The position numbers were made by a program, and so were the translations under genes. A stretch of DNA of 64,000 nt from positions 28,003,276 to 28,067,275 of the forward strand of contig NW_027467782.1 in NCBI RefSeq assembly GCF_004210375.1, written 5' to 3'. Source of the stretch: Tachypleus tridentatus (lineage: Eukaryota; Arthropoda; Merostomata; Xiphosura; Limulidae). Shown in pieces: positions 1-64,000 of this stretch (position 1 is the first letter of the stretch; each line of letters starts with the position of its first letter). The notes beneath the pieces are model-generated. The model was not told the origin of the DNA and did no database searches. It was given only the letters and a program-made list of their open reading frames with translations.

Positions 1-270
1 GAAAAGTATTTTAATCTCAACATAAAAATTACTTTGCAAATGGACTGATCCATATATTCACTGACAAATCTTTACTCTAGTTTATTGAAAATACTCACTA
101 AAAATATTTTTTTGTTTGTGTAACACTTATAACATTAACTGAAAACTGCCAAACTATGGGAAGATATGCACACTATTATTTAAGGTTAGAAGTATTATGT
201 CAAAGAGATTTTAAATGAGTACAAAGAGGACACATGGTTGGTCAAATTGACCGAGCCCATGTTGAAAGAG
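1..270 (+). mobile_element. TTAA-flanked piggyBac-like non-autonomous element, right end (copy 0)
   Basis: This is the last ~270 bases of a repeat whose complete right part recurs at about 2930-3224 and 4705-4944. It ends in GTTGAAAGAG followed by TTAA (271-274), close to the GATGAGAGGG-TTAA terminus of the best-preserved copy. No coding capacity is seen. The left part is outside the window. Confidence 0.6.
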
Positions 271-274
271 TTAA

Positions 275-565
275 AAGTTAAGAATCTATAACATCTTTTA
301 GGACCAAAATAGAAATTGTCCATTTTGTTATCAGTTCTCACTCAAAATCTGGTTTTCATAAGTGCTGTTTATGTGCATTACATGTTTATGTTTTTGTTTT
401 AGTTTTTTATTAGCATATTTATAATATGGCATCCTAATTTCAGTTTTCATAAAATATCATGGTTTTAGGGATTTGGTCATAGTTGCATGTTCAGGCATAT
501 GAAAGTATGACTAATCATTAAAAATTATATAATACAGAATTTAACCTTTTGTTTCTTTGTGTCAG
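275..565. other. Unassigned intron, start of degenerate short tandem repeat
   Basis: AT-rich sequence before e1. Its first bases resemble the TTTTAGAACCAAAA word of the tandem repeat at 4949-5550. Nothing else is recognised. Confidence 0.4.
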
Positions 566-684
566 TGTGGAATTGCAATCTCTTGGATCCCTTCTTAACC
601 AGGTGATGACTGCTTTACTGCCCCTTCTTCAGTTTCACCCACAAGGAGTTGCTGCTATATTCCACTTTTAGTTGTTGAAAACAG
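566..684 (+). pseudogene. ATR: ATR remnant, exon e1 (HEAT region)
   Basis: This block lies between an AG acceptor and a GTATGT donor. It reads VELQSLGSLLNQVMTALLP and continues to a GVAAIFHF motif, matching the ATR segment that in human reads LGSLLSHVIVALLPL and then AAIFHYLIIENR. Just after IFHF the frame meets TAG because the T run at about 666-669 is one base short for the family reading, which would go on to VVENR. The exon then ends in phase 2 and fits e2. The single missing base could be a real frameshift or a homopolymer consensus error. Confidence 0.8.
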
Positions 685-799
685 GTATGTATGAAGTTCA
701 TATTTATTTATGTTATTCTTTTACAACTTTAGATTATTGGTTAATATGTTTGACTTTTTCATATGCCTGTCCACCATTTGTTACTAGAAATAAAAAATC

Positions 800-990
800 A
801 TGCTTTACACTTTGAGGCTGTGCATGCATTGTAAGCATGACAACCAAATCATACTGAGTAGTCAGACAAGAGTTAGCAGTGGATTTTGATAACTAGTTGT
901 TTTTCCTCAAAATTGTCAGTTAAAAATTGTGGGTGTCTAGTGCAGATGGCCAATGAATAAGTTTCTGTGAATATCTTAAAACAAAAACAA
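800..990 (+). mobile_element. Degraded tRNA-derived SINE body
   Basis: Pieces such as AAGAGTTAGCAGTGG, GATAACTAG and TAGTGCAGATGGCC line up in order with the body of the SINE at 3530-3793 (AAGAGTTGGCGGTGG, GATGACTAG, TAGCACAGATAGCC), followed by an A-rich end. It is much older than that copy; the tRNA-like head is hardly recognisable. Confidence 0.6.
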
Positions 991-1439
991 AGCATCTGTG
1001 CTAGAGACACAAATCAAGATCAACATTTTTGTAGGTGCAATTAAAGCTTTCATAAATATATTCATGTTTTTTGTACTAAAACAATTTTAGTAATACACAT
1101 TATGAAAATATAATATTGATGATATATCTACTAGTGCACTTTACCTTTGAGGATTATATTCTGTTATATCTTTATAAGATAAATGTTTAATATTCTCTTC
1201 TTCTATGATAGAGCAATTCTGTACAAACATTTTTTTATATCTAATAAAAGAGCATTTAACTGATGGTTGGTATGAATTAATAACAGATCTGCACTTTAGA
1301 GCAATGTATGATTGCTTAAAAATTTAATGCTAGACATTATATTAAATTTTATAGTAAAGAGCAATTTCCTGTTGATCTGATGATTGTTCAGAATCATGGT
1401 GAGGTAAACAATTCTTGTCACATACTTAAAAGTAAAGAG

Positions 1440-1667
1440 CACTCTCACTCTCTATTAATGTTAGAGGACCTTTTACATCTTTCAGAGTCAAATACACTGC
1501 AAAGATCTGATTTACAGGTCTTGTTGCATCCTTTAGAACAAAGTTCCTCTTACATTTTCTGAGCCACAAACAATTTCATGAAGATGTAATAATATAAGCC
1601 CTACTGCATCTTTCAGAGCAAAAAACATTTTAATGAGGATATGATGCTATGTATCCCATTGCATCCT
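1440..1667. repeat. Degenerate ~50-58 bp tandem repeat, left part
   Basis: Irregular repeats of a unit containing ACAGGTCTTGTTGCATC, a TTTAGAAC word and TTTCATGA. The same unit continues at 4949-5550 on the other side of two TTAA elements. This suggests that the elements split one array. Confidence 0.55.
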
Positions 1668-1671
1668 TTTA

Positions 1672-3224
1672 CCCTATTCACTGAGGTATTTTTACAGTGC
1701 ATAACACGAGGGTTTAGTGTCATACATTAAAATGTTTATTAAATAACTTTGTGGTTATGTTATACCAATTAGAATAGCATAAAATATTAGCTAATAATCT
1801 ATATTTTAATAGCATATAAGTTTTAAGTTCTTAACTCTATAAGGTAATATTTGAAAAAATACAGAATTTTCCCTATCCTGTCATCATCCTTTAAAAAGTA
1901 TGAAATTGTACATAAACTATTCTCCATAAAATTGTCATTGCTCAGGTAAACCACTTTTATTATAGTCCTCAACGTTGTTTGGTTACAGAGTTATCAAATA
2001 TAAAATCAGACCCATTCTGCCACACCCACCCATCACATCTTTTCTTTCATAATTCATTAGTAGTTCACTCATACATTTAATTATATATTACCTATAACCA
2101 GCAGACACTCAAGGTTTTTCATCTATCAAATGTCGTGGTTGTATAACATTCTATTCTGAACAGTTAAATGTCAGTTTCTCTCAGAGTATGAACAATGTTC
2201 CTCTAAGAAATTTAATGACTAGCTTGGATTAATTTGTAATGACCATTGTTCTAGTCAGAAAGCCAGAAAAATTTTGAGGGTAATGGAATTTGTATACTTT
2301 TTGCATGTTATTAGTTTATATTGTTTGAGTAGTATTTAATTAAATACAACTCATTAATTGCAATACAATGAATAAATAGTATACAAAAATTAGGGTTAAC
2401 TCTCTTTAACAACCAAAGAAAAAAAAAATATTTGTGATGTATTTTATTTCTTGTTTTTCATGGTTATTTTTTATGTATAATAAAATAAAGATGCTTCTTG
2501 AGGCTCACATGTAAGCTGCTTTTACTAGCTTTAGTAGCTCGTTGGTAATGTAATTCAATAGCATAATGGAGCTGCACACGGAGTTATTTACAACTTACAA
2601 GCATCCAGAGAGTAGTAAGTCATGTCTCAAAATCAATAAAACAATTAAATTTAAATATAAATAAATGCATATTGTTACAAACTTAAAGCTAATTAGGATA
2701 AACAAATGGGTTGTTATATTACTATACAAAGTCATTATAGAAATTAAAGTAGGTAATTCAGATTTTATTTTATTTTTATGGTTGCACAGTTAATCGTAAT
2801 TACCAATCTCATTTTGAAGTGGGTTAGAGAAATAATATACATATATTATCAAATTTTGTGAAAAGAAACCATTTCAAATGTATTTAGGAAGTCTTAGGGA
2901 TTAAATAAAGGAATGTTGAGACTTTGAGATAAGGAAAAGTATTTTTAATTTAGATGTGAAAATTACTTGACACATGGACTTTAAAAAAATAAAAAATACT
3001 CAATATACTTATGGATAAATATTTATTTTATTTTATTAGAAATACTTCTAAAAATATGATATATTTGTATGTTAAAGACTTACAATATAAAATTAAACAC
3101 TGCCATATTTTGTGAAGATATACACACTATATTGAAAGTTAAAAGTATTAAATCTAAAAATATTTTAAACAAGTACAAAGAGGTCACATGGTTGGTCATA
3201 TAAATCGACCCTGTGTTGAGAGAG
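1672..3224 (+). mobile_element. TTAA-flanked piggyBac-like non-autonomous element (copy 1)
   Basis: This is about 1.55 kb, alignable over its length with copy 2 (3229-4944). It starts CCCTATTCACTGAGGT after TTTA and ends GTTGAGAGAG before TTAG, decayed versions of the CCCTCTCATC / GATGAGAGGG ends. Shared internal landmarks are TTTTAAGTTCTTAA, GGTTACAGAGTTATC and TATTTCTTG. No open frame of note. The CCC start and TTAA-like targets suggest the piggyBac superfamily, but no transposase supports it. Confidence 0.6.
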
Positions 3225-3228
3225 TTAG

Positions 3229-4944
3229 CTATTTCTCTCCTGGTGTCCTTTACTGCACATGATACAAAGTTTTAGTGTTTTACATTCAAACTTTTACCAA
3301 ACTGCTTTTTGTTTATGATACAACAATTATTATAACATAAGAACTTGACCAATAATTCATATTTTAATAGTATGTAAGTTTTAAGTTCTTAATTCTACAA
3401 GGTAATATTAAAGACATCCTGAATTTTCCTAAGTATTCTTCCTTCTCTCTCTGTTTTACCCACCACCCTTGAAAAGTACAAAATTAAGCTTAAAGTACTT
3501 ACTATAAAATTGTTGTTTCTCTCACTAACGGCTCGGCATGGCCAAGCGCAGCATGTATGCACTGTTTGGTGCGAATGGGATGCTAACCCATGACCCTCAG
3601 ATTACATGCTCGCCCTTTCAGCCGTGGGGTGTTATAATGTGACAGTCAATCCCACTATTCGTTGGTAAAAGAGTAGCCCAAGAGTTGGCGGTGGGTGGGG
3701 ATGACTAGCTGCCTTCCCTCTAGTCTTACACTGCTAAATTAGGGATGGCTAGCACAGATAGCCCTCAGTAGCTTTACGAAATTCTAAAACAAATCTCTCA
3801 CTAACTGTGATTGTTGTTACTTTCAATTTTATTTGGTTACAGAGCTATCAAATAGAAAATCAGATCCTCCCTTGCCATCTGTCACATCCTCCTTTCAGAA
3901 TTTGTTACTAATTCTCTTTACATTTAATTACATATTATTTGTAGATAGTAGAAAGTCGCTTTTCTTTTGTCAATTGATGTGTTAAATTATGTTTTGATTA
4001 GGTTGGCATGATTTTCACTTATAATACAACTTTGGTTCCCACAGGAATCACAATGACTAGCTTGGATAAAATTGTAAAGTCTTTTGTCACATAGTTAATC
4101 TGTGATCTTCAGTATATTATTTAAATAAATAATAATGGTTTAGTGCATTACTACCATTAGTATAAAAACAGGCTTAAGTTTCACTGACAATCAACAGCAA
4201 GAAACAAGAAGTTTTGGTAAATACTTTATTTCTTGATTTTCATGTTTGTTTGTTATTTATTATTATAAAAAAAACTAAAATTTAAAGTAGGGATCTTTTA
4301 GGTTAGTAAAGACTAAATTAGGTAAAATAAATAATATGATAAAAGTGTTTCACAAGGCACCCAAATGAACTGCATGTGCTCCAAGTGATTTAAACCTTAT
4401 AATGGCACAGATAGTAGCTAGGAAAGGTTCAAAGTGCAAGAAAACAATATTTGATTATAAATGTATGTGCACTATTATGAGCTTAAAACTACATCAGATA
4501 AACAAAAGCAGTTTCATGTTACAATTCTAAGAATAAAAGAGGGTAATTTAGTTTTTTTAATGGTGGTTAGAGATTAATCAAACTGACTGATCTGGTTTTA
4601 AGATAGGGTAGAGAAAATGAAAGGTGAAATATGAAGTTTTCTGGGAAAAACATTTGAAATGTATTTAAGTGGTTTTATAAATTGCACAAAGGAATACTGA
4701 AACTTTTTTGGACGAGAAAAAATATTTTTAATCTTTACACACTGCATCCTCAAAACAAATACATAATATATTTACAGACAAACCTTTATTGTAGTTTGTT
4801 AAAAATACTTCAAAAAAATATGATTTTGTTGTGTGTGAAAGACTTGTAATGTTAACTGAAAGACTACCAAGTTTCGTTAAGACTTGAAATGAGTGCAAAG
4901 AGGTCCTGTGTTTGGTCATTTTAACTGAATTCATGATGAGAGGG
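3229..4944 (+). mobile_element. TTAA-flanked piggyBac-like non-autonomous element (copy 2), interrupted by a SINE
   Basis: Head-to-tail neighbour of copy 1, about 1.44 kb without the inserted SINE. It ends GATGAGAGGG followed by an exact TTAA at 4945-4948, the inverted complement of the CCCTCTCATC start of copy 3 at 13254. No coding capacity is seen. Confidence 0.62.
3530..3793 (+). mobile_element. Young tRNA-derived SINE with an inverted internal segment
   Basis: A 264-bp SINE flanked by a perfect 12-bp target duplication TCTCTCACTAAC (3518-3529 and 3794-3805), sitting inside copy 2 of the TTAA element. It begins GGCTCGGCATGGCCAAGCG. The body runs through CTCGCCCTTTCAGCCGTGG to GATAGCCCTCAGTAGC and an A-rich end. 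Positions 3549-3605, which should hold the B box of the Pol III promoter, are reversed: the box-like GGGTTAGCATCCC is on the minus strand. Compare the older SINE at 45677, where the same part reads in the normal direction. Confidence 0.88.
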
Positions 4945-4948
4945 TTAA

Positions 4949-5550
4949 ATCAAATCATAACATTACAAGTCCCATTACAACTTTCTGAGCCAAGGAAAGT
5001 TCCATGAAGATATAATAATGCAGATCCTGCTGCTTCTTTCAAGGGCAATGACCCTTTCATGACTATCTGATATTACAGGTCTTGTTACATCATTTTAGAA
5101 CCAAAAATAATTTCATGACTATTTGACATTATAGGTCTTGTTACATTATTTAGAACCAAGAACACTTTCATGACTATTACAGGTCTTTTTGCATCGTTTA
5201 GAACCAAAAACATTTTTATGACTACCTAATATTACAGGTCTTGTAACATTTAGAGCTGAGAAAACTTTCATGGTGATGCAATGTTACAGGTCTACCAAAG
5301 GTGTTCAAAATCAAAATTATTTTCATAAGGATGTAACATTGTGTCCTTTTGAATGCACCACTTTCATAGTAATTTGATGTTGTAGGTTCTTTCATTTTTA
5401 AGAACACTCTTGATATGTTGTAACTGTAAAGGCCTATTTACATCCTTCCAAGTCCAGAACACTTTCTGGCTGATCCTTTTGCATTTATTGAAGTGAAGAA
5501 TATTTATGCTTTTATTTATACAGTGAAGAACAGATTCTACTAAAGTCGTA
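4949..5550. repeat. Degenerate ~50-58 bp tandem repeat, right part
   Basis: Five or more diverged units, each with TACAGGTCTTGTTACATC, a TTTAGAACCAA word and TTTCATGACTAT. It starts directly after the TTAA that closes copy 2. The short frames across it have no codon or family signal. Confidence 0.7.
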
Positions 5551-6661
5551 TTCAATGAATAATATTTGTAAAAATTATTAATTTAAAAGAGTGGAATAGA
5601 GATCATCAAAATAGTACAGGTGTTCTAAAATCGATAAGCTGTAAACATGGAGTTAAAATAGGTAAATATAGCTTTAGAAAATAATGTGGACACTATTTCT
5701 AGTCTTCTTTATTACTTTTTGTTGGCATTTCTAGTTGTAGGTCTGAAAACATAACCTTTGTAATTTGATTCCACCTATTTCTGTAGATTTTTGTTGATCC
5801 CCATTCCTTTGTTTTTACATTAACAATTTTACTAATCTTATTTTTTAAGTTTTTATTTCCATTTATGAAGAATAACTTGTCAGCCACATATGTCTACATG
5901 CATTCGGTTGAATGTTACATATTTTCCACCAGTTTATTGCTGCATAGGCTTTTGTTTTTCCCATCTGATTAAGCCAGGTAGTTTTGTGCCTGAGGTTTTG
6001 TATAAACTCACATTTAACAAGTGTTGAGTACAAAGACAGGTGCTTGTAACAACATTGCTTCTATTATGTATTTATAACTGTGTAAATCAACTTCTAGTGA
6101 AGTATAATAAACTTTAAATACATCATGGACATTCATGGCATTTCATATAGTAAACCTGTCTAGTTTTTGTTCAAAATACCTGCCCAGTTTTGCTATATGC
6201 TTGTGAAAGAATAATATGAACAAATTTTTAACAGTCATTAAATCACTTAATTAATTTATGTTTGGGTGATCTTAGCTATTCAAAATGAAGATTTTGAATG
6301 TTGTTTGAAGAATAAGTTTGATTTTTAAAGTGGTTTTATATCAGAATTTTAAGTAAATTCCTTTGCAATCCCTGTTATGAACACTATTGTAGATCTTGAC
6401 TCAAATATCTAACCCTCAAGTGTCATCTTAGAAAAGAAAAAGGAGCCTATTAGTTATATTGAAATTCAGTTTTTTATTGACACAAATGATTACAGTATTA
6501 AGTGTTATTTCCATAATAGTAAATGTTGATAAAAACTGCTTTTGTAGTGATTAATTTGATTACATTTTATTTGCACAAAAACAGTTAATTTCTGAAGTAT
6601 AACAAAAAATATTTTCCTTTTGTATATTGAAATACATTTTACTGTTTTACAATCCATACAG
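5551..6661. other. Unassigned intron
   Basis: AT-rich sequence up to e2. Short minus-strand frames near 5700-5890 show no recognisable family. I see nothing else. Confidence 0.4.
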
Positions 6662-6766
6662 GATGAATCTGAATGAGTACTTCCATGACTTATACTTCAT
6701 TCCAGAATTGGCTGAATTGACTGAAGTTAACACTGTCTTAAAGGAGTACATAGATAGACCCTCCAA
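6662..6766 (+). pseudogene. ATR: ATR remnant, exon e2 (HEAT region)
   Basis: The exon follows a T-rich tract and CATACAG and ends at a GTAAAT donor. It is 105 nt and enters and leaves in phase 2. After the split Arg codon shared with e1 it reads MNLNEYFHDLYFIPELAEL and then TEVNTVLKEYIDRP, aligning with the human segment around FLHEIYFLPDHPELKKIKAVLQEY. No stop or shift is seen in this exon. It is separated from e1 by a 6-kb intron packed with repeats. Confidence 0.82.
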
Positions 6767-7373
6767 GTAAATATATATTTTTATAAATTTAATTTGTTTT
6801 ATACCTCAGGTTACTGAGGTGTTTATATGGTGTTCATTACTGGTGGGATTTGTATGTTACATGATCTTGAGTTAGTTTGATTTTACCTACTACAATACTC
6901 GGAGCAGTTAGTGGAATTAATTATAGTGTTGACAACTTGTGGGAACCCATCAATAATTCTTGGATTAAGTTATTGTGTAATGTGCTATTAACTTTGCAGT
7001 TAAAATAGCAGAAAATAAAGTACTTTAATAACAAAAGAGGTTTTAACATTTTCTTATTTTCAGACAGACACGCATGCATATGTATGTATATCTGTTTGTA
7101 CATTAGATTTAAGTTAAAGTTGTTCAAGAACTTGTATTGGTAAATATAAACATGGTAAATAATTTTCTGATGAGTTCATAGTTAAAAATTCAATGCATGG
7201 AATATTTTTGTAGAGTAGAGCTTAGGAACAGTTTATGGTAAGATTAGAAAGCTTAGGAAAACCAATTAATTTCCATAAGTTAAAAACTTGCATTACTAAA
7301 TCTTTCAATAAATAAATATATAATACTTCAGTATGAAACATTATCTTATGTTTAGCTATTCTTTCTGTTATAG

Positions 7374-7487
7374 GCAAGCAGATTTTCATTCATTACTAAG
7401 CCATTCACTGAAAGGTGTCAGTCATGAAAACCTGGAAGTATGCTTCCATGCACTGCGAAAGTGAAACAGCTTCTCTGCTCACATCAA
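7374..7487 (+). pseudogene. ATR: ATR remnant, exon e3 (HEAT region)
   Basis: Acceptor TATAG and donor GTAAGT bound 114 nt. The reading is QADFHSLLSHSLKGVSHEN then LEVCFHALRK, matching the ATR repeat around LQLSMKAIQHENVDVRIHALTSLK. After ALRK the frame meets TGA at about 7461. One more A in the AAA run at 7458-7460 would restore VKQLLCSHQ, the family reading, and would give the phase-0 exit required by e4. This is therefore a one-base deletion or a homopolymer error. Confidence 0.82.
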
Positions 7488-7797
7488 GTAAGTTTTCTCA
7501 ACATTTAAAACGATTAAGTTGAGATAGTTAAGATTTATAACTTTATTCACTTGTTTGTGTACCAATTATATAGTAAACTTTTGTCTTTCTAAATTGAATT
7601 AGCAATTTGGTAAGCACTATGATAAAAGCAATGCATTATAACTTGAAAAATATTTAAAACACATTTCAGTCCTGAATGTTCTTTTCACAATACATTATAT
7701 GATGTTGAATAATTATTAACGAAAATCATAATAGGAACATTGTCATCTTTTATAGATATTGCAATGATAATGTTATGAAACACACAAAATGTTATAG

Positions 7798-8166
7798 TCT
7801 TGACTACATATTCACTCCTCTAATACTCACAGGAGGTGTATTTTAGGTTACAGTATTCACTCCTCTAATACACACAGGAGGTGTAGTTTAGGTTACAGTA
7901 TTCACTTCTTTAATACACACAGGAGGTGTAGTTTAGGCTACAGTATTCACTCCTTTAATACACAGGAGGTGTAGTTTAGGTTACAGTATTCACTCCTTTA
8001 ATACACACAGGAGGTGTAGTTTAGGTTACAGTATTCACCCTTTAATACACACAGGAGGTTATCATTTAGGATACATATTCACTCCTTTAATACTTACAGG
8101 AGGTTATCGTTTAGGTACATATTCACTCTAATAATCATAGGATGTTATAGTTCATGCTACAGTATC
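7798..8166. repeat. 45-bp minisatellite, about 8 units
   Basis: Tandem units built around TATTCACTCC, AATACACACAGGAGGTG and TTTAGGTTACAG, lying in the intron after e3. The first and last units are the most diverged and the middle ones nearly identical. Confidence 0.9.
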
Positions 8167-8219
8167 TAATCCTTTAATAGATATATATATATCTTTGGAT
8201 TTGTCAACTATCATCTGCC

Positions 8220-10260
8220 ATGAAACTGTTCATTGAGTGAATTAACTTGCTTCTCCTCATCCTACCCTTATTCTTCCTGAACATGTCAAACCTTTTCAGG
8301 TTGATGAGGATTTTGACAGCCTTTTTCTTATATGATTTAGCTTGGTCTTCCTTCACCCCTGCCTTCCAGTGTCACAACAGTATGTCTGTGGACCTACACT
8401 CATAGAAACCATTTTGTGATACCTGTGGTTATCAGAGCACAGATGGAACACTGTGTAGCTTTCTGCTTAACTCCAAACACACAAATCCTTTGTCCCTGTT
8501 GCAGAATCAGCTAGACCTAATATGGCTTTTTTCAACATTATTTTTTGGGCATGTTCTATTTTATCCATTTACCTGATTTCATGTTCTCTATCCTTCTTTG
8601 TTACGTGATACCTCCTTGGTCTACTATCAGGCTGAATGTTCATTTATAAATTCTGAACAATTAGAATAAGCGTGGAGGCAGATCATGTTTATCCCACAAT
8701 TTGTTTTCTATTCTTCATATCCTATTGACTCTCCTGCAGTGCTTGTCTACCATCCACCTCCTTTCTCAGGTAATCCAAATTGATCCTGAGGTTTGTTTTT
8801 TTTTCAAGAGATTGCCTCTGCCTTGATTACTTAAGAATTTTCTGTGGGTTTGTGGATGGCCAAGGTAGATATTACTAATGCTTACCTGCATATCTTGGTA
8901 TCTCTTCATTTGAAGTATTATCTTTGGATTATTCATGACAGAGTAGTTTATAAATTTCACACTCTGCCCTTCAAGTTAGCTTTGGCCCCATATGTCTATT
9001 ATTGGGTGGTCAAACCATTCACCCAACATTTACAAAAAAAGTTTATCCAATAGTGTGGTCTTTTGATCTTCTTGCTTACCATTGGATATGCCATCAGTGG
9101 GATACTCCTCACCTGAATGCATCTGCATATCCATCAGTACCAAATTACCTCTGTTTTGTTTTCTGTTTCCTCATCCTATTGCCATTTTTGTGAAGATTGG
9201 ACCAACAAAACTTGTATGTTTATCCTTCCATGCATCTTTTTCATAGGTGATTTCAATCATCCTTACCACTATGTGTCAAGTTCTTATGATTGCTCCTTCT
9301 TAGCTGACACAGTCATAGTTTCTGTAGCTGTTCCAGCTTCAGTTTACCCTCCATTATCTCTTCCTTTCTTCTAAATCCCTTCTATGTTTACCTTGATCAC
9401 TGGTGTTTCATCCAGTCTTCCATAGGTTATATCTTTATGGCTGATTTATATTCAGTCCTTGGTTAGTTGATCTGGTTTATCCCAAAAGGTTTTTTTTTTT
9501 AGTTTGTTCCATTTTTCATTCCTCTAGGGATGTTTATCAGCATAAGTGAAATCTCTTCCACTATTGATCATTGTGTTAGAGGTTTTGCTATTTCTTATAT
9601 TACAAATTTCCTCACTTGGCTGTTTGATCAGGGGCCTTCTGTCTCCTTGATTGTGGGTTATTGGCTTCCTTATCCCTCACTTTTATTTATCCAGTACCAT
9701 AAATTTCTTACCTTTCCTGTGATTTCCTTCTTGTCAAATTCCTTTCAGATATGTCATCCACCATGGCATGCTATTCTTCTGGATTGGGATGTCAATATGT
9801 TGTTTTATTGATTAAATCTATTTTACTTCTCCTTTTAGCATGCTGACATTATTTGTCAGATTTATTTACTGTTGAAATTTCACATACTCTTTATCATTAC
9901 ACATGTATTCTTTTTTTCTTGAATCTGTTTTCCTTCCCAAAACTTCTGCATTTCAGAAGATTAATTTTTCTTTTCACCAATTTCACTTCTTTCTATTTCC
10001 CATCTTTATATTATCAGTCAGGTTTGGATAATCTGTTTTGTCCTTTCCATGCTCTTTATTGTTATGTTGCCCACACAACTTCCTTCCCTAGTACCTTTTC
10101 ATTCCTTGGCAGACATCTTGTGTTTATGACCTTCCTGACCAGTTGGGTTCAGCTTTAGTTCAGTTGGTATTTTTTTATCATCTTCTTCCAGTAATTTCTT
10201 CTAGGTGTCTTCTCATCAGATTAGGCACCTTACCTTTCCCTGGTATTTCATCTCGGTCAT
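8220..10260 (+). mobile_element. DIRS-type (tyrosine recombinase) retrotransposon fossil 1
   Basis: A plus-strand fossil. Around 8844-9050 lies a reverse-transcriptase block (MAKVDITNAYLHI, then LPFKLALAPYVY) of the DIRS style DLKDAYFHI...LPFGLSLAPRVF. Around 9530-9830 lies a stretch like the start of a DIRS tyrosine recombinase. No terminal repeats are recognised. It is broken, with many breaks, and looks old. A relative lies at 47640. Confidence 0.65.
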
Positions 10261-10689
10261 ACCTTGGAGGAAGTAAAAGCATGAGAGGTAAGACTTCATA
10301 ATTTCAGGCCTTATCTGTGCTAAAAGCATCATCATCAACTTGACTGCTTCACTTTCTCCACCTGGCAGGATTGTCTAAAATTCAAGCAACAACCTATGAT
10401 TTTTATTTTAAAGAAATTTGGTACTAGAACAGAGGCATGACTGATAATGTTCCCAGTCTGAGATGATACAGGGTTTCTTAGCACATGGGCTGTGACCTAA
10501 AATTTGGTAGTAAGAAGGTGGGAAATAAAAGTGTGTCAGACAGAGTTTAAAGATAGATAATAATTTATGTATTTAAAAAAAATTCTTTTGATTTAGTGAG
10601 TGAGTTAGATGTTTTTGTACCAAAAGTACTTGCTGGGTTATGAAGGGCTATCAATGTTTATTAACTTTCCAAAGGATGACTGCCTTTCA
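10261..10689. other. Unassigned intron between transposon remnants
   Basis: No similarity recognised on either strand. It may belong to the LINE or to the DIRS fossil beside it. Confidence 0.3.
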
Positions 10690-11630
10690 GTACACTCCCT
10701 GAGAAATTGAAAGTTACTGAGTTGTTTATCTTTGTTTCTGTCTATCAGTTATTCAAGATGAGGAATACTGCTTAAGTCTTCATTAGTACAAACTGAAGAA
10801 AAAGCAGAATTTAATAACTTAGCCATTTCATAATAATCAGATACAAGTCTTCCTTTGTCATCCCTCAAGGGTCCGATCATCATCCTTACATTTTGTCTGT
10901 CTCTAATGTATTTACTGTCAATTTTATGTTTTAAGCAAAAATTATTTTACATTCTTTTGATGTCCTGATTACCTATTTGACCTTCTTGATCTTCTATAAT
11001 AACAATCAGTTTAAATTCCTTATATTTGTGATGCTTTTCTTTAATTTTATCTGTTTTATCCTTTGTCAGCTAACATGGTTTTTTTTACTTGCATCTGCTC
11101 TTTTCTTTCTGTATGAAACATATTTATTTTGAATATTGTAAAATTTTCTAAAGAAATTTTTATATTTGCTCAATGTCCCCAAATGGCTCAACTGCCCAAT
11201 ACACAACAAGTAATTCTTGTTGCATTCCTTAAAAGTTGCTTTTGAAAGTAGGAGTCAAAATATCATTATTACCAATTTCCAAATGCAGAAAAACACCAAA
11301 GTTAATATTGCAAAATCACTTTACCTGGATGTTCCCAAATTTTTATCTTCTCAACCACTTCTGTATTTGAAGTTAACAGTAAATCTAAAATAGCATTATT
11401 TCAAGTAAGTTTCTTGACCATTTGGTGAAGAAATTATATTGAACATTTTCCAGGATCCTTTCTCCCTCATGGTTTGATTCTAGTACTTCTCAATGTATGA
11501 AGTTAAGATCACTTATAATTATGACTTCATTAACAGCTGGAATCTTAATCTTGCCATAAAGGTTTTCTTTAATTTCTTCAGTTTCATCTGGTGGACTGTA
11601 ATAGATTCCTACTAAGAGATTTTCCCTTTA
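10690..11630 (-). mobile_element. LINE fragment (CR1/Jockey-like), antisense
   Basis: On the minus strand near 11620-11520 the reading YYSPPDETEEIKENLYGKI followed by VIIISDLNF is the end part of an APE-type LINE endonuclease (family pattern GxxYRPPN...VIMGDFN). Near 10890-10770, GPLRDDKGRLVSDYYEMA then LLNSAFSSVCTNED is the stretch before the reverse transcriptase. The reverse transcriptase itself is not present. Several stops and shifts occur. Its 5' side abuts the Gypsy-type fossil. Confidence 0.65.
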
Positions 11631-13090
11631 TATCCACTAACATAAACCTAAGATACCAGTTTCCTTTGCCAGGCACAGGTGGTCCAATAACATTCACAGT
11701 TACTCTGTTGAATAGCTATCTTGTGAGAGACATTTCACCCTGTGGAATCTTGGCTACCTTTCTACTTGTTACTGTCCTATGTTAGATGTCAAATGACCTG
11801 TAGAAACTGGTCACATCTCTGATGACCCTCACCAAATGAAAGTTGTTGGTGATTTTTCTGCCACTTTTTCTGCTCCTAAATTTTCTCACACAATCATATC
11901 ATGAGCCAACTTCATCACTTGAATGTAGTACTCTTTTGGTACTGTGGTTCTCTTTAAATTCCCCAGTAGAGCTCTTTTGATAGTTCTAATACAGCATACC
12001 CTTCTGGTCTTATGTTTAACTTTCTTCTTGACATTGTCCCAAAGTTTCTTTTATGCTTCCTTCAGTTCTCACAGACCTACATATAGGGCTTCATCTGTTG
12101 ATACTTGCAGAAGCTTGATGTCTTGCTTGCTCTGCTTTTCTTGAGCTCTTTTGGTGACTGCACAATACCTCATAAGTCTCCTTTCTGCCTCATTCTTGTA
12201 AACCTTTTCTGCCAAATATATTGCTGATTACCAAGTTCTAGATGGGTGCCGTCATATACATTGACTCAAGGTCTCCCAAGTAGTATGGAATGTCCATCTT
12301 TATTCTCGATATGTGGAAATTTCTCACTATACTATCAATCAGCACCCACAAATATACCTTTCCCATGACCTGGTAATTAGATACTAGGCTGGTTATCAAT
12401 GCTGCACCATGTTTCTTGTAGAATTTTACTTTCATGTCAATAACATTGTCTTCAACTTTTGGCATGCTGTAATTTGTTGATATCTTTCGATGTTTATCAG
12501 ATTCTCTAATCACTCCTGGCACTGCTGAAATATTTACTAACTTGAGCTGACTATCAGTGATGCACTGTTTGATCATGATGATAGCATTTCCTTCTTGTGA
12601 TGAATATTCTGAGCTGTTTGCTTTCTGTTTCTTCTGACAGCAGCACGCATGGTGAAAGTCACCCTTTTTTTTTTCTTGTGAGTACCATATTTCTAGGTAG
12701 TTCCAGCTGCTTTTTATTGAGATTTTTGCAGTTGGTTACTGGTGACAGGCTTGCACTCATATGCAGTGTGTCCTGTTTTATAACAAGTAATGTATCTCTT
12801 GTTTCATTTTCTTTTGACATATCAGCTTTGATGCCATCATGATTATGGTCAATCAACATTGGTTTTGCCTTTGAATGGTTATTCTTGGACTTGCCAGTTT
12901 TACCCTTTCCATGAACTTCCATATACTGTTCTGCCAGTTTGCTTATCTTGTGTTTCTGTATCTTTTAGGAGCAATAACATATCAGAGGAACATGTGATCA
13001 CCACTACAGCTGTGCATTTACAGGCATACTTTTCCTGTTGTTGTTTACACCTACTACTGTATTATTCTGGTAGGATATTTTTACAATAAG
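11631..13090 (-). mobile_element. Gypsy-type LTR retrotransposon fossil, antisense
   Basis: Minus-strand parts in order: a gag-like segment with a decayed zinc knuckle (about 12920-12660), an aspartic-protease-like segment (LIDSIVRNF near 12330, family LIDSGATRNF), and an integrase zinc-finger and core-like segment (about 11960-11640). Terminal repeats are not certain. It is broken, with many breaks, and old. Confidence 0.6.
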
Positions 13091-13099
13091 TAATTGTAA

Positions 13100-13245
13100 C
13101 TTGCTGGTGATAAATTTCAACAATAGACAAACAGCACAAAGTCCGCTTATTTTAAAATAATATATTAAAACAAGTCAAACATGTACCTGCCAGTATTCTA
13201 GAATGTTTCATACATACTGTTATATGTTATCATGCAATAAATACT
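13100..13245. repeat. Dispersed repeat shared with 31840-31930
   Basis: The words AAATTTCAACAATA, ACAAACAGCA and ATATTAAAACAA occur in the same order here and near 31850. The position beside the Gypsy-type fossil would suit a terminal-repeat piece, but this is a guess. Confidence 0.4.
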
Positions 13246-13253
13246 CTAATTAA

Positions 13254-13990
13254 CCCTCTCATCCCAGGTACCCTTTAATGTAGTTTAACTTTTAAAATAT
13301 TTTTTGCTTATGTTATACTAGTTAGTATATTATAAAAGTTTATTTAATAATCTGTATTTTAATAGTTTTAAGTTTTAATTCTACAAGGCAATATTTAGAA
13401 ATAATTCAAAATTCCTCCTAGTGTGATGCACATGGCATATTTTATCCAAAACCCATCTTTCATGTATTGTATCCACTGGCCCTCGAAAAGTGCTAAAGTA
13501 AGTTTGAACTACTCACTATAAAATTGTCATTGTTTAGATAAACCATAACTATTATGGCATTCAGTTTTGTTTGGTTACAGAGCTATCAAATAGAAAATCA
13601 GACCCACCTGTCACATCCTGTTTGTTAATAGTTTTTCTTACATTTAATTATATATTACCTATAACAAGTAGAAAGTCAAGGTTTTTGTTTATCAAATAAT
13701 GTATTATATTCTGAATAGAGAAGGATCAGTTTCACACAGAGTACAAGCAGTGTTTCTATGAGAAACTTAACAACTAGCATGGATGAATTTGTTAGGGAAG
13801 TAGTCTGCTTTTTGCATGTTATTTGGTGCATTATTTAATTAAATAAAACTATGCAGTGTATTACTACCATAAGTATAAAATAGGCTCAAGTTTTCTCAGC
13901 AATCAACAGCATGAAAAACAATTGGTTGAGTAAACAAATTCAGTTGCTGATTATAATAACAGAAATTATTCTAACAAAACTGTCTTCACT
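13254..13990 (+). mobile_element. TTAA-flanked piggyBac-like non-autonomous element (copy 3), left part
   Basis: It starts with TTAA at 13250-13253 and then CCCTCTCATCCCAGGT, the cleanest left terminus of the family. It follows copies 1 and 2 through GGTTACAGAGCTATC and GACTAGC-like words to about 13915. The right half is not found. Confidence 0.62.
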
Positions 13991-14477
13991 TGAAACTATT
14001 GAGTTCAAACTATGTTAGACTTCCCATAATTATGATCACTAAAATCAGGAAACCTTTCTCATTATTAATAAAGGAGAACTAAAATTGTCCATTATGCGAA
14101 TCTTTGAAGATAATTTGTATGCCAAAGGCAATGGAAAATATTAAAGGCATGCTTATTATACTGATCATATACAGAAACAGGCTACTCCAAATAAAATGGC
14201 TGCCTATGTCACATTTGTCTAGAATGTCAAGTACAAAGAACATGTACCAAAATTTTATGGCTGAGTAAAGGTGTATTCACGTTAAAAAAAGTATGATAGT
14301 TTAAAGCTATAATATTATTTCATTTAAGAGATGGATTTTGCAATAAATACAAAATAAATAAGGAAATAAATGGAAAAATTTTGCATAGAGCTTTGAAAAT
14401 AAAATATGATTATAAATTGTTAAGACAAGTAATATGTAATATAATTATTAAAAACAAATTGAGATGTTTTGTTTCAG

Positions 14478-14546
14478 AGTGAACTTCTGCAGTATCTATT
14501 GGAGCAAGAATCAGCAGATCCACTTATATCACAGTTGATGTCTGTA
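14478..14546 (+). pseudogene. ATR: ATR remnant, exon e4 (HEAT region)
   Basis: A 69-nt, phase 0-0 exon follows TTTGTTTCAG and precedes GTAAGT. It encodes SELLQYLLEQESADPLISQ and then LMSV, aligning with human KLIKYATDSETVEPIISQLVTV. It is intact by itself. It lies 7 kb downstream of e3, past the DIRS, LINE and Gypsy-type debris. Confidence 0.83.
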
Positions 14547-15044
14547 GTAAGTAATTTCATGTAGTTAGTGTAATTGTTATTTATAATACTGTTTATAGAA
14601 TGTTTTGCAGTTAGAATGTATGTATACGTTAAATATTTGAAGAGTTACCAAATAATATGCATCTATTGATTATCTGTATTTTGGTTGTTTTTCTTTTTTT
14701 GCTAAAGCTTGAGATTACTTTTGTAAATTTTAATAGTCTTTAACTTCACTAAACTATTTTGAAATTTAATCTTTTATCTACTGACCTGATTTACATGTTT
14801 ATTGCAAGTTGTAAAATTCAGATATTCCATTTTAAGTCTCATTAAAATTATTATTTTGCAAATTTAACTTTTTTTATTCATAATATCTGTATTAAGACAT
14901 ATGTTCTGTTATCAGATGTTGAATTTGAATGAATTTTAACATCTTCATTCATAGTTATTTGTAATTTTAAGATTTAAATAATTACAAAAGTTAAAGGATG
15001 CAAAATCAAATGTTATGCTGAATAGATTTTAATACATTAGCTGT
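14547..15044. other. Unassigned intron
   Basis: AT-rich intron after e4; nothing recognised. The stretch 13991-14477 before e4 is similar in character. Confidence 0.4.
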
Positions 15045-15720
15045 TGTGTGACTTGCTGGTAGGTCACACCTAATTTGTATTGACGCGTGCCATGTAACCA
15101 GCTCGTGGGTCACACCACCTGCCAGTTTCAGTTGTAATTTGCCTCCTTGTCGTAGTCTAAAGTTGTTTCCAATGCCATATGACACATCAGGAATGCCTCA
15201 TCTTTTACCACTTATAATGTTCTCTCTATATCTTTTGAATGGATTATTCCTAATATGTTTGGGCTACTACTGAAAGGAAAGTTTTTGCAATGAGTTCCAT
15301 CCACTTTATGCCAAGCATTGGCTGGGAGTATGGCATCATTACTTTCATTGTCAGTATTGTCATTTTGACTAGTAGATTCCAGTTGACTACAGGCATCTGG
15401 CATAATTGAGAGTTGGCAATGATCATCTGACATAGTGGATTTATTAGAGTCAGGACTAGTTGGCACTTAACTATTCATATCAGAAAAATAACTAAATGAC
15501 TCATCACTATCTGTTGAGGTGTTAATCTGTAACATGATTTAGAAGTAAATTTTTTCATATATTCATTTAAACATTCCAATATAAAAATGTTTTTCATTTA
15601 GACATTCCAATATAAAAAGAAAATAACGGTGAATTAGTTGAACCGTTGTATAAAATATATGATGAATTTCAGTGTGACCTGCTGGCAGATCATGGGCCAC
15701 ATAGCAGGTCATGGTATAAA
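15045..15720 (-). mobile_element. piggyBac-type remnant with transposase N-terminal piece
   Basis: The ends carry diverged inverted words around GTGACCTGCTGGCAG (15048-15070 and 15672-15712). Between them a minus-strand open frame of 84 codons (15466-15212) is rich in Asp, Ser and Asn and ends with WHKVDGTHCKNFPFSS, like the acidic N-terminus before the transposase core of piggyBac proteins. No DDD core is present. A 30-bp direct repeat lies at about 15560-15620. Confidence 0.5.
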
Positions 15721-15917
15721 TATATATACTGACAGTCTAAGATAGTCAAATACTATCAGATAAAACCACAGAATAAAATTACTTAAGCCTAATTGCTTTA
15801 TAATGCAAATGGCACAGCTGTAATAACAAATTTATAACATTGAGGCAGCCAGTGTGTTGTTTGTACTTTATTTGAATTGTTGCTCTTTCCTTTGGCTGAT
15901 TTTGTTATATTTTATAG

Positions 15918-16006
15918 ATTATTTCAAGGTGTAGAGAAACAGATCCTATAATTCGATTAGCCTTGGCTGAATGCATTGGTGAACTGGGAGCCATTGACAA
16001 TGGGAG
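15918..16006 (+). pseudogene. ATR: ATR remnant, exon e5 (HEAT region, CIGELGAID landmark)
   Basis: The exon (89 nt, phase 0 in, phase 2 out) reads IISRCRETDPIIRLALAE and then CIGELGAIDNGR. The last part matches the very conserved ATR sequence CLGELGAIDPGR, which makes the gene assignment firm. The acceptor is TTTATAG and the donor GTACAG. It is intact. The phase-2 exit cannot join e6, which needs phase 1, so at least one exon that belongs after it is missing or unrecognisable. Confidence 0.88.
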
Positions 16007-18049
16007 GTACAGTTAAGTTTTTTGATATCCAAGATTAATACAAAGTTAGTTGACTTATCATAAAGTTCATAATTTGAAAAAATAGCATTGAAGAGCTGTA
16101 ATATTTAGTACTTGAACTAAGGAGAGTATGTGAAAGGTTATTTTGATGCCAAAAGTAATTACCAACAGAAGGCACTGATTGAAAGATTCTCACAGTCAAT
16201 ATGTTAACAAGTCACCTGGCTCAAAGACTATTTTATTCAAATTTCCTCTACCCTGAAATAAAGGAATGTTTCTACATGGATGATTACGTTCTCTGTCACA
16301 AATCTATTGTTCTAAGGTTCCTTAAAATGTAACGAGTTCAAATGATGAACCTGCATATTTATAGAATTTAATCTATTTATTGATTACCTGTGATTTGAGA
16401 TTCCATCAGTCAGTGTTTCCTTCAGTAAAAAAATATAGAAATGTCACTTCTAAGTGAAATGTATTTAGAGAAGAGAAAATACTTCTAAAAGTGAAGGAAT
16501 TTCTTCACTGAAACAGTGTTAAGCTACATCTGCATAATTTTAGGACTAACAGGTTTCACTTTTATAAGCTCATTCATTACTTACAAATAGACTTAATGTG
16601 TTGAAATAAAATTATTTGTAGACTGAGAATGTTTGTATCCTGTGTTTTGAAGCACCCATTGATAAAGTTGCAATATTGCTTTGGACTTTTCATTATTGTG
16701 AGTGAAAGACCTGTTGAGCTTCATGTATTTGTAGATATTGAAAATATTAGACACACTCGAGATTATAGGGTTGTTAATAAAGTGCCAATATCTAAAGTTT
16801 GTAACAAGAAGTAATTATTCTTGAGGAGACCTTTGGTGTACACATAATTCAAGAACTGTACTGTATAACGAATCTATGTTGATTGTATATGTGACTTTTT
16901 TTTAACACAGGCTTAGTCTCTGGGACTGGCTTTATAATCATTTTGTGTTTGATACAATTTTCAAGCTATTACTTTTAAATTAATAAATATATCTTGATGG
17001 AACTTGGTATATTATCAATAAATATTACAAGATTTGTTATGCAAAATATTGTTTTTTTTTATGAAGTCGTAAGCTTTCCTTTTGCCTTTTTTTCTTTTTT
17101 GCATGTTTCTTATCCAACATTTTGAGATGAAAAATACTTTCATGCATCAGAAAATTTTCAACTTTCACATACCAAATATAACATTCAAAAAACTTATCAA
17201 TGTTTATTAAGGAAAAACATTATGTTTTGCCCTTTATTTTTACTAATGAATCTCTGTGTAGGTTTGGTTGATTTTACTGATTTTGTAACCAAAAAACAAA
17301 ATATGTGTGTGTGTGTGTGTATATATATATAAATTTTGCCCTTTTCATTCTGGGATGACAACAGAGTATAACATGAAAACACAAATGTTTAGACTAAATA
17401 GCTTAAATCTTATAACATTAAACATTCATATATATTTATTATTTTTATTATAACAACCTTTCATCCATGCATGCCTAACAATACAGAAGCTACAGTGAAG
17501 CAGTCGCGTGTGTCACATTACTGTATTAAGTTATATGGAACTAATTTTTACTATCCACAGAGTGACCTGTTTTGACTGTGTTGTAGTAGAAAAGGATTGT
17601 ACAAAATACAGTCACATTTCAATTTTTATACATTATATACGTATTTACAATACTGTTATTTACAGGTAACAAATATACAGTTTAAATAAACAAAATAGTC
17701 ATAAGTTACAATATCAGTACTGTAGAATTCCACTATAATTTATCAAGCTTAGTAAGTAAGCTGTATTTAGGTCTAAAAAATATGAAATTCCAACATAATG
17801 ATTATCTTTTCTCACATATGTGAACTTTACACATGCTACAAACCTTCTGCTCCTCACTTTGAATTGTAAGATTTCAATGCGTTTCTCATCCGAATCGTCG
17901 TGTGACATACTCATTTGACATATGTGGTTCCTTCTACACTCCCTCTACTGAACTATCACTTCTCATTTGACAGTGCTTAGGTTTGGAAGAGCTTTTTCTT
18001 TTTTAAGGTTGTATTTACTGCTCACAAGGTTCTATCACTTTTGGGGATA
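16007..18049. other. Unassigned intron where ATR exons are expected but absent
   Basis: The family needs roughly 250 or more residues between e5 and e6. I could not find them in this stretch on either strand. A short TG/TA microsatellite lies at about 17305-17330. The open frame at 16629-16814 matches nothing I know. Confidence 0.5.
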
Positions 18050-18940
18050 TGGCATTATTGTTAGCAGCTAGAGATGGTGATTCCTCCTTTTCTTCCATTT
18101 TCCATCTTTCCCCTTGACTATCCGTGTAGGCTTCTGTACTCAGTGAGAGCTCTTTGTTGACATACTGCTTCCTACCAGGATACGTTTTCTTTATCCTCTG
18201 GCAATCCTCCTCTGTTCATGATCTTTTACCTACTTTTTTTGCCAGTTAGGTCCATCTTTTGTTTCAGTTGGTCTATTTCTCTTGGAATTTGTTCTAGGTA
18301 TACTCCTATCAGATCTGACAATTTCACTTTTCCCTTGCTTGCCTTTGTTATCCATTCTAAGTCTTCCATTATATTGCAGTTTCCTCTTTGTTTGGGGTTT
18401 CATCTTCCACCTGTAGCCATTCTTCATAATTCTGTGTGACTGACTGTTAAGTTTCTATTTATACTTTCCTTTTTCTTTTCACAGGTCTTCTTTTCATTCC
18501 TCATTATTTTGATCCTGTTCTGTGGTCAGACACCAGGATTTTTTTAAACTTTAAATCCACACTGTACTTCCATGATGTGTTCAATTTATCTTCCATGGTT
18601 TCACACATTCACCATTGAGATGGGGTGTTCCACAAAATCACATATAGGTTCATGATTTTCATGATATTTTGTGTTTCATAACCAAGCCCATCCCAGACTG
18701 TATCACCCTTGGACTGAATGGGAAAACAGAAGGGGTTTGTTGTCCATCCTAATCATTCCTAGAATTAATAACTCAGTATGGTCTGATTTTTCAAAATAAG
18801 ATTTTGTGGTTATGTGGTGATACTGCTTTGGATTTCACCACTACATTGTCACCTTCCTTGCTTCAAGTGGAGTATGGGCATCCTTACAACTCCAGTTCCA
18901 AATTGCTGAGGTGGTTGACCCTGAAGGCACCCAGCTGAAA
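18050..18940. repeat. Unidentified dispersed repeat, retroelement-like
   Basis: A C/T-rich plus strand with a minus-strand open frame rich in Lys and Arg (18427-18230). The end GAGTATGGG...AATTGCTGAGGTGG...CCTGAAGGC resembles GCAGTATGG...AACTGCTGGAGTGG...CATGAAGGC near 27150-27220, so the two regions may share an ancestor. Family unknown. Confidence 0.35.
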
Positions 18941-19723
18941 TGTTTAATAATTTATTTCTAAATAGTCATAATGTATATACATATATATAATGTATAATAA
19001 TTTAAATGTGTCTGTATATTACAAAATACTAGTCCACTAAAACACAGCCAAGACAGAAAAGGACTAAAGGTCAGTTTTATGTTACTGGATATGTAATATG
19101 AGAGCATCAGATCAATGCAAGTTGCACAATGCTAGCTAGGCATGACTGGAAGGTCAGTAACATAATAAATATATATGTAACATGTAGCATTATGAGACTT
19201 AGTCTACTTAAACTAAACATTTGTATTTTCATATTACAATATGTCATCATCATAGCACTAAAAAAAAAAATTATTTATTTCCTAATTTTTTAATGATAGT
19301 TACAAAGCTAGTTAAGTGACAGACCCCACAGCTGGAGTGTAGAAAATAGAGTGATTCTATTCTTTACATAATAAGACATGGTTTGTGATTATTGGTGACC
19401 TAATGGAGGTCCTATGGGTTTTGTTCTTGACAGAATAAAAACGATTCTTAGTTGTTGAGATGTAATCTGCTACTAGGACCTCAAGATGGCTGTTTTGGTT
19501 CTGTTGTTAAATAGAATTATTCACAGTTATTGAGATGTGACCCATTACTAAGACCTCATGATGACTGTTGTGGTTCTGTATGTTCATAAGCTCATGCATA
19601 GAATGAATGCACCAACTTTCCTTAATCTATAATAAATGTTTTACATGTAAAGACAATGTATTTTTCGTTTTTTGTGATTTGCTTTTGCTAATGCATGAAT
19701 TGACAAAGTTGTTATTTCTCTAG
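18941..19723. other. Unassigned intron with a two-copy ~85-bp repeat
   Basis: Two diverged direct copies lie at about 19448-19520 and 19523-19600, each with TTGAGATGT, AGGACCTCA or AAGACCTCA, and GGTTCTGT. Otherwise nothing is recognised before e6. Confidence 0.45.
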
Positions 19724-19895
19724 TGGACCCACATAATGATCCCAACTATAAGTCTGTTTATGACTTCCTGAAGAGTGTTCCAGAAGACCTTTTAGCTCCT
19801 TTGTTTGTCAAGCTTATGCTCGGGCTTTAATGTATTTAGAATTATCAATCAAGAATAACCAAGAATCATCACGGCTACAGTTGCCTTTCTTGCAG
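19724..19895 (+). pseudogene. ATR: ATR remnant, exon e6 (start of FAT domain)
   Basis: After TTTCTCTAG the exon reads DPHNDPNYKSVYDFLKSVP then EDLLAPLFVK, then shifts to AYARALMYLELSIKNNQES and LQLPFLQ. These match the ATR FAT start (human DYEDYQSVTRFLDLIPQDTLA, then KAYTRAVMHFESF, then GFLQ). The shift lies at about 19811, where one base (a G in AAGG) is missing. Read with that base the exon leaves in phase 0 and fits e7. The donor is GTAAAT. Confidence 0.83.
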
Positions 19896-20622
19896 GTAAA
19901 TAATTTTGAAATGATATCTCTTGTAATTTTGTATAATGAAATATTAATACTACTAAGATTACATCACATGCCAGAATATTCTGTTTGATTTCAAATGACA
20001 AAATAATAGTTTAAGGAAAACAATAGATTTTGGTAATTTTGCATTGAAACAGATTTTAAGTGTGAATCTGCAGTGTGTGTTATGTGAAGTTGCAATATTC
20101 ATGAGATGAAAAGAAACCAAACTGTGTAAAGTTTAATACTTACAATCTTTCAATGAGCTAATTGTATAATAAAATTCTGGGCTTGTACCTCAAACTCAGA
20201 TTTGTGCTATAACTTTTGCTACTGTCAGACTTACATCTTCTGTAGTACAACTTTACATGCACATATACATAAAATTATAGCTCTCAAAGAATATTTTCAG
20301 AGTACTCATGTTAAAATGTTTTTATTTTTTATTGTCTACACCTTTTCTCCTGATAATTTGGTTATTTGGTTCATATCAACAAAATTTCCCATTATTTCAG
20401 TGGTACTGTCACAGGGCAGACTCAGTGTACCTTATTTCTGATCCTGTGCCTCTCCTTATCTGTTAATGAACTTCAGAATCACTCTTTATAAGAATAAGGA
20501 ATCTAAGAATATTCAATATTCAAATGCAAAAAATGTTTTTATTTATATATAGGATGAATGCATTGTTTTTTGTTACTACTTTTTTCAGTTGTGATCAGTA
20601 TGCATCTATTTTTTTGTCTTAG
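19896..20622. other. Unassigned intron
   Basis: Intron between e6 and e7. No repeat or coding signal recognised. Confidence 0.45.
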
Positions 20623-20728
20623 AAACTGTACATCCTCCTTGATGAACCAGATGGAGTGGCAGGAGTAGCAGCATCTCGTCAAGAAGACCCCACACTTCAT
20701 GATTTGATTCTAGGTCATGAAGCAACTG
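20623..20728 (+). pseudogene. ATR: ATR remnant, exon e7 (FAT domain, DEPDGVAGV landmark)
   Basis: This 106-nt exon (acceptor TGTCTTAG, donor GTATGT) reads KLYILLDEPDGVAGVAASR then QEDPTLHDLILGHEATG. The motif EPDGVAGV followed about ten residues later by L..xILxHE is diagnostic of ATR (human HEPDGVAGVSAIRKAEPSL). It is intact, enters in phase 0 and leaves in phase 1 into e8. Confidence 0.9.
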
Positions 20729-21152
20729 GTATGTAAAATTAAATATTTCTTTATGTATGTAACTGTTAACCCTTTCCAGATGGGTCATGGGTCAAAGGCC
20801 ACATCATTGCACTTGTCAACTTACATTCAAAATTTTATTGAACTACTATTTTATAACTTTATCTTCTTAAGTTTGGTATCAAACTGTATGTTAATATTTA
20901 AATTTTCATATTATACGTTATTTAAAAAGACACCTAAACATCGATTTTTGTGTGTCATGATGTGTTTAATATATGTGTTTTATCTGATTTTTGAGTTATC
21001 TGTGAACTTTTAAATTTGGTTATTTGTTAGTAATTCAAATTAGCATATACTAAGGTAATTAGAGAACTGATTTTGTGGTCTTTATTTACTGAGTACTAAC
21101 TTAAACATAATTAAATTTTATCCTGTGTATAGTATTATCTACTAATTGATTT

Positions 21153-21278
21153 GTTTCCAGTTGGTACAGCACTAAGTTTATAGATTTACAATGCTAAAAT
21201 CAGGGGTTCAATTCCCCTCGGTAGACTCAGCAGATAGCCAGATGTGGCGTTGCTGTAAGAAAACATACACACACACAC
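21153..21278 (+). mobile_element. Second tRNA-derived SINE family, with CA tail and perfect target duplication
   Basis: The 126-bp element carries a B-box word GGGGTTCAATTCCCC, then CTCGGTAGACTCAGCAGATAG and a CA run. A perfect 12-bp duplication ACTAATTGATTT flanks it (21141-21152 and 21279-21290), so the insertion is young. The sequence differs from the SINE at 3530. Confidence 0.88.
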
Positions 21279-21290
21279 ACTAATTGATTT

Positions 21291-22090
21291 TTGTTGTTTT
21301 TTATAAACTGGTAAGTCTATAACCTAGTTATTTTTGGTGAATTTCTGTTTTCTCAATCACTATGATTTTCTTTTACACAGATATACTATCCATTTATTTT
21401 ATTAATTCAAGCTATGCTATTTTATTAATCTATTCTATTACATTGTATCCAACATAAAATTTATACAATTATACACTTGTGCTTTTAATGTTTTAAAAAG
21501 TTGTCCAAAGATGATGAGAAGTCTTCATGACAACACTGGTATTACTGATGATGATCTTTTTGCTTTCAGCATCTCTCTTCATCCTCAGATAACTTAACTC
21601 TGGGTGTACAAGCTAAAGAGGCATATTGAAAACTTCTTAAACAGCTTACCTGTTTGCTGTGGATGGACATACTTTGTCAGCATTCAAAACTCTAGTAAAG
21701 TATAAAAGCAAAATGGGGTACAGTTGATTTCAGATCTTGATAATGCCAATAGAAAGAAATAATTAATTAACATTATTGTTGAAGCCATTCAAGTTGCAGT
21801 ACTTTTATGCAATGCTTAGTTGTGGTAGTTACACATGAAAACTGGCTCTAAAAATAAACAAACTGATTTTTGCTAAAGCAGTGAAGCAATGTTTTACAGT
21901 TTATTTCTGTTGTTGCCTTACAGAACATTGGGAGCTTTGGCAATGTAGGTACAAGTAATCTAAAGAGGATTATTGGTGATGGACATAAAGATGATGGAAA
22001 TGTTTTAATTCCATCAAAGAAATATGCTTACATGCTAATTTTAGCTACAGCTTATGAAGTATCTTTGACAAATCCTGTTTTTTTTAAATA
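21291..22090. other. Unassigned intron with an unexplained open stretch
   Basis: Most is featureless. From about 21925 to 22100 the plus strand stays open after a CTTACAG acceptor-like site: NIGSFGNVGTSNLKRIIGD, then a stretch to a TAG. It matches no ATR segment I know and no transposon I recognise. Chance or an old element is possible. Confidence 0.35.
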
Positions 22091-22094
22091 TTGC

Positions 22095-22570
22095 CTTTAG
22101 AATTAAGAACTTAAAACTTGTATACTGTTATAATATGCATTATTAGCTGAGATGTTTATGCTATTCTAATTGTTATAACAAATTAATTAAATTTTGATTG
22201 TGAGACACTAAGATCTTGTGTCATGCCAAGTAAGTAATACTTTGGTGATCGGTTTGTCTTTTTCAGAACAAGCATCATAGTGTGAGAATTGACATTTGCT
22301 CAGTAGGTAATACCCTCTTCTCTTACTCATTTTCCATTGCATCAAGAGCTATGAAAGTTAACATAATTTCTTATAATGTTGTAATCACTCACACAAAGCA
22401 TAACTTTTATAGTCTTCGATCTCATTTGGTTACACATCCCAGAAATTGTAAATTTGTAAATCAGACCCAATGTGACATATCACATCCTCTTGTTTCAGAA
22501 ATTGCCAGTAGTTATCTGTGATGTTTAATACCACATTATGTGTAAATAATAGAAAGCCAACATTCTAAGG
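22095..22570. repeat. Scrambled pieces of the TTAA element family
   Basis: The first part (about 22095-22235) resembles the reverse complement of the left third of copies 1-3 (GAACTTAAAACTT, GCTATTCTAATTG). The second part (about 22400-22560) is in forward orientation (TTTGGTTACA, CACATCCT, AGAAAG). Neither terminus is present. Confidence 0.5.
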
Positions 22571-23299
22571 CTGGTGTAGAATCTCTAGCATCAGGGAAAC
22601 ATTTGCTGAGGCTTTGTTATCTTAACATCTTTTATATTTTGGTTTTTCTGATTTACTTGCTCCTGATTATGATATAGTGACCTAATTTTAATTCACTAAC
22701 TTGACAGGTTCTCTTCTGCCAAAGAAAATCCACAGTCAATCTAATGAGACTCCGACAAGGGGATCATTGTGATTATCAAATGGTACTTCTGTACGTGAAA
22801 TCAGAAAACATCTTGTTTAAGTGTGTATCTTTATTAATAACTGTTTATACATACCCCTGTTATTCCATCCTTCATTGTGTGCACTAAAGAGAGGTTTTGT
22901 GCACTTTATATTTTTAATGTGTTTAGTTATTCATTATGTAATTGGGCTGTAACAACCAGTTTTTTGTGTCTTAAATATGAAATGTATATTCTTGCTCACA
23001 TCCAACAAAAGGTCTGGAAAACTGGCATCTTGAATAATTTCAGTGTCTTTGAAATACTTCTCTTGCTGCTGTTTATGAGCTAAGTTCTCATCAACAAAGT
23101 TTTGCAGGCACATGAATTCATATTTTCTTTACTAACCAAACATTTCTTTCTGCTGTAATGGTACTGCTAGTGTGGGAATGTTTCTTCTATGTCATTCTGA
23201 AATCAAGTATTGTATTAGTTTTGAAGCTACAATTTCATATTTAGGCTGAATTTCTCTGTTATTTTATTTTGTTGTAAACAATTTTATTTTACTCTGTGA
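22571..23299. other. Unassigned intron
   Basis: Nothing recognised; short plus-strand frames show no family signal. Confidence 0.4.
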
Positions 23300-23465
23300 T
23301 GACGACAAAACCCACTTGTAGAGAAAAATATATATGTAAAAACGGCTGGTATGAGTAGAGAAAGCTCTATGTACAACGATGACTGAAGAAGGTTGAAACA
23401 TTGTTCGCTGTTCCACATAATGCTTTTTCTACCCATACCAACAGTTTTTACATATATAATTTTCT
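23300..23465. mobile_element. Foldback MITE
   Basis: Arms of about 45 bp face each other: TATATATGTAAAAACGGCTG with GGTATGAGTAGAGAAAGC on the left (23320-23365), and their complement from GCTTTTTCTACCCATACC onward on the right (23421-23464). The centre holds GACTGAAGAAGGTTGAAAC. Pieces of the same family recur at 35662, 44318 and 61357. Confidence 0.8.
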
Positions 23466-24340
23466 TATACTGTGTAGTGTTTCAAATTTAATTTAAAACA
23501 AAATTTATCAGAGTGTTATGCATCAAAAGTTAGATCTTTCAACCAGCTTTATTGTTTTGACAATAAAGCTTGAAGCTTCAGACAAGTCATAATTGTCATT
23601 TTGACATTAAAATTGAAGCCTTGTACCATTGTTTTGGCACCAGAGTTACAGTTTCACACTTAGATCAAATTTACTTGAATCTTTTGTAATGCTTTGAAAC
23701 TACAGCTCATTTTGAAAGTCCAGTTGGACATTCAAACCAAATTTCATTGTTTTTTAGTGTTTTAAAATTATTATTTTATTTTCAGACTATACCTCATTTT
23801 TACTTTACATTGCTTTAATATTACTACTGATAATTTATGAAATGAATGTATTTGTTCTGTTTTTAATAGTAAGATGTATTTAAAGTAAAAAATTACATGT
23901 TGATATATTTGGTAATTCTTATATAGTGGTCTCTTTGTTTTTAGTTCATAAATTCATATATGTGTATAGATACATGGGTGCTCTTATCTTAAGCTATTTG
24001 ACTTTTGTTAATTTTGTTAATCCCCACATTGCTATTTTAACCTTGTGATAAAACAAGAATACATGAAGTCACCAAAGACAAGTGAAGATATCATTTCACA
24101 TGTATTTCAGATAACTTCTGGAACATTCTAATTAACAATTATTTAAATAGCAAGTTTTTCTCCTTGGTCTTGTGGATATATATAAACAAAATCTGTCATC
24201 ATTATATCTAAATTTTAAATGATTCATTAGGTGTAACCTTTAGAACTCTTACTATTGTTAAAAATAAATTTGTTGTTTTATTGCTTGAAGTACTTAAATA
24301 TAAGATCAAATTGTTTGATAGATTGTTTAGGCAGAATACT
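23466..24340. other. Unassigned intron
   Basis: AT-rich; nothing recognised. Confidence 0.4.
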
Positions 24341-24531
24341 CATGATGAAACTTGGTGGAATGGACGGCTACTGCTTGTTGTGAAGACACAAGTGTAGAGG
24401 ATGACATTTCAAAAGTCTTCCGCCTTTAGTCTTAAAGACAAAAAGCAGAAGACTTTCGAAACGTTGTCCTCTACACTTGTGTCTCCACAACAGGCAGTAG
24501 CTATCAATTCTACAAAGTTTCATCAAGATCA
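24341..24531. mobile_element. Foldback element just upstream of ATR exon e8
   Basis: The left arm (24341-24423) with GGCTACTGCTTGTTGTG and ACACAAGTGTAGAGGA is mirrored by the right arm (24444-24530) with TCCTCTACACTTGTGT and CCACAACAGGCAGTAGC, around a loop of about 20 bp. Arm divergence is near 10-15% by eye. The right edge is about 40 bases before the e8 acceptor. Confidence 0.85.
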
Positions 24532-24569
24532 AATTGCTGAATTTCAAATTCTGTTATCATGTTTGATAG

Positions 24570-24720
24570 GTCAACTACAAGATGCATTTTCCTGTTATGA
24601 AAGAGCTGTAAAAGTTAAATCAGACACAATTAGTCACCATCAGGGTCTTCTTTGATGCTTGATGGGTTTAGATCAGTCAAACACAGCACTTACCTAAGCT
24701 ACTGGTCTTCTAAATGAGAG
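24570..24720 (+). pseudogene. ATR: ATR remnant, exon e8 with two in-frame stops (FAT domain)
   Basis: The exon (151 nt, phase 1 in, phase 2 out) aligns without gaps to human LRDATACYDRAIQLEPDQ and the following GVVKSMLGLGQ...TQVNGVHANR. It reads QLQDAFSCYERAVKVKSD, then HHQGLL, a TGA at 24653-24655, CLMGLDQSNTALT, a TAA at 24695-24697, and ATGLLNE. The first stop stands at a basic residue in human (Lys) and the second at Gln; CGA to TGA and CAA to TAA transitions would explain both. The frame is kept across both, so these are substitutions and not indel artefacts. The donor is the weak GTTTGT. A foldback element lies just upstream of the acceptor. Confidence 0.85.
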
Positions 24721-24985
24721 GTTTGTGTTTGTTTGTTTTATGCACACTTTTTAAGTTATTTTCATCCAACAGGAGATAGAGTTGCTTTCTTAAACATGGG
24801 TATTTCTTCTTTTTATAATTTGTCTAGCTATACACCTGACAGGAAATAAGATTCATTTGTTAATTATAATTATTTTCTTATATTCATAATGCTTTGTACT
24901 AGCACTAACTTAAATAAACTTCGACATTTTCTGGTGAAAAATGTGAAAGTTTAGATAAATTTTCTTTGTTGCATTATTTTTATAG

Positions 24986-25076
24986 ACCAGAATGGTCAAA
25001 TGAGATAAATCCATTTCGTGTAGAATCAGCATGGAAGTTAGCAGACTGGGACGGCCTTTCTGAGTTCCTAAAATTG
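24986..25076 (+). pseudogene. ATR: ATR remnant, exon e9 (FAT domain)
   Basis: The acceptor is TTTTTATAG and the donor GTAAGT; 91 nt, completing the split Arg codon of e8 and leaving in phase 0. It reads PEWSNEINPFRVESAWKLA then DWDGLSEFLKL, against human SEWTDELNTYRVEAAWKLSQWDLVENYL. It is intact. A 31-bp minisatellite begins about 75 bases after its donor. Confidence 0.88.
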
Positions 25077-25149
25077 GTAAGTACGATAAGATTAAAAGTA
25101 TTTTCAAATTTTAAATTAATGTAGTGGCTAGGATGATTTGTTAGCTACA

Positions 25150-25548
25150 TTCATTGGCACAACTGTTTGAGCATAAATGTCTTCTTTATTTATACTTCTG
25201 TGCATAAATGTCTTCTTTATTTATACTTCTGTGCATAAATGTCTTCTTTATTTATACTTCTGTGCATAAATGTCTTCTTTATTTATACTTCTGCACATAA
25301 ATGTCTTCTTTATTCATACTTCTGCACATAAATGTCTTCTTTATTCATACTTTTGTACATAAATGTCTTCGTTATTCATACTTTGTACATAAATGTCTTC
25401 GTTATTCATACTTCTGTACATAAATGTCTTCTTTATTTATACTTCTGTACATAAATGTCTTCTTTATTCATACTTTTGTACATAAATGTCTTCTTTATTC
25501 ATACTTCTGCACATAAATGTCTTCTCTATTCATACTTCTGTACTAGTT
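25150..25548. repeat. 31-bp minisatellite, about 12 units
   Basis: Units of CATAAATGTCTTC, TTTATTTATACTTCTG and small variants (TTCATACTT, TTTGTACAT) lie in tandem in the intron after e9. Confidence 0.92.
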
Positions 25549-26029
25549 TAATTGTTCTTCTGATACAGAAGAGCATTGTAAGTCCTCATTTATCTAAAGA
25601 AACTGTCCCAAGAGACATATCAGTTTGATTTGTTAAAACAGTGAGTGTTTATTTATCTCTTACTATGGAAAAAAAATATAAAAAAACTATTGTGCCTGCA
25701 ACATGTATAATAAAATTGCATCATGATAAAATAAACTATAATTTGTACAATTTACAGAAATGAATAAAACATTGTTTTACAAGTAGTAAGATTAAAGTTT
25801 GTCATTTTTATATTCAAACTTTTATTGATTAAAGTTTCAATTAATAATGTTTTATACAACACATTGAAAAACTCATTACTGCCACTTCACTGGAAATTCG
25901 TGGTTTCACTGAAAGTCTTTTCACTAGAGATGTAGTACTGTAATATAAATAACAGTGAATCTTGTTTGTTTTTTTTATTAGAAATTTGTTTAGAATAGCA
26001 CTTGCTAATAATACCAGGTTTAATGACCC
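25549..26029. other. Unassigned intron
   Basis: AT-rich intron; nothing recognised. Confidence 0.4.
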
Positions 26030-28330
26030 TTCTTGTAGAGTTGGCTGTCTGGCAGCAAGTAGAGGAGGAATCCTTTACTTACTTTACCAATCGACTTCTG
26101 TTTATTTACTGTCCTGTTGACAAGCTCATATTTTAGTTTTACTGCTGTATCATACAGTTTCCTTTCTTCTGAATGTTGTGAGGAATACTTTCTATGGTTG
26201 TCACTTTTGCCATATTAATGCACGTGGAGCCATATTCTTTCATTAGAATTGAGTGGATATGGCGGAGCTTGTTAACTGTCTCATTTACTTTTACCCCTAT
26301 GTGGTATGGCACACAGTGACAGAGGATGGTCTTACTATACAATTTCTTTATTTCTGTCATCCATATGGGAAAATACTGAATTACTGATATGATACCTTTC
26401 CTATACTAACATAATTGCTTTCCTAGAGTTGCGTTACACTCTCTTTGTATAAATTTTGCTTATCACTAGCCTTGAGACTTCTGTCCAGATTCATGTTTCC
26501 ATGCAAATAAGTATGCAACAACCCTCCAACAGTAAGAGAGTAACACACTTTTCTAGCACAGCTGACTTCCTCCATTCTGAAGTATACAATCATCATTTCA
26601 TGACTGGGCAGTTTATAAGCATTGGGTTTGTCTGTTGGCAGATGTGACAGCTTTTGTACAGCAAGTGGTGGACAAGTTCATGAAGCCTCTGCCTTTCTTT
26701 TGTACACGACATATCTCCAGTTATGTTTCTTGTTTGAGATGGAAGGAATTTTGTCAGTTTTTTTTATTATTACCTGCATCCTAATCATGTACCAATGCTG
26801 GCTTGAAACTACCTAAACCTTTTTTATTCTTTTGTACAATTTAGTTTCCTCAAGTTTGTTTCATTCACCTTATTTCTGTAGAAATCTCAATCTTACATTG
26901 GTGTTTTGGTGCATGCTCTTTTACTTATCTTTTCAACAGTTGTGTGTTTATCTTCTTCAGCATTATCCTTTCATATTTGGTTGATTTGTTGCTACCATTT
27001 GTTAGGAGCATAATGCCCTTGTTACTTAAGTCCTTTAACCCCACCCCTATTTTGTTCTCATATGTTTTCATCTGCCTGTGTAGTTTTACTAAAATATTGT
27101 AAAGTGTTTCATTTCTCTGTATTCTACATGGTATATCTCCCTTTCAGTGCAGTATGGAAGTTCTTGCAACTTACCAGTTTCTAACTGCTGGAGTGGTGGA
27201 CCATGAAGGCTTCGTCAAGTGCATGACAACTTTCAATCAGTAGAGAGTAGGGTGGTGGTGCTCTGCTAGTGCATATAGTGTGTATCCTTTTACTACTGAG
27301 CAATGGATGAAAAATTCCCAATATTGTATGGTTTTCTGTTAAACAAGTCTGCCTCATGCATTTTACTCCTGGCTAACTTTTTCCACATTTTACTATCACT
27401 TGAATATCAGTTCTCATGCAGTCTTGTGTTTGAGTCACATATAACCAGTCAGCATACGGCCTCCCAAGTATGAATGGTTGGGACCATACACCTACCATGG
27501 ACCAGACAGAAATTCCTGACACTACATGGTTTATGACTGGAGTTGACCCACCATGTTTGCATTCCCTTTTTTTTACCATTTCCCAGGTGTTAAGTTCTCA
27601 GGTGGCCTTTTCTTAGTTGTGTACTGGGTCTTCAAACATTTGTCGTAACTAAGTTGCCAGAAAAATGTTGCTTTTCCTTTCTGCTTCCTGCCATTGAAGT
27701 GAAGATTTTTGGGACCCTTCTCCTTCTGTAGACTAGAAGACATGTATTCAATACTACCTGGTTTTGGACTAGAGTTAACCTACCATGTACTTTCTATTGC
27801 ACCTAGCTACTACACCATCAAGCATATCCATTTTCCATACTGGACTTGTTTTCTTGGTGACACGTATCTTCACTACAGGTGAAGACTATACCTGCATGTG
27901 TGTTCCTATGCTTTTGTAGTATAGGGTATTGTGCTCCAATTGTTTTCTTCAGGCACTTTCTGAAGGGAGTTCACCTAAGTTGCTTTTGTTTTGGTTTCTC
28001 CACTGTTTTAGTGTGGGATTTAAGCTCTAATGTGAGGGTAGGTAAGATATTGTATTGAATGTTAAGGTTTTCCAATGTTGAAAATGTATTTCGTATAGGT
28101 ACTTACCTCTGTCACACTTCCCACCCTTCTTGTTTACTTCCAGTACATCTTTAATTGAGTAATTTAAAGTGATAATTGAATAATTATTATAGATTATGCC
28201 AGCTGTGCTAGGATAGTACATCACACCCCTATTGGTGGAAAGTTGTCTCATGCTCATTTTTATACTACAGTTCATCAATAGCATGTGGAAATGTGAATTG
28301 AGGTATGAGTCTCAAGGCTAGTGGAGAGTA
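26030..28330. repeat. Unidentified retroelement-like debris, probably antisense
   Basis: Base use changes to a C/T-rich plus strand, as in the other transposon debris here. Minus-strand open frames at 26360-26139, 27579-27373 and 28284-28027 show no motif I can name. A piece near 27150-27220 resembles 18860-18930. The edges are approximate. Confidence 0.35.
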
Positions 28331-29256
28331 ACAAATTGTGCATGTGGAGGGCAGTATGACCTGAAAAGAAAAATTGTTATGTGAGAGGATCTAAGTTTTA
28401 TTACAAGTACATTTATGGTGTTGGAAAATTTTAACTTTATACAGTACTGCCTGGAAATTGTTATCAGATATTATGTCATGGAACTTTCTATTTGCAGTTC
28501 ATTGTTTTCCATAATCCAGAAAACAGCTTGTTGTGTGGCTTCCATCTCTGTTCTTGAACTTCTTGTATAAGACTTTAAGTTTCACAAGAAGAATGTGTTG
28601 TTTTGCAAGACAGTAAGTACCCAGTCGTCTCTCTGTTTAATATAGGGACCATTTGTGAGTGCGATGACAGATCACTGCTTACATTTTAAATAACTGCTGA
28701 CAAAATTTTTCTGATTCCCTCTTTGTCTTCTCTCTCTATTTTCTGTTCAGGTTAATTACCACAGATTCCAGTGGTACCAGATGTTTATTTAACATGAGGA
28801 ACTATGAAACAATTTGGTGATCAGTTATCTTAATGGTAACTCTTTAACATAGGTCCAACCATAACTGTATCTTTAGGTGCCATTTAGGTAGTCTCTTTCT
28901 TGATTGGTATCTGTAAATCATTGTGGAGCTGTAATTTCCCAACTAAAAAGGACAGTGGTTCAATGATGAACTTTCTAGAAAAGTTTATTTTTTATTATTT
29001 TACATTTAACTTTGAAAAGTGAAAATTGCTTGATTCTGCAGAACACTTTAAGGCATTATAAACAAGGGAGAAAATACAAAAGATTAATAATTGGTGCAGC
29101 TATGTGTATTTTAATAGTCAATATAGTTTCAGTTAAAAGGTAATAAATGAAGTTCATTCTAAGAATGTGTATATTTTTGCCTGCTAATTGTTCCATGTTA
29201 CCTGTACCTTAGTACAGTTTTGTAACTCCGTTTTTTATTTATCAAATTTTTAGCAG
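28331..29256. other. Unassigned intron
   Basis: Nothing recognised up to e10. Confidence 0.4.
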
Positions 29257-29316
29257 ATTTCTTCTGATAACTGGGGAGTTGCAGTTGGAAAAATTCTTCT
29301 TTCTGTTAAAGAAAAG
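29257..29316 (+). pseudogene. ATR: ATR remnant, exon e10 (FAT domain)
   Basis: This 60-nt block reads ISSDNWGVAVGKILLSVKEK, against human STTWSVRLGQLLLSAKKRD. Two tandem acceptors (TAG ending 29253 and CAG ending 29256) are possible; both keep phase 0. The donor is GTATGA. It ends in phase 0, while e11 needs phase 2, so the exon for the following roughly 40 family residues is missing. It is short but sits in the right place and order. Confidence 0.72.
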
Positions 29317-30062
29317 GTATGAGAAACTTTTAATAACTAATATATAGTCATTTATATAACAAGTTTAATATGTAGTAACTTATGGATGACACTTTTTTTG
29401 CCAAGTGCCCTTGTTTCTTAATTAGTAGTTGTAAAAATTACTAATTAAGAAAGTAAATTTTAAAGTTAGCTTATTTACAACAAACAAACATACTTATCTC
29501 ACATAATAAGAACGTTTATGTTGATCTTTCCAGTGATGGATTAAAGGTTGTATGTGCATAGTGGCTAATAATCTTTGAGGGTCCTACAATGGGCCTACAT
29601 TAAGACCATAAGCCCTAGGGCTGAGCCTCTTCTAGCCCCAACCTAAATGACCCATTGGATCTTTCAATTTAAATTATATTGTAGACTTTAAGAAAATGTT
29701 TATTGTGTTGCACTCTTGGTTTCACTCAGTGTCAAGCCTCTAACATATTTGTACCACACACTGCAAAAGTAATTGTTGAGCATTTTAGTCATCCTAAGTG
29801 GTGCTCAGCAATAACATATGGTAAATGTACATTTTTATTCTTTAAGTTATGTTACATTTTGAAATTTGAATGACAGTATGATTACTTTCTAACATTTAAT
29901 GTAGAATATCCTGTTTGTGAAATAAAATTTGGCATCAACATTATCCATGTATGTTCTTCTGTAATTTCAAAAGTAAATGTTGAGTTTTGTTTCTTTGTGC
30001 AACTTTTCAAACTGGAGACAGGCAAATGATTGAACAGAGACCACTATTTGCAATATATGATG
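29317..30062. other. Unassigned intron after e10
   Basis: No ATR exon is found here although the family requires one between e10 and e11. A short inverted repeat TAATTAGTAGTTG...TTACTAATTAAGAA lies at 29418-29452. Nothing else is recognised. Confidence 0.4.
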
Positions 30063-31113
30063 TATGGTCAAAAAGTTCTAAGACTTCACTTTTATTGCAC
30101 AGAACAATGTACATACATCAGTATTATATTATATCCCGTTCAAAGTAATCCCTTCAGCTAATACACACTTGTCCTAATGTTCCTGCCATTTTCGAAAGCC
30201 TTCAACTTTGTGTGACTAAGTTCTGCTTTCACATAATTGTGGATGGTTGGAATGTCATCAAATCACCTTCCTTTCAACTTAATTTTGATTTTTGGGAACA
30301 GAACAAAATCACATGTGGCAAGATTGGGAGATTACAGGGAGTGTGGTATCACAGGAATGTTTCTTTCTGCCAAACGTTCTTGAACAGATACAGCACTATG
30401 TGAAGGTGCATTGTCGTGACAGAGAAACCAATAATCATTTTCCACAGCTCGCAGCAGTTTCTTCTAATTTCTTCCTTCAAGCAAATTAGGACCTTTTTAT
30501 AAAATGCTTGGTTAACTGTCTGGCCATTAGGCAGGCATTCATGATGAACAATACCTTGAACATCAAAAACACGATCAACATTGTCTTTACATTTGATCAA
30601 GACTGTCATGTTTTTTTGGAAGTGGTGATGATGGAGATTTCCACTGGGGTGACTGAAATTCCGTTTCAGGGTCATAACTGTGTACCCATGACTCAATAAC
30701 CAGTGATAATGATGTTGATGAAATTTGGATCAATTTCTGGCCTTCTTTTCAGATCCTCACACACTTGTTGATGGTGAAACTTTTGGTCAACCATCAACAG
30801 CCTTGGAAAAATTTTGCAGACACTTGACACATGCAGAGTTTTTCAGTTAAAATCACATGACATAATGCAGAGGAAATGTTCAGTTTGTCAGCAATTTCAT
30901 GATGCAAAATTTGATGCAAACATGTTGCTTTTATTTTCTGTCCATTTATATTTCAACAGAAGCAAGAGATGCTTCTGTCTTTGAACACGGGTATAAGGTC
31001 TGGATAAGTGGTTTATCCGTGAGGTAGATCACTATTTGTACTTTGTACACACCTCAGTAAAGCTTACTGCCTCTGTACTGGCACCTGTAACAGAAGAAAT
31101 CTTTTTGATCAGA
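30063..31113 (-). mobile_element. mariner-type DNA transposon, degenerate
   Basis: About 1.05 kb between imperfect inverted ends: TGGTCAAAAAGTTCT at 30065 and the complement-like AAATCTTTTTGATCA ending at 31111, with TA on the left. The minus strand codes mariner transposase pieces: FDVQGIVHHECLPNGQTVNQ (within 30696-30349), a decayed counterpart of HDNAPSH, and SPNLATCDFVLFPKIK (about 30338-30290), which carries the last Asp of the DD34D triad. The frame shifts at least once between these blocks, a TAA stop precedes SPNLA, and the helix-turn-helix part is poorly kept. It is inactive. Confidence 0.85.
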
Positions 31114-32865
31114 ACTCATATATAAGATATATCAAGTTGTTTATGAGTTATGTTTGGAATATTATTGTGTGAGTAAACATTCAAATAATAAATAATATAT
31201 ATTAAAACAAGAACACTTGAGTTCATGTCCTTTTTAAGTCACACAGTTTGAAAAATTATGAGTTCTCTTACATAGTAAAAGTTAAGCTAAGATTGTCCAT
31301 TTCATTGATTCCATAAACTGTAGTGGAAAACTATTTTGTAATTTTAAAAACAAATCGTCTTTTTTTGCTATTACTTATTAGTCAAGAAAATATAATATCA
31401 ACAAAAGTATCATATTTTGTAATTGTTATTGTATGTATGTATATATATTATCTACACTGTATGAATATTCAAACTAAATCTACATCATGGGAAAAGAAAA
31501 TGGCTCCCTTTAAAGAACTATGTACATCTACTTATTGTAGTTGTTGTATATAGTTGAAATCTAGTCATTTATTTGAAAGGGATGAAAATAAGTATGTGTA
31601 TCTGTATCATAGTAATAGTTCTTAGTTTAAATTTAGCTATTTATTTGAAACAGATTAAAATAAGTATGTGCATTTGTTTATCCTAGTTATGGCTTTTATT
31701 TTAAATCTAGCTATTTATTTGGAACAGGTGACATAGAGATTTGCATCTGTTTACCTTGTTTGTTGTCAGGGTGTTTTAGTTTATTGTATATATAAATATA
31801 TATATGTATATATGGGCTGGATTCTTTGTAGTTGGTGTCTGGGACTTGGCAACAAATTTCAATAACAAACAAACAGCATACAGTTCTCTTGTTTCAGGTA
31901 ATAATGTATTAAAACAATTAAAATGTATAAACAAATGTTTTTTTTCATTATTTGCTAGCACAGTTGTATCTAGAGCATTAAATACTTATCTTCTTTCATC
32001 AAAATCCACATAGCCTGGTCCAGTTACTTTAGAATCCAATTCACAAAACAAATTAATTCTTGTCTTCTATGTTGTTACAATATAGTTTGTGATAATTTCA
32101 AGTTAGAAATCACCAATATATGCTTTTTATGGCTAAACTCACAATCACACAGGCTAGATCTATCTGTTCAATCAAACTAACCCAAACTACATTTTTGACA
32201 CACATTTATAACCTCACAGAGGTCTTAAACATTCTTCACATTATGAGTTATTGTGATAAAATAATATTCAATCAAAACAATGAGAAAAATTTTGAAGTTT
32301 CAAGCAAAATAATGCAATAGTACAGCAAGTATAAATCACAGTCTGTGATTCATACACAGAAAAGTAATTATAAACTACTGCTACTAAAAATAATTAAATT
32401 GAACACTCTCTCTTATACTACTTAAGTAATAACACTTACATTAAACTTAAACACTTGTGTGGATATAACAATAAGCTTCTCTTTAAGAAACGTATTTACA
32501 ATTATTTTTTGTACTATATACAAAGACTGTTTCCAGTTCATCCAAAAAGTCTACTCATACAGTCTTGCACCAACATTTGCAGTCCTCTTGTTGGATTCAA
32601 TGTGGGACCAGAAGTTCTTGGGGTACAATACCTAACTCATGATTATTGCACAGTCAGTTTTATACTTCTGGATCTTTGCAAGTGGTTGATGATTCATTTG
32701 GGTGATGAACTCCTTCCATACAGACTATTCAAGAAGTTCCAAATGTCAGTATGGTGGCCAAACACTTCTTGAGTCACAGATCTCACTGCTCAGTGTCTTT
32801 CTGAACAGATCCTTGAGTTTCTTCAGATTGTTACATCATACACGATGTTTTTTTGTTTTTTTTGC
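31114..32865. other. Unassigned intron with AT microsatellite and a dispersed repeat piece
   Basis: A short TA/TG run lies at 31785-31815. About 31840-31930 shares words with 13100-13170 and may be a terminal-repeat piece of an old LTR element. The rest is unrecognised; the open frame at 32455-32772 has no known similarity. Confidence 0.4.
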
Positions 32866-35800
32866 CTGGATAATGGTACATATCATTGTGGATATCTTTG
32901 ATGTAATTGTTTTAATGTCTAATTGCATGGATAATGGTACATATCATTGTGGATATCTTTGAAGTAATTGTTTTAATGTCTAATTACATGGAGAATGGTA
33001 CATATCATTGTGGATATCTTTGAAGTAATTGTTTTAATGTCTAATTACATGGAGAATGGTACATATCTTTGAAGTTATTGTTTTAATGTATAATTACATG
33101 GAGAATGGTACATATCATTGTGCATATCTTTGAAGTAATTGTTTTAATGTCTAATTACATGGAGAATGGCACATATCATTGTGGATATCTTTGAAGTTAT
33201 TGTTTTAATGTCTAATTAATGGAGAATGGTACATATCATTGTGGATATTTTTAAAGTAATTGTTATAATGTCTAATTGCATGGATAATGGCACATATCAT
33301 TGTGGATATTTTTGAAGTAATTGTTTTAGTGTCTAATTACATGGAGAATGGTATATATCATTGTGGATATCTTTGAAGTAATTGTTTTGGTGTCTAATTA
33401 CATGGAGAATGGTAGATATCATTGTGGATATTTTTGAAGTAATTGTTTTAATGTCTAATTGCATGGATAATGGTACATATCATTGTGGATATCTTTGAAG
33501 TAATTGTTTTAATGTCTAATTACATGGAGAATGGCACATATCATTGTGGATATCTTTGAAGTTATTGTTTTAATGTATAATTACATGGAGAATGGTATGT
33601 ATTGTCGATATCTTTGAAGTAATTGTTTTAATGTCTAATTGCCTGGAATAATGGTACATATCATTGTGGATATCTTTGATGTAATTGTTTTAATGTCTAA
33701 TTGCATGGATAATGGTACATATCATTGTGGATATCTTTGAAGTAATTGTTTTAATGTCTAATTACATGGAGAATGGTACATATCATTGTGGATATTTTTG
33801 AAGTAATTGTTTTAATGTCTAATTGCATGGATAATGGTACATATCATTGTGGATATCTTTGATGTAATTGTTTTAATCTCTAACTACATGGAGAATGGTA
33901 CATATCATTTTGGATATCTTTGAAGTATTTGTTTTAGTGTCTGATTACATAGAGAATGGCACATTGTTTTAATGTATAATTACATGGAGAATGGTATGTA
34001 TTGTCGATATCTTTGAAGTAATTGTTTTAATGTCTAATTGCCTGAATAATGGTACATATCATTGTGGATATCTTTGATGTAATTGTTTTAATGTCTAATT
34101 GCATGGATAATGGTACATATCATTGTGGATATCTTTGAAGTAATTGTTTTAATGTCTAATTACATGGAGAATGGTACATATCATTGTGGATATCTTTTGA
34201 AGTAATTGTTTTAATGTCTAATTACATGGAGAATGGCACATATCATTGTGGATATCTTTGAAGTTATTGTTTTAATGTATAATTACATGGAGAATGGTAT
34301 GTATTGTCGATATCTTTGAAGTAATTGTTTTAATGTCTAATTACATGGATAATGGTACATATCATTGTGGATATATTTGAAGTAATTGTTTTAATGTCTA
34401 ATTACATGGATAATGGTACATATTATTGTGGATATTTTGAAGTACTTGTTTTAATGTCTAATTACATGGAGAATGGTACATATCATTGCGGATATCTTTG
34501 AAGTAATTGTTTTAATGTCTAATTACATAGAGAATTGGTACATATCATTGTGGATATTTTTGAAGTAATTGTTTTAGTGTCTGATTGCATGGAGAAAGGC
34601 ACATCATTGTGGGTATCTTTGAAGTAATTGTTTTAATGTCTAATTACATCGATAATGGTACATATTATTGTGGATATTTTGAAGTAATTGTTTTAATGTC
34701 TAATTACATGGAGAATGGTACATATCATTGCGGATATCTTTGAAGTAATCGTTTTAGTGTCTACTTAATGGAGAATGGTACATATCATTGTGGATATTTT
34801 TAAAGTAATTGTTATAATGTCTAATTGCATGGATAATGGTACATATCATTGTGGATATTTTTGAAGTAATTGTTTTAGTGTCTGATTACATTGAGAATGG
34901 CACATATCATTGTGGATATCTTTGAAGTAATTGTTTTAATGTCTAATTACATGGATAATGGTATATATCATTGTGGATATCTTTGAAGTAATTGTTTTGA
35001 TGTCTAATTACATGGAGAATGGTAGATATCATTGTGGATATTTTTGAAGTAATTGTTTTAATGTCTAATTACATGGAGAATGGCACATATCATTGTGGAT
35101 ATCTTTGAAGTTATTGTTTTAATGTATAATTACATGGAGAATGGTATGTATTGTCGATATCTTTGAAGTAATTGTTTTAATGTCTAATTACATGGATAAT
35201 GGTACATATCATTGTGGATATATTTGAAGTAATTGTTTTAATGTCTAATTACATGGATAATGGTACATATTATTGTGGATATTTTGAAGTACTTGTTTTA
35301 ATGTCTAATTACATGGAGAATGGTACATATCATTGCGGATATCTTTGAAGTAATCGTTTTAGTGTCTAATTACATAGAGAATTGGTACATATCATTGTGG
35401 ATATTTTTGAAGTAATTGTTTTAGTGTCTGATTGCATGGAGAAAGGCACATCATTGTGGATATCTTTGAAGTAATTGTTTTAATGTCTAATTACATCGAT
35501 AATGGTACATATTATTGTGGATATTTTGAAGTAATTGTTTTAATGTCTAATTACATGGAGAATGGTACATATCATTGCGGATATCTTTGAAGTAATCGTT
35601 TTAGTGTCTAATTACATAGAGAATTGGTACATATCATTGTGGATATCTTTAAGTAATTTTTATGCAAAAACGTCTCCTTTGGGTTGAGAAAATATTTTAC
35701 ATGGAAGAGAGAACAACGTTTCGACCTTCTTCGGTCATCATCAGGTTCACCATATATAATTACATCTTTGAAGTAATTGTTTTAATGTATAATTACATGG

Positions 35801-36510
35801 AGAATGGAAGATATCACTGGATATTTTTGAAGTAATTGTTTTAATGTCTAATTACATGGAGAATGGTACATATTGTGGATATCTTGAAGTAATTGTTTTA
35901 ATGTCTAATTACATGGAGAATGGTACATATCATTGTGGATATCTTTGAAGTAATTGTTTTAATGTCTAATTACATGGAGAATGGTACATATCATTGTGGA
36001 TATTTTTGAAGTAATTGTTTTAATGTCTAATTACATGGAGAATGGTACATATCATTGTGGATATCTTTGAAGTAATTGTTTTAATGTCTAATTACATGGA
36101 GAATGGTACATATCATTGTGGATATTTTTGAAGTAATTGTTTTAATGTCTAATTACATGGAGAATGGTACATATCATTGTGGATATCTTTGAAGTAATTG
36201 TTTTATGTCTAAAACGTTACATGGAGAACGAGTACAAATCATTTACATGGAAGATCTTTGAAGTAATTGTTTTAATGTTCTTACATCAGAAAGGTTCATA
36301 TCATTGTGGATATCTTTGAAGTAATTGTTTTAATGTCTAATTACATGGAGAATGGTACATATCATTGTGGATATCTTTGAAGTAATTGTTTTAATGTCTA
36401 ATTACAAGGAGAAAGGCACATATCATTGTGGATATCTTGAAGTAATTGTTTTCATGTGTAGTTACATGATGAATAATATTTACCATTGTGGATTTCTTCA
36501 GGTAGTTGTT
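32866..36510. repeat. 61-bp minisatellite array A, nearly 60 units
   Basis: Units built from GGTACATATCATTGTGG, ATATCTTTGAAGTAATTG and TTTTAATGTCTAATTACATG run head to tail for 3.6 kb. Variants (ATATTTTTGAAG, GCGGATATC, ATGTATTGTCGATATC) recur in blocks. A block at about 34200-34790 reappears about 847 bases later (35050-35640), showing a higher-order duplication. The array is broken by a MITE piece at 35662 and a garbled stretch at 36208-36300. Open frames across it are by-products of the repeat. Confidence 0.95.
35662..35750. mobile_element. MITE fragment inside the minisatellite
   Basis: GCAAAAACGTCTCC, then GAACAACGTTTCGACC and TTCTTCGGTCATCATCAGG interrupt the 61-bp units. They belong to the foldback family seen at 23300, here with a centre close to GACGATGACCGAAGAAGG read in reverse. 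Confidence 0.7.
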
Positions 36511-36951
36511 CCCCTCATTCTGGATTCCTGTGATTTGTGAGGGGACCTCCCAGGGGAGGTTCTGTTCTTTTAGTTTACCTCTTTTGGGATCTAAAGATCC
36601 ACCAACATGTGTGTTGTGCATGGTGACCCATGAAGAGGAGGAGAAGATCCTGATGGTTGAGGGGTCCAACCTTAACATACCACTGTGGCCTTGAATTTCT
36701 GTAGATGGGCAATCCCTGGGTTGCTCCCCTTGGGTCAGTTGGCTGGTTTACTTGGCCTAGGGTTAACCAAGTACCAGTGTTGGATGTTCTCAGCAGGTGT
36801 TGTGGACATTGTACCTGATGCTGGTGTTTGGGTATAGTGCTCATGAAACCCTGGTGTTGCTGCAGTGTTCTTGTTTGGCATTGTAATGCATCCACTCATA
36901 GGGCTTTATGGTGGGTGGGGACAGTGGACACCGAAAAATTCTTTTTTTATT

Positions 36952-38190
36952 ATGGACCATCCAAATAAAAAGTTAACCAAAATAGTGAAAAACAGTTTAT
37001 GAGTAAACAATCACATTTTGAAGATTCTGAGCAGCAATCTTTAACATTTGTAACTTCTGTACCTTCTTTTATTATACTACATTTTCTTTCAGACAAACCT
37101 TTAGGGCAAATGTCTCCCTTTTTCATTCAGAAGGGACCAGAAGGTCTCACTGGCTCTCCAAAGTTGGTCAGAAGGATTCGCTCTTGTGACATATTGGTAG
37201 AAATATCCACATCTCGAGCACAGTGAATTCCTTTTACATTCCAAGGCAATATACCTATTGAGGTTATGCCTCATTCAACTTTGAATTCGTAACAAGAAGT
37301 TTTTGTTGATAAAAGGAGTTGAAGAACATCCTGAGTCAGAGATTCCCACTGGTTTCTCCCACCACAAGGAGTTTCTTCAGTAAGGTGTATCTCCACTCCC
37401 AAAGATGGAATTATGATGCCGATCAATGTCCTCATTTTAACATTTACATCACAGCATCCACCTGCTACCAACAAGGCAGGTTATTTTAACTGCAAGGTAC
37501 GGCCATACATTCCAAACCCTCTCGGATAGTTCCAGTGTCAGCCATTTGATCACTGGAGACATCATGTCTTGGTTCCTTTACATGTGCTCGTTGCAGTGGC
37601 AAGGATTATGGTGTCTATGAGTATGAAACAGACCCTTGTTGCATCACTTGCAATGGCTCTCACCCATCTTACTTTTATTCTTGCCCTAAATGGTTGGAAG
37701 GAATAAAAGGTACAGTGTTTAAAGACGATTCAAAATATTACTTGCCCTGAGGCTTGAAAATTGCTATCTACCACTTTATGTTGGACTTATGCTGATGCAC
37801 TTCATTCCACTACTACAGTGGGAGTACAGACAGATCTCTCTGTACCTCCAAAAGAATCATTCTCAAAACAAACAGAAAGTCTTCTGACATCCATGGTTAA
37901 AAAAGTTAATGAATCAATGTCAACACCCATCTTTGTCTCTAACATTAATTTCAGCAAACCCCAATATCTGCTTCCTTTGGTTTTGGTTACACTTTCTTCT
38001 CCTTTCCCAAGGTGCAAAATGATCATTTGTTTGCACCCTAAGTCACTGGAATCCTCTTCTAACAACAAAGACTTGCCCAATCAACCCAGGGTAGGATCCA
38101 TTGAGGTTGGTAAACCTCCCTCGAATAAAGACAATAAAGAAATAAAACATGGTCTGCACCCAATTTGCCTACACGTAAATAAAAGTAGCC
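36952..38190 (+). pseudogene. LINE ORF1 (nucleic-acid-binding protein), copy A
   Basis: It starts at ATG in MDHPNKK. Early part: SDKPLGQMSPFFIQKGPEGL then SPKLVRRIRSCDILVEIS, the conserved RRM-like segment of I/Jockey ORF1 proteins. Zinc-knuckle cysteines follow at about 37580-37680 (CSRCSGKDYG, then CCITCNGSHP and SCPKW). The C-terminal part is open from 37761 to 38228 (GVQTDLSVPP). A stop at 37224 (after STSRAQ), shifts around 37300-37500 and a stop at 37748 interrupt it. Confidence 0.78.
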
Positions 38191-41100
38191 ACCTTGATAC
38201 AATGGAACTGTTGAAGTTTACATTCTAATCTGGGTGACATCAAAACACTTATTTCTTTCTACCATCCTGTATGTCTTTCCTTACAGGAAATCTTTCTGAA
38301 ACTTGCTGATACAATCACCTTTCAGCAGTTTTCTTTGTACAGAAATGACAGGCTGTGTGATGGACAAGTGCATGGAGGGGTAGCACTGTTGGTTGATCAG
38401 CATGTGCTTACCCTGTCTTTGTTACTCAACACACCCTTGAGGCTGTAGCCATTTGTGTTTCTTTGTGTCGTACCATCACTGTTTGTTCTCTCTACCTGTT
38501 GACTAGAGAGACCTATGATCAATCAGACCTTGATGCTCTCATTAAACAGTTGCCATCTCCATTTTAATGCTGGGGGCTTTAATGGAAATCGTCCCTCTGA
38601 GGAAGTGCTGATATTGATGGGAGGGTCACCCATAGAGTGTATGCTCTCAGATCACAACTTTTCTCTCTTCAATAGTGGTTCTTATACTTATTTTCATGCA
38701 TCTAGTCAGTTCTTTACTGCTTTTGATCTCTCCATTTACTCCCCTTCACTATTCTCCCACTTTTCGTGGAGGGTTGACAATAACCCATGCAGCAGTGATA
38801 ATTTTTCTACAATTTTGAGAGAGACTGGCTGTGGTCAATGCCACCCAACCCATGTGCACCAATGGAAAAAGGATCAAGCAAACTTGCTCTCTTTCACTGT
38901 TCTTACAGAACTTGATCCTGCCATCATCTGTATGCCATCAATAGACGACTGTGTGACAGCAATAACTGACTGTATTGTACAGAAAGCTGCTCAAAGTATT
39001 CCTGAAGCCTTGACATGTTTTCCACAATATCATCATCTGTGGTGGAATCTTGCCTGCCACATGGCACAGAAGACTCAAAAATGGACGTGGGATACTTTTC
39101 ATAGGTATCCCACATTCTCGAATCGCATCGCTTTCCAACAGGCCCTGCACATGCTTGGTGGGTAATATGTCAAAGCCAGAAGGACTCTTGGATTAAGTTC
39201 ACAATCAACATATCACCAGTTGGGCAGAGTGATTACTTCTTTCCTTTGAGCTGATTGTCTCTGTGACTATAATCGTCCCCTTACACTGGCTCTTCATCAG
39301 TCTGTCAGTACATTCGGTTGGACCTGATGATGTGCTCTATGAAATGCTGTGCTATCTCTCTCCTGCTTCTCTTGCTGTTTTTCTGATTGTTTTCAACCAG
39401 ATGTGGCAGGAGAATGTTTTCCTGATGCCTGGCACTGAGCTATATTCCTATCTTTCTCTAAGCCTGGGAAGGATCCGAAGATTCCTTCAAACTACCATCC
39501 AATTGCTTTGATGAAATGTCTCTGTAACACCTTAGAGAGGATAGTTAAAGCTCGTCTTGTTTGGTTCCTTGAAGACAATAACCTCCTTTCGCCCACCCAG
39601 TGTGTGTTCTAACGACAGTGCTCCACCATGGACCACTTGATTCGACCTGAAACATTAATCAGAGAAGCTTTTCTCAAATGACAAAATCTTGTATCAATAT
39701 TCTTTGATATTGAGAAGGCTTGTGACACAACATGGAGGTATGGCATTTCGCTAGACCTCCATATATATGGGTTACTTAGCCATTTACCCATGTTTATTAA
39801 AAAATTTTTAATGGACAGGTGATTCCAAGTTCATGTGGGTTCAACACATTCCAGTTTTTATCTACAGGAACTTGGAGTTCTTCAGGGCTGTGTTTTGAGT
39901 GACACATTTTTCAGTATAAAGATTAATGCCATCACTGAACTACTCCCTCTTACTGTTGCATACGGTCTCTTTGTCAATGACTTTCACATTTCATGTCAAT
40001 CATCAAACATGCAGTATATTGAGCGACAGCTACAAACTGCCCTCAATTGTTTTCTGAAGTGAATCACTGCAAACAGTTTTAATTCTCTCTCTCTAAAACT
40101 GTTTGTATGCACTTTTGCCACCAATGGGGTATTCACCCTGATCCTGAACTCAATATTGGTGAAGTTGTGCTTACTGTGGTCCCTGAAACAAAGTTCTTTG
40201 GGCTTATCTTTGACTGTAAGCTAAGCTTCATACCACACATCAAACAGCTACAGGTCAAATGTACAAGAGCACTGAACATCCTCCATGTCCACTCTTTCAC
40301 ATCTTGGGAAGTGGATCAATGTTCTTTGCTAAAGATATATCAGGCTATTACTTGTTCAAAACTGGAGTATGGATCACTGGTCTATGGCTCTGCCAGCACC
40401 TTGGCCTTCAAGATCATCATCAGGGACTTCAGCTCTGCACCAGGGCTTTCAGCACTTCCCTGTTCATAGCTTATACGTAGAATCTCATGAACCTTCTTTG
40501 CACCTCTGCCGTTTGCAACTGTCTTTACTGTATTCTTCAAAACTTCAGTCCTTACCATAACATTCCACCTGGGATTATGTTTTCCTTCCTCAGTGGGCCA
40601 TGCTTTTGTAAAACAGACAGTCAGCCATTGCTCCTTTTGGCCTTTGTATCCAAGTACAGTTGGATGAATTGGGTCTATCCTTGATAACATTTGCTGTATC
40701 CACTGGTCAGCTCATCCTACCATGGCTTATTACAGTCCCAAGATGTAACCTTTCTTTAAGTCATCTGAGAAAAGCAGACACTCCTGATTGGAAATACTGT
40801 ATGTTATTTGCAGAACATCTTTCAAACCACCCTTCCATTCCAGATGGTTCAAAATCAGGTGACTCTGTGGGCTCAGCCATGGTTTGGTGGTTGTGCACAG
40901 AATCCTCTCTACAGTTTCTGTGTTCACTGCTGAACTGTATGTCATTTCTCTTGTCCTGTATCACACAGAAGCTAAGCAGTACTCAAATTGTACTATTTAT
41001 ACTGACTCGCTTAGTTCTCTACTGGTCCTTGAATTGTTTCATCTTAGTTCTTACTGATATTCAAAATCGACTGGCCCATTTCTCTTTAACATCTACTTCT

Positions 41101-41640
41101 GTCCAGTGTTTCTAGATACTGGGCCACATTGGTATTTGCAGGAACGAGCTTGGTGACACTGCAGATAAATCTGTCTGCTCTGGCTCTATCACTGCTGTTT
41201 CTGTTCCATACGTGGACTATGGTCCTGTATTCAAGGCTCAGCTTCATGCCAGTTAGCAGTCGACTTGGAGTGAGCAACGTGAAAACAAGCTTTTCTAAAT
41301 AAAACGTGCTATTGGACTTTGGCTATCTTGCTTTCTTAAGGACCAAAAAATGGAAAGAGGAAAATGTCCTAACTAGACTACACATTGGTCACAGTTTTTT
41401 AATTCATCGTTTTCTTTTATCTGGGACTGATGAACCAATGTATTGTCTGTTACATTAAGCCACATTTTACTGTTTCGGTGTCATTACGACTTAATTATGG
41501 CACCATTTTAAACATGTTTTGTCCCAAGGTTTATTTGTTAGACATTGTTATTGGCAATGGTGACATTGTCCACCTTTGAAATGTTTTTAGTTGTTTAAAG
41601 TCTATTAATCTTTTTAATGCTATTTAAGTTTGTTTGTTTT
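38191..41640 (+). pseudogene. LINE ORF2 (endonuclease, reverse transcriptase, RNase H), copy A
   Basis: Domains in order: APE endonuclease (about 38285-38830; LKLADTITFQQFSLYRND, GGFNGN, SDHNFSLFN), reverse transcriptase (about 39320-40090; FFDIEKACDTTW, QELGVLQGCVLSD, GLFVNDFHIS) and RNase H (about 40820-41200; DGSKSGDSVGSA, YTDSLSSLL). The catalytic YVDD box reads FVND (Asn at 39976-39978), and the endonuclease SDH near the end reads SDN (38800-38802). At least eight stops or shifts break it; examples are TAA near 39612, TGA near 39678 and TGA at 40060. Confidence 0.82.
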
Positions 41641-42074
41641 TTACTTTATATATTTGACATTTTTTTGATGTGATTCACTTTTAAGAATCAAAGTACATCT
41701 AGTTCGATCTAAAATTAGAAAATGGCCATAACATCCAATAACTTGAAACCAGGAATGGAAAGACCAACTTCAGGTGACTGATGCTACTTTTTTAACTACC
41801 TGTTGGTCATTCTGGCAAGTTATGATAATTATAATTATGCTGTAAAAAGTCCTTCACAACTTGTATTACTGTAGTTTTTTTTTTCTTACTGCTGTAGACT
41901 AGATGTAAAAGTTGGATTTAATGCTATTTGTGTTTTTAATTCAAAAATGTAACTTTGTTTTGCTTTATTTTAATTTCCTTTAATGAATTTTAATAATTTT
42001 ACTTTACTTTTAACTTTTAACCAGATGTTTGGTGCACATAGCCTGGTTGCTAGAACACCAAATCAACCAGCCAT

Positions 42075-42140
42075 CCATGTAATTGTTTCCATGTCTAGTT
42101 GCATGGAAATGTTACATTATATTTGGGGGTATCATCATAT
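42075..42140 (+). repeat. Stranded 61-bp unit on the far side of LINE copy A
   Basis: GTAATTGTTTCCATGTCTAG, TTGCATGGAAATG and TTACATTATATTTGGGGG follow the order of a minisatellite unit (GTAATTGTTTTAATGTCTAA, TTGCATGGATAATGG, TACATATCATTGTGG). It shows that the LINE landed within the array or at its edge. Confidence 0.72.
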
Positions 42141-42404
42141 CATCAGATATTATTCTTTTATCTTAGTAACAGTGAATTAGAAGTATGTTTTTTATTATGC
42201 TGCTTTCAGCTGTGTTTTCTTTTTCATGCTAAAAAATGTTTAAATGGTTTAGAAAGATATTTAACATGATTCTCTATCTCAGTTGTGTTTTTCTTTTGTT
42301 AGTTTACTTTTTATATATATATATACTAGTTTTTCTGTATTCGTCAGACACTGAAATGTAGTTTGTTAAGATTTTAGGGAGTATGTGTTTGTTTTTTCTT
42401 CCAG

Positions 42405-42544
42405 ACTACACATGTTGACAGATATGGAGAAAGCAGTCTAAGTTTTTACAGGTCTCTGCCCTTCATTTCAAGGAAGCTACTCCTCAGTCAGTAGATTGAA
42501 CTCCACTCTTAGAAGAGTGAAGAGGAAGAAGAAAATTGGTTCAA
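42405..42544 (+). pseudogene. ATR: ATR remnant, exon e11, first copy, with stops and a shift
   Basis: It begins after TTCTTCCAG with LHMLTDMEKAV, the counterpart of human RLHMLCELEHSIKPLF, and ends at a GTATGT donor with RRKLVQ, the counterpart of RLEMTQ. In-frame stops occur at 42439-42441 (TAA) and, in the downstream frame, at 42497-42499 (TGA). This copy also has one extra T in the run at about 42443-42447, and a TGA at 42518-42520 where the second copy has TGG for a family-conserved Trp. It is more damaged than its duplicate at 59445. Confidence 0.75.
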
Positions 42545-43336
42545 GTATGTGTTTCAGGTTTTACTTTTATTGCAAATAGAATATATAAAACTGCAGTCTC
42601 AAAAGCTAGGAATGATTTTTTTATCTAATGATATTGATAATTTAACTTATAGTTTGTATACATTACTGATTATTTCTTTAAAGCTTTAAAGATACCAAAT
42701 GAGATGTGAAGAGAAAAATAGAAAGCACTTATCATTCTTGTTTTAAAAAAAAAGTGTCTCATTATATATCGGGAGCAACTACTCTAATGATAAGAACTTC
42801 AACATTTATATCTTTGATATTGTACATTTTTTAGGTACGAGAACACATTTCTGAGTTTAAAAACATAAATTGTTTAAAGCAGATTATACAATATAAATAA
42901 TAAAGAATCATTTAATGATCATATACACAAACGTTTTAAAATAATTAGTATACTAATAATCAAAGTCTACATTAAAACAAAGATTAAAATTTTATTAATC
43001 TAACCTTGAACAGGCACTTATAGTTCTGTTTGTCTCTCTAGAAATAATTAAAAGTAATATAGAAATGAAATTTACTGAAATACCATGACCCAAACTTAAA
43101 GATATACCATTTTAATTATAACAACTGTTTCATTGGTTTTCATATAATATTTGTCTATTTTTACTTAATTCTTTATTTTAAAGGCTAAAATTTAGATGAA
43201 TTATATTTTATGATTATAAATGTTTGTTAATTGTATTTAACTTCCCTTTAAACAGTACCTAGTAGAGGAGATCTTGAATTAGAAATAATATTTTGTATTC
43301 ATGAGTGTTTTTTTTTTTTTTTTCTTTGTTTTACAG
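42545..43336. other. Unassigned intron between e11 and e12, first copy
   Basis: AT-rich; nothing recognised. The same holds for the duplicate at 59584-60373 and for 42141-42404. Confidence 0.45.
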
Positions 43337-43478
43337 TCCTCACTTCATTATCAGGAACCTCTTCTTAATCTGTACCGGTTCTCCTTACAATAGCCAAGAA
43401 CCACATTCCTGAGCAGACCAAAAAGATTGATTACGAAATCGTAACTTGCTGGTTACAAAGTGCAAAACTTGCCAGAAA
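43337..43478 (+). pseudogene. ATR: ATR remnant, exon e12, first copy (CWLQSAKLARK landmark)
   Basis: The acceptor is TTTTACAG and the donor GTAGGT. It reads SSLHYQEPLLNLYR, then after a one-base loss VLLTIAKNHIPEQ and IDYEIVTCWLQSAKLAR. Human has NSYRAKEPILALRRALL...ECWLQSARVARK. The shift is at 43377-43378, where this copy has CCGG and the second copy CCGGG. It exits in phase 2 into e13. Confidence 0.86.
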
Positions 43479-45676
43479 GTAGGTTTTATTACACTGCAAA
43501 TAAATTCTTGTAATCACCTCATCTGTACTGTTCCTTTAACTTTTCAGTCAATTATTAATCTGATCTATTCTTTCATTAATATCATATAGTAACATACATT
43601 TCTCTGAAATGTGTATGGAGTATTTCAGAGGCATCAGACCTGAGGTGTTGTAACATCCCCACTTTTACATATTTTACATGCATAGCAACTGTAAATTATT
43701 ATATCAATTTTCTGGTGAGGACATGCCCTAAATCTTTACAGACTTAGCTGACTTTGACAGCAGGGGGAAACACTTTTAGCAGCTTCTTATACTTTAAATT
43801 CCTCGTTGTACATTTTGCGTGTCTAGTCAAGCACTCCACCTATTTCTCTCCTTCCTGCACCACTAATACTGAAGATATCACATTGATAAGTTCCTAAACC
43901 TGTCAGTGCATGCATGTAGAAGTTATTACTCATTTCTAATTCTTTGTAAGACATTATTGAGCTTTTATGTACATTCTCACAGAGAGAATATTATATAATG
44001 TGTTTATGGGGTATCATTTTCTTCTAACACTTTGTTCACATTAACAGAATCATTAATGTTTATTAAAATATTTTAATTTATAATCACAGTAAAGTTATAT
44101 ATTAGTCTCACAATTTATACAAGTAGCACACCTTGGTTGTAAGCTTCTGATGAAAATTTAAACTAAATGCAGTTTTAAAAAAAACAAATTCGTAATCCAG
44201 TTTACTGAGTTAAGTTGGGGGAGTATTTCTCATCAAAATCTGACTTTTTGATTCTGTTGTTAGTGTCACATAGTAAAATGTTAAAGAAATAATTTATGAT
44301 CCATGATGGTGAGAAAACCTGCTACATAGAGTTTTTCTCTGCCCATACCAGCCGTTTTTACATATATATTTTAATTATGCATTGTCACTTTAGCCTAAAA
44401 TTATGTCAAGTTAAAAGACATGTATTATTTGTAACCCAGTTATAAGTTTTGAAAGAAAACTTCATATTTAAAATGATTCTATCTTCATAGGTAAGGTCCA
44501 TAAGTTTTATACAGGAATGATCAAACAAAAGAGGACATTACAAACCAAATCATACTGTTTCAAAAATAATTTTGTTTACCATCTGGCATTGCTTTTATTT
44601 CTCTTTTTGTCAACAGTATGATAATGGAGATTTAAATGTGTGCCATTACTCAGAATATTGTAAGAACCATTGAACTTTGTCTAGAATAGATTATTTATGA
44701 AGTAGCTTAATTTTTAGGGATTAGCTTGATACCAGAGTAGCAAAATGTCCAAAATCGTGAGGGTACAGACCTCAAACTTTACAGAAATATGGAGGCCTAC
44801 TGATGGATGTAATGAAACTAAAGCTTGTTTCAGTTGATCTGATAGATATTTGATTATGTTCTTCTATCTCACATTTTCTGTACATAAGTGAATAAATACA
44901 ACATACATGTTTCAGGGGACTGTAAGTCCGGCATAAGAGGTGATGAGGATAACATTTTGTATGTGTGGATTGATATGGTTCTTGTGCAGAACTGGGTTTG
45001 AATATGAAAATGATATTGTATTGATAATTTGACAATTACCCCACTAGCAGTTTTCTGAACTTTAAGGTGGAATTATTCTGTGGCATGGTGGGCTTTTATA
45101 ATAGATTACTTTTACCAGTTACTGTGTATCTCTTATATTTCTGAATTCTAGTGTTTTTTTAGTCTTGATGTTTCTACAGCATATTGGAATCCACAGAAGA
45201 TGCTGTATATGATCTCTCTCTGTTAGGTGATTTGATGCAAATTAATTACAGTTGTTTTTTGGCTTCTAAATGCTTTTCTGACTTAATATTGTGTACATAT
45301 CCTGTATATGTGTTTTAGAGAAATCTCTGACATATAGTTTTCTTCTTAGAGTAATGCTAAAATAATAGGACTTGAACCCCATATAACAAAAGGTAATACA
45401 AATAAATGTATACATCTGGTTACTACTGATATCATACATAATCTACCTAGGATATCAATCAATCTAAACTTGTATACCCCTATTAAAAATATTCAAACAC
45501 AGAGAATGAGTCAATGATTTTGTTGGAGTGCTGCAGCTCATGTTGCCACATAGTTGTGTTCTGTCTTACGATTGTACATCTTGACAATATTCTGACAGCA
45601 CAGTCTCCATTACAGAAGGCTCTTTCATGCAACTGTCATGTAGAAATTACATCTGAAACTTGATAATTAGGTTTTT
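43479..45676. other. Unassigned intron between e12 and e13, first copy
   Basis: Mostly unrecognised. A MITE end of the 23300 family lies at 44318-44373 (CTGCCCATACCAGCCG, then TTTTTACATATATAT). The duplicate is 60517-62715. Confidence 0.5.
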
Positions 45677-45895
45677 CAGCTCGTAATCTACAGATTACAG
45701 GATTGAACCTCATTACTGAACATGTTTGCCCTCTCAGCTGTGGGAACATTATATATTGTGACAGTCTGTCCCACTATTCAGTCTGACAAAGGTTAGTGGT
45801 GGATGGTATTGACTAATTGCTTTCTATATAATTCATCACTCAAAATTAGAGAAGGCTAGTGCAGATGGCTCTTGTGTAGCTTTGCATAAACATTC
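45677..45895 (+). mobile_element. Old tRNA-derived SINE, first copy
   Basis: Same family as the SINE at 3530, with the internal part in normal order: CTCGTAATCTACAG, GGATTGAACCTC (B-box position), then GTTTGCCCTCTCAGCTGTGGG and TAGTGCAGATGGCTC. It is diverged and its start is unclear. Confidence 0.8.
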
Positions 45896-46481
45896 AACAA
45901 CGAGTCTCAGGACACCATGCTTTCTATAATTGATTTAATTTATGGGGACATTAGTTTCTCAGTGCTTGTTTTGGAAGTTTGTTAGCACAGGAATCTGTAA
46001 GTGCTGTATCTAGGTTTGTTTTTTTTATGATAATAAATGCTCTTTGTTTTAACTCGTGTATTTTTATAGCCACTTCAAGTTCTTGACATGCTTGAAGCTT
46101 TCATGTGTTCATCAACTAATCTTGTGCATATTAATAGCTTGTATTCAAGTTCACTGCTAAAGTCCAGAACTGGTACTAGATTTGAATCATTAGCATAAAT
46201 ATTATATTTGATAGTAATTCATCTGATAACTGTAGAATTAGTACCATACACTAAGTGAAGAATTTATTTAAGAATGAGTTGTAATTAAATTATCTCATTA
46301 GATTTAACTGTTATTAAAAACTAAGAAGTATCTGTGTAATAATTATATTGCATAATTATATTAATTATGTAATAATTAATTGCACTATTATATTGCATAC
46401 ATTATGATTAGAACCCATTAACTGTACAATGAATCATGTCCATTAATTTTCAGAATAGTATTTTCAACCTGTGTTTTTTAG

Positions 46482-46581
46482 AAGTGGTCATCAACAGAGG
46501 GCTTATAGTTGTCTGCTAGAAGCTTCAGTATTAAACATACCTGAGACATTTGTGGAAAAGTCTAAGTGGCACTGGAATAAA
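46482..46581 (+). pseudogene. ATR: ATR remnant, exon e13, first copy (FAT domain)
   Basis: This 100-nt exon after GTTTTTTAG reads SGHHQRAYSCLLEAS, then VLNIPETFVEKSKWHWNK, against human AGHHQTAYNALLNAGES...LYVERAKWLWSKG. It is intact, enters in phase 2 and leaves in phase 0 at GTAAAT. No further ATR exon was found between here and 53 kb. Confidence 0.87.
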
Positions 46582-47639
46582 GTAAATATAAATCTCAGTG
46601 GTAATATTTTTTGTAATTATTAAAGCAGATACTGTTCTTAGTTTGTAAAACTTTTGATGAAATTATTTAAAGTACCTCTTTTAATATTTTGAAATGCCAA
46701 AATTGTGAAATTGGAAGCTCCAGGATTTTGCTGTGATTTAAAATTTTTGAACTATTATGTTATAATGTAGTAAATTTGAAAATTATTAATTTATAAATGT
46801 CACTTTTTTTAAACTTTGAAACTGTTAAATTATGAACATTGTATGTTCTAAATGTATACATTTGAAGTACAAGATTCTGGAACTTAAAAGCATTAAGAAT
46901 TTAACCTTGAAGTGAAAAATTTTTATATTTGAGGCAGTAAAAATGTTTTCTCATCAAACACCATAACATTTGGTATTTCTAAACTGTAATATTTACTTTG
47001 AATCTGAGTTTTGTGAAGATTATAATGATGAATTTGTAATTAACAAAAATGTTACAGCAGTCTATTTATTTTGGCACTTTACTGGCAAATTTTAGTGTTT
47101 AGTTATAACAGTTTTCTGTCAACTTGCATTTTTTGAACTAATAGTAAATAAATAAATTTTATTTATGCATATGATTGTTATCTCAAATTAGAACCACATC
47201 AGTGCAGTATTAGTATCTTATACCTCTTAAAAAAGAAACAATTAGTTCAAATGTGAGTTGCATTACATCAAAAATAAAATTTCCAAAATATATTTATATC
47301 TTCTTACCTTACAGTTATTATTCAGCTGCTATGGTTTCTTTTCCTTTGTCCATCTAAGTATAGGTCTGATTTTTTTCTCCCTTGCTCCAGTGTTTTATTT
47401 CACCTTTAAATCTGTCTCATCACACTTTTCACCTACATCAATGTGATCTCTGTTTTAAAACTGTATATAAGCATTTTGTAACAGGTGCATGTAGTACAGT
47501 TGTTGAAGATATTTTATGCATTTTTTCAGGTTATATATTTGACTTTCGTGAAGTAAAAAAAAAAATTGTTTGGTATGTACGTTTACAGCTTGAATTCATG
47601 AATTAATGTATCCAGCATGGAAACAAATTAGGCCTCTCC
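46582..47639. other. Unassigned sequence after e13, first copy
   Basis: AT-rich. Small open frames at 47258-47606 have no known similarity. No ATR exon is seen. Confidence 0.45.
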
Positions 47640-50600
47640 TATCTCACCTCTGATATATAACATTGCTCCCAAATTGGGAAAGGAGTCGCTCTTAGTTGAG
47701 GCTGTCCATGACCTTATCTGTAGTAAGGTGGAAACATAGGTTTGATGTGGTGGTCTCCAGGGGACTGTGATGCTGAACTTTTAGGTGATCCTGGACATTC
47801 TGGAGAGAATTTAGATTTGCTTTTTCTTGTGCCTTCCTTTCATCTGTTTGCTTCTAATGAGGCTAATTTTGATCACCTTTTACCAACTTCTTTTCTTTAC
47901 TTAGTTCATTCAGTGTGTCATGTTTTTGTCATTACTTGGTGGGTTTTCCTTGGGGGTGGAAAGGTCTGAAGGTGAGTACTTAGTCCTCCCTCCATTCCCT
48001 AATACTGAGGCTCATATAGAGATGTTTACTGCTCAGTTTGGTGAGTACTTAGTCCTCCCTCCATTCCCTGATACTGAGGCTCATATAAGAGATGTTTATT
48101 GCTCAGTTTTGTAAAGGGACAGCTATGTCTTGTCTGCCATGTTTGTCAGAACAGCACGTTTAACTCATTATCATGAGGTAGATACACGTTTAGACTCTCA
48201 GAGAATAGATCAGCTCCTGAAAATGTTAAGTTCCATAAAGAAGTTTATGCTTAATCTGAATATATCACAGTTTTGTAGGATTTGTTTGACCTTAACTAAC
48301 ACTGTAATATTTACTGTATGGACACTTTTTTTTCTCCTCATTTCAGTTGTCGACTTCAACACTTTCCTGAATTTCGTGGCTGGTATTTCATTGAAACATA
48401 TTAGAGGGCATTTGTCTACTTACTGACAACCTCCATGTGTTATATGAGTCCTTTTTCTCAAACTCTTGATTTTTGCAGGGATTCCAGACCCTTCATATTC
48501 AAGGGCTTATGTCACCAATCTGCATTCGTCTTAGTTGTTGGTTGCTTGACTTTCCTCAGCTCTTACAGGAGGTCTAGTTCCAATGTTGTCCTGACCCTAA
48601 CAACAACCCCTTGTTTCATCATTACTTACAATATTTTATGCCCTTATCTACAGGGTTCCATGTTCAATTGATTGGAGTATTGCCAGCAGTGTAAATGACT
48701 ACTGTATTCCTTTGTGTCCTGTGGGGACTCATCTACATTAATTTTTGTACATGTAGAAAACCTTTACCACAGATCCATGGGTACTACAGGCCCTTGCATC
48801 AGAATTGATCATTCATTTCTCATATCCACTACCATTTTTTCATCATCTTATAGTATTTCACTTCCTGCAAGTCCTCAAATGTTTTAACTTCATTCCATCC
48901 ATGGTTATCAGAGATGTGTTGGTCATTGGAGTGATTGAGAGAGTTGTTTCAGTTCTTACTAAGGTTTATTTCTGTATATTTGTTGTGCCCATATTGTCAT
49001 CAGTCTTTTCATTTAAATCAATTCCTAAATCTTCCACAGTTCACGGTGGAGTCATTCCTCATTCTATATTGGTGTTTTTTTTGTTGGGAATGTTGTTGAC
49101 CATGTTTAATGTTGCTAATGCCTATCTACACATTTCCATGGTGAAGTCATCCTGCTACTATCTATGTTTTGTGCACAAGGGTTTGGTGCTGCAGGTCATC
49201 TCTCTGCCCTTTAAACTCACACTGGTTCCATATGTTTACAGTTTATAGTTCATGTTATTTTCTTTACCCTATCTCAAAATGGAATCAGTCAATATTAGCT
49301 ATCTCGTAAGCACCAGAAAAAAAACAACCAAAAAAGCACCCATCTTTTCTTTCCAGAATGACTTCAAATTGTAACATAAACCTACATTCTTTTATCCCAA
49401 GAAGTTTTAAGCTCATAGCAGAATAAATCTACTTATAACTAAACCATTATCCCACCATTATAAGATGTTAATCACCTGGGAAACATGCAGCTCACGTTAC
49501 ATTAATAAATTAAATTTACTCGTGAGTTGCTTGCTCATGAAAAAATATTATTATTACTTATTTTGCCTAAACTAAACTAAAAGGATACTTATTTTTACAC
49601 TTTAGTTACTTTTATAAATATACATAAAAATAAAATGATTAACAATTTTCATTTTTTTCTTGCTATTGACTATTAAAGTTTACAAATCTTTTTTAATTAA
49701 CCCCATACCCTGGGCCTGTGCACACACCATTACTTGGACATCTTGCTACTAGTAGCAGCATCACAGCACAGTCAGATACTATTTCTCTAAAGCAAAAAAG
49801 ATAGAATTTATTATCAGAGCTAAAACTTCTCATTTTCTTTGGAACACTCAACTACCAGCCTTTTGGTCTCTAGTAACCCACCCTTAGGCATTGACAATAG
49901 TTCTATTCAGTCATAACTGGACTGGATTGTGCTTATACACCTACCCACTGATTGATCTGTTACCCAGCTTCCTAGCAATGATTTCTTCAATCTCTTGTCG
50001 TATTCTGTTGATTGCACGAGATTGGCCTAATCAACCCTTATCTCATATACCATGTACCACTTTTCCCTTAGGGTTTATTTTATGTTGCTTCTGGCCTGTG
50101 GACATCACCAGTCAGAGTTATTTGCATTACACTTACAGAGGACACTTTTTCATTCTACCCATGTTTTTCTGTACCCAGATAGGTCCTTCTTACCTTACCA
50201 CTGGCAGCCAGGAAAGGGATAAATACTTTCACTGATTCATCTGACCTCTTTATTTTCACACATATAAATGATGGGTCCCCATTGTTTCTTATGTCTAATG
50301 AAGGCCTTGAGGTGTTAGGTTGCCTAAACTAAAGGTTTTAGTGGTGCTGGACAATGGCTTTTTATTTATTGTGTCTCTTTAGTTTCCCAGGGCTTACCTC
50401 TGGTTACCTCAATGGGATGAGTGGTAGAATTGATCCATATTGATTTTTATGGGCTCTCTCTGAAGGCAAGGAAAATTCTACAAGTCTCAACTTATCACAT
50501 TTCTATGTTCATTGTGGCCCAGTTGAATTGCTCACTGGAGGACATTCTGAGCTTGTGTGTGAACCTTCCCCAATACTTTTATCTCACATTATTTACATAA

Positions 50601-50700
50601 TCTGGCATTATCTTTCTTTGAGGGTTTTTTTACTACCCCTACATCTATGTTAACCTCATCTGCTAGGTTATACTGAAAGGTGAGTATTTGCATCACTAAT
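47640..50700 (+). mobile_element. DIRS-type retrotransposon fossil 2
   Basis: Plus-strand pieces: a reverse-transcriptase block near 49095-49245 (MFNVANAYLHI, then LPFKLTLVPYVY) like the one at 8844, and at about 49990-50040 a segment RILLIARDWPNQPL, typical of the end of the DIRS polymerase region. A 69-bp direct duplication lies at about 47971-48110. A stretch with other base use (49250-49880) may be an insertion. It is broken, with many breaks, and old. Edges are approximate. Confidence 0.6.
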
Positions 50701-52928
50701 CTTCTCTCTTTTTTTTTAATTTCAAAATTCTACATTTTGGTGAGTGTTGCCCAATCAATTGTGCTTTTATCAAACCAAATTCATTCTGGCATCTACTGAC
50801 ACAGTATACTTTATCTAGGTTGTTACAGACTCTGTGGAAATATGGTGTCACATACAACCACACAGAGATAGACTGAGTGGTATTACTCTACTATGCTGGA
50901 TTACCACTCAGAAAATATAATGAATAAAGCATAAGGGGTTCTTCCCCATCTCTGCTGATCAGTGGATTGAATAAATCAGGGTCAGTTTGCTTTTAGAAAT
51001 TTAGGAAATTTGGTTCACTTACTTTGCTGATTCTAGAGCATTGTTTTTCAGGACTTCTCTAATGTGCACTACCCCTGCCCCCAGTTAGAAACCTTTCTAC
51101 TCAGGATTTTGAGTGTTGTTGTTTTTTCCAGATTTTGGTAGGAGCAGCACCAGCTTAAACAGGAGCTTACTCGTAAGAGTAGTTCAGTTTCGACACTCAG
51201 CTATCCAGTTGGGTTTGGTGTGGTCTTTCTTCTTGATTAATGTTGGTTCAGTACATTGTTCATTGTCACTTCATAATTGTGGATGCAGAGTAGTCCCATT
51301 CTGTGTTTTTGGTTCATCACAGTTTGTTCCATATCTTTCCAGTAATTCCAGGGACAAATGGAATTTATGCTGCCCACTTGGCTAGGGAGAGAGAGGATGA
51401 GTGTCTGTAATTTCAGGTTGGATAAGTTCTGTTTCCTCAGGTTAAATATTGCATGCAGTGTCATGTTATTCCAAATCTGTGGTTTTGCTTTTGGACTTCT
51501 TCAGTTTGAGGAAAGGGCTTGTCCACATTGGTGTTATTTATTTACTTCTTATGATTCCAGATGCATCACTCTGTAGCTATGGGTTTGGATCCATCCTGTC
51601 TCACACACACATATATATATTATGATCCAAATGCCCTATCCACCAACATGGGATTTAGGAACCATGATCCTGTGATTCCAACCCTGAACAGTGATACCTT
51701 GGATATGTGGTTGGGGCTTGGCCAGTGATTATAACATATCATTTCAAGTTCCACATCCACTGCACAGTTTAGTTTCTGAGTGTGTAACATGCCTGTTGTG
51801 GCTGTGGTGCAGTTCCTCACTATGTTGTTAGTATTATATATTTCTTTTAGTATGTCCACAGTCTATGCAGACATTCATGTCTGAGGGAGGGACTGTGGAT
51901 TGGGTCTATCTCGAAAATGTCAGTATTGTATGCGGAGGTGTTTATGAACACTATCAATATAAGATAGAGGGCACATTGATGTAGGTATTAACTTCAACTT
52001 ACTTTTTACTTGTGAACAAATTCAACACTGTAGGTTTTAGATTACATGAAAGTTAACAATTTCCAAATGAGTGTTGCTCTCTTGAATTGTAAGATTTATA
52101 GTTTAAAGTGAGTTTGATTTGTTTTGAGTATTTAATGTTATGTGGTTTGGGTTAAAATAATGAACAGTAAGTTTTCTGTGAAAAATCTTACATTTTAAAA
52201 TATTATCATATATTTCTGATGTACTAGCTTTCTATATATTTTTTCCCCTACTGATTGAAAAGTTATATCTGACTTTTAAGCTATAACACCTCAAATTGAA
52301 TGATCATATGTCACTTTTCTTAACCTAATATTAAATTGTACTTGTGATAATATAGTCTTAGATCACTGTATTAAATGATCCTGTTTCCATTCAACTGTGC
52401 CTAATGTTGAACTGTACTTGTGATAGTGTAAACTAAGATCTCTGTATAGAATAATCCTGTTATTCAACTAGGTCTTTTCTTGAACTGTACTTGGGATAAT
52501 CTAGTCTTTGATCTATCTGTATAATATTTTGTTATTACTCATCTAGGCCTAATACTGTATTTTATTCGTGATAATGTAGATTTGTAACCACTGTACTGAA
52601 TGACCCTGTTACATCTTACTGTGGTCTAGTATTAAAGAAAAATGGAGAATAAAAATTTATACCACAAAAAATGATAAATAGCCTGAACACCCTTCCTCTG
52701 GTGATATTAAAATTTAATGAAACAGAAGGGTTGATAACACAGTGTTATCAAGTAAAGAATCTTCAAAATGGATGTTGTACAAGATATTTGTAGAAACATA
52801 CATGTGAATCAGTAGTAAATCAATATTATTTTAAAATTATGTCAAAATTGATATGTATATAAAAAATTGAGGTTTTAAATGTTTTTAAGTTTTCAGTAGA
52901 TATTGATATCAGTTATATGATATGCAAT
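50701..52928. other. Unassigned sequence before the second minisatellite
   Basis: The first part (to about 51990) has the C/T-rich character of transposon debris, with no motif I can name. About 52270-52640 shows irregular repeats around TTGAACTGTACTTG(T/G)GATA, roughly 80-100 bp apart. The last 280 bases are AT-rich and unlike the left flank of array A. Confidence 0.45.
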
Positions 52929-53551
52929 TTTGAAGTAATTGTTTTAATGTCTAATTACATGGAGAATGGTACATATCATTGTGGATATCTTTGAAGTAAT
53001 TGTTTTAATGTCTAATTACATGGAGAATGGTACATATCATTGTGGATATCTTTGAAGTAATTGTTTTAATGTCTAATTACATGGAGAATGGTACATATCA
53101 TTGTGGATATCTTTGAAGTAATTGTTTTAATGTCTAATTACATGGAGAATGGTACATATCATTGTGGATATCTTTGAAGTAATTGTTTTAATGTCTAATT
53201 ACATGGAGAATGGTACATATCATTGTGGATATCTTTGAAGTAATTGTTTTAATGTCTAATTACATGGAGAATGGTACATATCATTGTGGATATCTTTGAA
53301 GTAATTGTTTTAATGTCTAATTACATGGAGAATGGTACATATCATTGTGGATATCTTTGAAGTAATTGTTTTAATGTCTAATTACATGGAGAATGGTACA
53401 TATCATTGTGGATATCTTTGAAGTAATTGTTTTAATGTCTAATTACAAGGAGAAAGGCACATATCATTGTGGATATCTTGAAGTAATTGTTTTCATGTGT
53501 AGTTACATGATGAATAATATTTACCATTGTGGATTTCTTCAGGTAGTTGTT
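52929..53551. repeat. 61-bp minisatellite array B, about 10 units
   Basis: Same unit as array A, but about eight consecutive units are identical to the consensus. The last two or three variant units are the same as the end of array A. The array starts abruptly after GATATGCAATTT. Confidence 0.95.
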
Positions 53552-53989
53552 CCCCTCATTCTGGATTCCTGTGATTGGTGAGGGGACCTCCCAGGGGAGG
53601 TTCTGTTCTTTTAGTTTACCTCTTTTGGGATCTAAAGATCCACCAACATTTGTTGTGCATGGTGACCCATGAAGAGGAGGAGAAGATCCTGATGGTTGAG
53701 GGGTCCAACCCTAACATACCACTGTGGCCTTGAATTCCTGTAGATGGGCAGCCTTGGGGTGGCTCCCCTTGGGTCAGTTGGCTGGTTTACTTGGCCTAGG
53801 GTTAACCAAGTACCAGTGTTGGATGTTCTCAGCAGGTGTTGTGGACATTGTACCTGATGCTGGTGTTTGGGTATAGTGCTCATGAAACCCTGGTGTTGCT
53901 GCAGTGTTCTTGTTTGGCATTGTAATGCATCCACTCATAGGGCTTTATGGTGGGTGGGGACAGTGGACACCGAAAAATTCATTTTTATT

Positions 53990-55228
53990 ATGGACCATCC
54001 AAATAAAAAAGTTAACCAAAATAGTGAAAAACAGTTTATGAGTAAACAATCACATCTTGAAGATTCTGAGCAGCAATCTTTAACATTTGTAACTTCTGTA
54101 CCTTATTTTATTATACTACATTTTCTTTCAGACAAACCTTTAGGGCAAATGTCTCCCTTTTTCATTCAGAAGGGACCAGAAGGTCTCACTGGCTCTCCAA
54201 AGTTGGTCAGAAGGATTCGCTCTTGTGACATATTGGTAGAAATATCCACATCTCGAGCACAGTGAATTCCTCTTACATTCCAAGGCAATATACCTATTGA
54301 GGTTATGCCTCATTCAACTTTGAATTCGTAACAAGAAGTTATTGTTGATAGGGATTTGAAGAACATCCTGAGTCAGAGATTCCCACTGGTTTCTCCCACC
54401 ACAAGGAGTTTCTTCAGTAAGGTGTATCTCCACTCCCAAAGATGGAATTTTGATGCCGATCAATGTCCTCATTTTAACATTTACATCACAGCATCCACCT
54501 GCTACCAACAAGGCAGGTTATTTTAACTGCAAGGTACGGCCATACATTCCAAACCCTCTCGGATAGTTCCAGTGTCAGCCATTTGATCACTCGGAGACAT
54601 CATGTCTTGGTTCCTTTACATGTGCTCGTTGCAGTGGCAAGGATTATGGTGTCTATGAGTATGAAACAGACCCTTGTTGCATCACTTGCAATGGCTCTCA
54701 CCCATCTTACTTTTATTCTTGCCCTAAATGGTTGGAAGGAATAAAAGGTACAGTGTTTAAAGACGATTCAAAACATTACTTGCCCTGAGGCTTGAAAATT
54801 GCTATCTACCACTTTATGTTGGACTTATGCTGATGCACTTCATTCCACTACTACAGTGGGAGTACAGACAGATCTCTCTGTACCTCCAAAAGAATCATTC
54901 TCAAAACAAACAGAAAGTCTTCTGACATCCATGGTTAAAAAAGTTAATGAATCAATGTCAACACCCATCTTTGTCTCTAACATTAATTTCAGCAAACCCC
55001 AATATCTGCTTCCTTTGGTTTTGGTTACACTTTCTTCTCCTTTCCCAAGGTGCAAAATGATCATTTGTTTGCACCCTAAGTCACTGGAATCCTCTTCTAA
55101 CAACAAAGACTTGCCCAATCAACCCAGGGTAGGATCCATTGAGGTTGGTAAACCTCCCTCGAATAAAGACAATAAAGAAATAAAACATGGTCTGCACCCA
55201 ATTTGCCTACACGTAAATAAAAGTAGCC
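53990..55228 (+). pseudogene. LINE ORF1, copy B
   Basis: It starts at ATG in MDHPNKKVNQ, open to 54265, then broken, then open again from 54799 to 55266. The zinc-knuckle segment lies at about 54620-54730. Defects are the same as in copy A apart from small run-length differences. Confidence 0.77.
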
Positions 55229-58200
55229 ACCTTGATACAATGGAACTGTTGAAGTTTACATTCTAATCTGGGTGACATCAAAACACTTATTTCTTTCTAC
55301 CATCCTGTATGTCTTTCCTTACAGGAAATCTTTCTGAAACTTGCTGATACAATCACCTTTCAGCAGTTTTCTTTGTACAGAAATGACAGGCTGTGTGATG
55401 GACAAGTGCATGGAGGGGTAGCACTGTTGGTTGATCAGCATGTGCTTACCCTGTCTTTGTTACTCAACACACCCTTGGAGGCTGTAGCCATTTGTGTTTC
55501 TTTGTGTCGTACCATCACTGTTTGTTCTCTCTACCTGTTGACTAGAGAGACCTATGATCAATCAGACCTTGATGCTCTCATTAAACAGTTGCCATCTCCA
55601 TTTTTAATGCTGGGGGGCTTTAATGGAAATCGTCCCCTCTGAGGAAGTGCTGATATTGATGGGAGGGTCACTCCATAGAGTGTATGCTCTCAGATCACAA
55701 CTTTTCTCTCTTCAATAGTGGTTCTTATACTTATTTTCATGCATCTAGTCAGTTCTTTACTGCTTTTGATCTCTCCATTTACTCCCCTTCACTATTCTCC
55801 CACTTTTCGTGGAGGGTTGACAATAACCCATGCAGCAGTGATAATTTTTCTACAATTTTGAGAGAGACTGGCTGTGGTCAATGCCACCCAACCCATGTGC
55901 ACCAATGGAAAAAGGATCAAGCAAACTTGCTCTCTTTCACTGTTCTTACAGAACTTGATCCTGCCATCATCTGTATGCCATCAATAGACGACTGTGTGAC
56001 AGCAATAACTGACTGTATTGTACAGAAAGCTGCTCAAAGTATTCCTAAAGCCTTGACATGTTTTCCACAATATCATCATCTGTGGTGGAATCTTGCCTGC
56101 CACATGGCACAGAAGACTCAAAAATGGACGTGGGATACTTTTCATAGGTATCCCACATTCTCGAATCGCATCGCTTTCCAACAGGCCCGTGCACATGCTT
56201 GGTGGGTAATATGTCAAAGCCAGAAGGACTCTTGGATTAAGTTCACAATCAACATATCACCAGTTGGGCAGAGTAATCACTTCTTTCCTTTGAGCTGATT
56301 GTCTCTGTGACTATAATCGTCCCCTTACACTGGCTCTTCATCAGTCTGTCAGTACATTCGGTTGGACCTGATGATGTGCTCTATGAAATGCTGTGCTATC
56401 TCTCTCCTGCTTCTCTTGCTGTTTTTCTGATTGTTTTCAACCAGATGTGGCAGGAGAATGTTTTCCTGATGCCTGGCACTGAGCTATATTCCTATCTTTC
56501 TCTAAGCCTGGGAAGGATCCGAAGATTCCTTCAAACTACCATCCAATTGCTTTGATGAAATGTCTCTGTAACACCTTAGAGAGGATAGTTAAAGCTCGTC
56601 TTGTTTGGTTCCTTGAAGACAATAACCTCCTCTCGCCCACCCAGTGTGTGTTCTAACGACAGTGCTCCACCATGGACCACTTGATTCGACCTGAAACATT
56701 AATCAGAGAAGCTTTTCTCAAATGACAAAATCTTGTATCAATATTCTTTGATATTGAGAAGGCTTGTGACACAACATGGAGGTATGGCATTTCGCTAGAC
56801 CTCCATATATATGGGTTACTTGGCCATTTACCCATGTTTATTAAAAAATTTTTAATGGACAGGTGATTCCAAGTTCATGTGGGTTCAACACATTCCAGTT
56901 TTTATCTACAGGAACTTGGAGTTCTTCAGGGCTGTGTTTTGAGTGACACATTTTTCAGTATAAAGATTAATGCCATCACTGAACTACTCCCTCTTACTGT
57001 TGCATACGGTCTCTATGTCAATGACTTTCACATTTCATGTCAATCATCAAACATGCAGTATATTGAGCGACAGCTACAAACTGCCCTCAATTGTTTTCTG
57101 AAGTGAATCACTGCAAACAGTTTTAATTCTCTCTCTCTAAAACTGTTTGTATGCACTTTGCCACCAATGGGGTATTCACCCTGATCCTGAACTCAATATT
57201 GGTGAAGTTGTGCTAACTGTGGTCCCTGAAACAAAGTTCTTTGGGCTTATCTTTGACTGTAAGCTGAGCTTCATACCACACATCAAACAGCTACAGGTCA
57301 AATGTACAAGAGCACTGAACATCCTCCATGTCCACTCTTTCACATCTTGGGAAGTGGATCAATGTTCTTTGCTAAAGATATATCAGGCTATTACTTGTTC
57401 AAAACTGGAGTATGGATCACTGGTCTATGGCTCTGCCAGCACCTTGGCCTTCAAGATCATCATCAGGGACTTCAGCTCTGCACCAGGGCTTTCAGCACTT
57501 CCCCTGTTCATAGCTTATACGTAGAATCTCATGAACCTTCTTTGCACCTCTGCCGTTTGCAACTGTCTTTACTGTATTCTTCAAAACTTCAGTCCTTACC
57601 ATAACATTCCACCTGGGATTATGTTTTCCTTCCTCAGTGGGCCATGCTTTTGTAAAACAGACAGTCAGCCATTGCTCCTTTTGGCCTTTGTATCCAAGTA
57701 CAGTTGGATGAATTGGGTCTATCCTTGGATAACATTTGCTGTATCCACTGGTCAGCTCATCCTACCATGGCTTATTACAGTCCCAAGATGTAACCTTTCT
57801 TTAAGTCATCTGAGAAAAGCAGACACTCCTGATTGGAAATACTGTATGTTATTTGCAGAACATCTTTCAAACCACCCTTCCATTCCAGATGGTTCAAAAT
57901 CAGGTGACTCTGTGGGCTCAGCCATGGTTTGGTGGTTGTGCACAGAATCCTCTCTACAGTTTCTGTGTTCACTGCTGAACTGTATGTCATTTCTCTTGTC
58001 CTGTATCACACAGAAGCTAAGCAGTACTCAAATTGTACTATTTATACTGACTCGCTTAGTTCTCTACTGGTCCTTGAATTGTTTCATCTTAGTTCTTACT
58101 GATATTCAAAATCGACTGGCCCATTTCTCTTTAACATCTACTTCTGTCCAGTGTTTCTAGATACTGGGCCACATTGGTATTTGCAGGAACGAGCTTGGTG

Positions 58201-58680
58201 ACACTGCAGATAAATCTGTCTGCTCTGGCTCTATCACTGCTGTTTCTGTTCCATACGTGGACTATGGTCCTGTATTCAAGGCTCAGCTTCATGCCAGTTA
58301 GCAGTCGACTTGGTGAGCAACGTGAAAACAAGCTTTTCTAAATAAAACGTGCTATTGGACTTTGGCTATCTTGCTTTCTTAAGGACCAAAATGGAAAGAG
58401 GAAAATGTCCTAACTAGACTACACATTGGTCACAGTTTTTTAATTCATCGTTTTCTTTTATCTGGGACTGATGAACCAATGTATTGTCTGTTACATTAAG
58501 CCACATTTTACTGTTTCGGTGTCATTACGACTTAATTATGGCACCATTTTAAACATGTTTTGTCCCAAGGTTTATTTGTTAGACATTGTTATTGGCAATG
58601 GTGACATTGTCCACCTTTGAAATGTTTTTAGTTGTTTAAAGTCTATTAATCTTTTAATGCTATTTAAGTTTGTTTTTTTT
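55229..58680 (+). pseudogene. LINE ORF2, copy B
   Basis: Endonuclease start EIFLKLADTITF and YRNDRLCDGQVHGGVALLVD (55326-55450) are in one frame with PSPFLMLGGFNGN to about 55640. Reverse transcriptase lies at about 56360-57130 with YVND in place of YVDD (Asn at 57020-57022). RNase H lies at about 57860-58240. Several stops and shifts are shared with copy A. Confidence 0.82.
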
Positions 58681-59114
58681 TTTTTACTTTATATATTTGA
58701 CATTTTTTGATGTGATTCACTTTTAAGAATCAAAGTACATCTAGTTCGATCTAAAATTAGAAAATGGCCATAACATCCAATAACTTGAAACCAGGAATGG
58801 AAAGACCAACTTCAGGTGACTGATGCTACTTTTTAACTACCTGTTGGTCATTCTGGCAAGTTATGATAATTATAATTATGCTGTAAAAAGTCCTTCACAA
58901 CTTGTATTACTGTAGTTTTTTTTTTCTTACTGCTGTAGACTAGATGTAAAAGTTGGATTTAATGCTATTTGTGTTTTTAATTCAAAATGTAACTTTGTTT
59001 TGTTTTATTTTAATTTCCTTTAATGAATTTTAATAATTTTACTTTACTTTTAACTTTTAACCAGATGTTTGGTGCACATAGCCTGGTTGCTAGAACACCA
59101 AATCAACCAGCCAT

Positions 59115-59180
59115 CCATGTAATTGTTTCCATGTCTAGTTGCATGGAAATGTTACATTATATTTGGGGTATCATCATATC
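59115..59180 (+). repeat. Stranded 61-bp unit on the far side of LINE copy B
   Basis: Same as 42075-42140, with one G fewer in the G run. Confidence 0.7.
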
Positions 59181-59444
59181 ATCAGATATTATTCTTTTAT
59201 CTTAGTAACAGTGAATTAGAAGTATGTTTTTTTATTATGCTGCTTTCAGCTGTGTTTTCTTTTCATGCTAAAAAATGTTTAAATGGTTTAGAAAGATATT
59301 TAACATGATTCTCTATCTCAGTTGTGTTTTTCTTTTGTTAGTTTACTTTTTTTATATATATATATACTAGTTTTTCTGTATTCGTCAGACACTGAAATGT
59401 AGTTTGTTAAGATTTTAGGGAGTATGTGTTTGTTTTTCTTCCAG

Positions 59445-59583
59445 ACTACACATGTTGACAGATATGGAGAAAGCAGTCTAAGTTTTACAGGTCTCTGCCC
59501 TTCATTTCAAGGAAGCTACTCCTCAGTCAGTAGATTGAACTCCACTCTTAGAAGAGTGGAGAGGAAGAAGAAAATTGGTTCAA
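59445..59583 (+). pseudogene. ATR: ATR remnant, exon e11, second copy, two in-frame stops
   Basis: This is the duplicate of the exon at 42405. Here it is one continuous frame of 46 codons after the split base: LHMLTDMEKAV, TAA at 59479-59481, VLQVSALHFKEATPQSVD, TGA at 59536-59538, TPLLEEWRGRRKLVQ. The Trp at 59557-59559 is kept, and RRKLVQ joins e12 in phase 0. Both stops are also present in the first copy, so they predate the duplication or are fixed in both haplotypes. Confidence 0.77.
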
Positions 59584-60373
59584 GTATGTGTTTCAGGTTT
59601 TACTTTTATTGCAAATAGAATATATAAAACTGCAGTCTCAAAAGCTAGGAATGATTTTTTTATCTAATGATATTGATAATTTAACTTATAGTTTGTATAC
59701 ATTACTGATTATTTCTTTAAAGCTTTAAAGATACCAAATGAGATGTGAAGAGAAAAATAGAAAGCACTTATCATTCTTGTTTTAAAAAAAAGTGTCTCAT
59801 TATATATCGGGAGCAACTACTCTAATGATAAGAACTTCAACATTTATATCTTTGATATTGTACATTTTTTAGGTACGAGAACACATTTCTGAGTTTAAAA
59901 ACATAAATTGTTTAAAGCAGATTATACAATATAAATAATAAAGAATCATTTAATGATCATATACACAAACGTTTTAAAATAATTAGTATACTAATAATCA
60001 AAGTCTACATTAAAACAAAGATTAAAATTTTATTAATCTAACCTTGAACAGGCACTTATAGTTCTGTTTGTCTCTCTAGAAATAATTAAAAGTAATATAG
60101 AAATGAAATTTACTGAAATACCATGACCCAAACTTAAAGATATACCATTTTAATTATAACAACTGTTTCATTGGTTTTCATATAATATTTGTCTATTTTT
60201 ACTTAATTCTTTATTTTAAAGGCTAAAATTTAGATGAATTATATTTTATGATTATAAATGTTTGTTAATTGTATTTAACTTCCCTTTAAACAGTACCTAG
60301 TAGAGGAGATCTTGAATTAGAAATAATATTTTGTATTCATGAGTGTTTTTTTTTTTACTTCTTTGTTTTACAG
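59584..60373. other. Unassigned intron, second copy
   Basis: Duplicate of 42545-43336; nothing recognised. The stretch 59181-59444 before e11 is likewise empty. Confidence 0.45.
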
Positions 60374-60516
60374 TCCTCACTTCATTATCAGGAACCTCTT
60401 CTTAATCTGTACCGGGTTCTCCTTACAATAGCCAAGAACCACATTCCTGAGCAGACCAAAAAGATTGATTACGAAATCGTAACTTGCTGGTTACAAAGTG
60501 CAAAACTTGCCAGAAA
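60374..60516 (+). pseudogene. ATR: ATR remnant, exon e12, second copy, open
   Basis: The duplicate of the exon at 43337 is 143 nt and open throughout: SSLHYQEPLLNLYRVLLTIA, then KNHIPEQTKKIDYEIVTC and WLQSAKLAR, leaving in phase 2. The GGG that is GG in the first copy is present, so this exon is undamaged. Confidence 0.88.
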
Positions 60517-62715
60517 GTAGGTTTTATTACACTGCAAATAAATTCTTGTAATCACCTCATCTGTACTGTTCCTTTAACTTTTCAGTCAATTATTAATCTG
60601 ATCTATTCTTTCATTAATATCATATAGTAACATACATTTCTCTGAAATGTGTATGGAGTATTTCAGAGGCATCAGACCTGGAGGTGTTGTAACATCCCCA
60701 CTTTTACATATTTTACATGCATAGCAACTGTAAATTATTATATCAATTTTCTGGTGAGGACATGCCCTAAATCTTTACAGACTTAGCTGACTTTGACAGC
60801 AGGGGGAAACACTTTTAGCAGCTTCTTATACTTTAAATTCCTCGTTGTACATTTTGCGTGTCTAGTCAAGCACTCCACCTATTTCTCTCCTTCCTGCACC
60901 ACTAATACTGAAGATATCACATTGAAAAGTTCCTAAACCTGTCAGTGCATGCATGTAGAAGTTATTACTCATTTCTAATTCTTTGTAAGACATTATTGAG
61001 CTTTTATGTACATTCTCACAGAGAGAATATTATATAATGTGTTTATGGGGTATCATTTTCTTCTAACACTTTGTTCACATTAACAGAATCATTAATGTTT
61101 ATTAAAATATTTTAATTTATAATCACAGTAAAGTTATATATTAGTCTCACAATTTATACAAGTAGCACACCTTGGTTGTAAGCTTCTGATGAAAATTTAA
61201 ACTAAATGCAGTTTTAAAAAAAACAAATTCGTAATCCAGTTTACTGAGTTAAGTTGGGGGGAGTATTTCTCATCAAAATCTGACTTTTTGATTCTGTTGT
61301 TAGTGTCACATAGTAAAATGTTAAAGAAATAATTTATGATCCATGATGGTGAGAAAAACCTGCTACATAGAGTTTTTCTCTGCCCATACCAGCCGTTTTT
61401 ACATATATATTTTAATTATGCATTGTCACTTTAGCCTAAAATTATGTCAAGTTAAAAGACATGTATTATTTGTAACCCAGTTATAAGTTTTGAAAGAAAA
61501 CTTCATATTTAAAATGATTCTATCTTCATAGATAAGGTCCATAAGTTTTATACAGGAATGATCAAACAAAAGAGGACATTACAAACCAAATCATACTGTT
61601 TCAAAAATAATTTTGTTTACCATCTGGCATTGCTTTTATTTCTCTTTTTTGTCAACAGTATGATAATGGAGATTTAAATGTGTGCCATTACTCAGAATAT
61701 TGTAAGAACCATTGAACTTTGTCTAGAATAGATTATTTATGAAGTAGCTTAATTTTTAGGGATTAGCTTGATACCAGAGTAGCAAAATGTCCAAAATCGT
61801 GAGGGTACAGACCTCAAACTTTACAGAAATATGGAGGCCTACTGATGGATGTAATGAAACTAAAGCTTGTTTCAGTTGATCTGATAGATATTTGATTATG
61901 TTCTTCTATCTCACATTTTCTGTACATAAGTGAATAAATACAACATACATGTTTCAGGGGACTGTAAGTCTGGCATAAGAGGTGATGAGGATAACATTTT
62001 GTGTGTGTGGATTGATATGGTTCTTGTGCAGAACTGGGTTTGAATATGAAAATGATATTGTATTGATAATTTGACAATTACCCCACTAGCAGTTTTCTGA
62101 ACTTTAAGGTGGAATTATTCTGTGGCATGGTGGGCTTTTATAATAGATTACTTTTACCAGTTACTGTGTATCTCTTATATTTCTGAATTCTAGTGTTTTT
62201 TAGTCTTGATGTTTCTACAGCATATTGGAATCCACAGAAGATGCTGTATATGATCTCTCTCTGTTAGGTGATTTGATGCAAATTAATTACAGTTGTTTTG
62301 GCTTCTAAATGCTTTTCTGACTTAATATTGTGTACATATCCTGTATATGTGTTTTAGAGAAATCTCTGACATATAGTTTTCTTCTTAGAGTAATGCTAAA
62401 ATAATAGGACTTGAACCCCATATAACAAAAGGTAATACAAATAAATGTATACATCTGGTTACTACTGATATCATACATAATCTACCTAGGATATCAATCA
62501 ATCTAAACTTGTATACCCCTATTGAAAATATTCAAACACAGAGAATGAGTCAATGATTTTGTTGGAGTGCTGCAGCTCATGTTGCCACATAGTTGTGCTC
62601 TGTCTAACGATTGTACATCTTGACAATATTCTGACAGCACAGTCTCCATTACAGAAGGCTCTTTCATGCAACTGTCATGTAGAAATTACATCTGAAACTT
62701 GATAATTAGGCTTTT
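60517..62715. other. Unassigned intron with MITE end, second copy
   Basis: Duplicate of 43479-45676, with the MITE end at 61357-61411. Confidence 0.5.
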
Positions 62716-62935
62716 CAGCTCGTAATCTACAGATTACAGGATTGAACCTCATTACTGAACATGTTTGCCCTCTCAGCTGTGGGAACATTATATATTGTGA
62801 CAGTCTGTCCCACTATTCAGTCTGACAAAGGTTAGTGGTGGATGGTATTGGCTAATTGCTTTCTATATAATTCATCACTCAAAATTAGAGAAGGCTAGTG
62901 CAGATGGCTCTTGTGTAGCTTTGCATAAACATTCA
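62716..62935 (+). mobile_element. Old tRNA-derived SINE, second copy
   Basis: Duplicate of the SINE at 45677, nearly identical. Confidence 0.8.
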
Positions 62936-63519
62936 ACAACGAGTCTCAGGACACCATGCTTTCTATAATTGATTTAATTTATGGGGACATTAGTTTCTCA
63001 GTGCTTGTTTTGGAAGTTTGTTAGCACAGGAATCTGTAAGTGCTGTATCTAGGTTTGTTTTTTTTATGATAATAAATGCTCTTTGTTTTAACTCGTGTAT
63101 TTTTATAGCCACTTCAAGTTCTTGACATGCTTGAAGCTTTCATGTGTTCATCAACTAATCTTGTGCATATTAATAGCTTGTATTCAAGTTCACTGCTAAA
63201 GTCCAGAACTGGTACTAGATTTGAATCATTAGAATAAATATTATATTTGATAGTAATTCATCTGATAACTGTAGAATTAGTACCATACACTAAGTGAAGA
63301 ATTTATTTAAGAATGAGTTGTAATTAAATTATATCATTAGATTTAACTGTTATTAAAAACTAAGAAGTATCTGTGTAATAATTAATTGCATAATTATATT
63401 AATTATGTAATAATTAATTGCACTATTATATTGCATACATTATGATTAGAATCCATTAACTGTACAATGAATCATGTCCATTAATTTTCAGAATAGTATT
63501 TTCAACCTGTGTTTTTTAG

Positions 63520-63619
63520 AAGTGGTCATCAACAGAGGGCTTATAGTTGTCTGCTAGAAGCTTCAGTATTAAACATACCTGAGACATTTGTGGAAAAGTC
63601 TAAGTGGCACTGGAATAAA
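63520..63619 (+). pseudogene. ATR: ATR remnant, exon e13, second copy, open
   Basis: This duplicate of the exon at 46482 has the same coding sequence (SGHHQRAYSCLLEAS, then FVEKSKWHWNK) and the same splice sites. It is the last ATR exon before the right edge. The next family segment (KGDVHQALIVLQKG in human) must lie beyond the window if it survives. Confidence 0.88.
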
Positions 63620-64000
63620 GTAAATATAAATCTCAGTGGTAATATTTTTTGTAATTATTAAAGCAGATACTGTTCTTAGTTGTTTGTAAAACTTTTGATG
63701 AAATTATTTAAAGTACCTCTTTTAATATTTTGAAATGCCAAAATTGTGAAATTGGAAGCTCCAGGATTTTGCTGTGATTTAAAATTTTGAACTATTATGT
63801 TATAATGTAGTAAATTTGAAAATTATTAATTTATAAATGTCACTTTTTTAAACTTTGAAACTGTTAAATTATGAACATTGTATGTTCTAAATGTATACAT
63901 TTGGAAGTACAAGATTCTGGAACTTAAAAGCATTAAGAATTTAACCTTGGAAGTGAAAAATTTTTATATTTGAGGCAGTAAAAAATGTTCTCTCATCAAA
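63620..64000. other. Unassigned sequence to window edge
   Basis: Duplicate of 46582-46975. The next ATR exon is not reached. Confidence 0.5.

What the first reader, a model, noticed from the sequence alone, without database searches (positions are those of the whole stretch)
566..63619. A decaying, intron-bearing ATR gene
Thirteen ATR exons in correct order are present, but reading is broken by one-base shifts (e1, e3, e6, first e12) and by stops inside well-aligned codons (e8, e11). ATR is essential in animals studied, so a dead copy implies a second, working copy. Horseshoe crabs are known for whole-genome duplications, and this could be an ohnologue in the middle of being lost.
Basis: partly seen in the sequence, partly recalled or inferred. 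Interest (0 to 1): 0.72.

Follow-up and report, generated by a model that had tools for sequence, protein, structure and literature searches.

The report
Amplified dead fragments of ATR gene
This stretch of a horseshoe-crab genome looks like one of about twenty recent, broken copies of the middle of the ATR DNA-damage gene, most of them on one chromosome-sized scaffold, and not an ancient second ATR slowly being lost; part of its apparent damage looks like sequencing error.

Summary
The window does hold 13 ATR exons in order, three of them twice, in a horseshoe crab. It is not an ohnologue in decay. Kinase- and FATC-bearing ATR was found only on scaffold C3. Where C3 letters were held, window introns align to it at 96-99%, far too close for a whole-genome duplicate. 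The window is one of about 20 copies of an internal ATR block (human residues about 994-2160, about 70 kb), mostly on the same 69.8-Mb scaffold, C19. No kinase or FATC match lies on C19, and 21 places share one exact 3' breakpoint. Some lesions are real: a 7-base deletion in e6, with the frame split in 14 of 21 e6 places; two nonsense changes in e8, while 19 of 21 other e8 places show no stop; stops and a 5-base deletion in e11. The one-base breaks in e1 and e3 look like consensus errors: window 1-16428 differs from C3 by 27 substitutions but 84 indels. It then jumps to amplicon sequence at a junction found nowhere else, so the window may be an assembly hybrid. Verdict: a recent segmental-duplication pseudogene family.

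The parts
1..16428 (+). C3-type segment with ATR exons e1-e5; collinear with C3:67980978-67997484
   Evidence: blastn 99.25%; 27 mismatches, 84 indel events, 57 of them one-base deletions
566..684 (+). ATR exon e1 (human about 1208-1244); one base missing in a T run against C3
6662..6766 (+). ATR exon e2 (about 1245-1276), in frame
7374..7487 (+). ATR exon e3 (about 1280-1316); one base missing against C3
14478..14546 (+). ATR exon e4 (about 1315-1339), in frame
15918..16006 (+). ATR exon e5 (about 1339-1368), identical to C3
16428..16429 (.). junction: C3-type DNA on the left, amplicon-type DNA on the right, short A-run overlap; the two halves are about 10.7 kb apart on C3
   Evidence: of 26 matches only the window carries both halves; letters
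19709..19895 (+). ATR exon e6 (about 1614-1668) with 7-base deletion; frame split in 14 of 21 e6 places
20623..20728 (+). ATR exon e7 (about 1678-1713), in frame
24570..24720 (+). ATR exon e8 with two nonsense substitutions (TGA, TAA)
24986..25076 (+). ATR exon e9 (about 1763-1791), in frame
29254..29316 (+). ATR exon e10 (about 1797-1814), in frame
32867..36498 (+). 61-bp satellite array (about 60 units) in an intron; the C3 sequence breaks into a 500-N gap beside the matching array
35881..46958 (+). amplicon-type segment, copy A of an internal duplication (e11-e13), about 2% from C3 in substitutions
42405..42544 (+). ATR exon e11, copy A: two stops and 5-base deletion against C3
43340..43478 (+). 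ATR exon e12, copy A (start approximate): one base missing that copy B has
46482..46581 (+). ATR exon e13, copy A, in frame
52927..64000 (+). copy B of the internal duplication, 98.9% to copy A
59445..59583 (+). ATR exon e11, copy B: TAA stop, 5-base deletion, one base fewer in a T run
60377..60516 (+). ATR exon e12, copy B (start approximate), in frame
63520..63619 (+). ATR exon e13, copy B, in frame

Best explanation
The window is one member of a recent, intron-bearing family of ATR fragments. An internal block of the ATR gene (about 70 kb, human residues about 994-2160, without either end of the gene) was copied from the C3 locus. It then multiplied to about 20 copies by segmental duplication in both orientations, mostly within the first 45 Mb of scaffold C19; a few pieces lie on C4, C8, C9, C10 and C14. 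The copies cannot make ATR kinase and appear to drift. Shown: multi-copy exons inside the block and single-copy exons outside it, shared 3' end, no kinase match on C19, real lesions. Inferred: the direction C3 to C19, duplication as the mechanism, that C3 is the working gene, and that the first 16.4 kb of this window is a poorly corrected near-duplicate of the C3 sequence, joined to a true amplicon copy either by the assembler or by a very recent rearrangement.
For: Copy number: UME exon 21 matches (C19 17, C4 2, C9 1, C3 1); N2 exon 21, e12 34 and e14 26 places, partial ones counted, while the flanking exons N1 and E17 match C3 alone (tallied). Shared 3' breakpoint: 21 of 23 C19/C4 places start at exactly C3:67866267. 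Six C19 copies differ from C3 by 288 mismatches in 17,651 columns; seven are 98.1-99.5% identical to each other and share 15 fixed differences from C3 in 1,673 columns, with 29 columns variable among them: one founder. Kinase: 0 of 28 matches on C19 (of the C3 ATR exons this search reported only the one at 67839195, so it is in effect a one-exon test). FATC: 0 of 7 on C19. The C3 kinase piece matches ATR best, E=2e-119. Error signature in window 1-16428: odds ratio 32 for one-base deletions to mismatches against six other C19 copies; 401 bases upstream have 0 mismatches and 6 deletion events against C3 and the C3 state at 5 of 5 diagnostic sites.
Against: C3 is not a continuous gene in this assembly: its two halves lie in opposite orientation about a 500-N gap and no e6-e9 match lies on C3. 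Many copies keep open exons: 19 of 22 e8 places and 21 of 21 e9 places show no stop, which recency explains but residual use could too. Exons e11-e13 differ from C3 more than introns do, but 8 of the 13 changes are in e11; in e12 and e13 4 of 5 changed codons are synonymous, which does not exclude constraint before the copy broke. The assembly shows signs of retained duplicate sequence, so the exact copy number is uncertain.
Confidence: 0.8

Rival explanations
1. One reading: an ohnologue from a horseshoe-crab whole-genome duplication that is now being lost.
For: Horseshoe crab confirmed; introns retained; real stops and frame breaks.
Against: 96-99% identity through introns to C3; about 20 copies with one shared breakpoint; kinase, FATC, N1 and E17 exons not found on C19.
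Confidence: 0.02
2. The window copy is wholly an assembly artefact: a duplicate contig of the C3 ATR locus with uncorrected errors, wrongly placed on C19.
For: Window 1-16428 is near-identical to C3 in substitutions and full of one-base deletions; the 16428/16429 junction is unique; the assembly shows equal-scoring homeobox pairs on one scaffold.
Against: In the aligned parts of copies A and B, both share 168 of 213 differing columns against C3; the e6 frame split is shared with 13 other places; six other C19 copies have many mismatches and few indels.
Confidence: 0.12
3. The amplified block is kept because it does something: truncated ATR-like proteins that lack the kinase, or antisense or small RNAs that act on ATR.
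For: High copy number; many exons still open.
Against: e6 frame split in 14 of 21 places; variable truncations and inversions; e11 changes all nonsynonymous or nonsense.
Confidence: 0.05

Closest known systems
Unprocessed pseudogene families spread by segmental duplication (duplicons; recalled from general knowledge, no call)
   Same: Intron-bearing internal gene block, many near-identical copies in both orientations, shared founder breakpoint, probable parent elsewhere
   Different: The parent is ATR and most copies sit on one scaffold of a horseshoe crab; the listings (10 of 55 papers listed; none) show no report of it by title or abstract start
Ampliconic regions of sex chromosomes (abstract starts seen in the listing: PMC6772104, PMC7313670, PMC3308322)
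   Same: Many near-identical copies on one chromosome; inverted pieces
   Different: The Y families there are multicopy genes expressed in testis; here the copies are fragments and nothing links C19 to sex
ATR kinase (PIKK family)
   Same: Exon order and sequence of human residues 1208-1970
   Different: No kinase or FATC match on C19; broken frames

Membership tests
ATR gene, functional | PI3K-like kinase domain and FATC in the same gene | tested here: not met
   0 of 28 kinase and 0 of 7 FATC matches on C19; present on C3
ATR gene, functional | unbroken reading frame through the exons | tested here: not met
   e6 7-base deletion, e8 and e11 stops
Ohnologue from whole-genome duplication | divergence of the age of the duplication, introns no longer alike | tested here: not met
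   96-99% identity through introns where C3 letters were held
Ohnologue from whole-genome duplication | paralogous synteny of neighbouring genes | not tested
Segmental-duplication (unprocessed) pseudogene | introns retained and alignable to parent | tested here: met
Segmental-duplication (unprocessed) pseudogene | shared breakpoints or shared derived sites among copies | tested here: met
   21 of 23 C19/C4 places start at one base; 15 fixed differences in seven copies
Segmental-duplication (unprocessed) pseudogene | no purifying selection on exons | tested here: inconclusive
   13 of 388 exon columns against 285 of 15,309 others differ, but 8 of the 13 are in e11 and 4 of 5 changed codons in e12-e13 are synonymous
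Sex-chromosome ampliconic region | sex-linked depth or inheritance | not testable with these tools
   no reads; PMC7210998 says information on sex chromosomes in horseshoe crabs is lacking (passage)

The most novel reading that the evidence does not exclude
A unit of about 70 kb that contains the middle of ATR, with a fixed 3' end, has spread to about 20 places over some 42 Mb of one horseshoe-crab chromosome and to a few others. It behaves like a mobile amplicon, and that part of C19 would be a candidate non-recombining or sex-limited region in a group with no known sex chromosome.
Probability: 0.08. Interest if true: 0.65.

Novelty: new member of a known kind. Interest (0 to 1): 0.35.

Why it matters
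It corrects a tempting story (an essential gene's ohnologue caught in decay). It warns that ATR annotation in this assembly is unsafe: the C3 gene is split and flipped at a gap, perhaps because its middle exists in about twenty near-identical copies. It also points to a recent, unexplained amplification concentrated on one scaffold.

Tried and rejected
Ohnologue: rejected on intron identity and copy number. B chromosome or gene-free scaffold: not supported, because C19 carries 15 of the 150 listed homeobox matches, all between 47.68 and 58.69 Mb, with what looks like a Hox cluster; the ATR places lie between 3.41 and 45.35 Mb. As a gene-density test this is weak: 150 of 606 candidates were scored. 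Processed pseudogene: rejected, introns are kept. Capture of a single exon by a transposon: rejected, the copies are far larger. 5' breakpoint: (C3:67960001-67970000) returned repeat copies and not even its own place, so its silence on C19 is not evidence; one search also omitted its own place, so its counts are lower bounds, but its positive matches stand. The 5' end is only bracketed between exons N1 (67957566) and N2 (67973972). Other kinase loci: 8 of 28 kinase matches and 7 of 7 FATC matches were compared with human ATR as letters. The 7-base deletion was read as letters only in the window and one intact copy; at the other 13 split e6 places it is inferred from the frame split. For the tally I dropped 5 of the 88 rows as second pieces of a place already counted; partial exons are included. 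One search scored 40 of 1394 candidates; its 21 near-full matches are 17 on C19 (window included), 2 on C4, 1 each on C8 and C10. An earlier count said that 23 other e8 rows have no stop and gives 12 C19 e1 copies; the recounts are 19 of 21 other e8 places, and 13 on C19 with the window. Paper searches served for background (listings only, except passages of three papers).
Full report
What is there. The window lies at C19:28003276-28067275 of a 2.17-Gb genome of 205 contigs. That genome carries 19 matches to the Coagulin family; the 14 control genomes, given only as well known, have none. That this family is a horseshoe-crab hallmark is recalled. I did not determine the species. Thirteen ATR exons run in order on the + strand from 566 to 63619 (human ATR from memory). 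Their peptides match solved human ATR chains at E=4e-56; the other 2 of 5 listed chains are TPR-like proteins. Exons e11-e13 occur twice because 52927-64000 repeats 35881-46958 at 98.9%.

The C3 locus. All 7 FATC loci of the genome were compared with human ATR: C3 matched best (59% and 79% in two exons), C1:46517483 matched at 39%, five gave nothing at E<=0.01. C3 holds human residues 844-1368 on the + strand (67957348-67997063) and 1891-2644 on the - strand (67886539-67822785), with kinase and FATC. The kinase piece scores 400 bits to ATR, 217 to yeast MEC1 and 177 or less to the other PIKKs listed. The change of strand coincides with a 500-N gap at 67895160-67895659, so a mis-oriented scaffold piece is the likely cause (inference). 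None of 107 e6-e9 matches lies on C3, so the middle of the gene may be hidden in that gap. That C3 is the working gene is inferred.

The copy family. The UME exon matches 21 places: 17 on C19, 2 on C4, 1 each on C9 and C3. Exons inside the block are multi-copy: N2 21, e12 34, e14 26 places (tally) and e7 29, e8 22, e9 21 places. The exons tested outside it, N1 and E17, match C3 only. In one search, 21 of 23 C19/C4 places begin at exactly C3:67866267: one founder end. The longest complete run of tested exons, C19:31464896-31533161, spans 68 kb. Copies lie in both orientations; two pieces of 20,277 bases each at 28.18 and 28.26 Mb are mirror images. Six C19 copies differ from C3 by 288 mismatches in 17,651 columns. 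Seven share 15 fixed differences from C3 and are 98.1-99.5% identical to each other. Heterozygosity in another horseshoe crab is 0.8% (PMC7210998, passage), so this divergence is recent.

Real lesions and doubtful ones. e6: a 7-base deletion against an intact C4 copy; 14 of 21 e6 places show the frame split, 5 are unbroken and 2 partial. e8: two nonsense substitutions; 19 of the 21 other e8 places have no stop, and two degraded ones have stops of their own. e11: CAA>TAA and a 5-base deletion in both window copies, TGG>TGA in copy A only, a further one-base loss in copy B only. By contrast e1 and e3 each lack one base against C3 in a stretch (window 1-16428) with 27 mismatches, 19 of them in one 2-kb bin, and 84 indel events, 57 of them one-base deletions, of which 42 lie in runs of four or more. 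Six other C19 copies show 19 one-base deletions to 288 mismatches (odds ratio 32, P=3e-31; related sequences, so the P value is only indicative). The 401 bases read upstream of the window have no mismatch to C3 but 6 deletion events, and carry the C3 state at 5 of 5 sites that mark the amplicon copies. The first e12 also lacks a single base that the second has. Sequencing error is therefore the better reading for e1, e3 and the first e12, though only reads can settle it.

A hybrid window. At 16428/16429 the sequence passes from C3-type to amplicon-type DNA. Of 26 matches to a 601-base probe over this point, only the window carries both halves; 2 carry the left half only and 23 the right half only. 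On C3 the two halves are about 10.7 kb apart, and no match to about residues 1369-1613 was found in the window. Either the assembler joined a poorly corrected C3 duplicate to a C19 copy, or a very recent rearrangement did so.

Selection. Against C3, exons e11-e13 of copy A differ at 13 of 388 columns (3.4%) and the rest of 37101-52900 at 285 of 15,309 (1.9%). Changed codons: e11 4 nonsynonymous and 2 nonsense; e12 and e13 4 synonymous and 1 nonsynonymous. The sample is small and does not by itself show absence of constraint.

Literature. PMC7815833 (abstract and passages) puts a WGD in the horseshoe-crab ancestor at about 135 million years. PMC7210998 (passages) says sex-chromosome information is lacking. 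Searches for ATR with horseshoe crab (7 papers), for pseudogene, segmental or ampliconic duplication with horseshoe crab (10 of 55 listed) and for ATR pseudogenes (none) listed no paper that, by title and abstract start, describes this family; only that library was searched.

Verdict. A recently amplified family of ATR fragments: ordinary in kind, unusual in copy number and in its concentration on one scaffold.

Noticed in passing
C19:52.13-55.04 Mb and C19:47.68/47.79 Mb; also C10:19.90/20.03 Mb, C14:22.00/22.11 Mb: Homeobox matches occur in pairs with equal scores on the same scaffold, including what looks like a Hox cluster, which suggests retained duplicate haplotypes or a recent duplication.
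   Followed up: no
C3:67895160-67895659: 500-N gap about which the ATR gene changes strand: a probable scaffold orientation error beside a 61-bp satellite.
   Followed up: partly
window 38503-41115 and 55253-58160: Long reading frames with the look of a non-LTR retroelement, one set in each copy of the internal duplication; the window-C3 alignments run across both.
   Followed up: no
C19:28176132-28196409 and 28258157-28278434: Two mirror-image pieces of the ATR block with the same length, 20,277 bases: a palindrome or an assembly fold-back.
   Followed up: no
window 7804-8179 and 25172-25543: Minisatellites of 45 and 31 bases between ATR exons.
   Followed up: no
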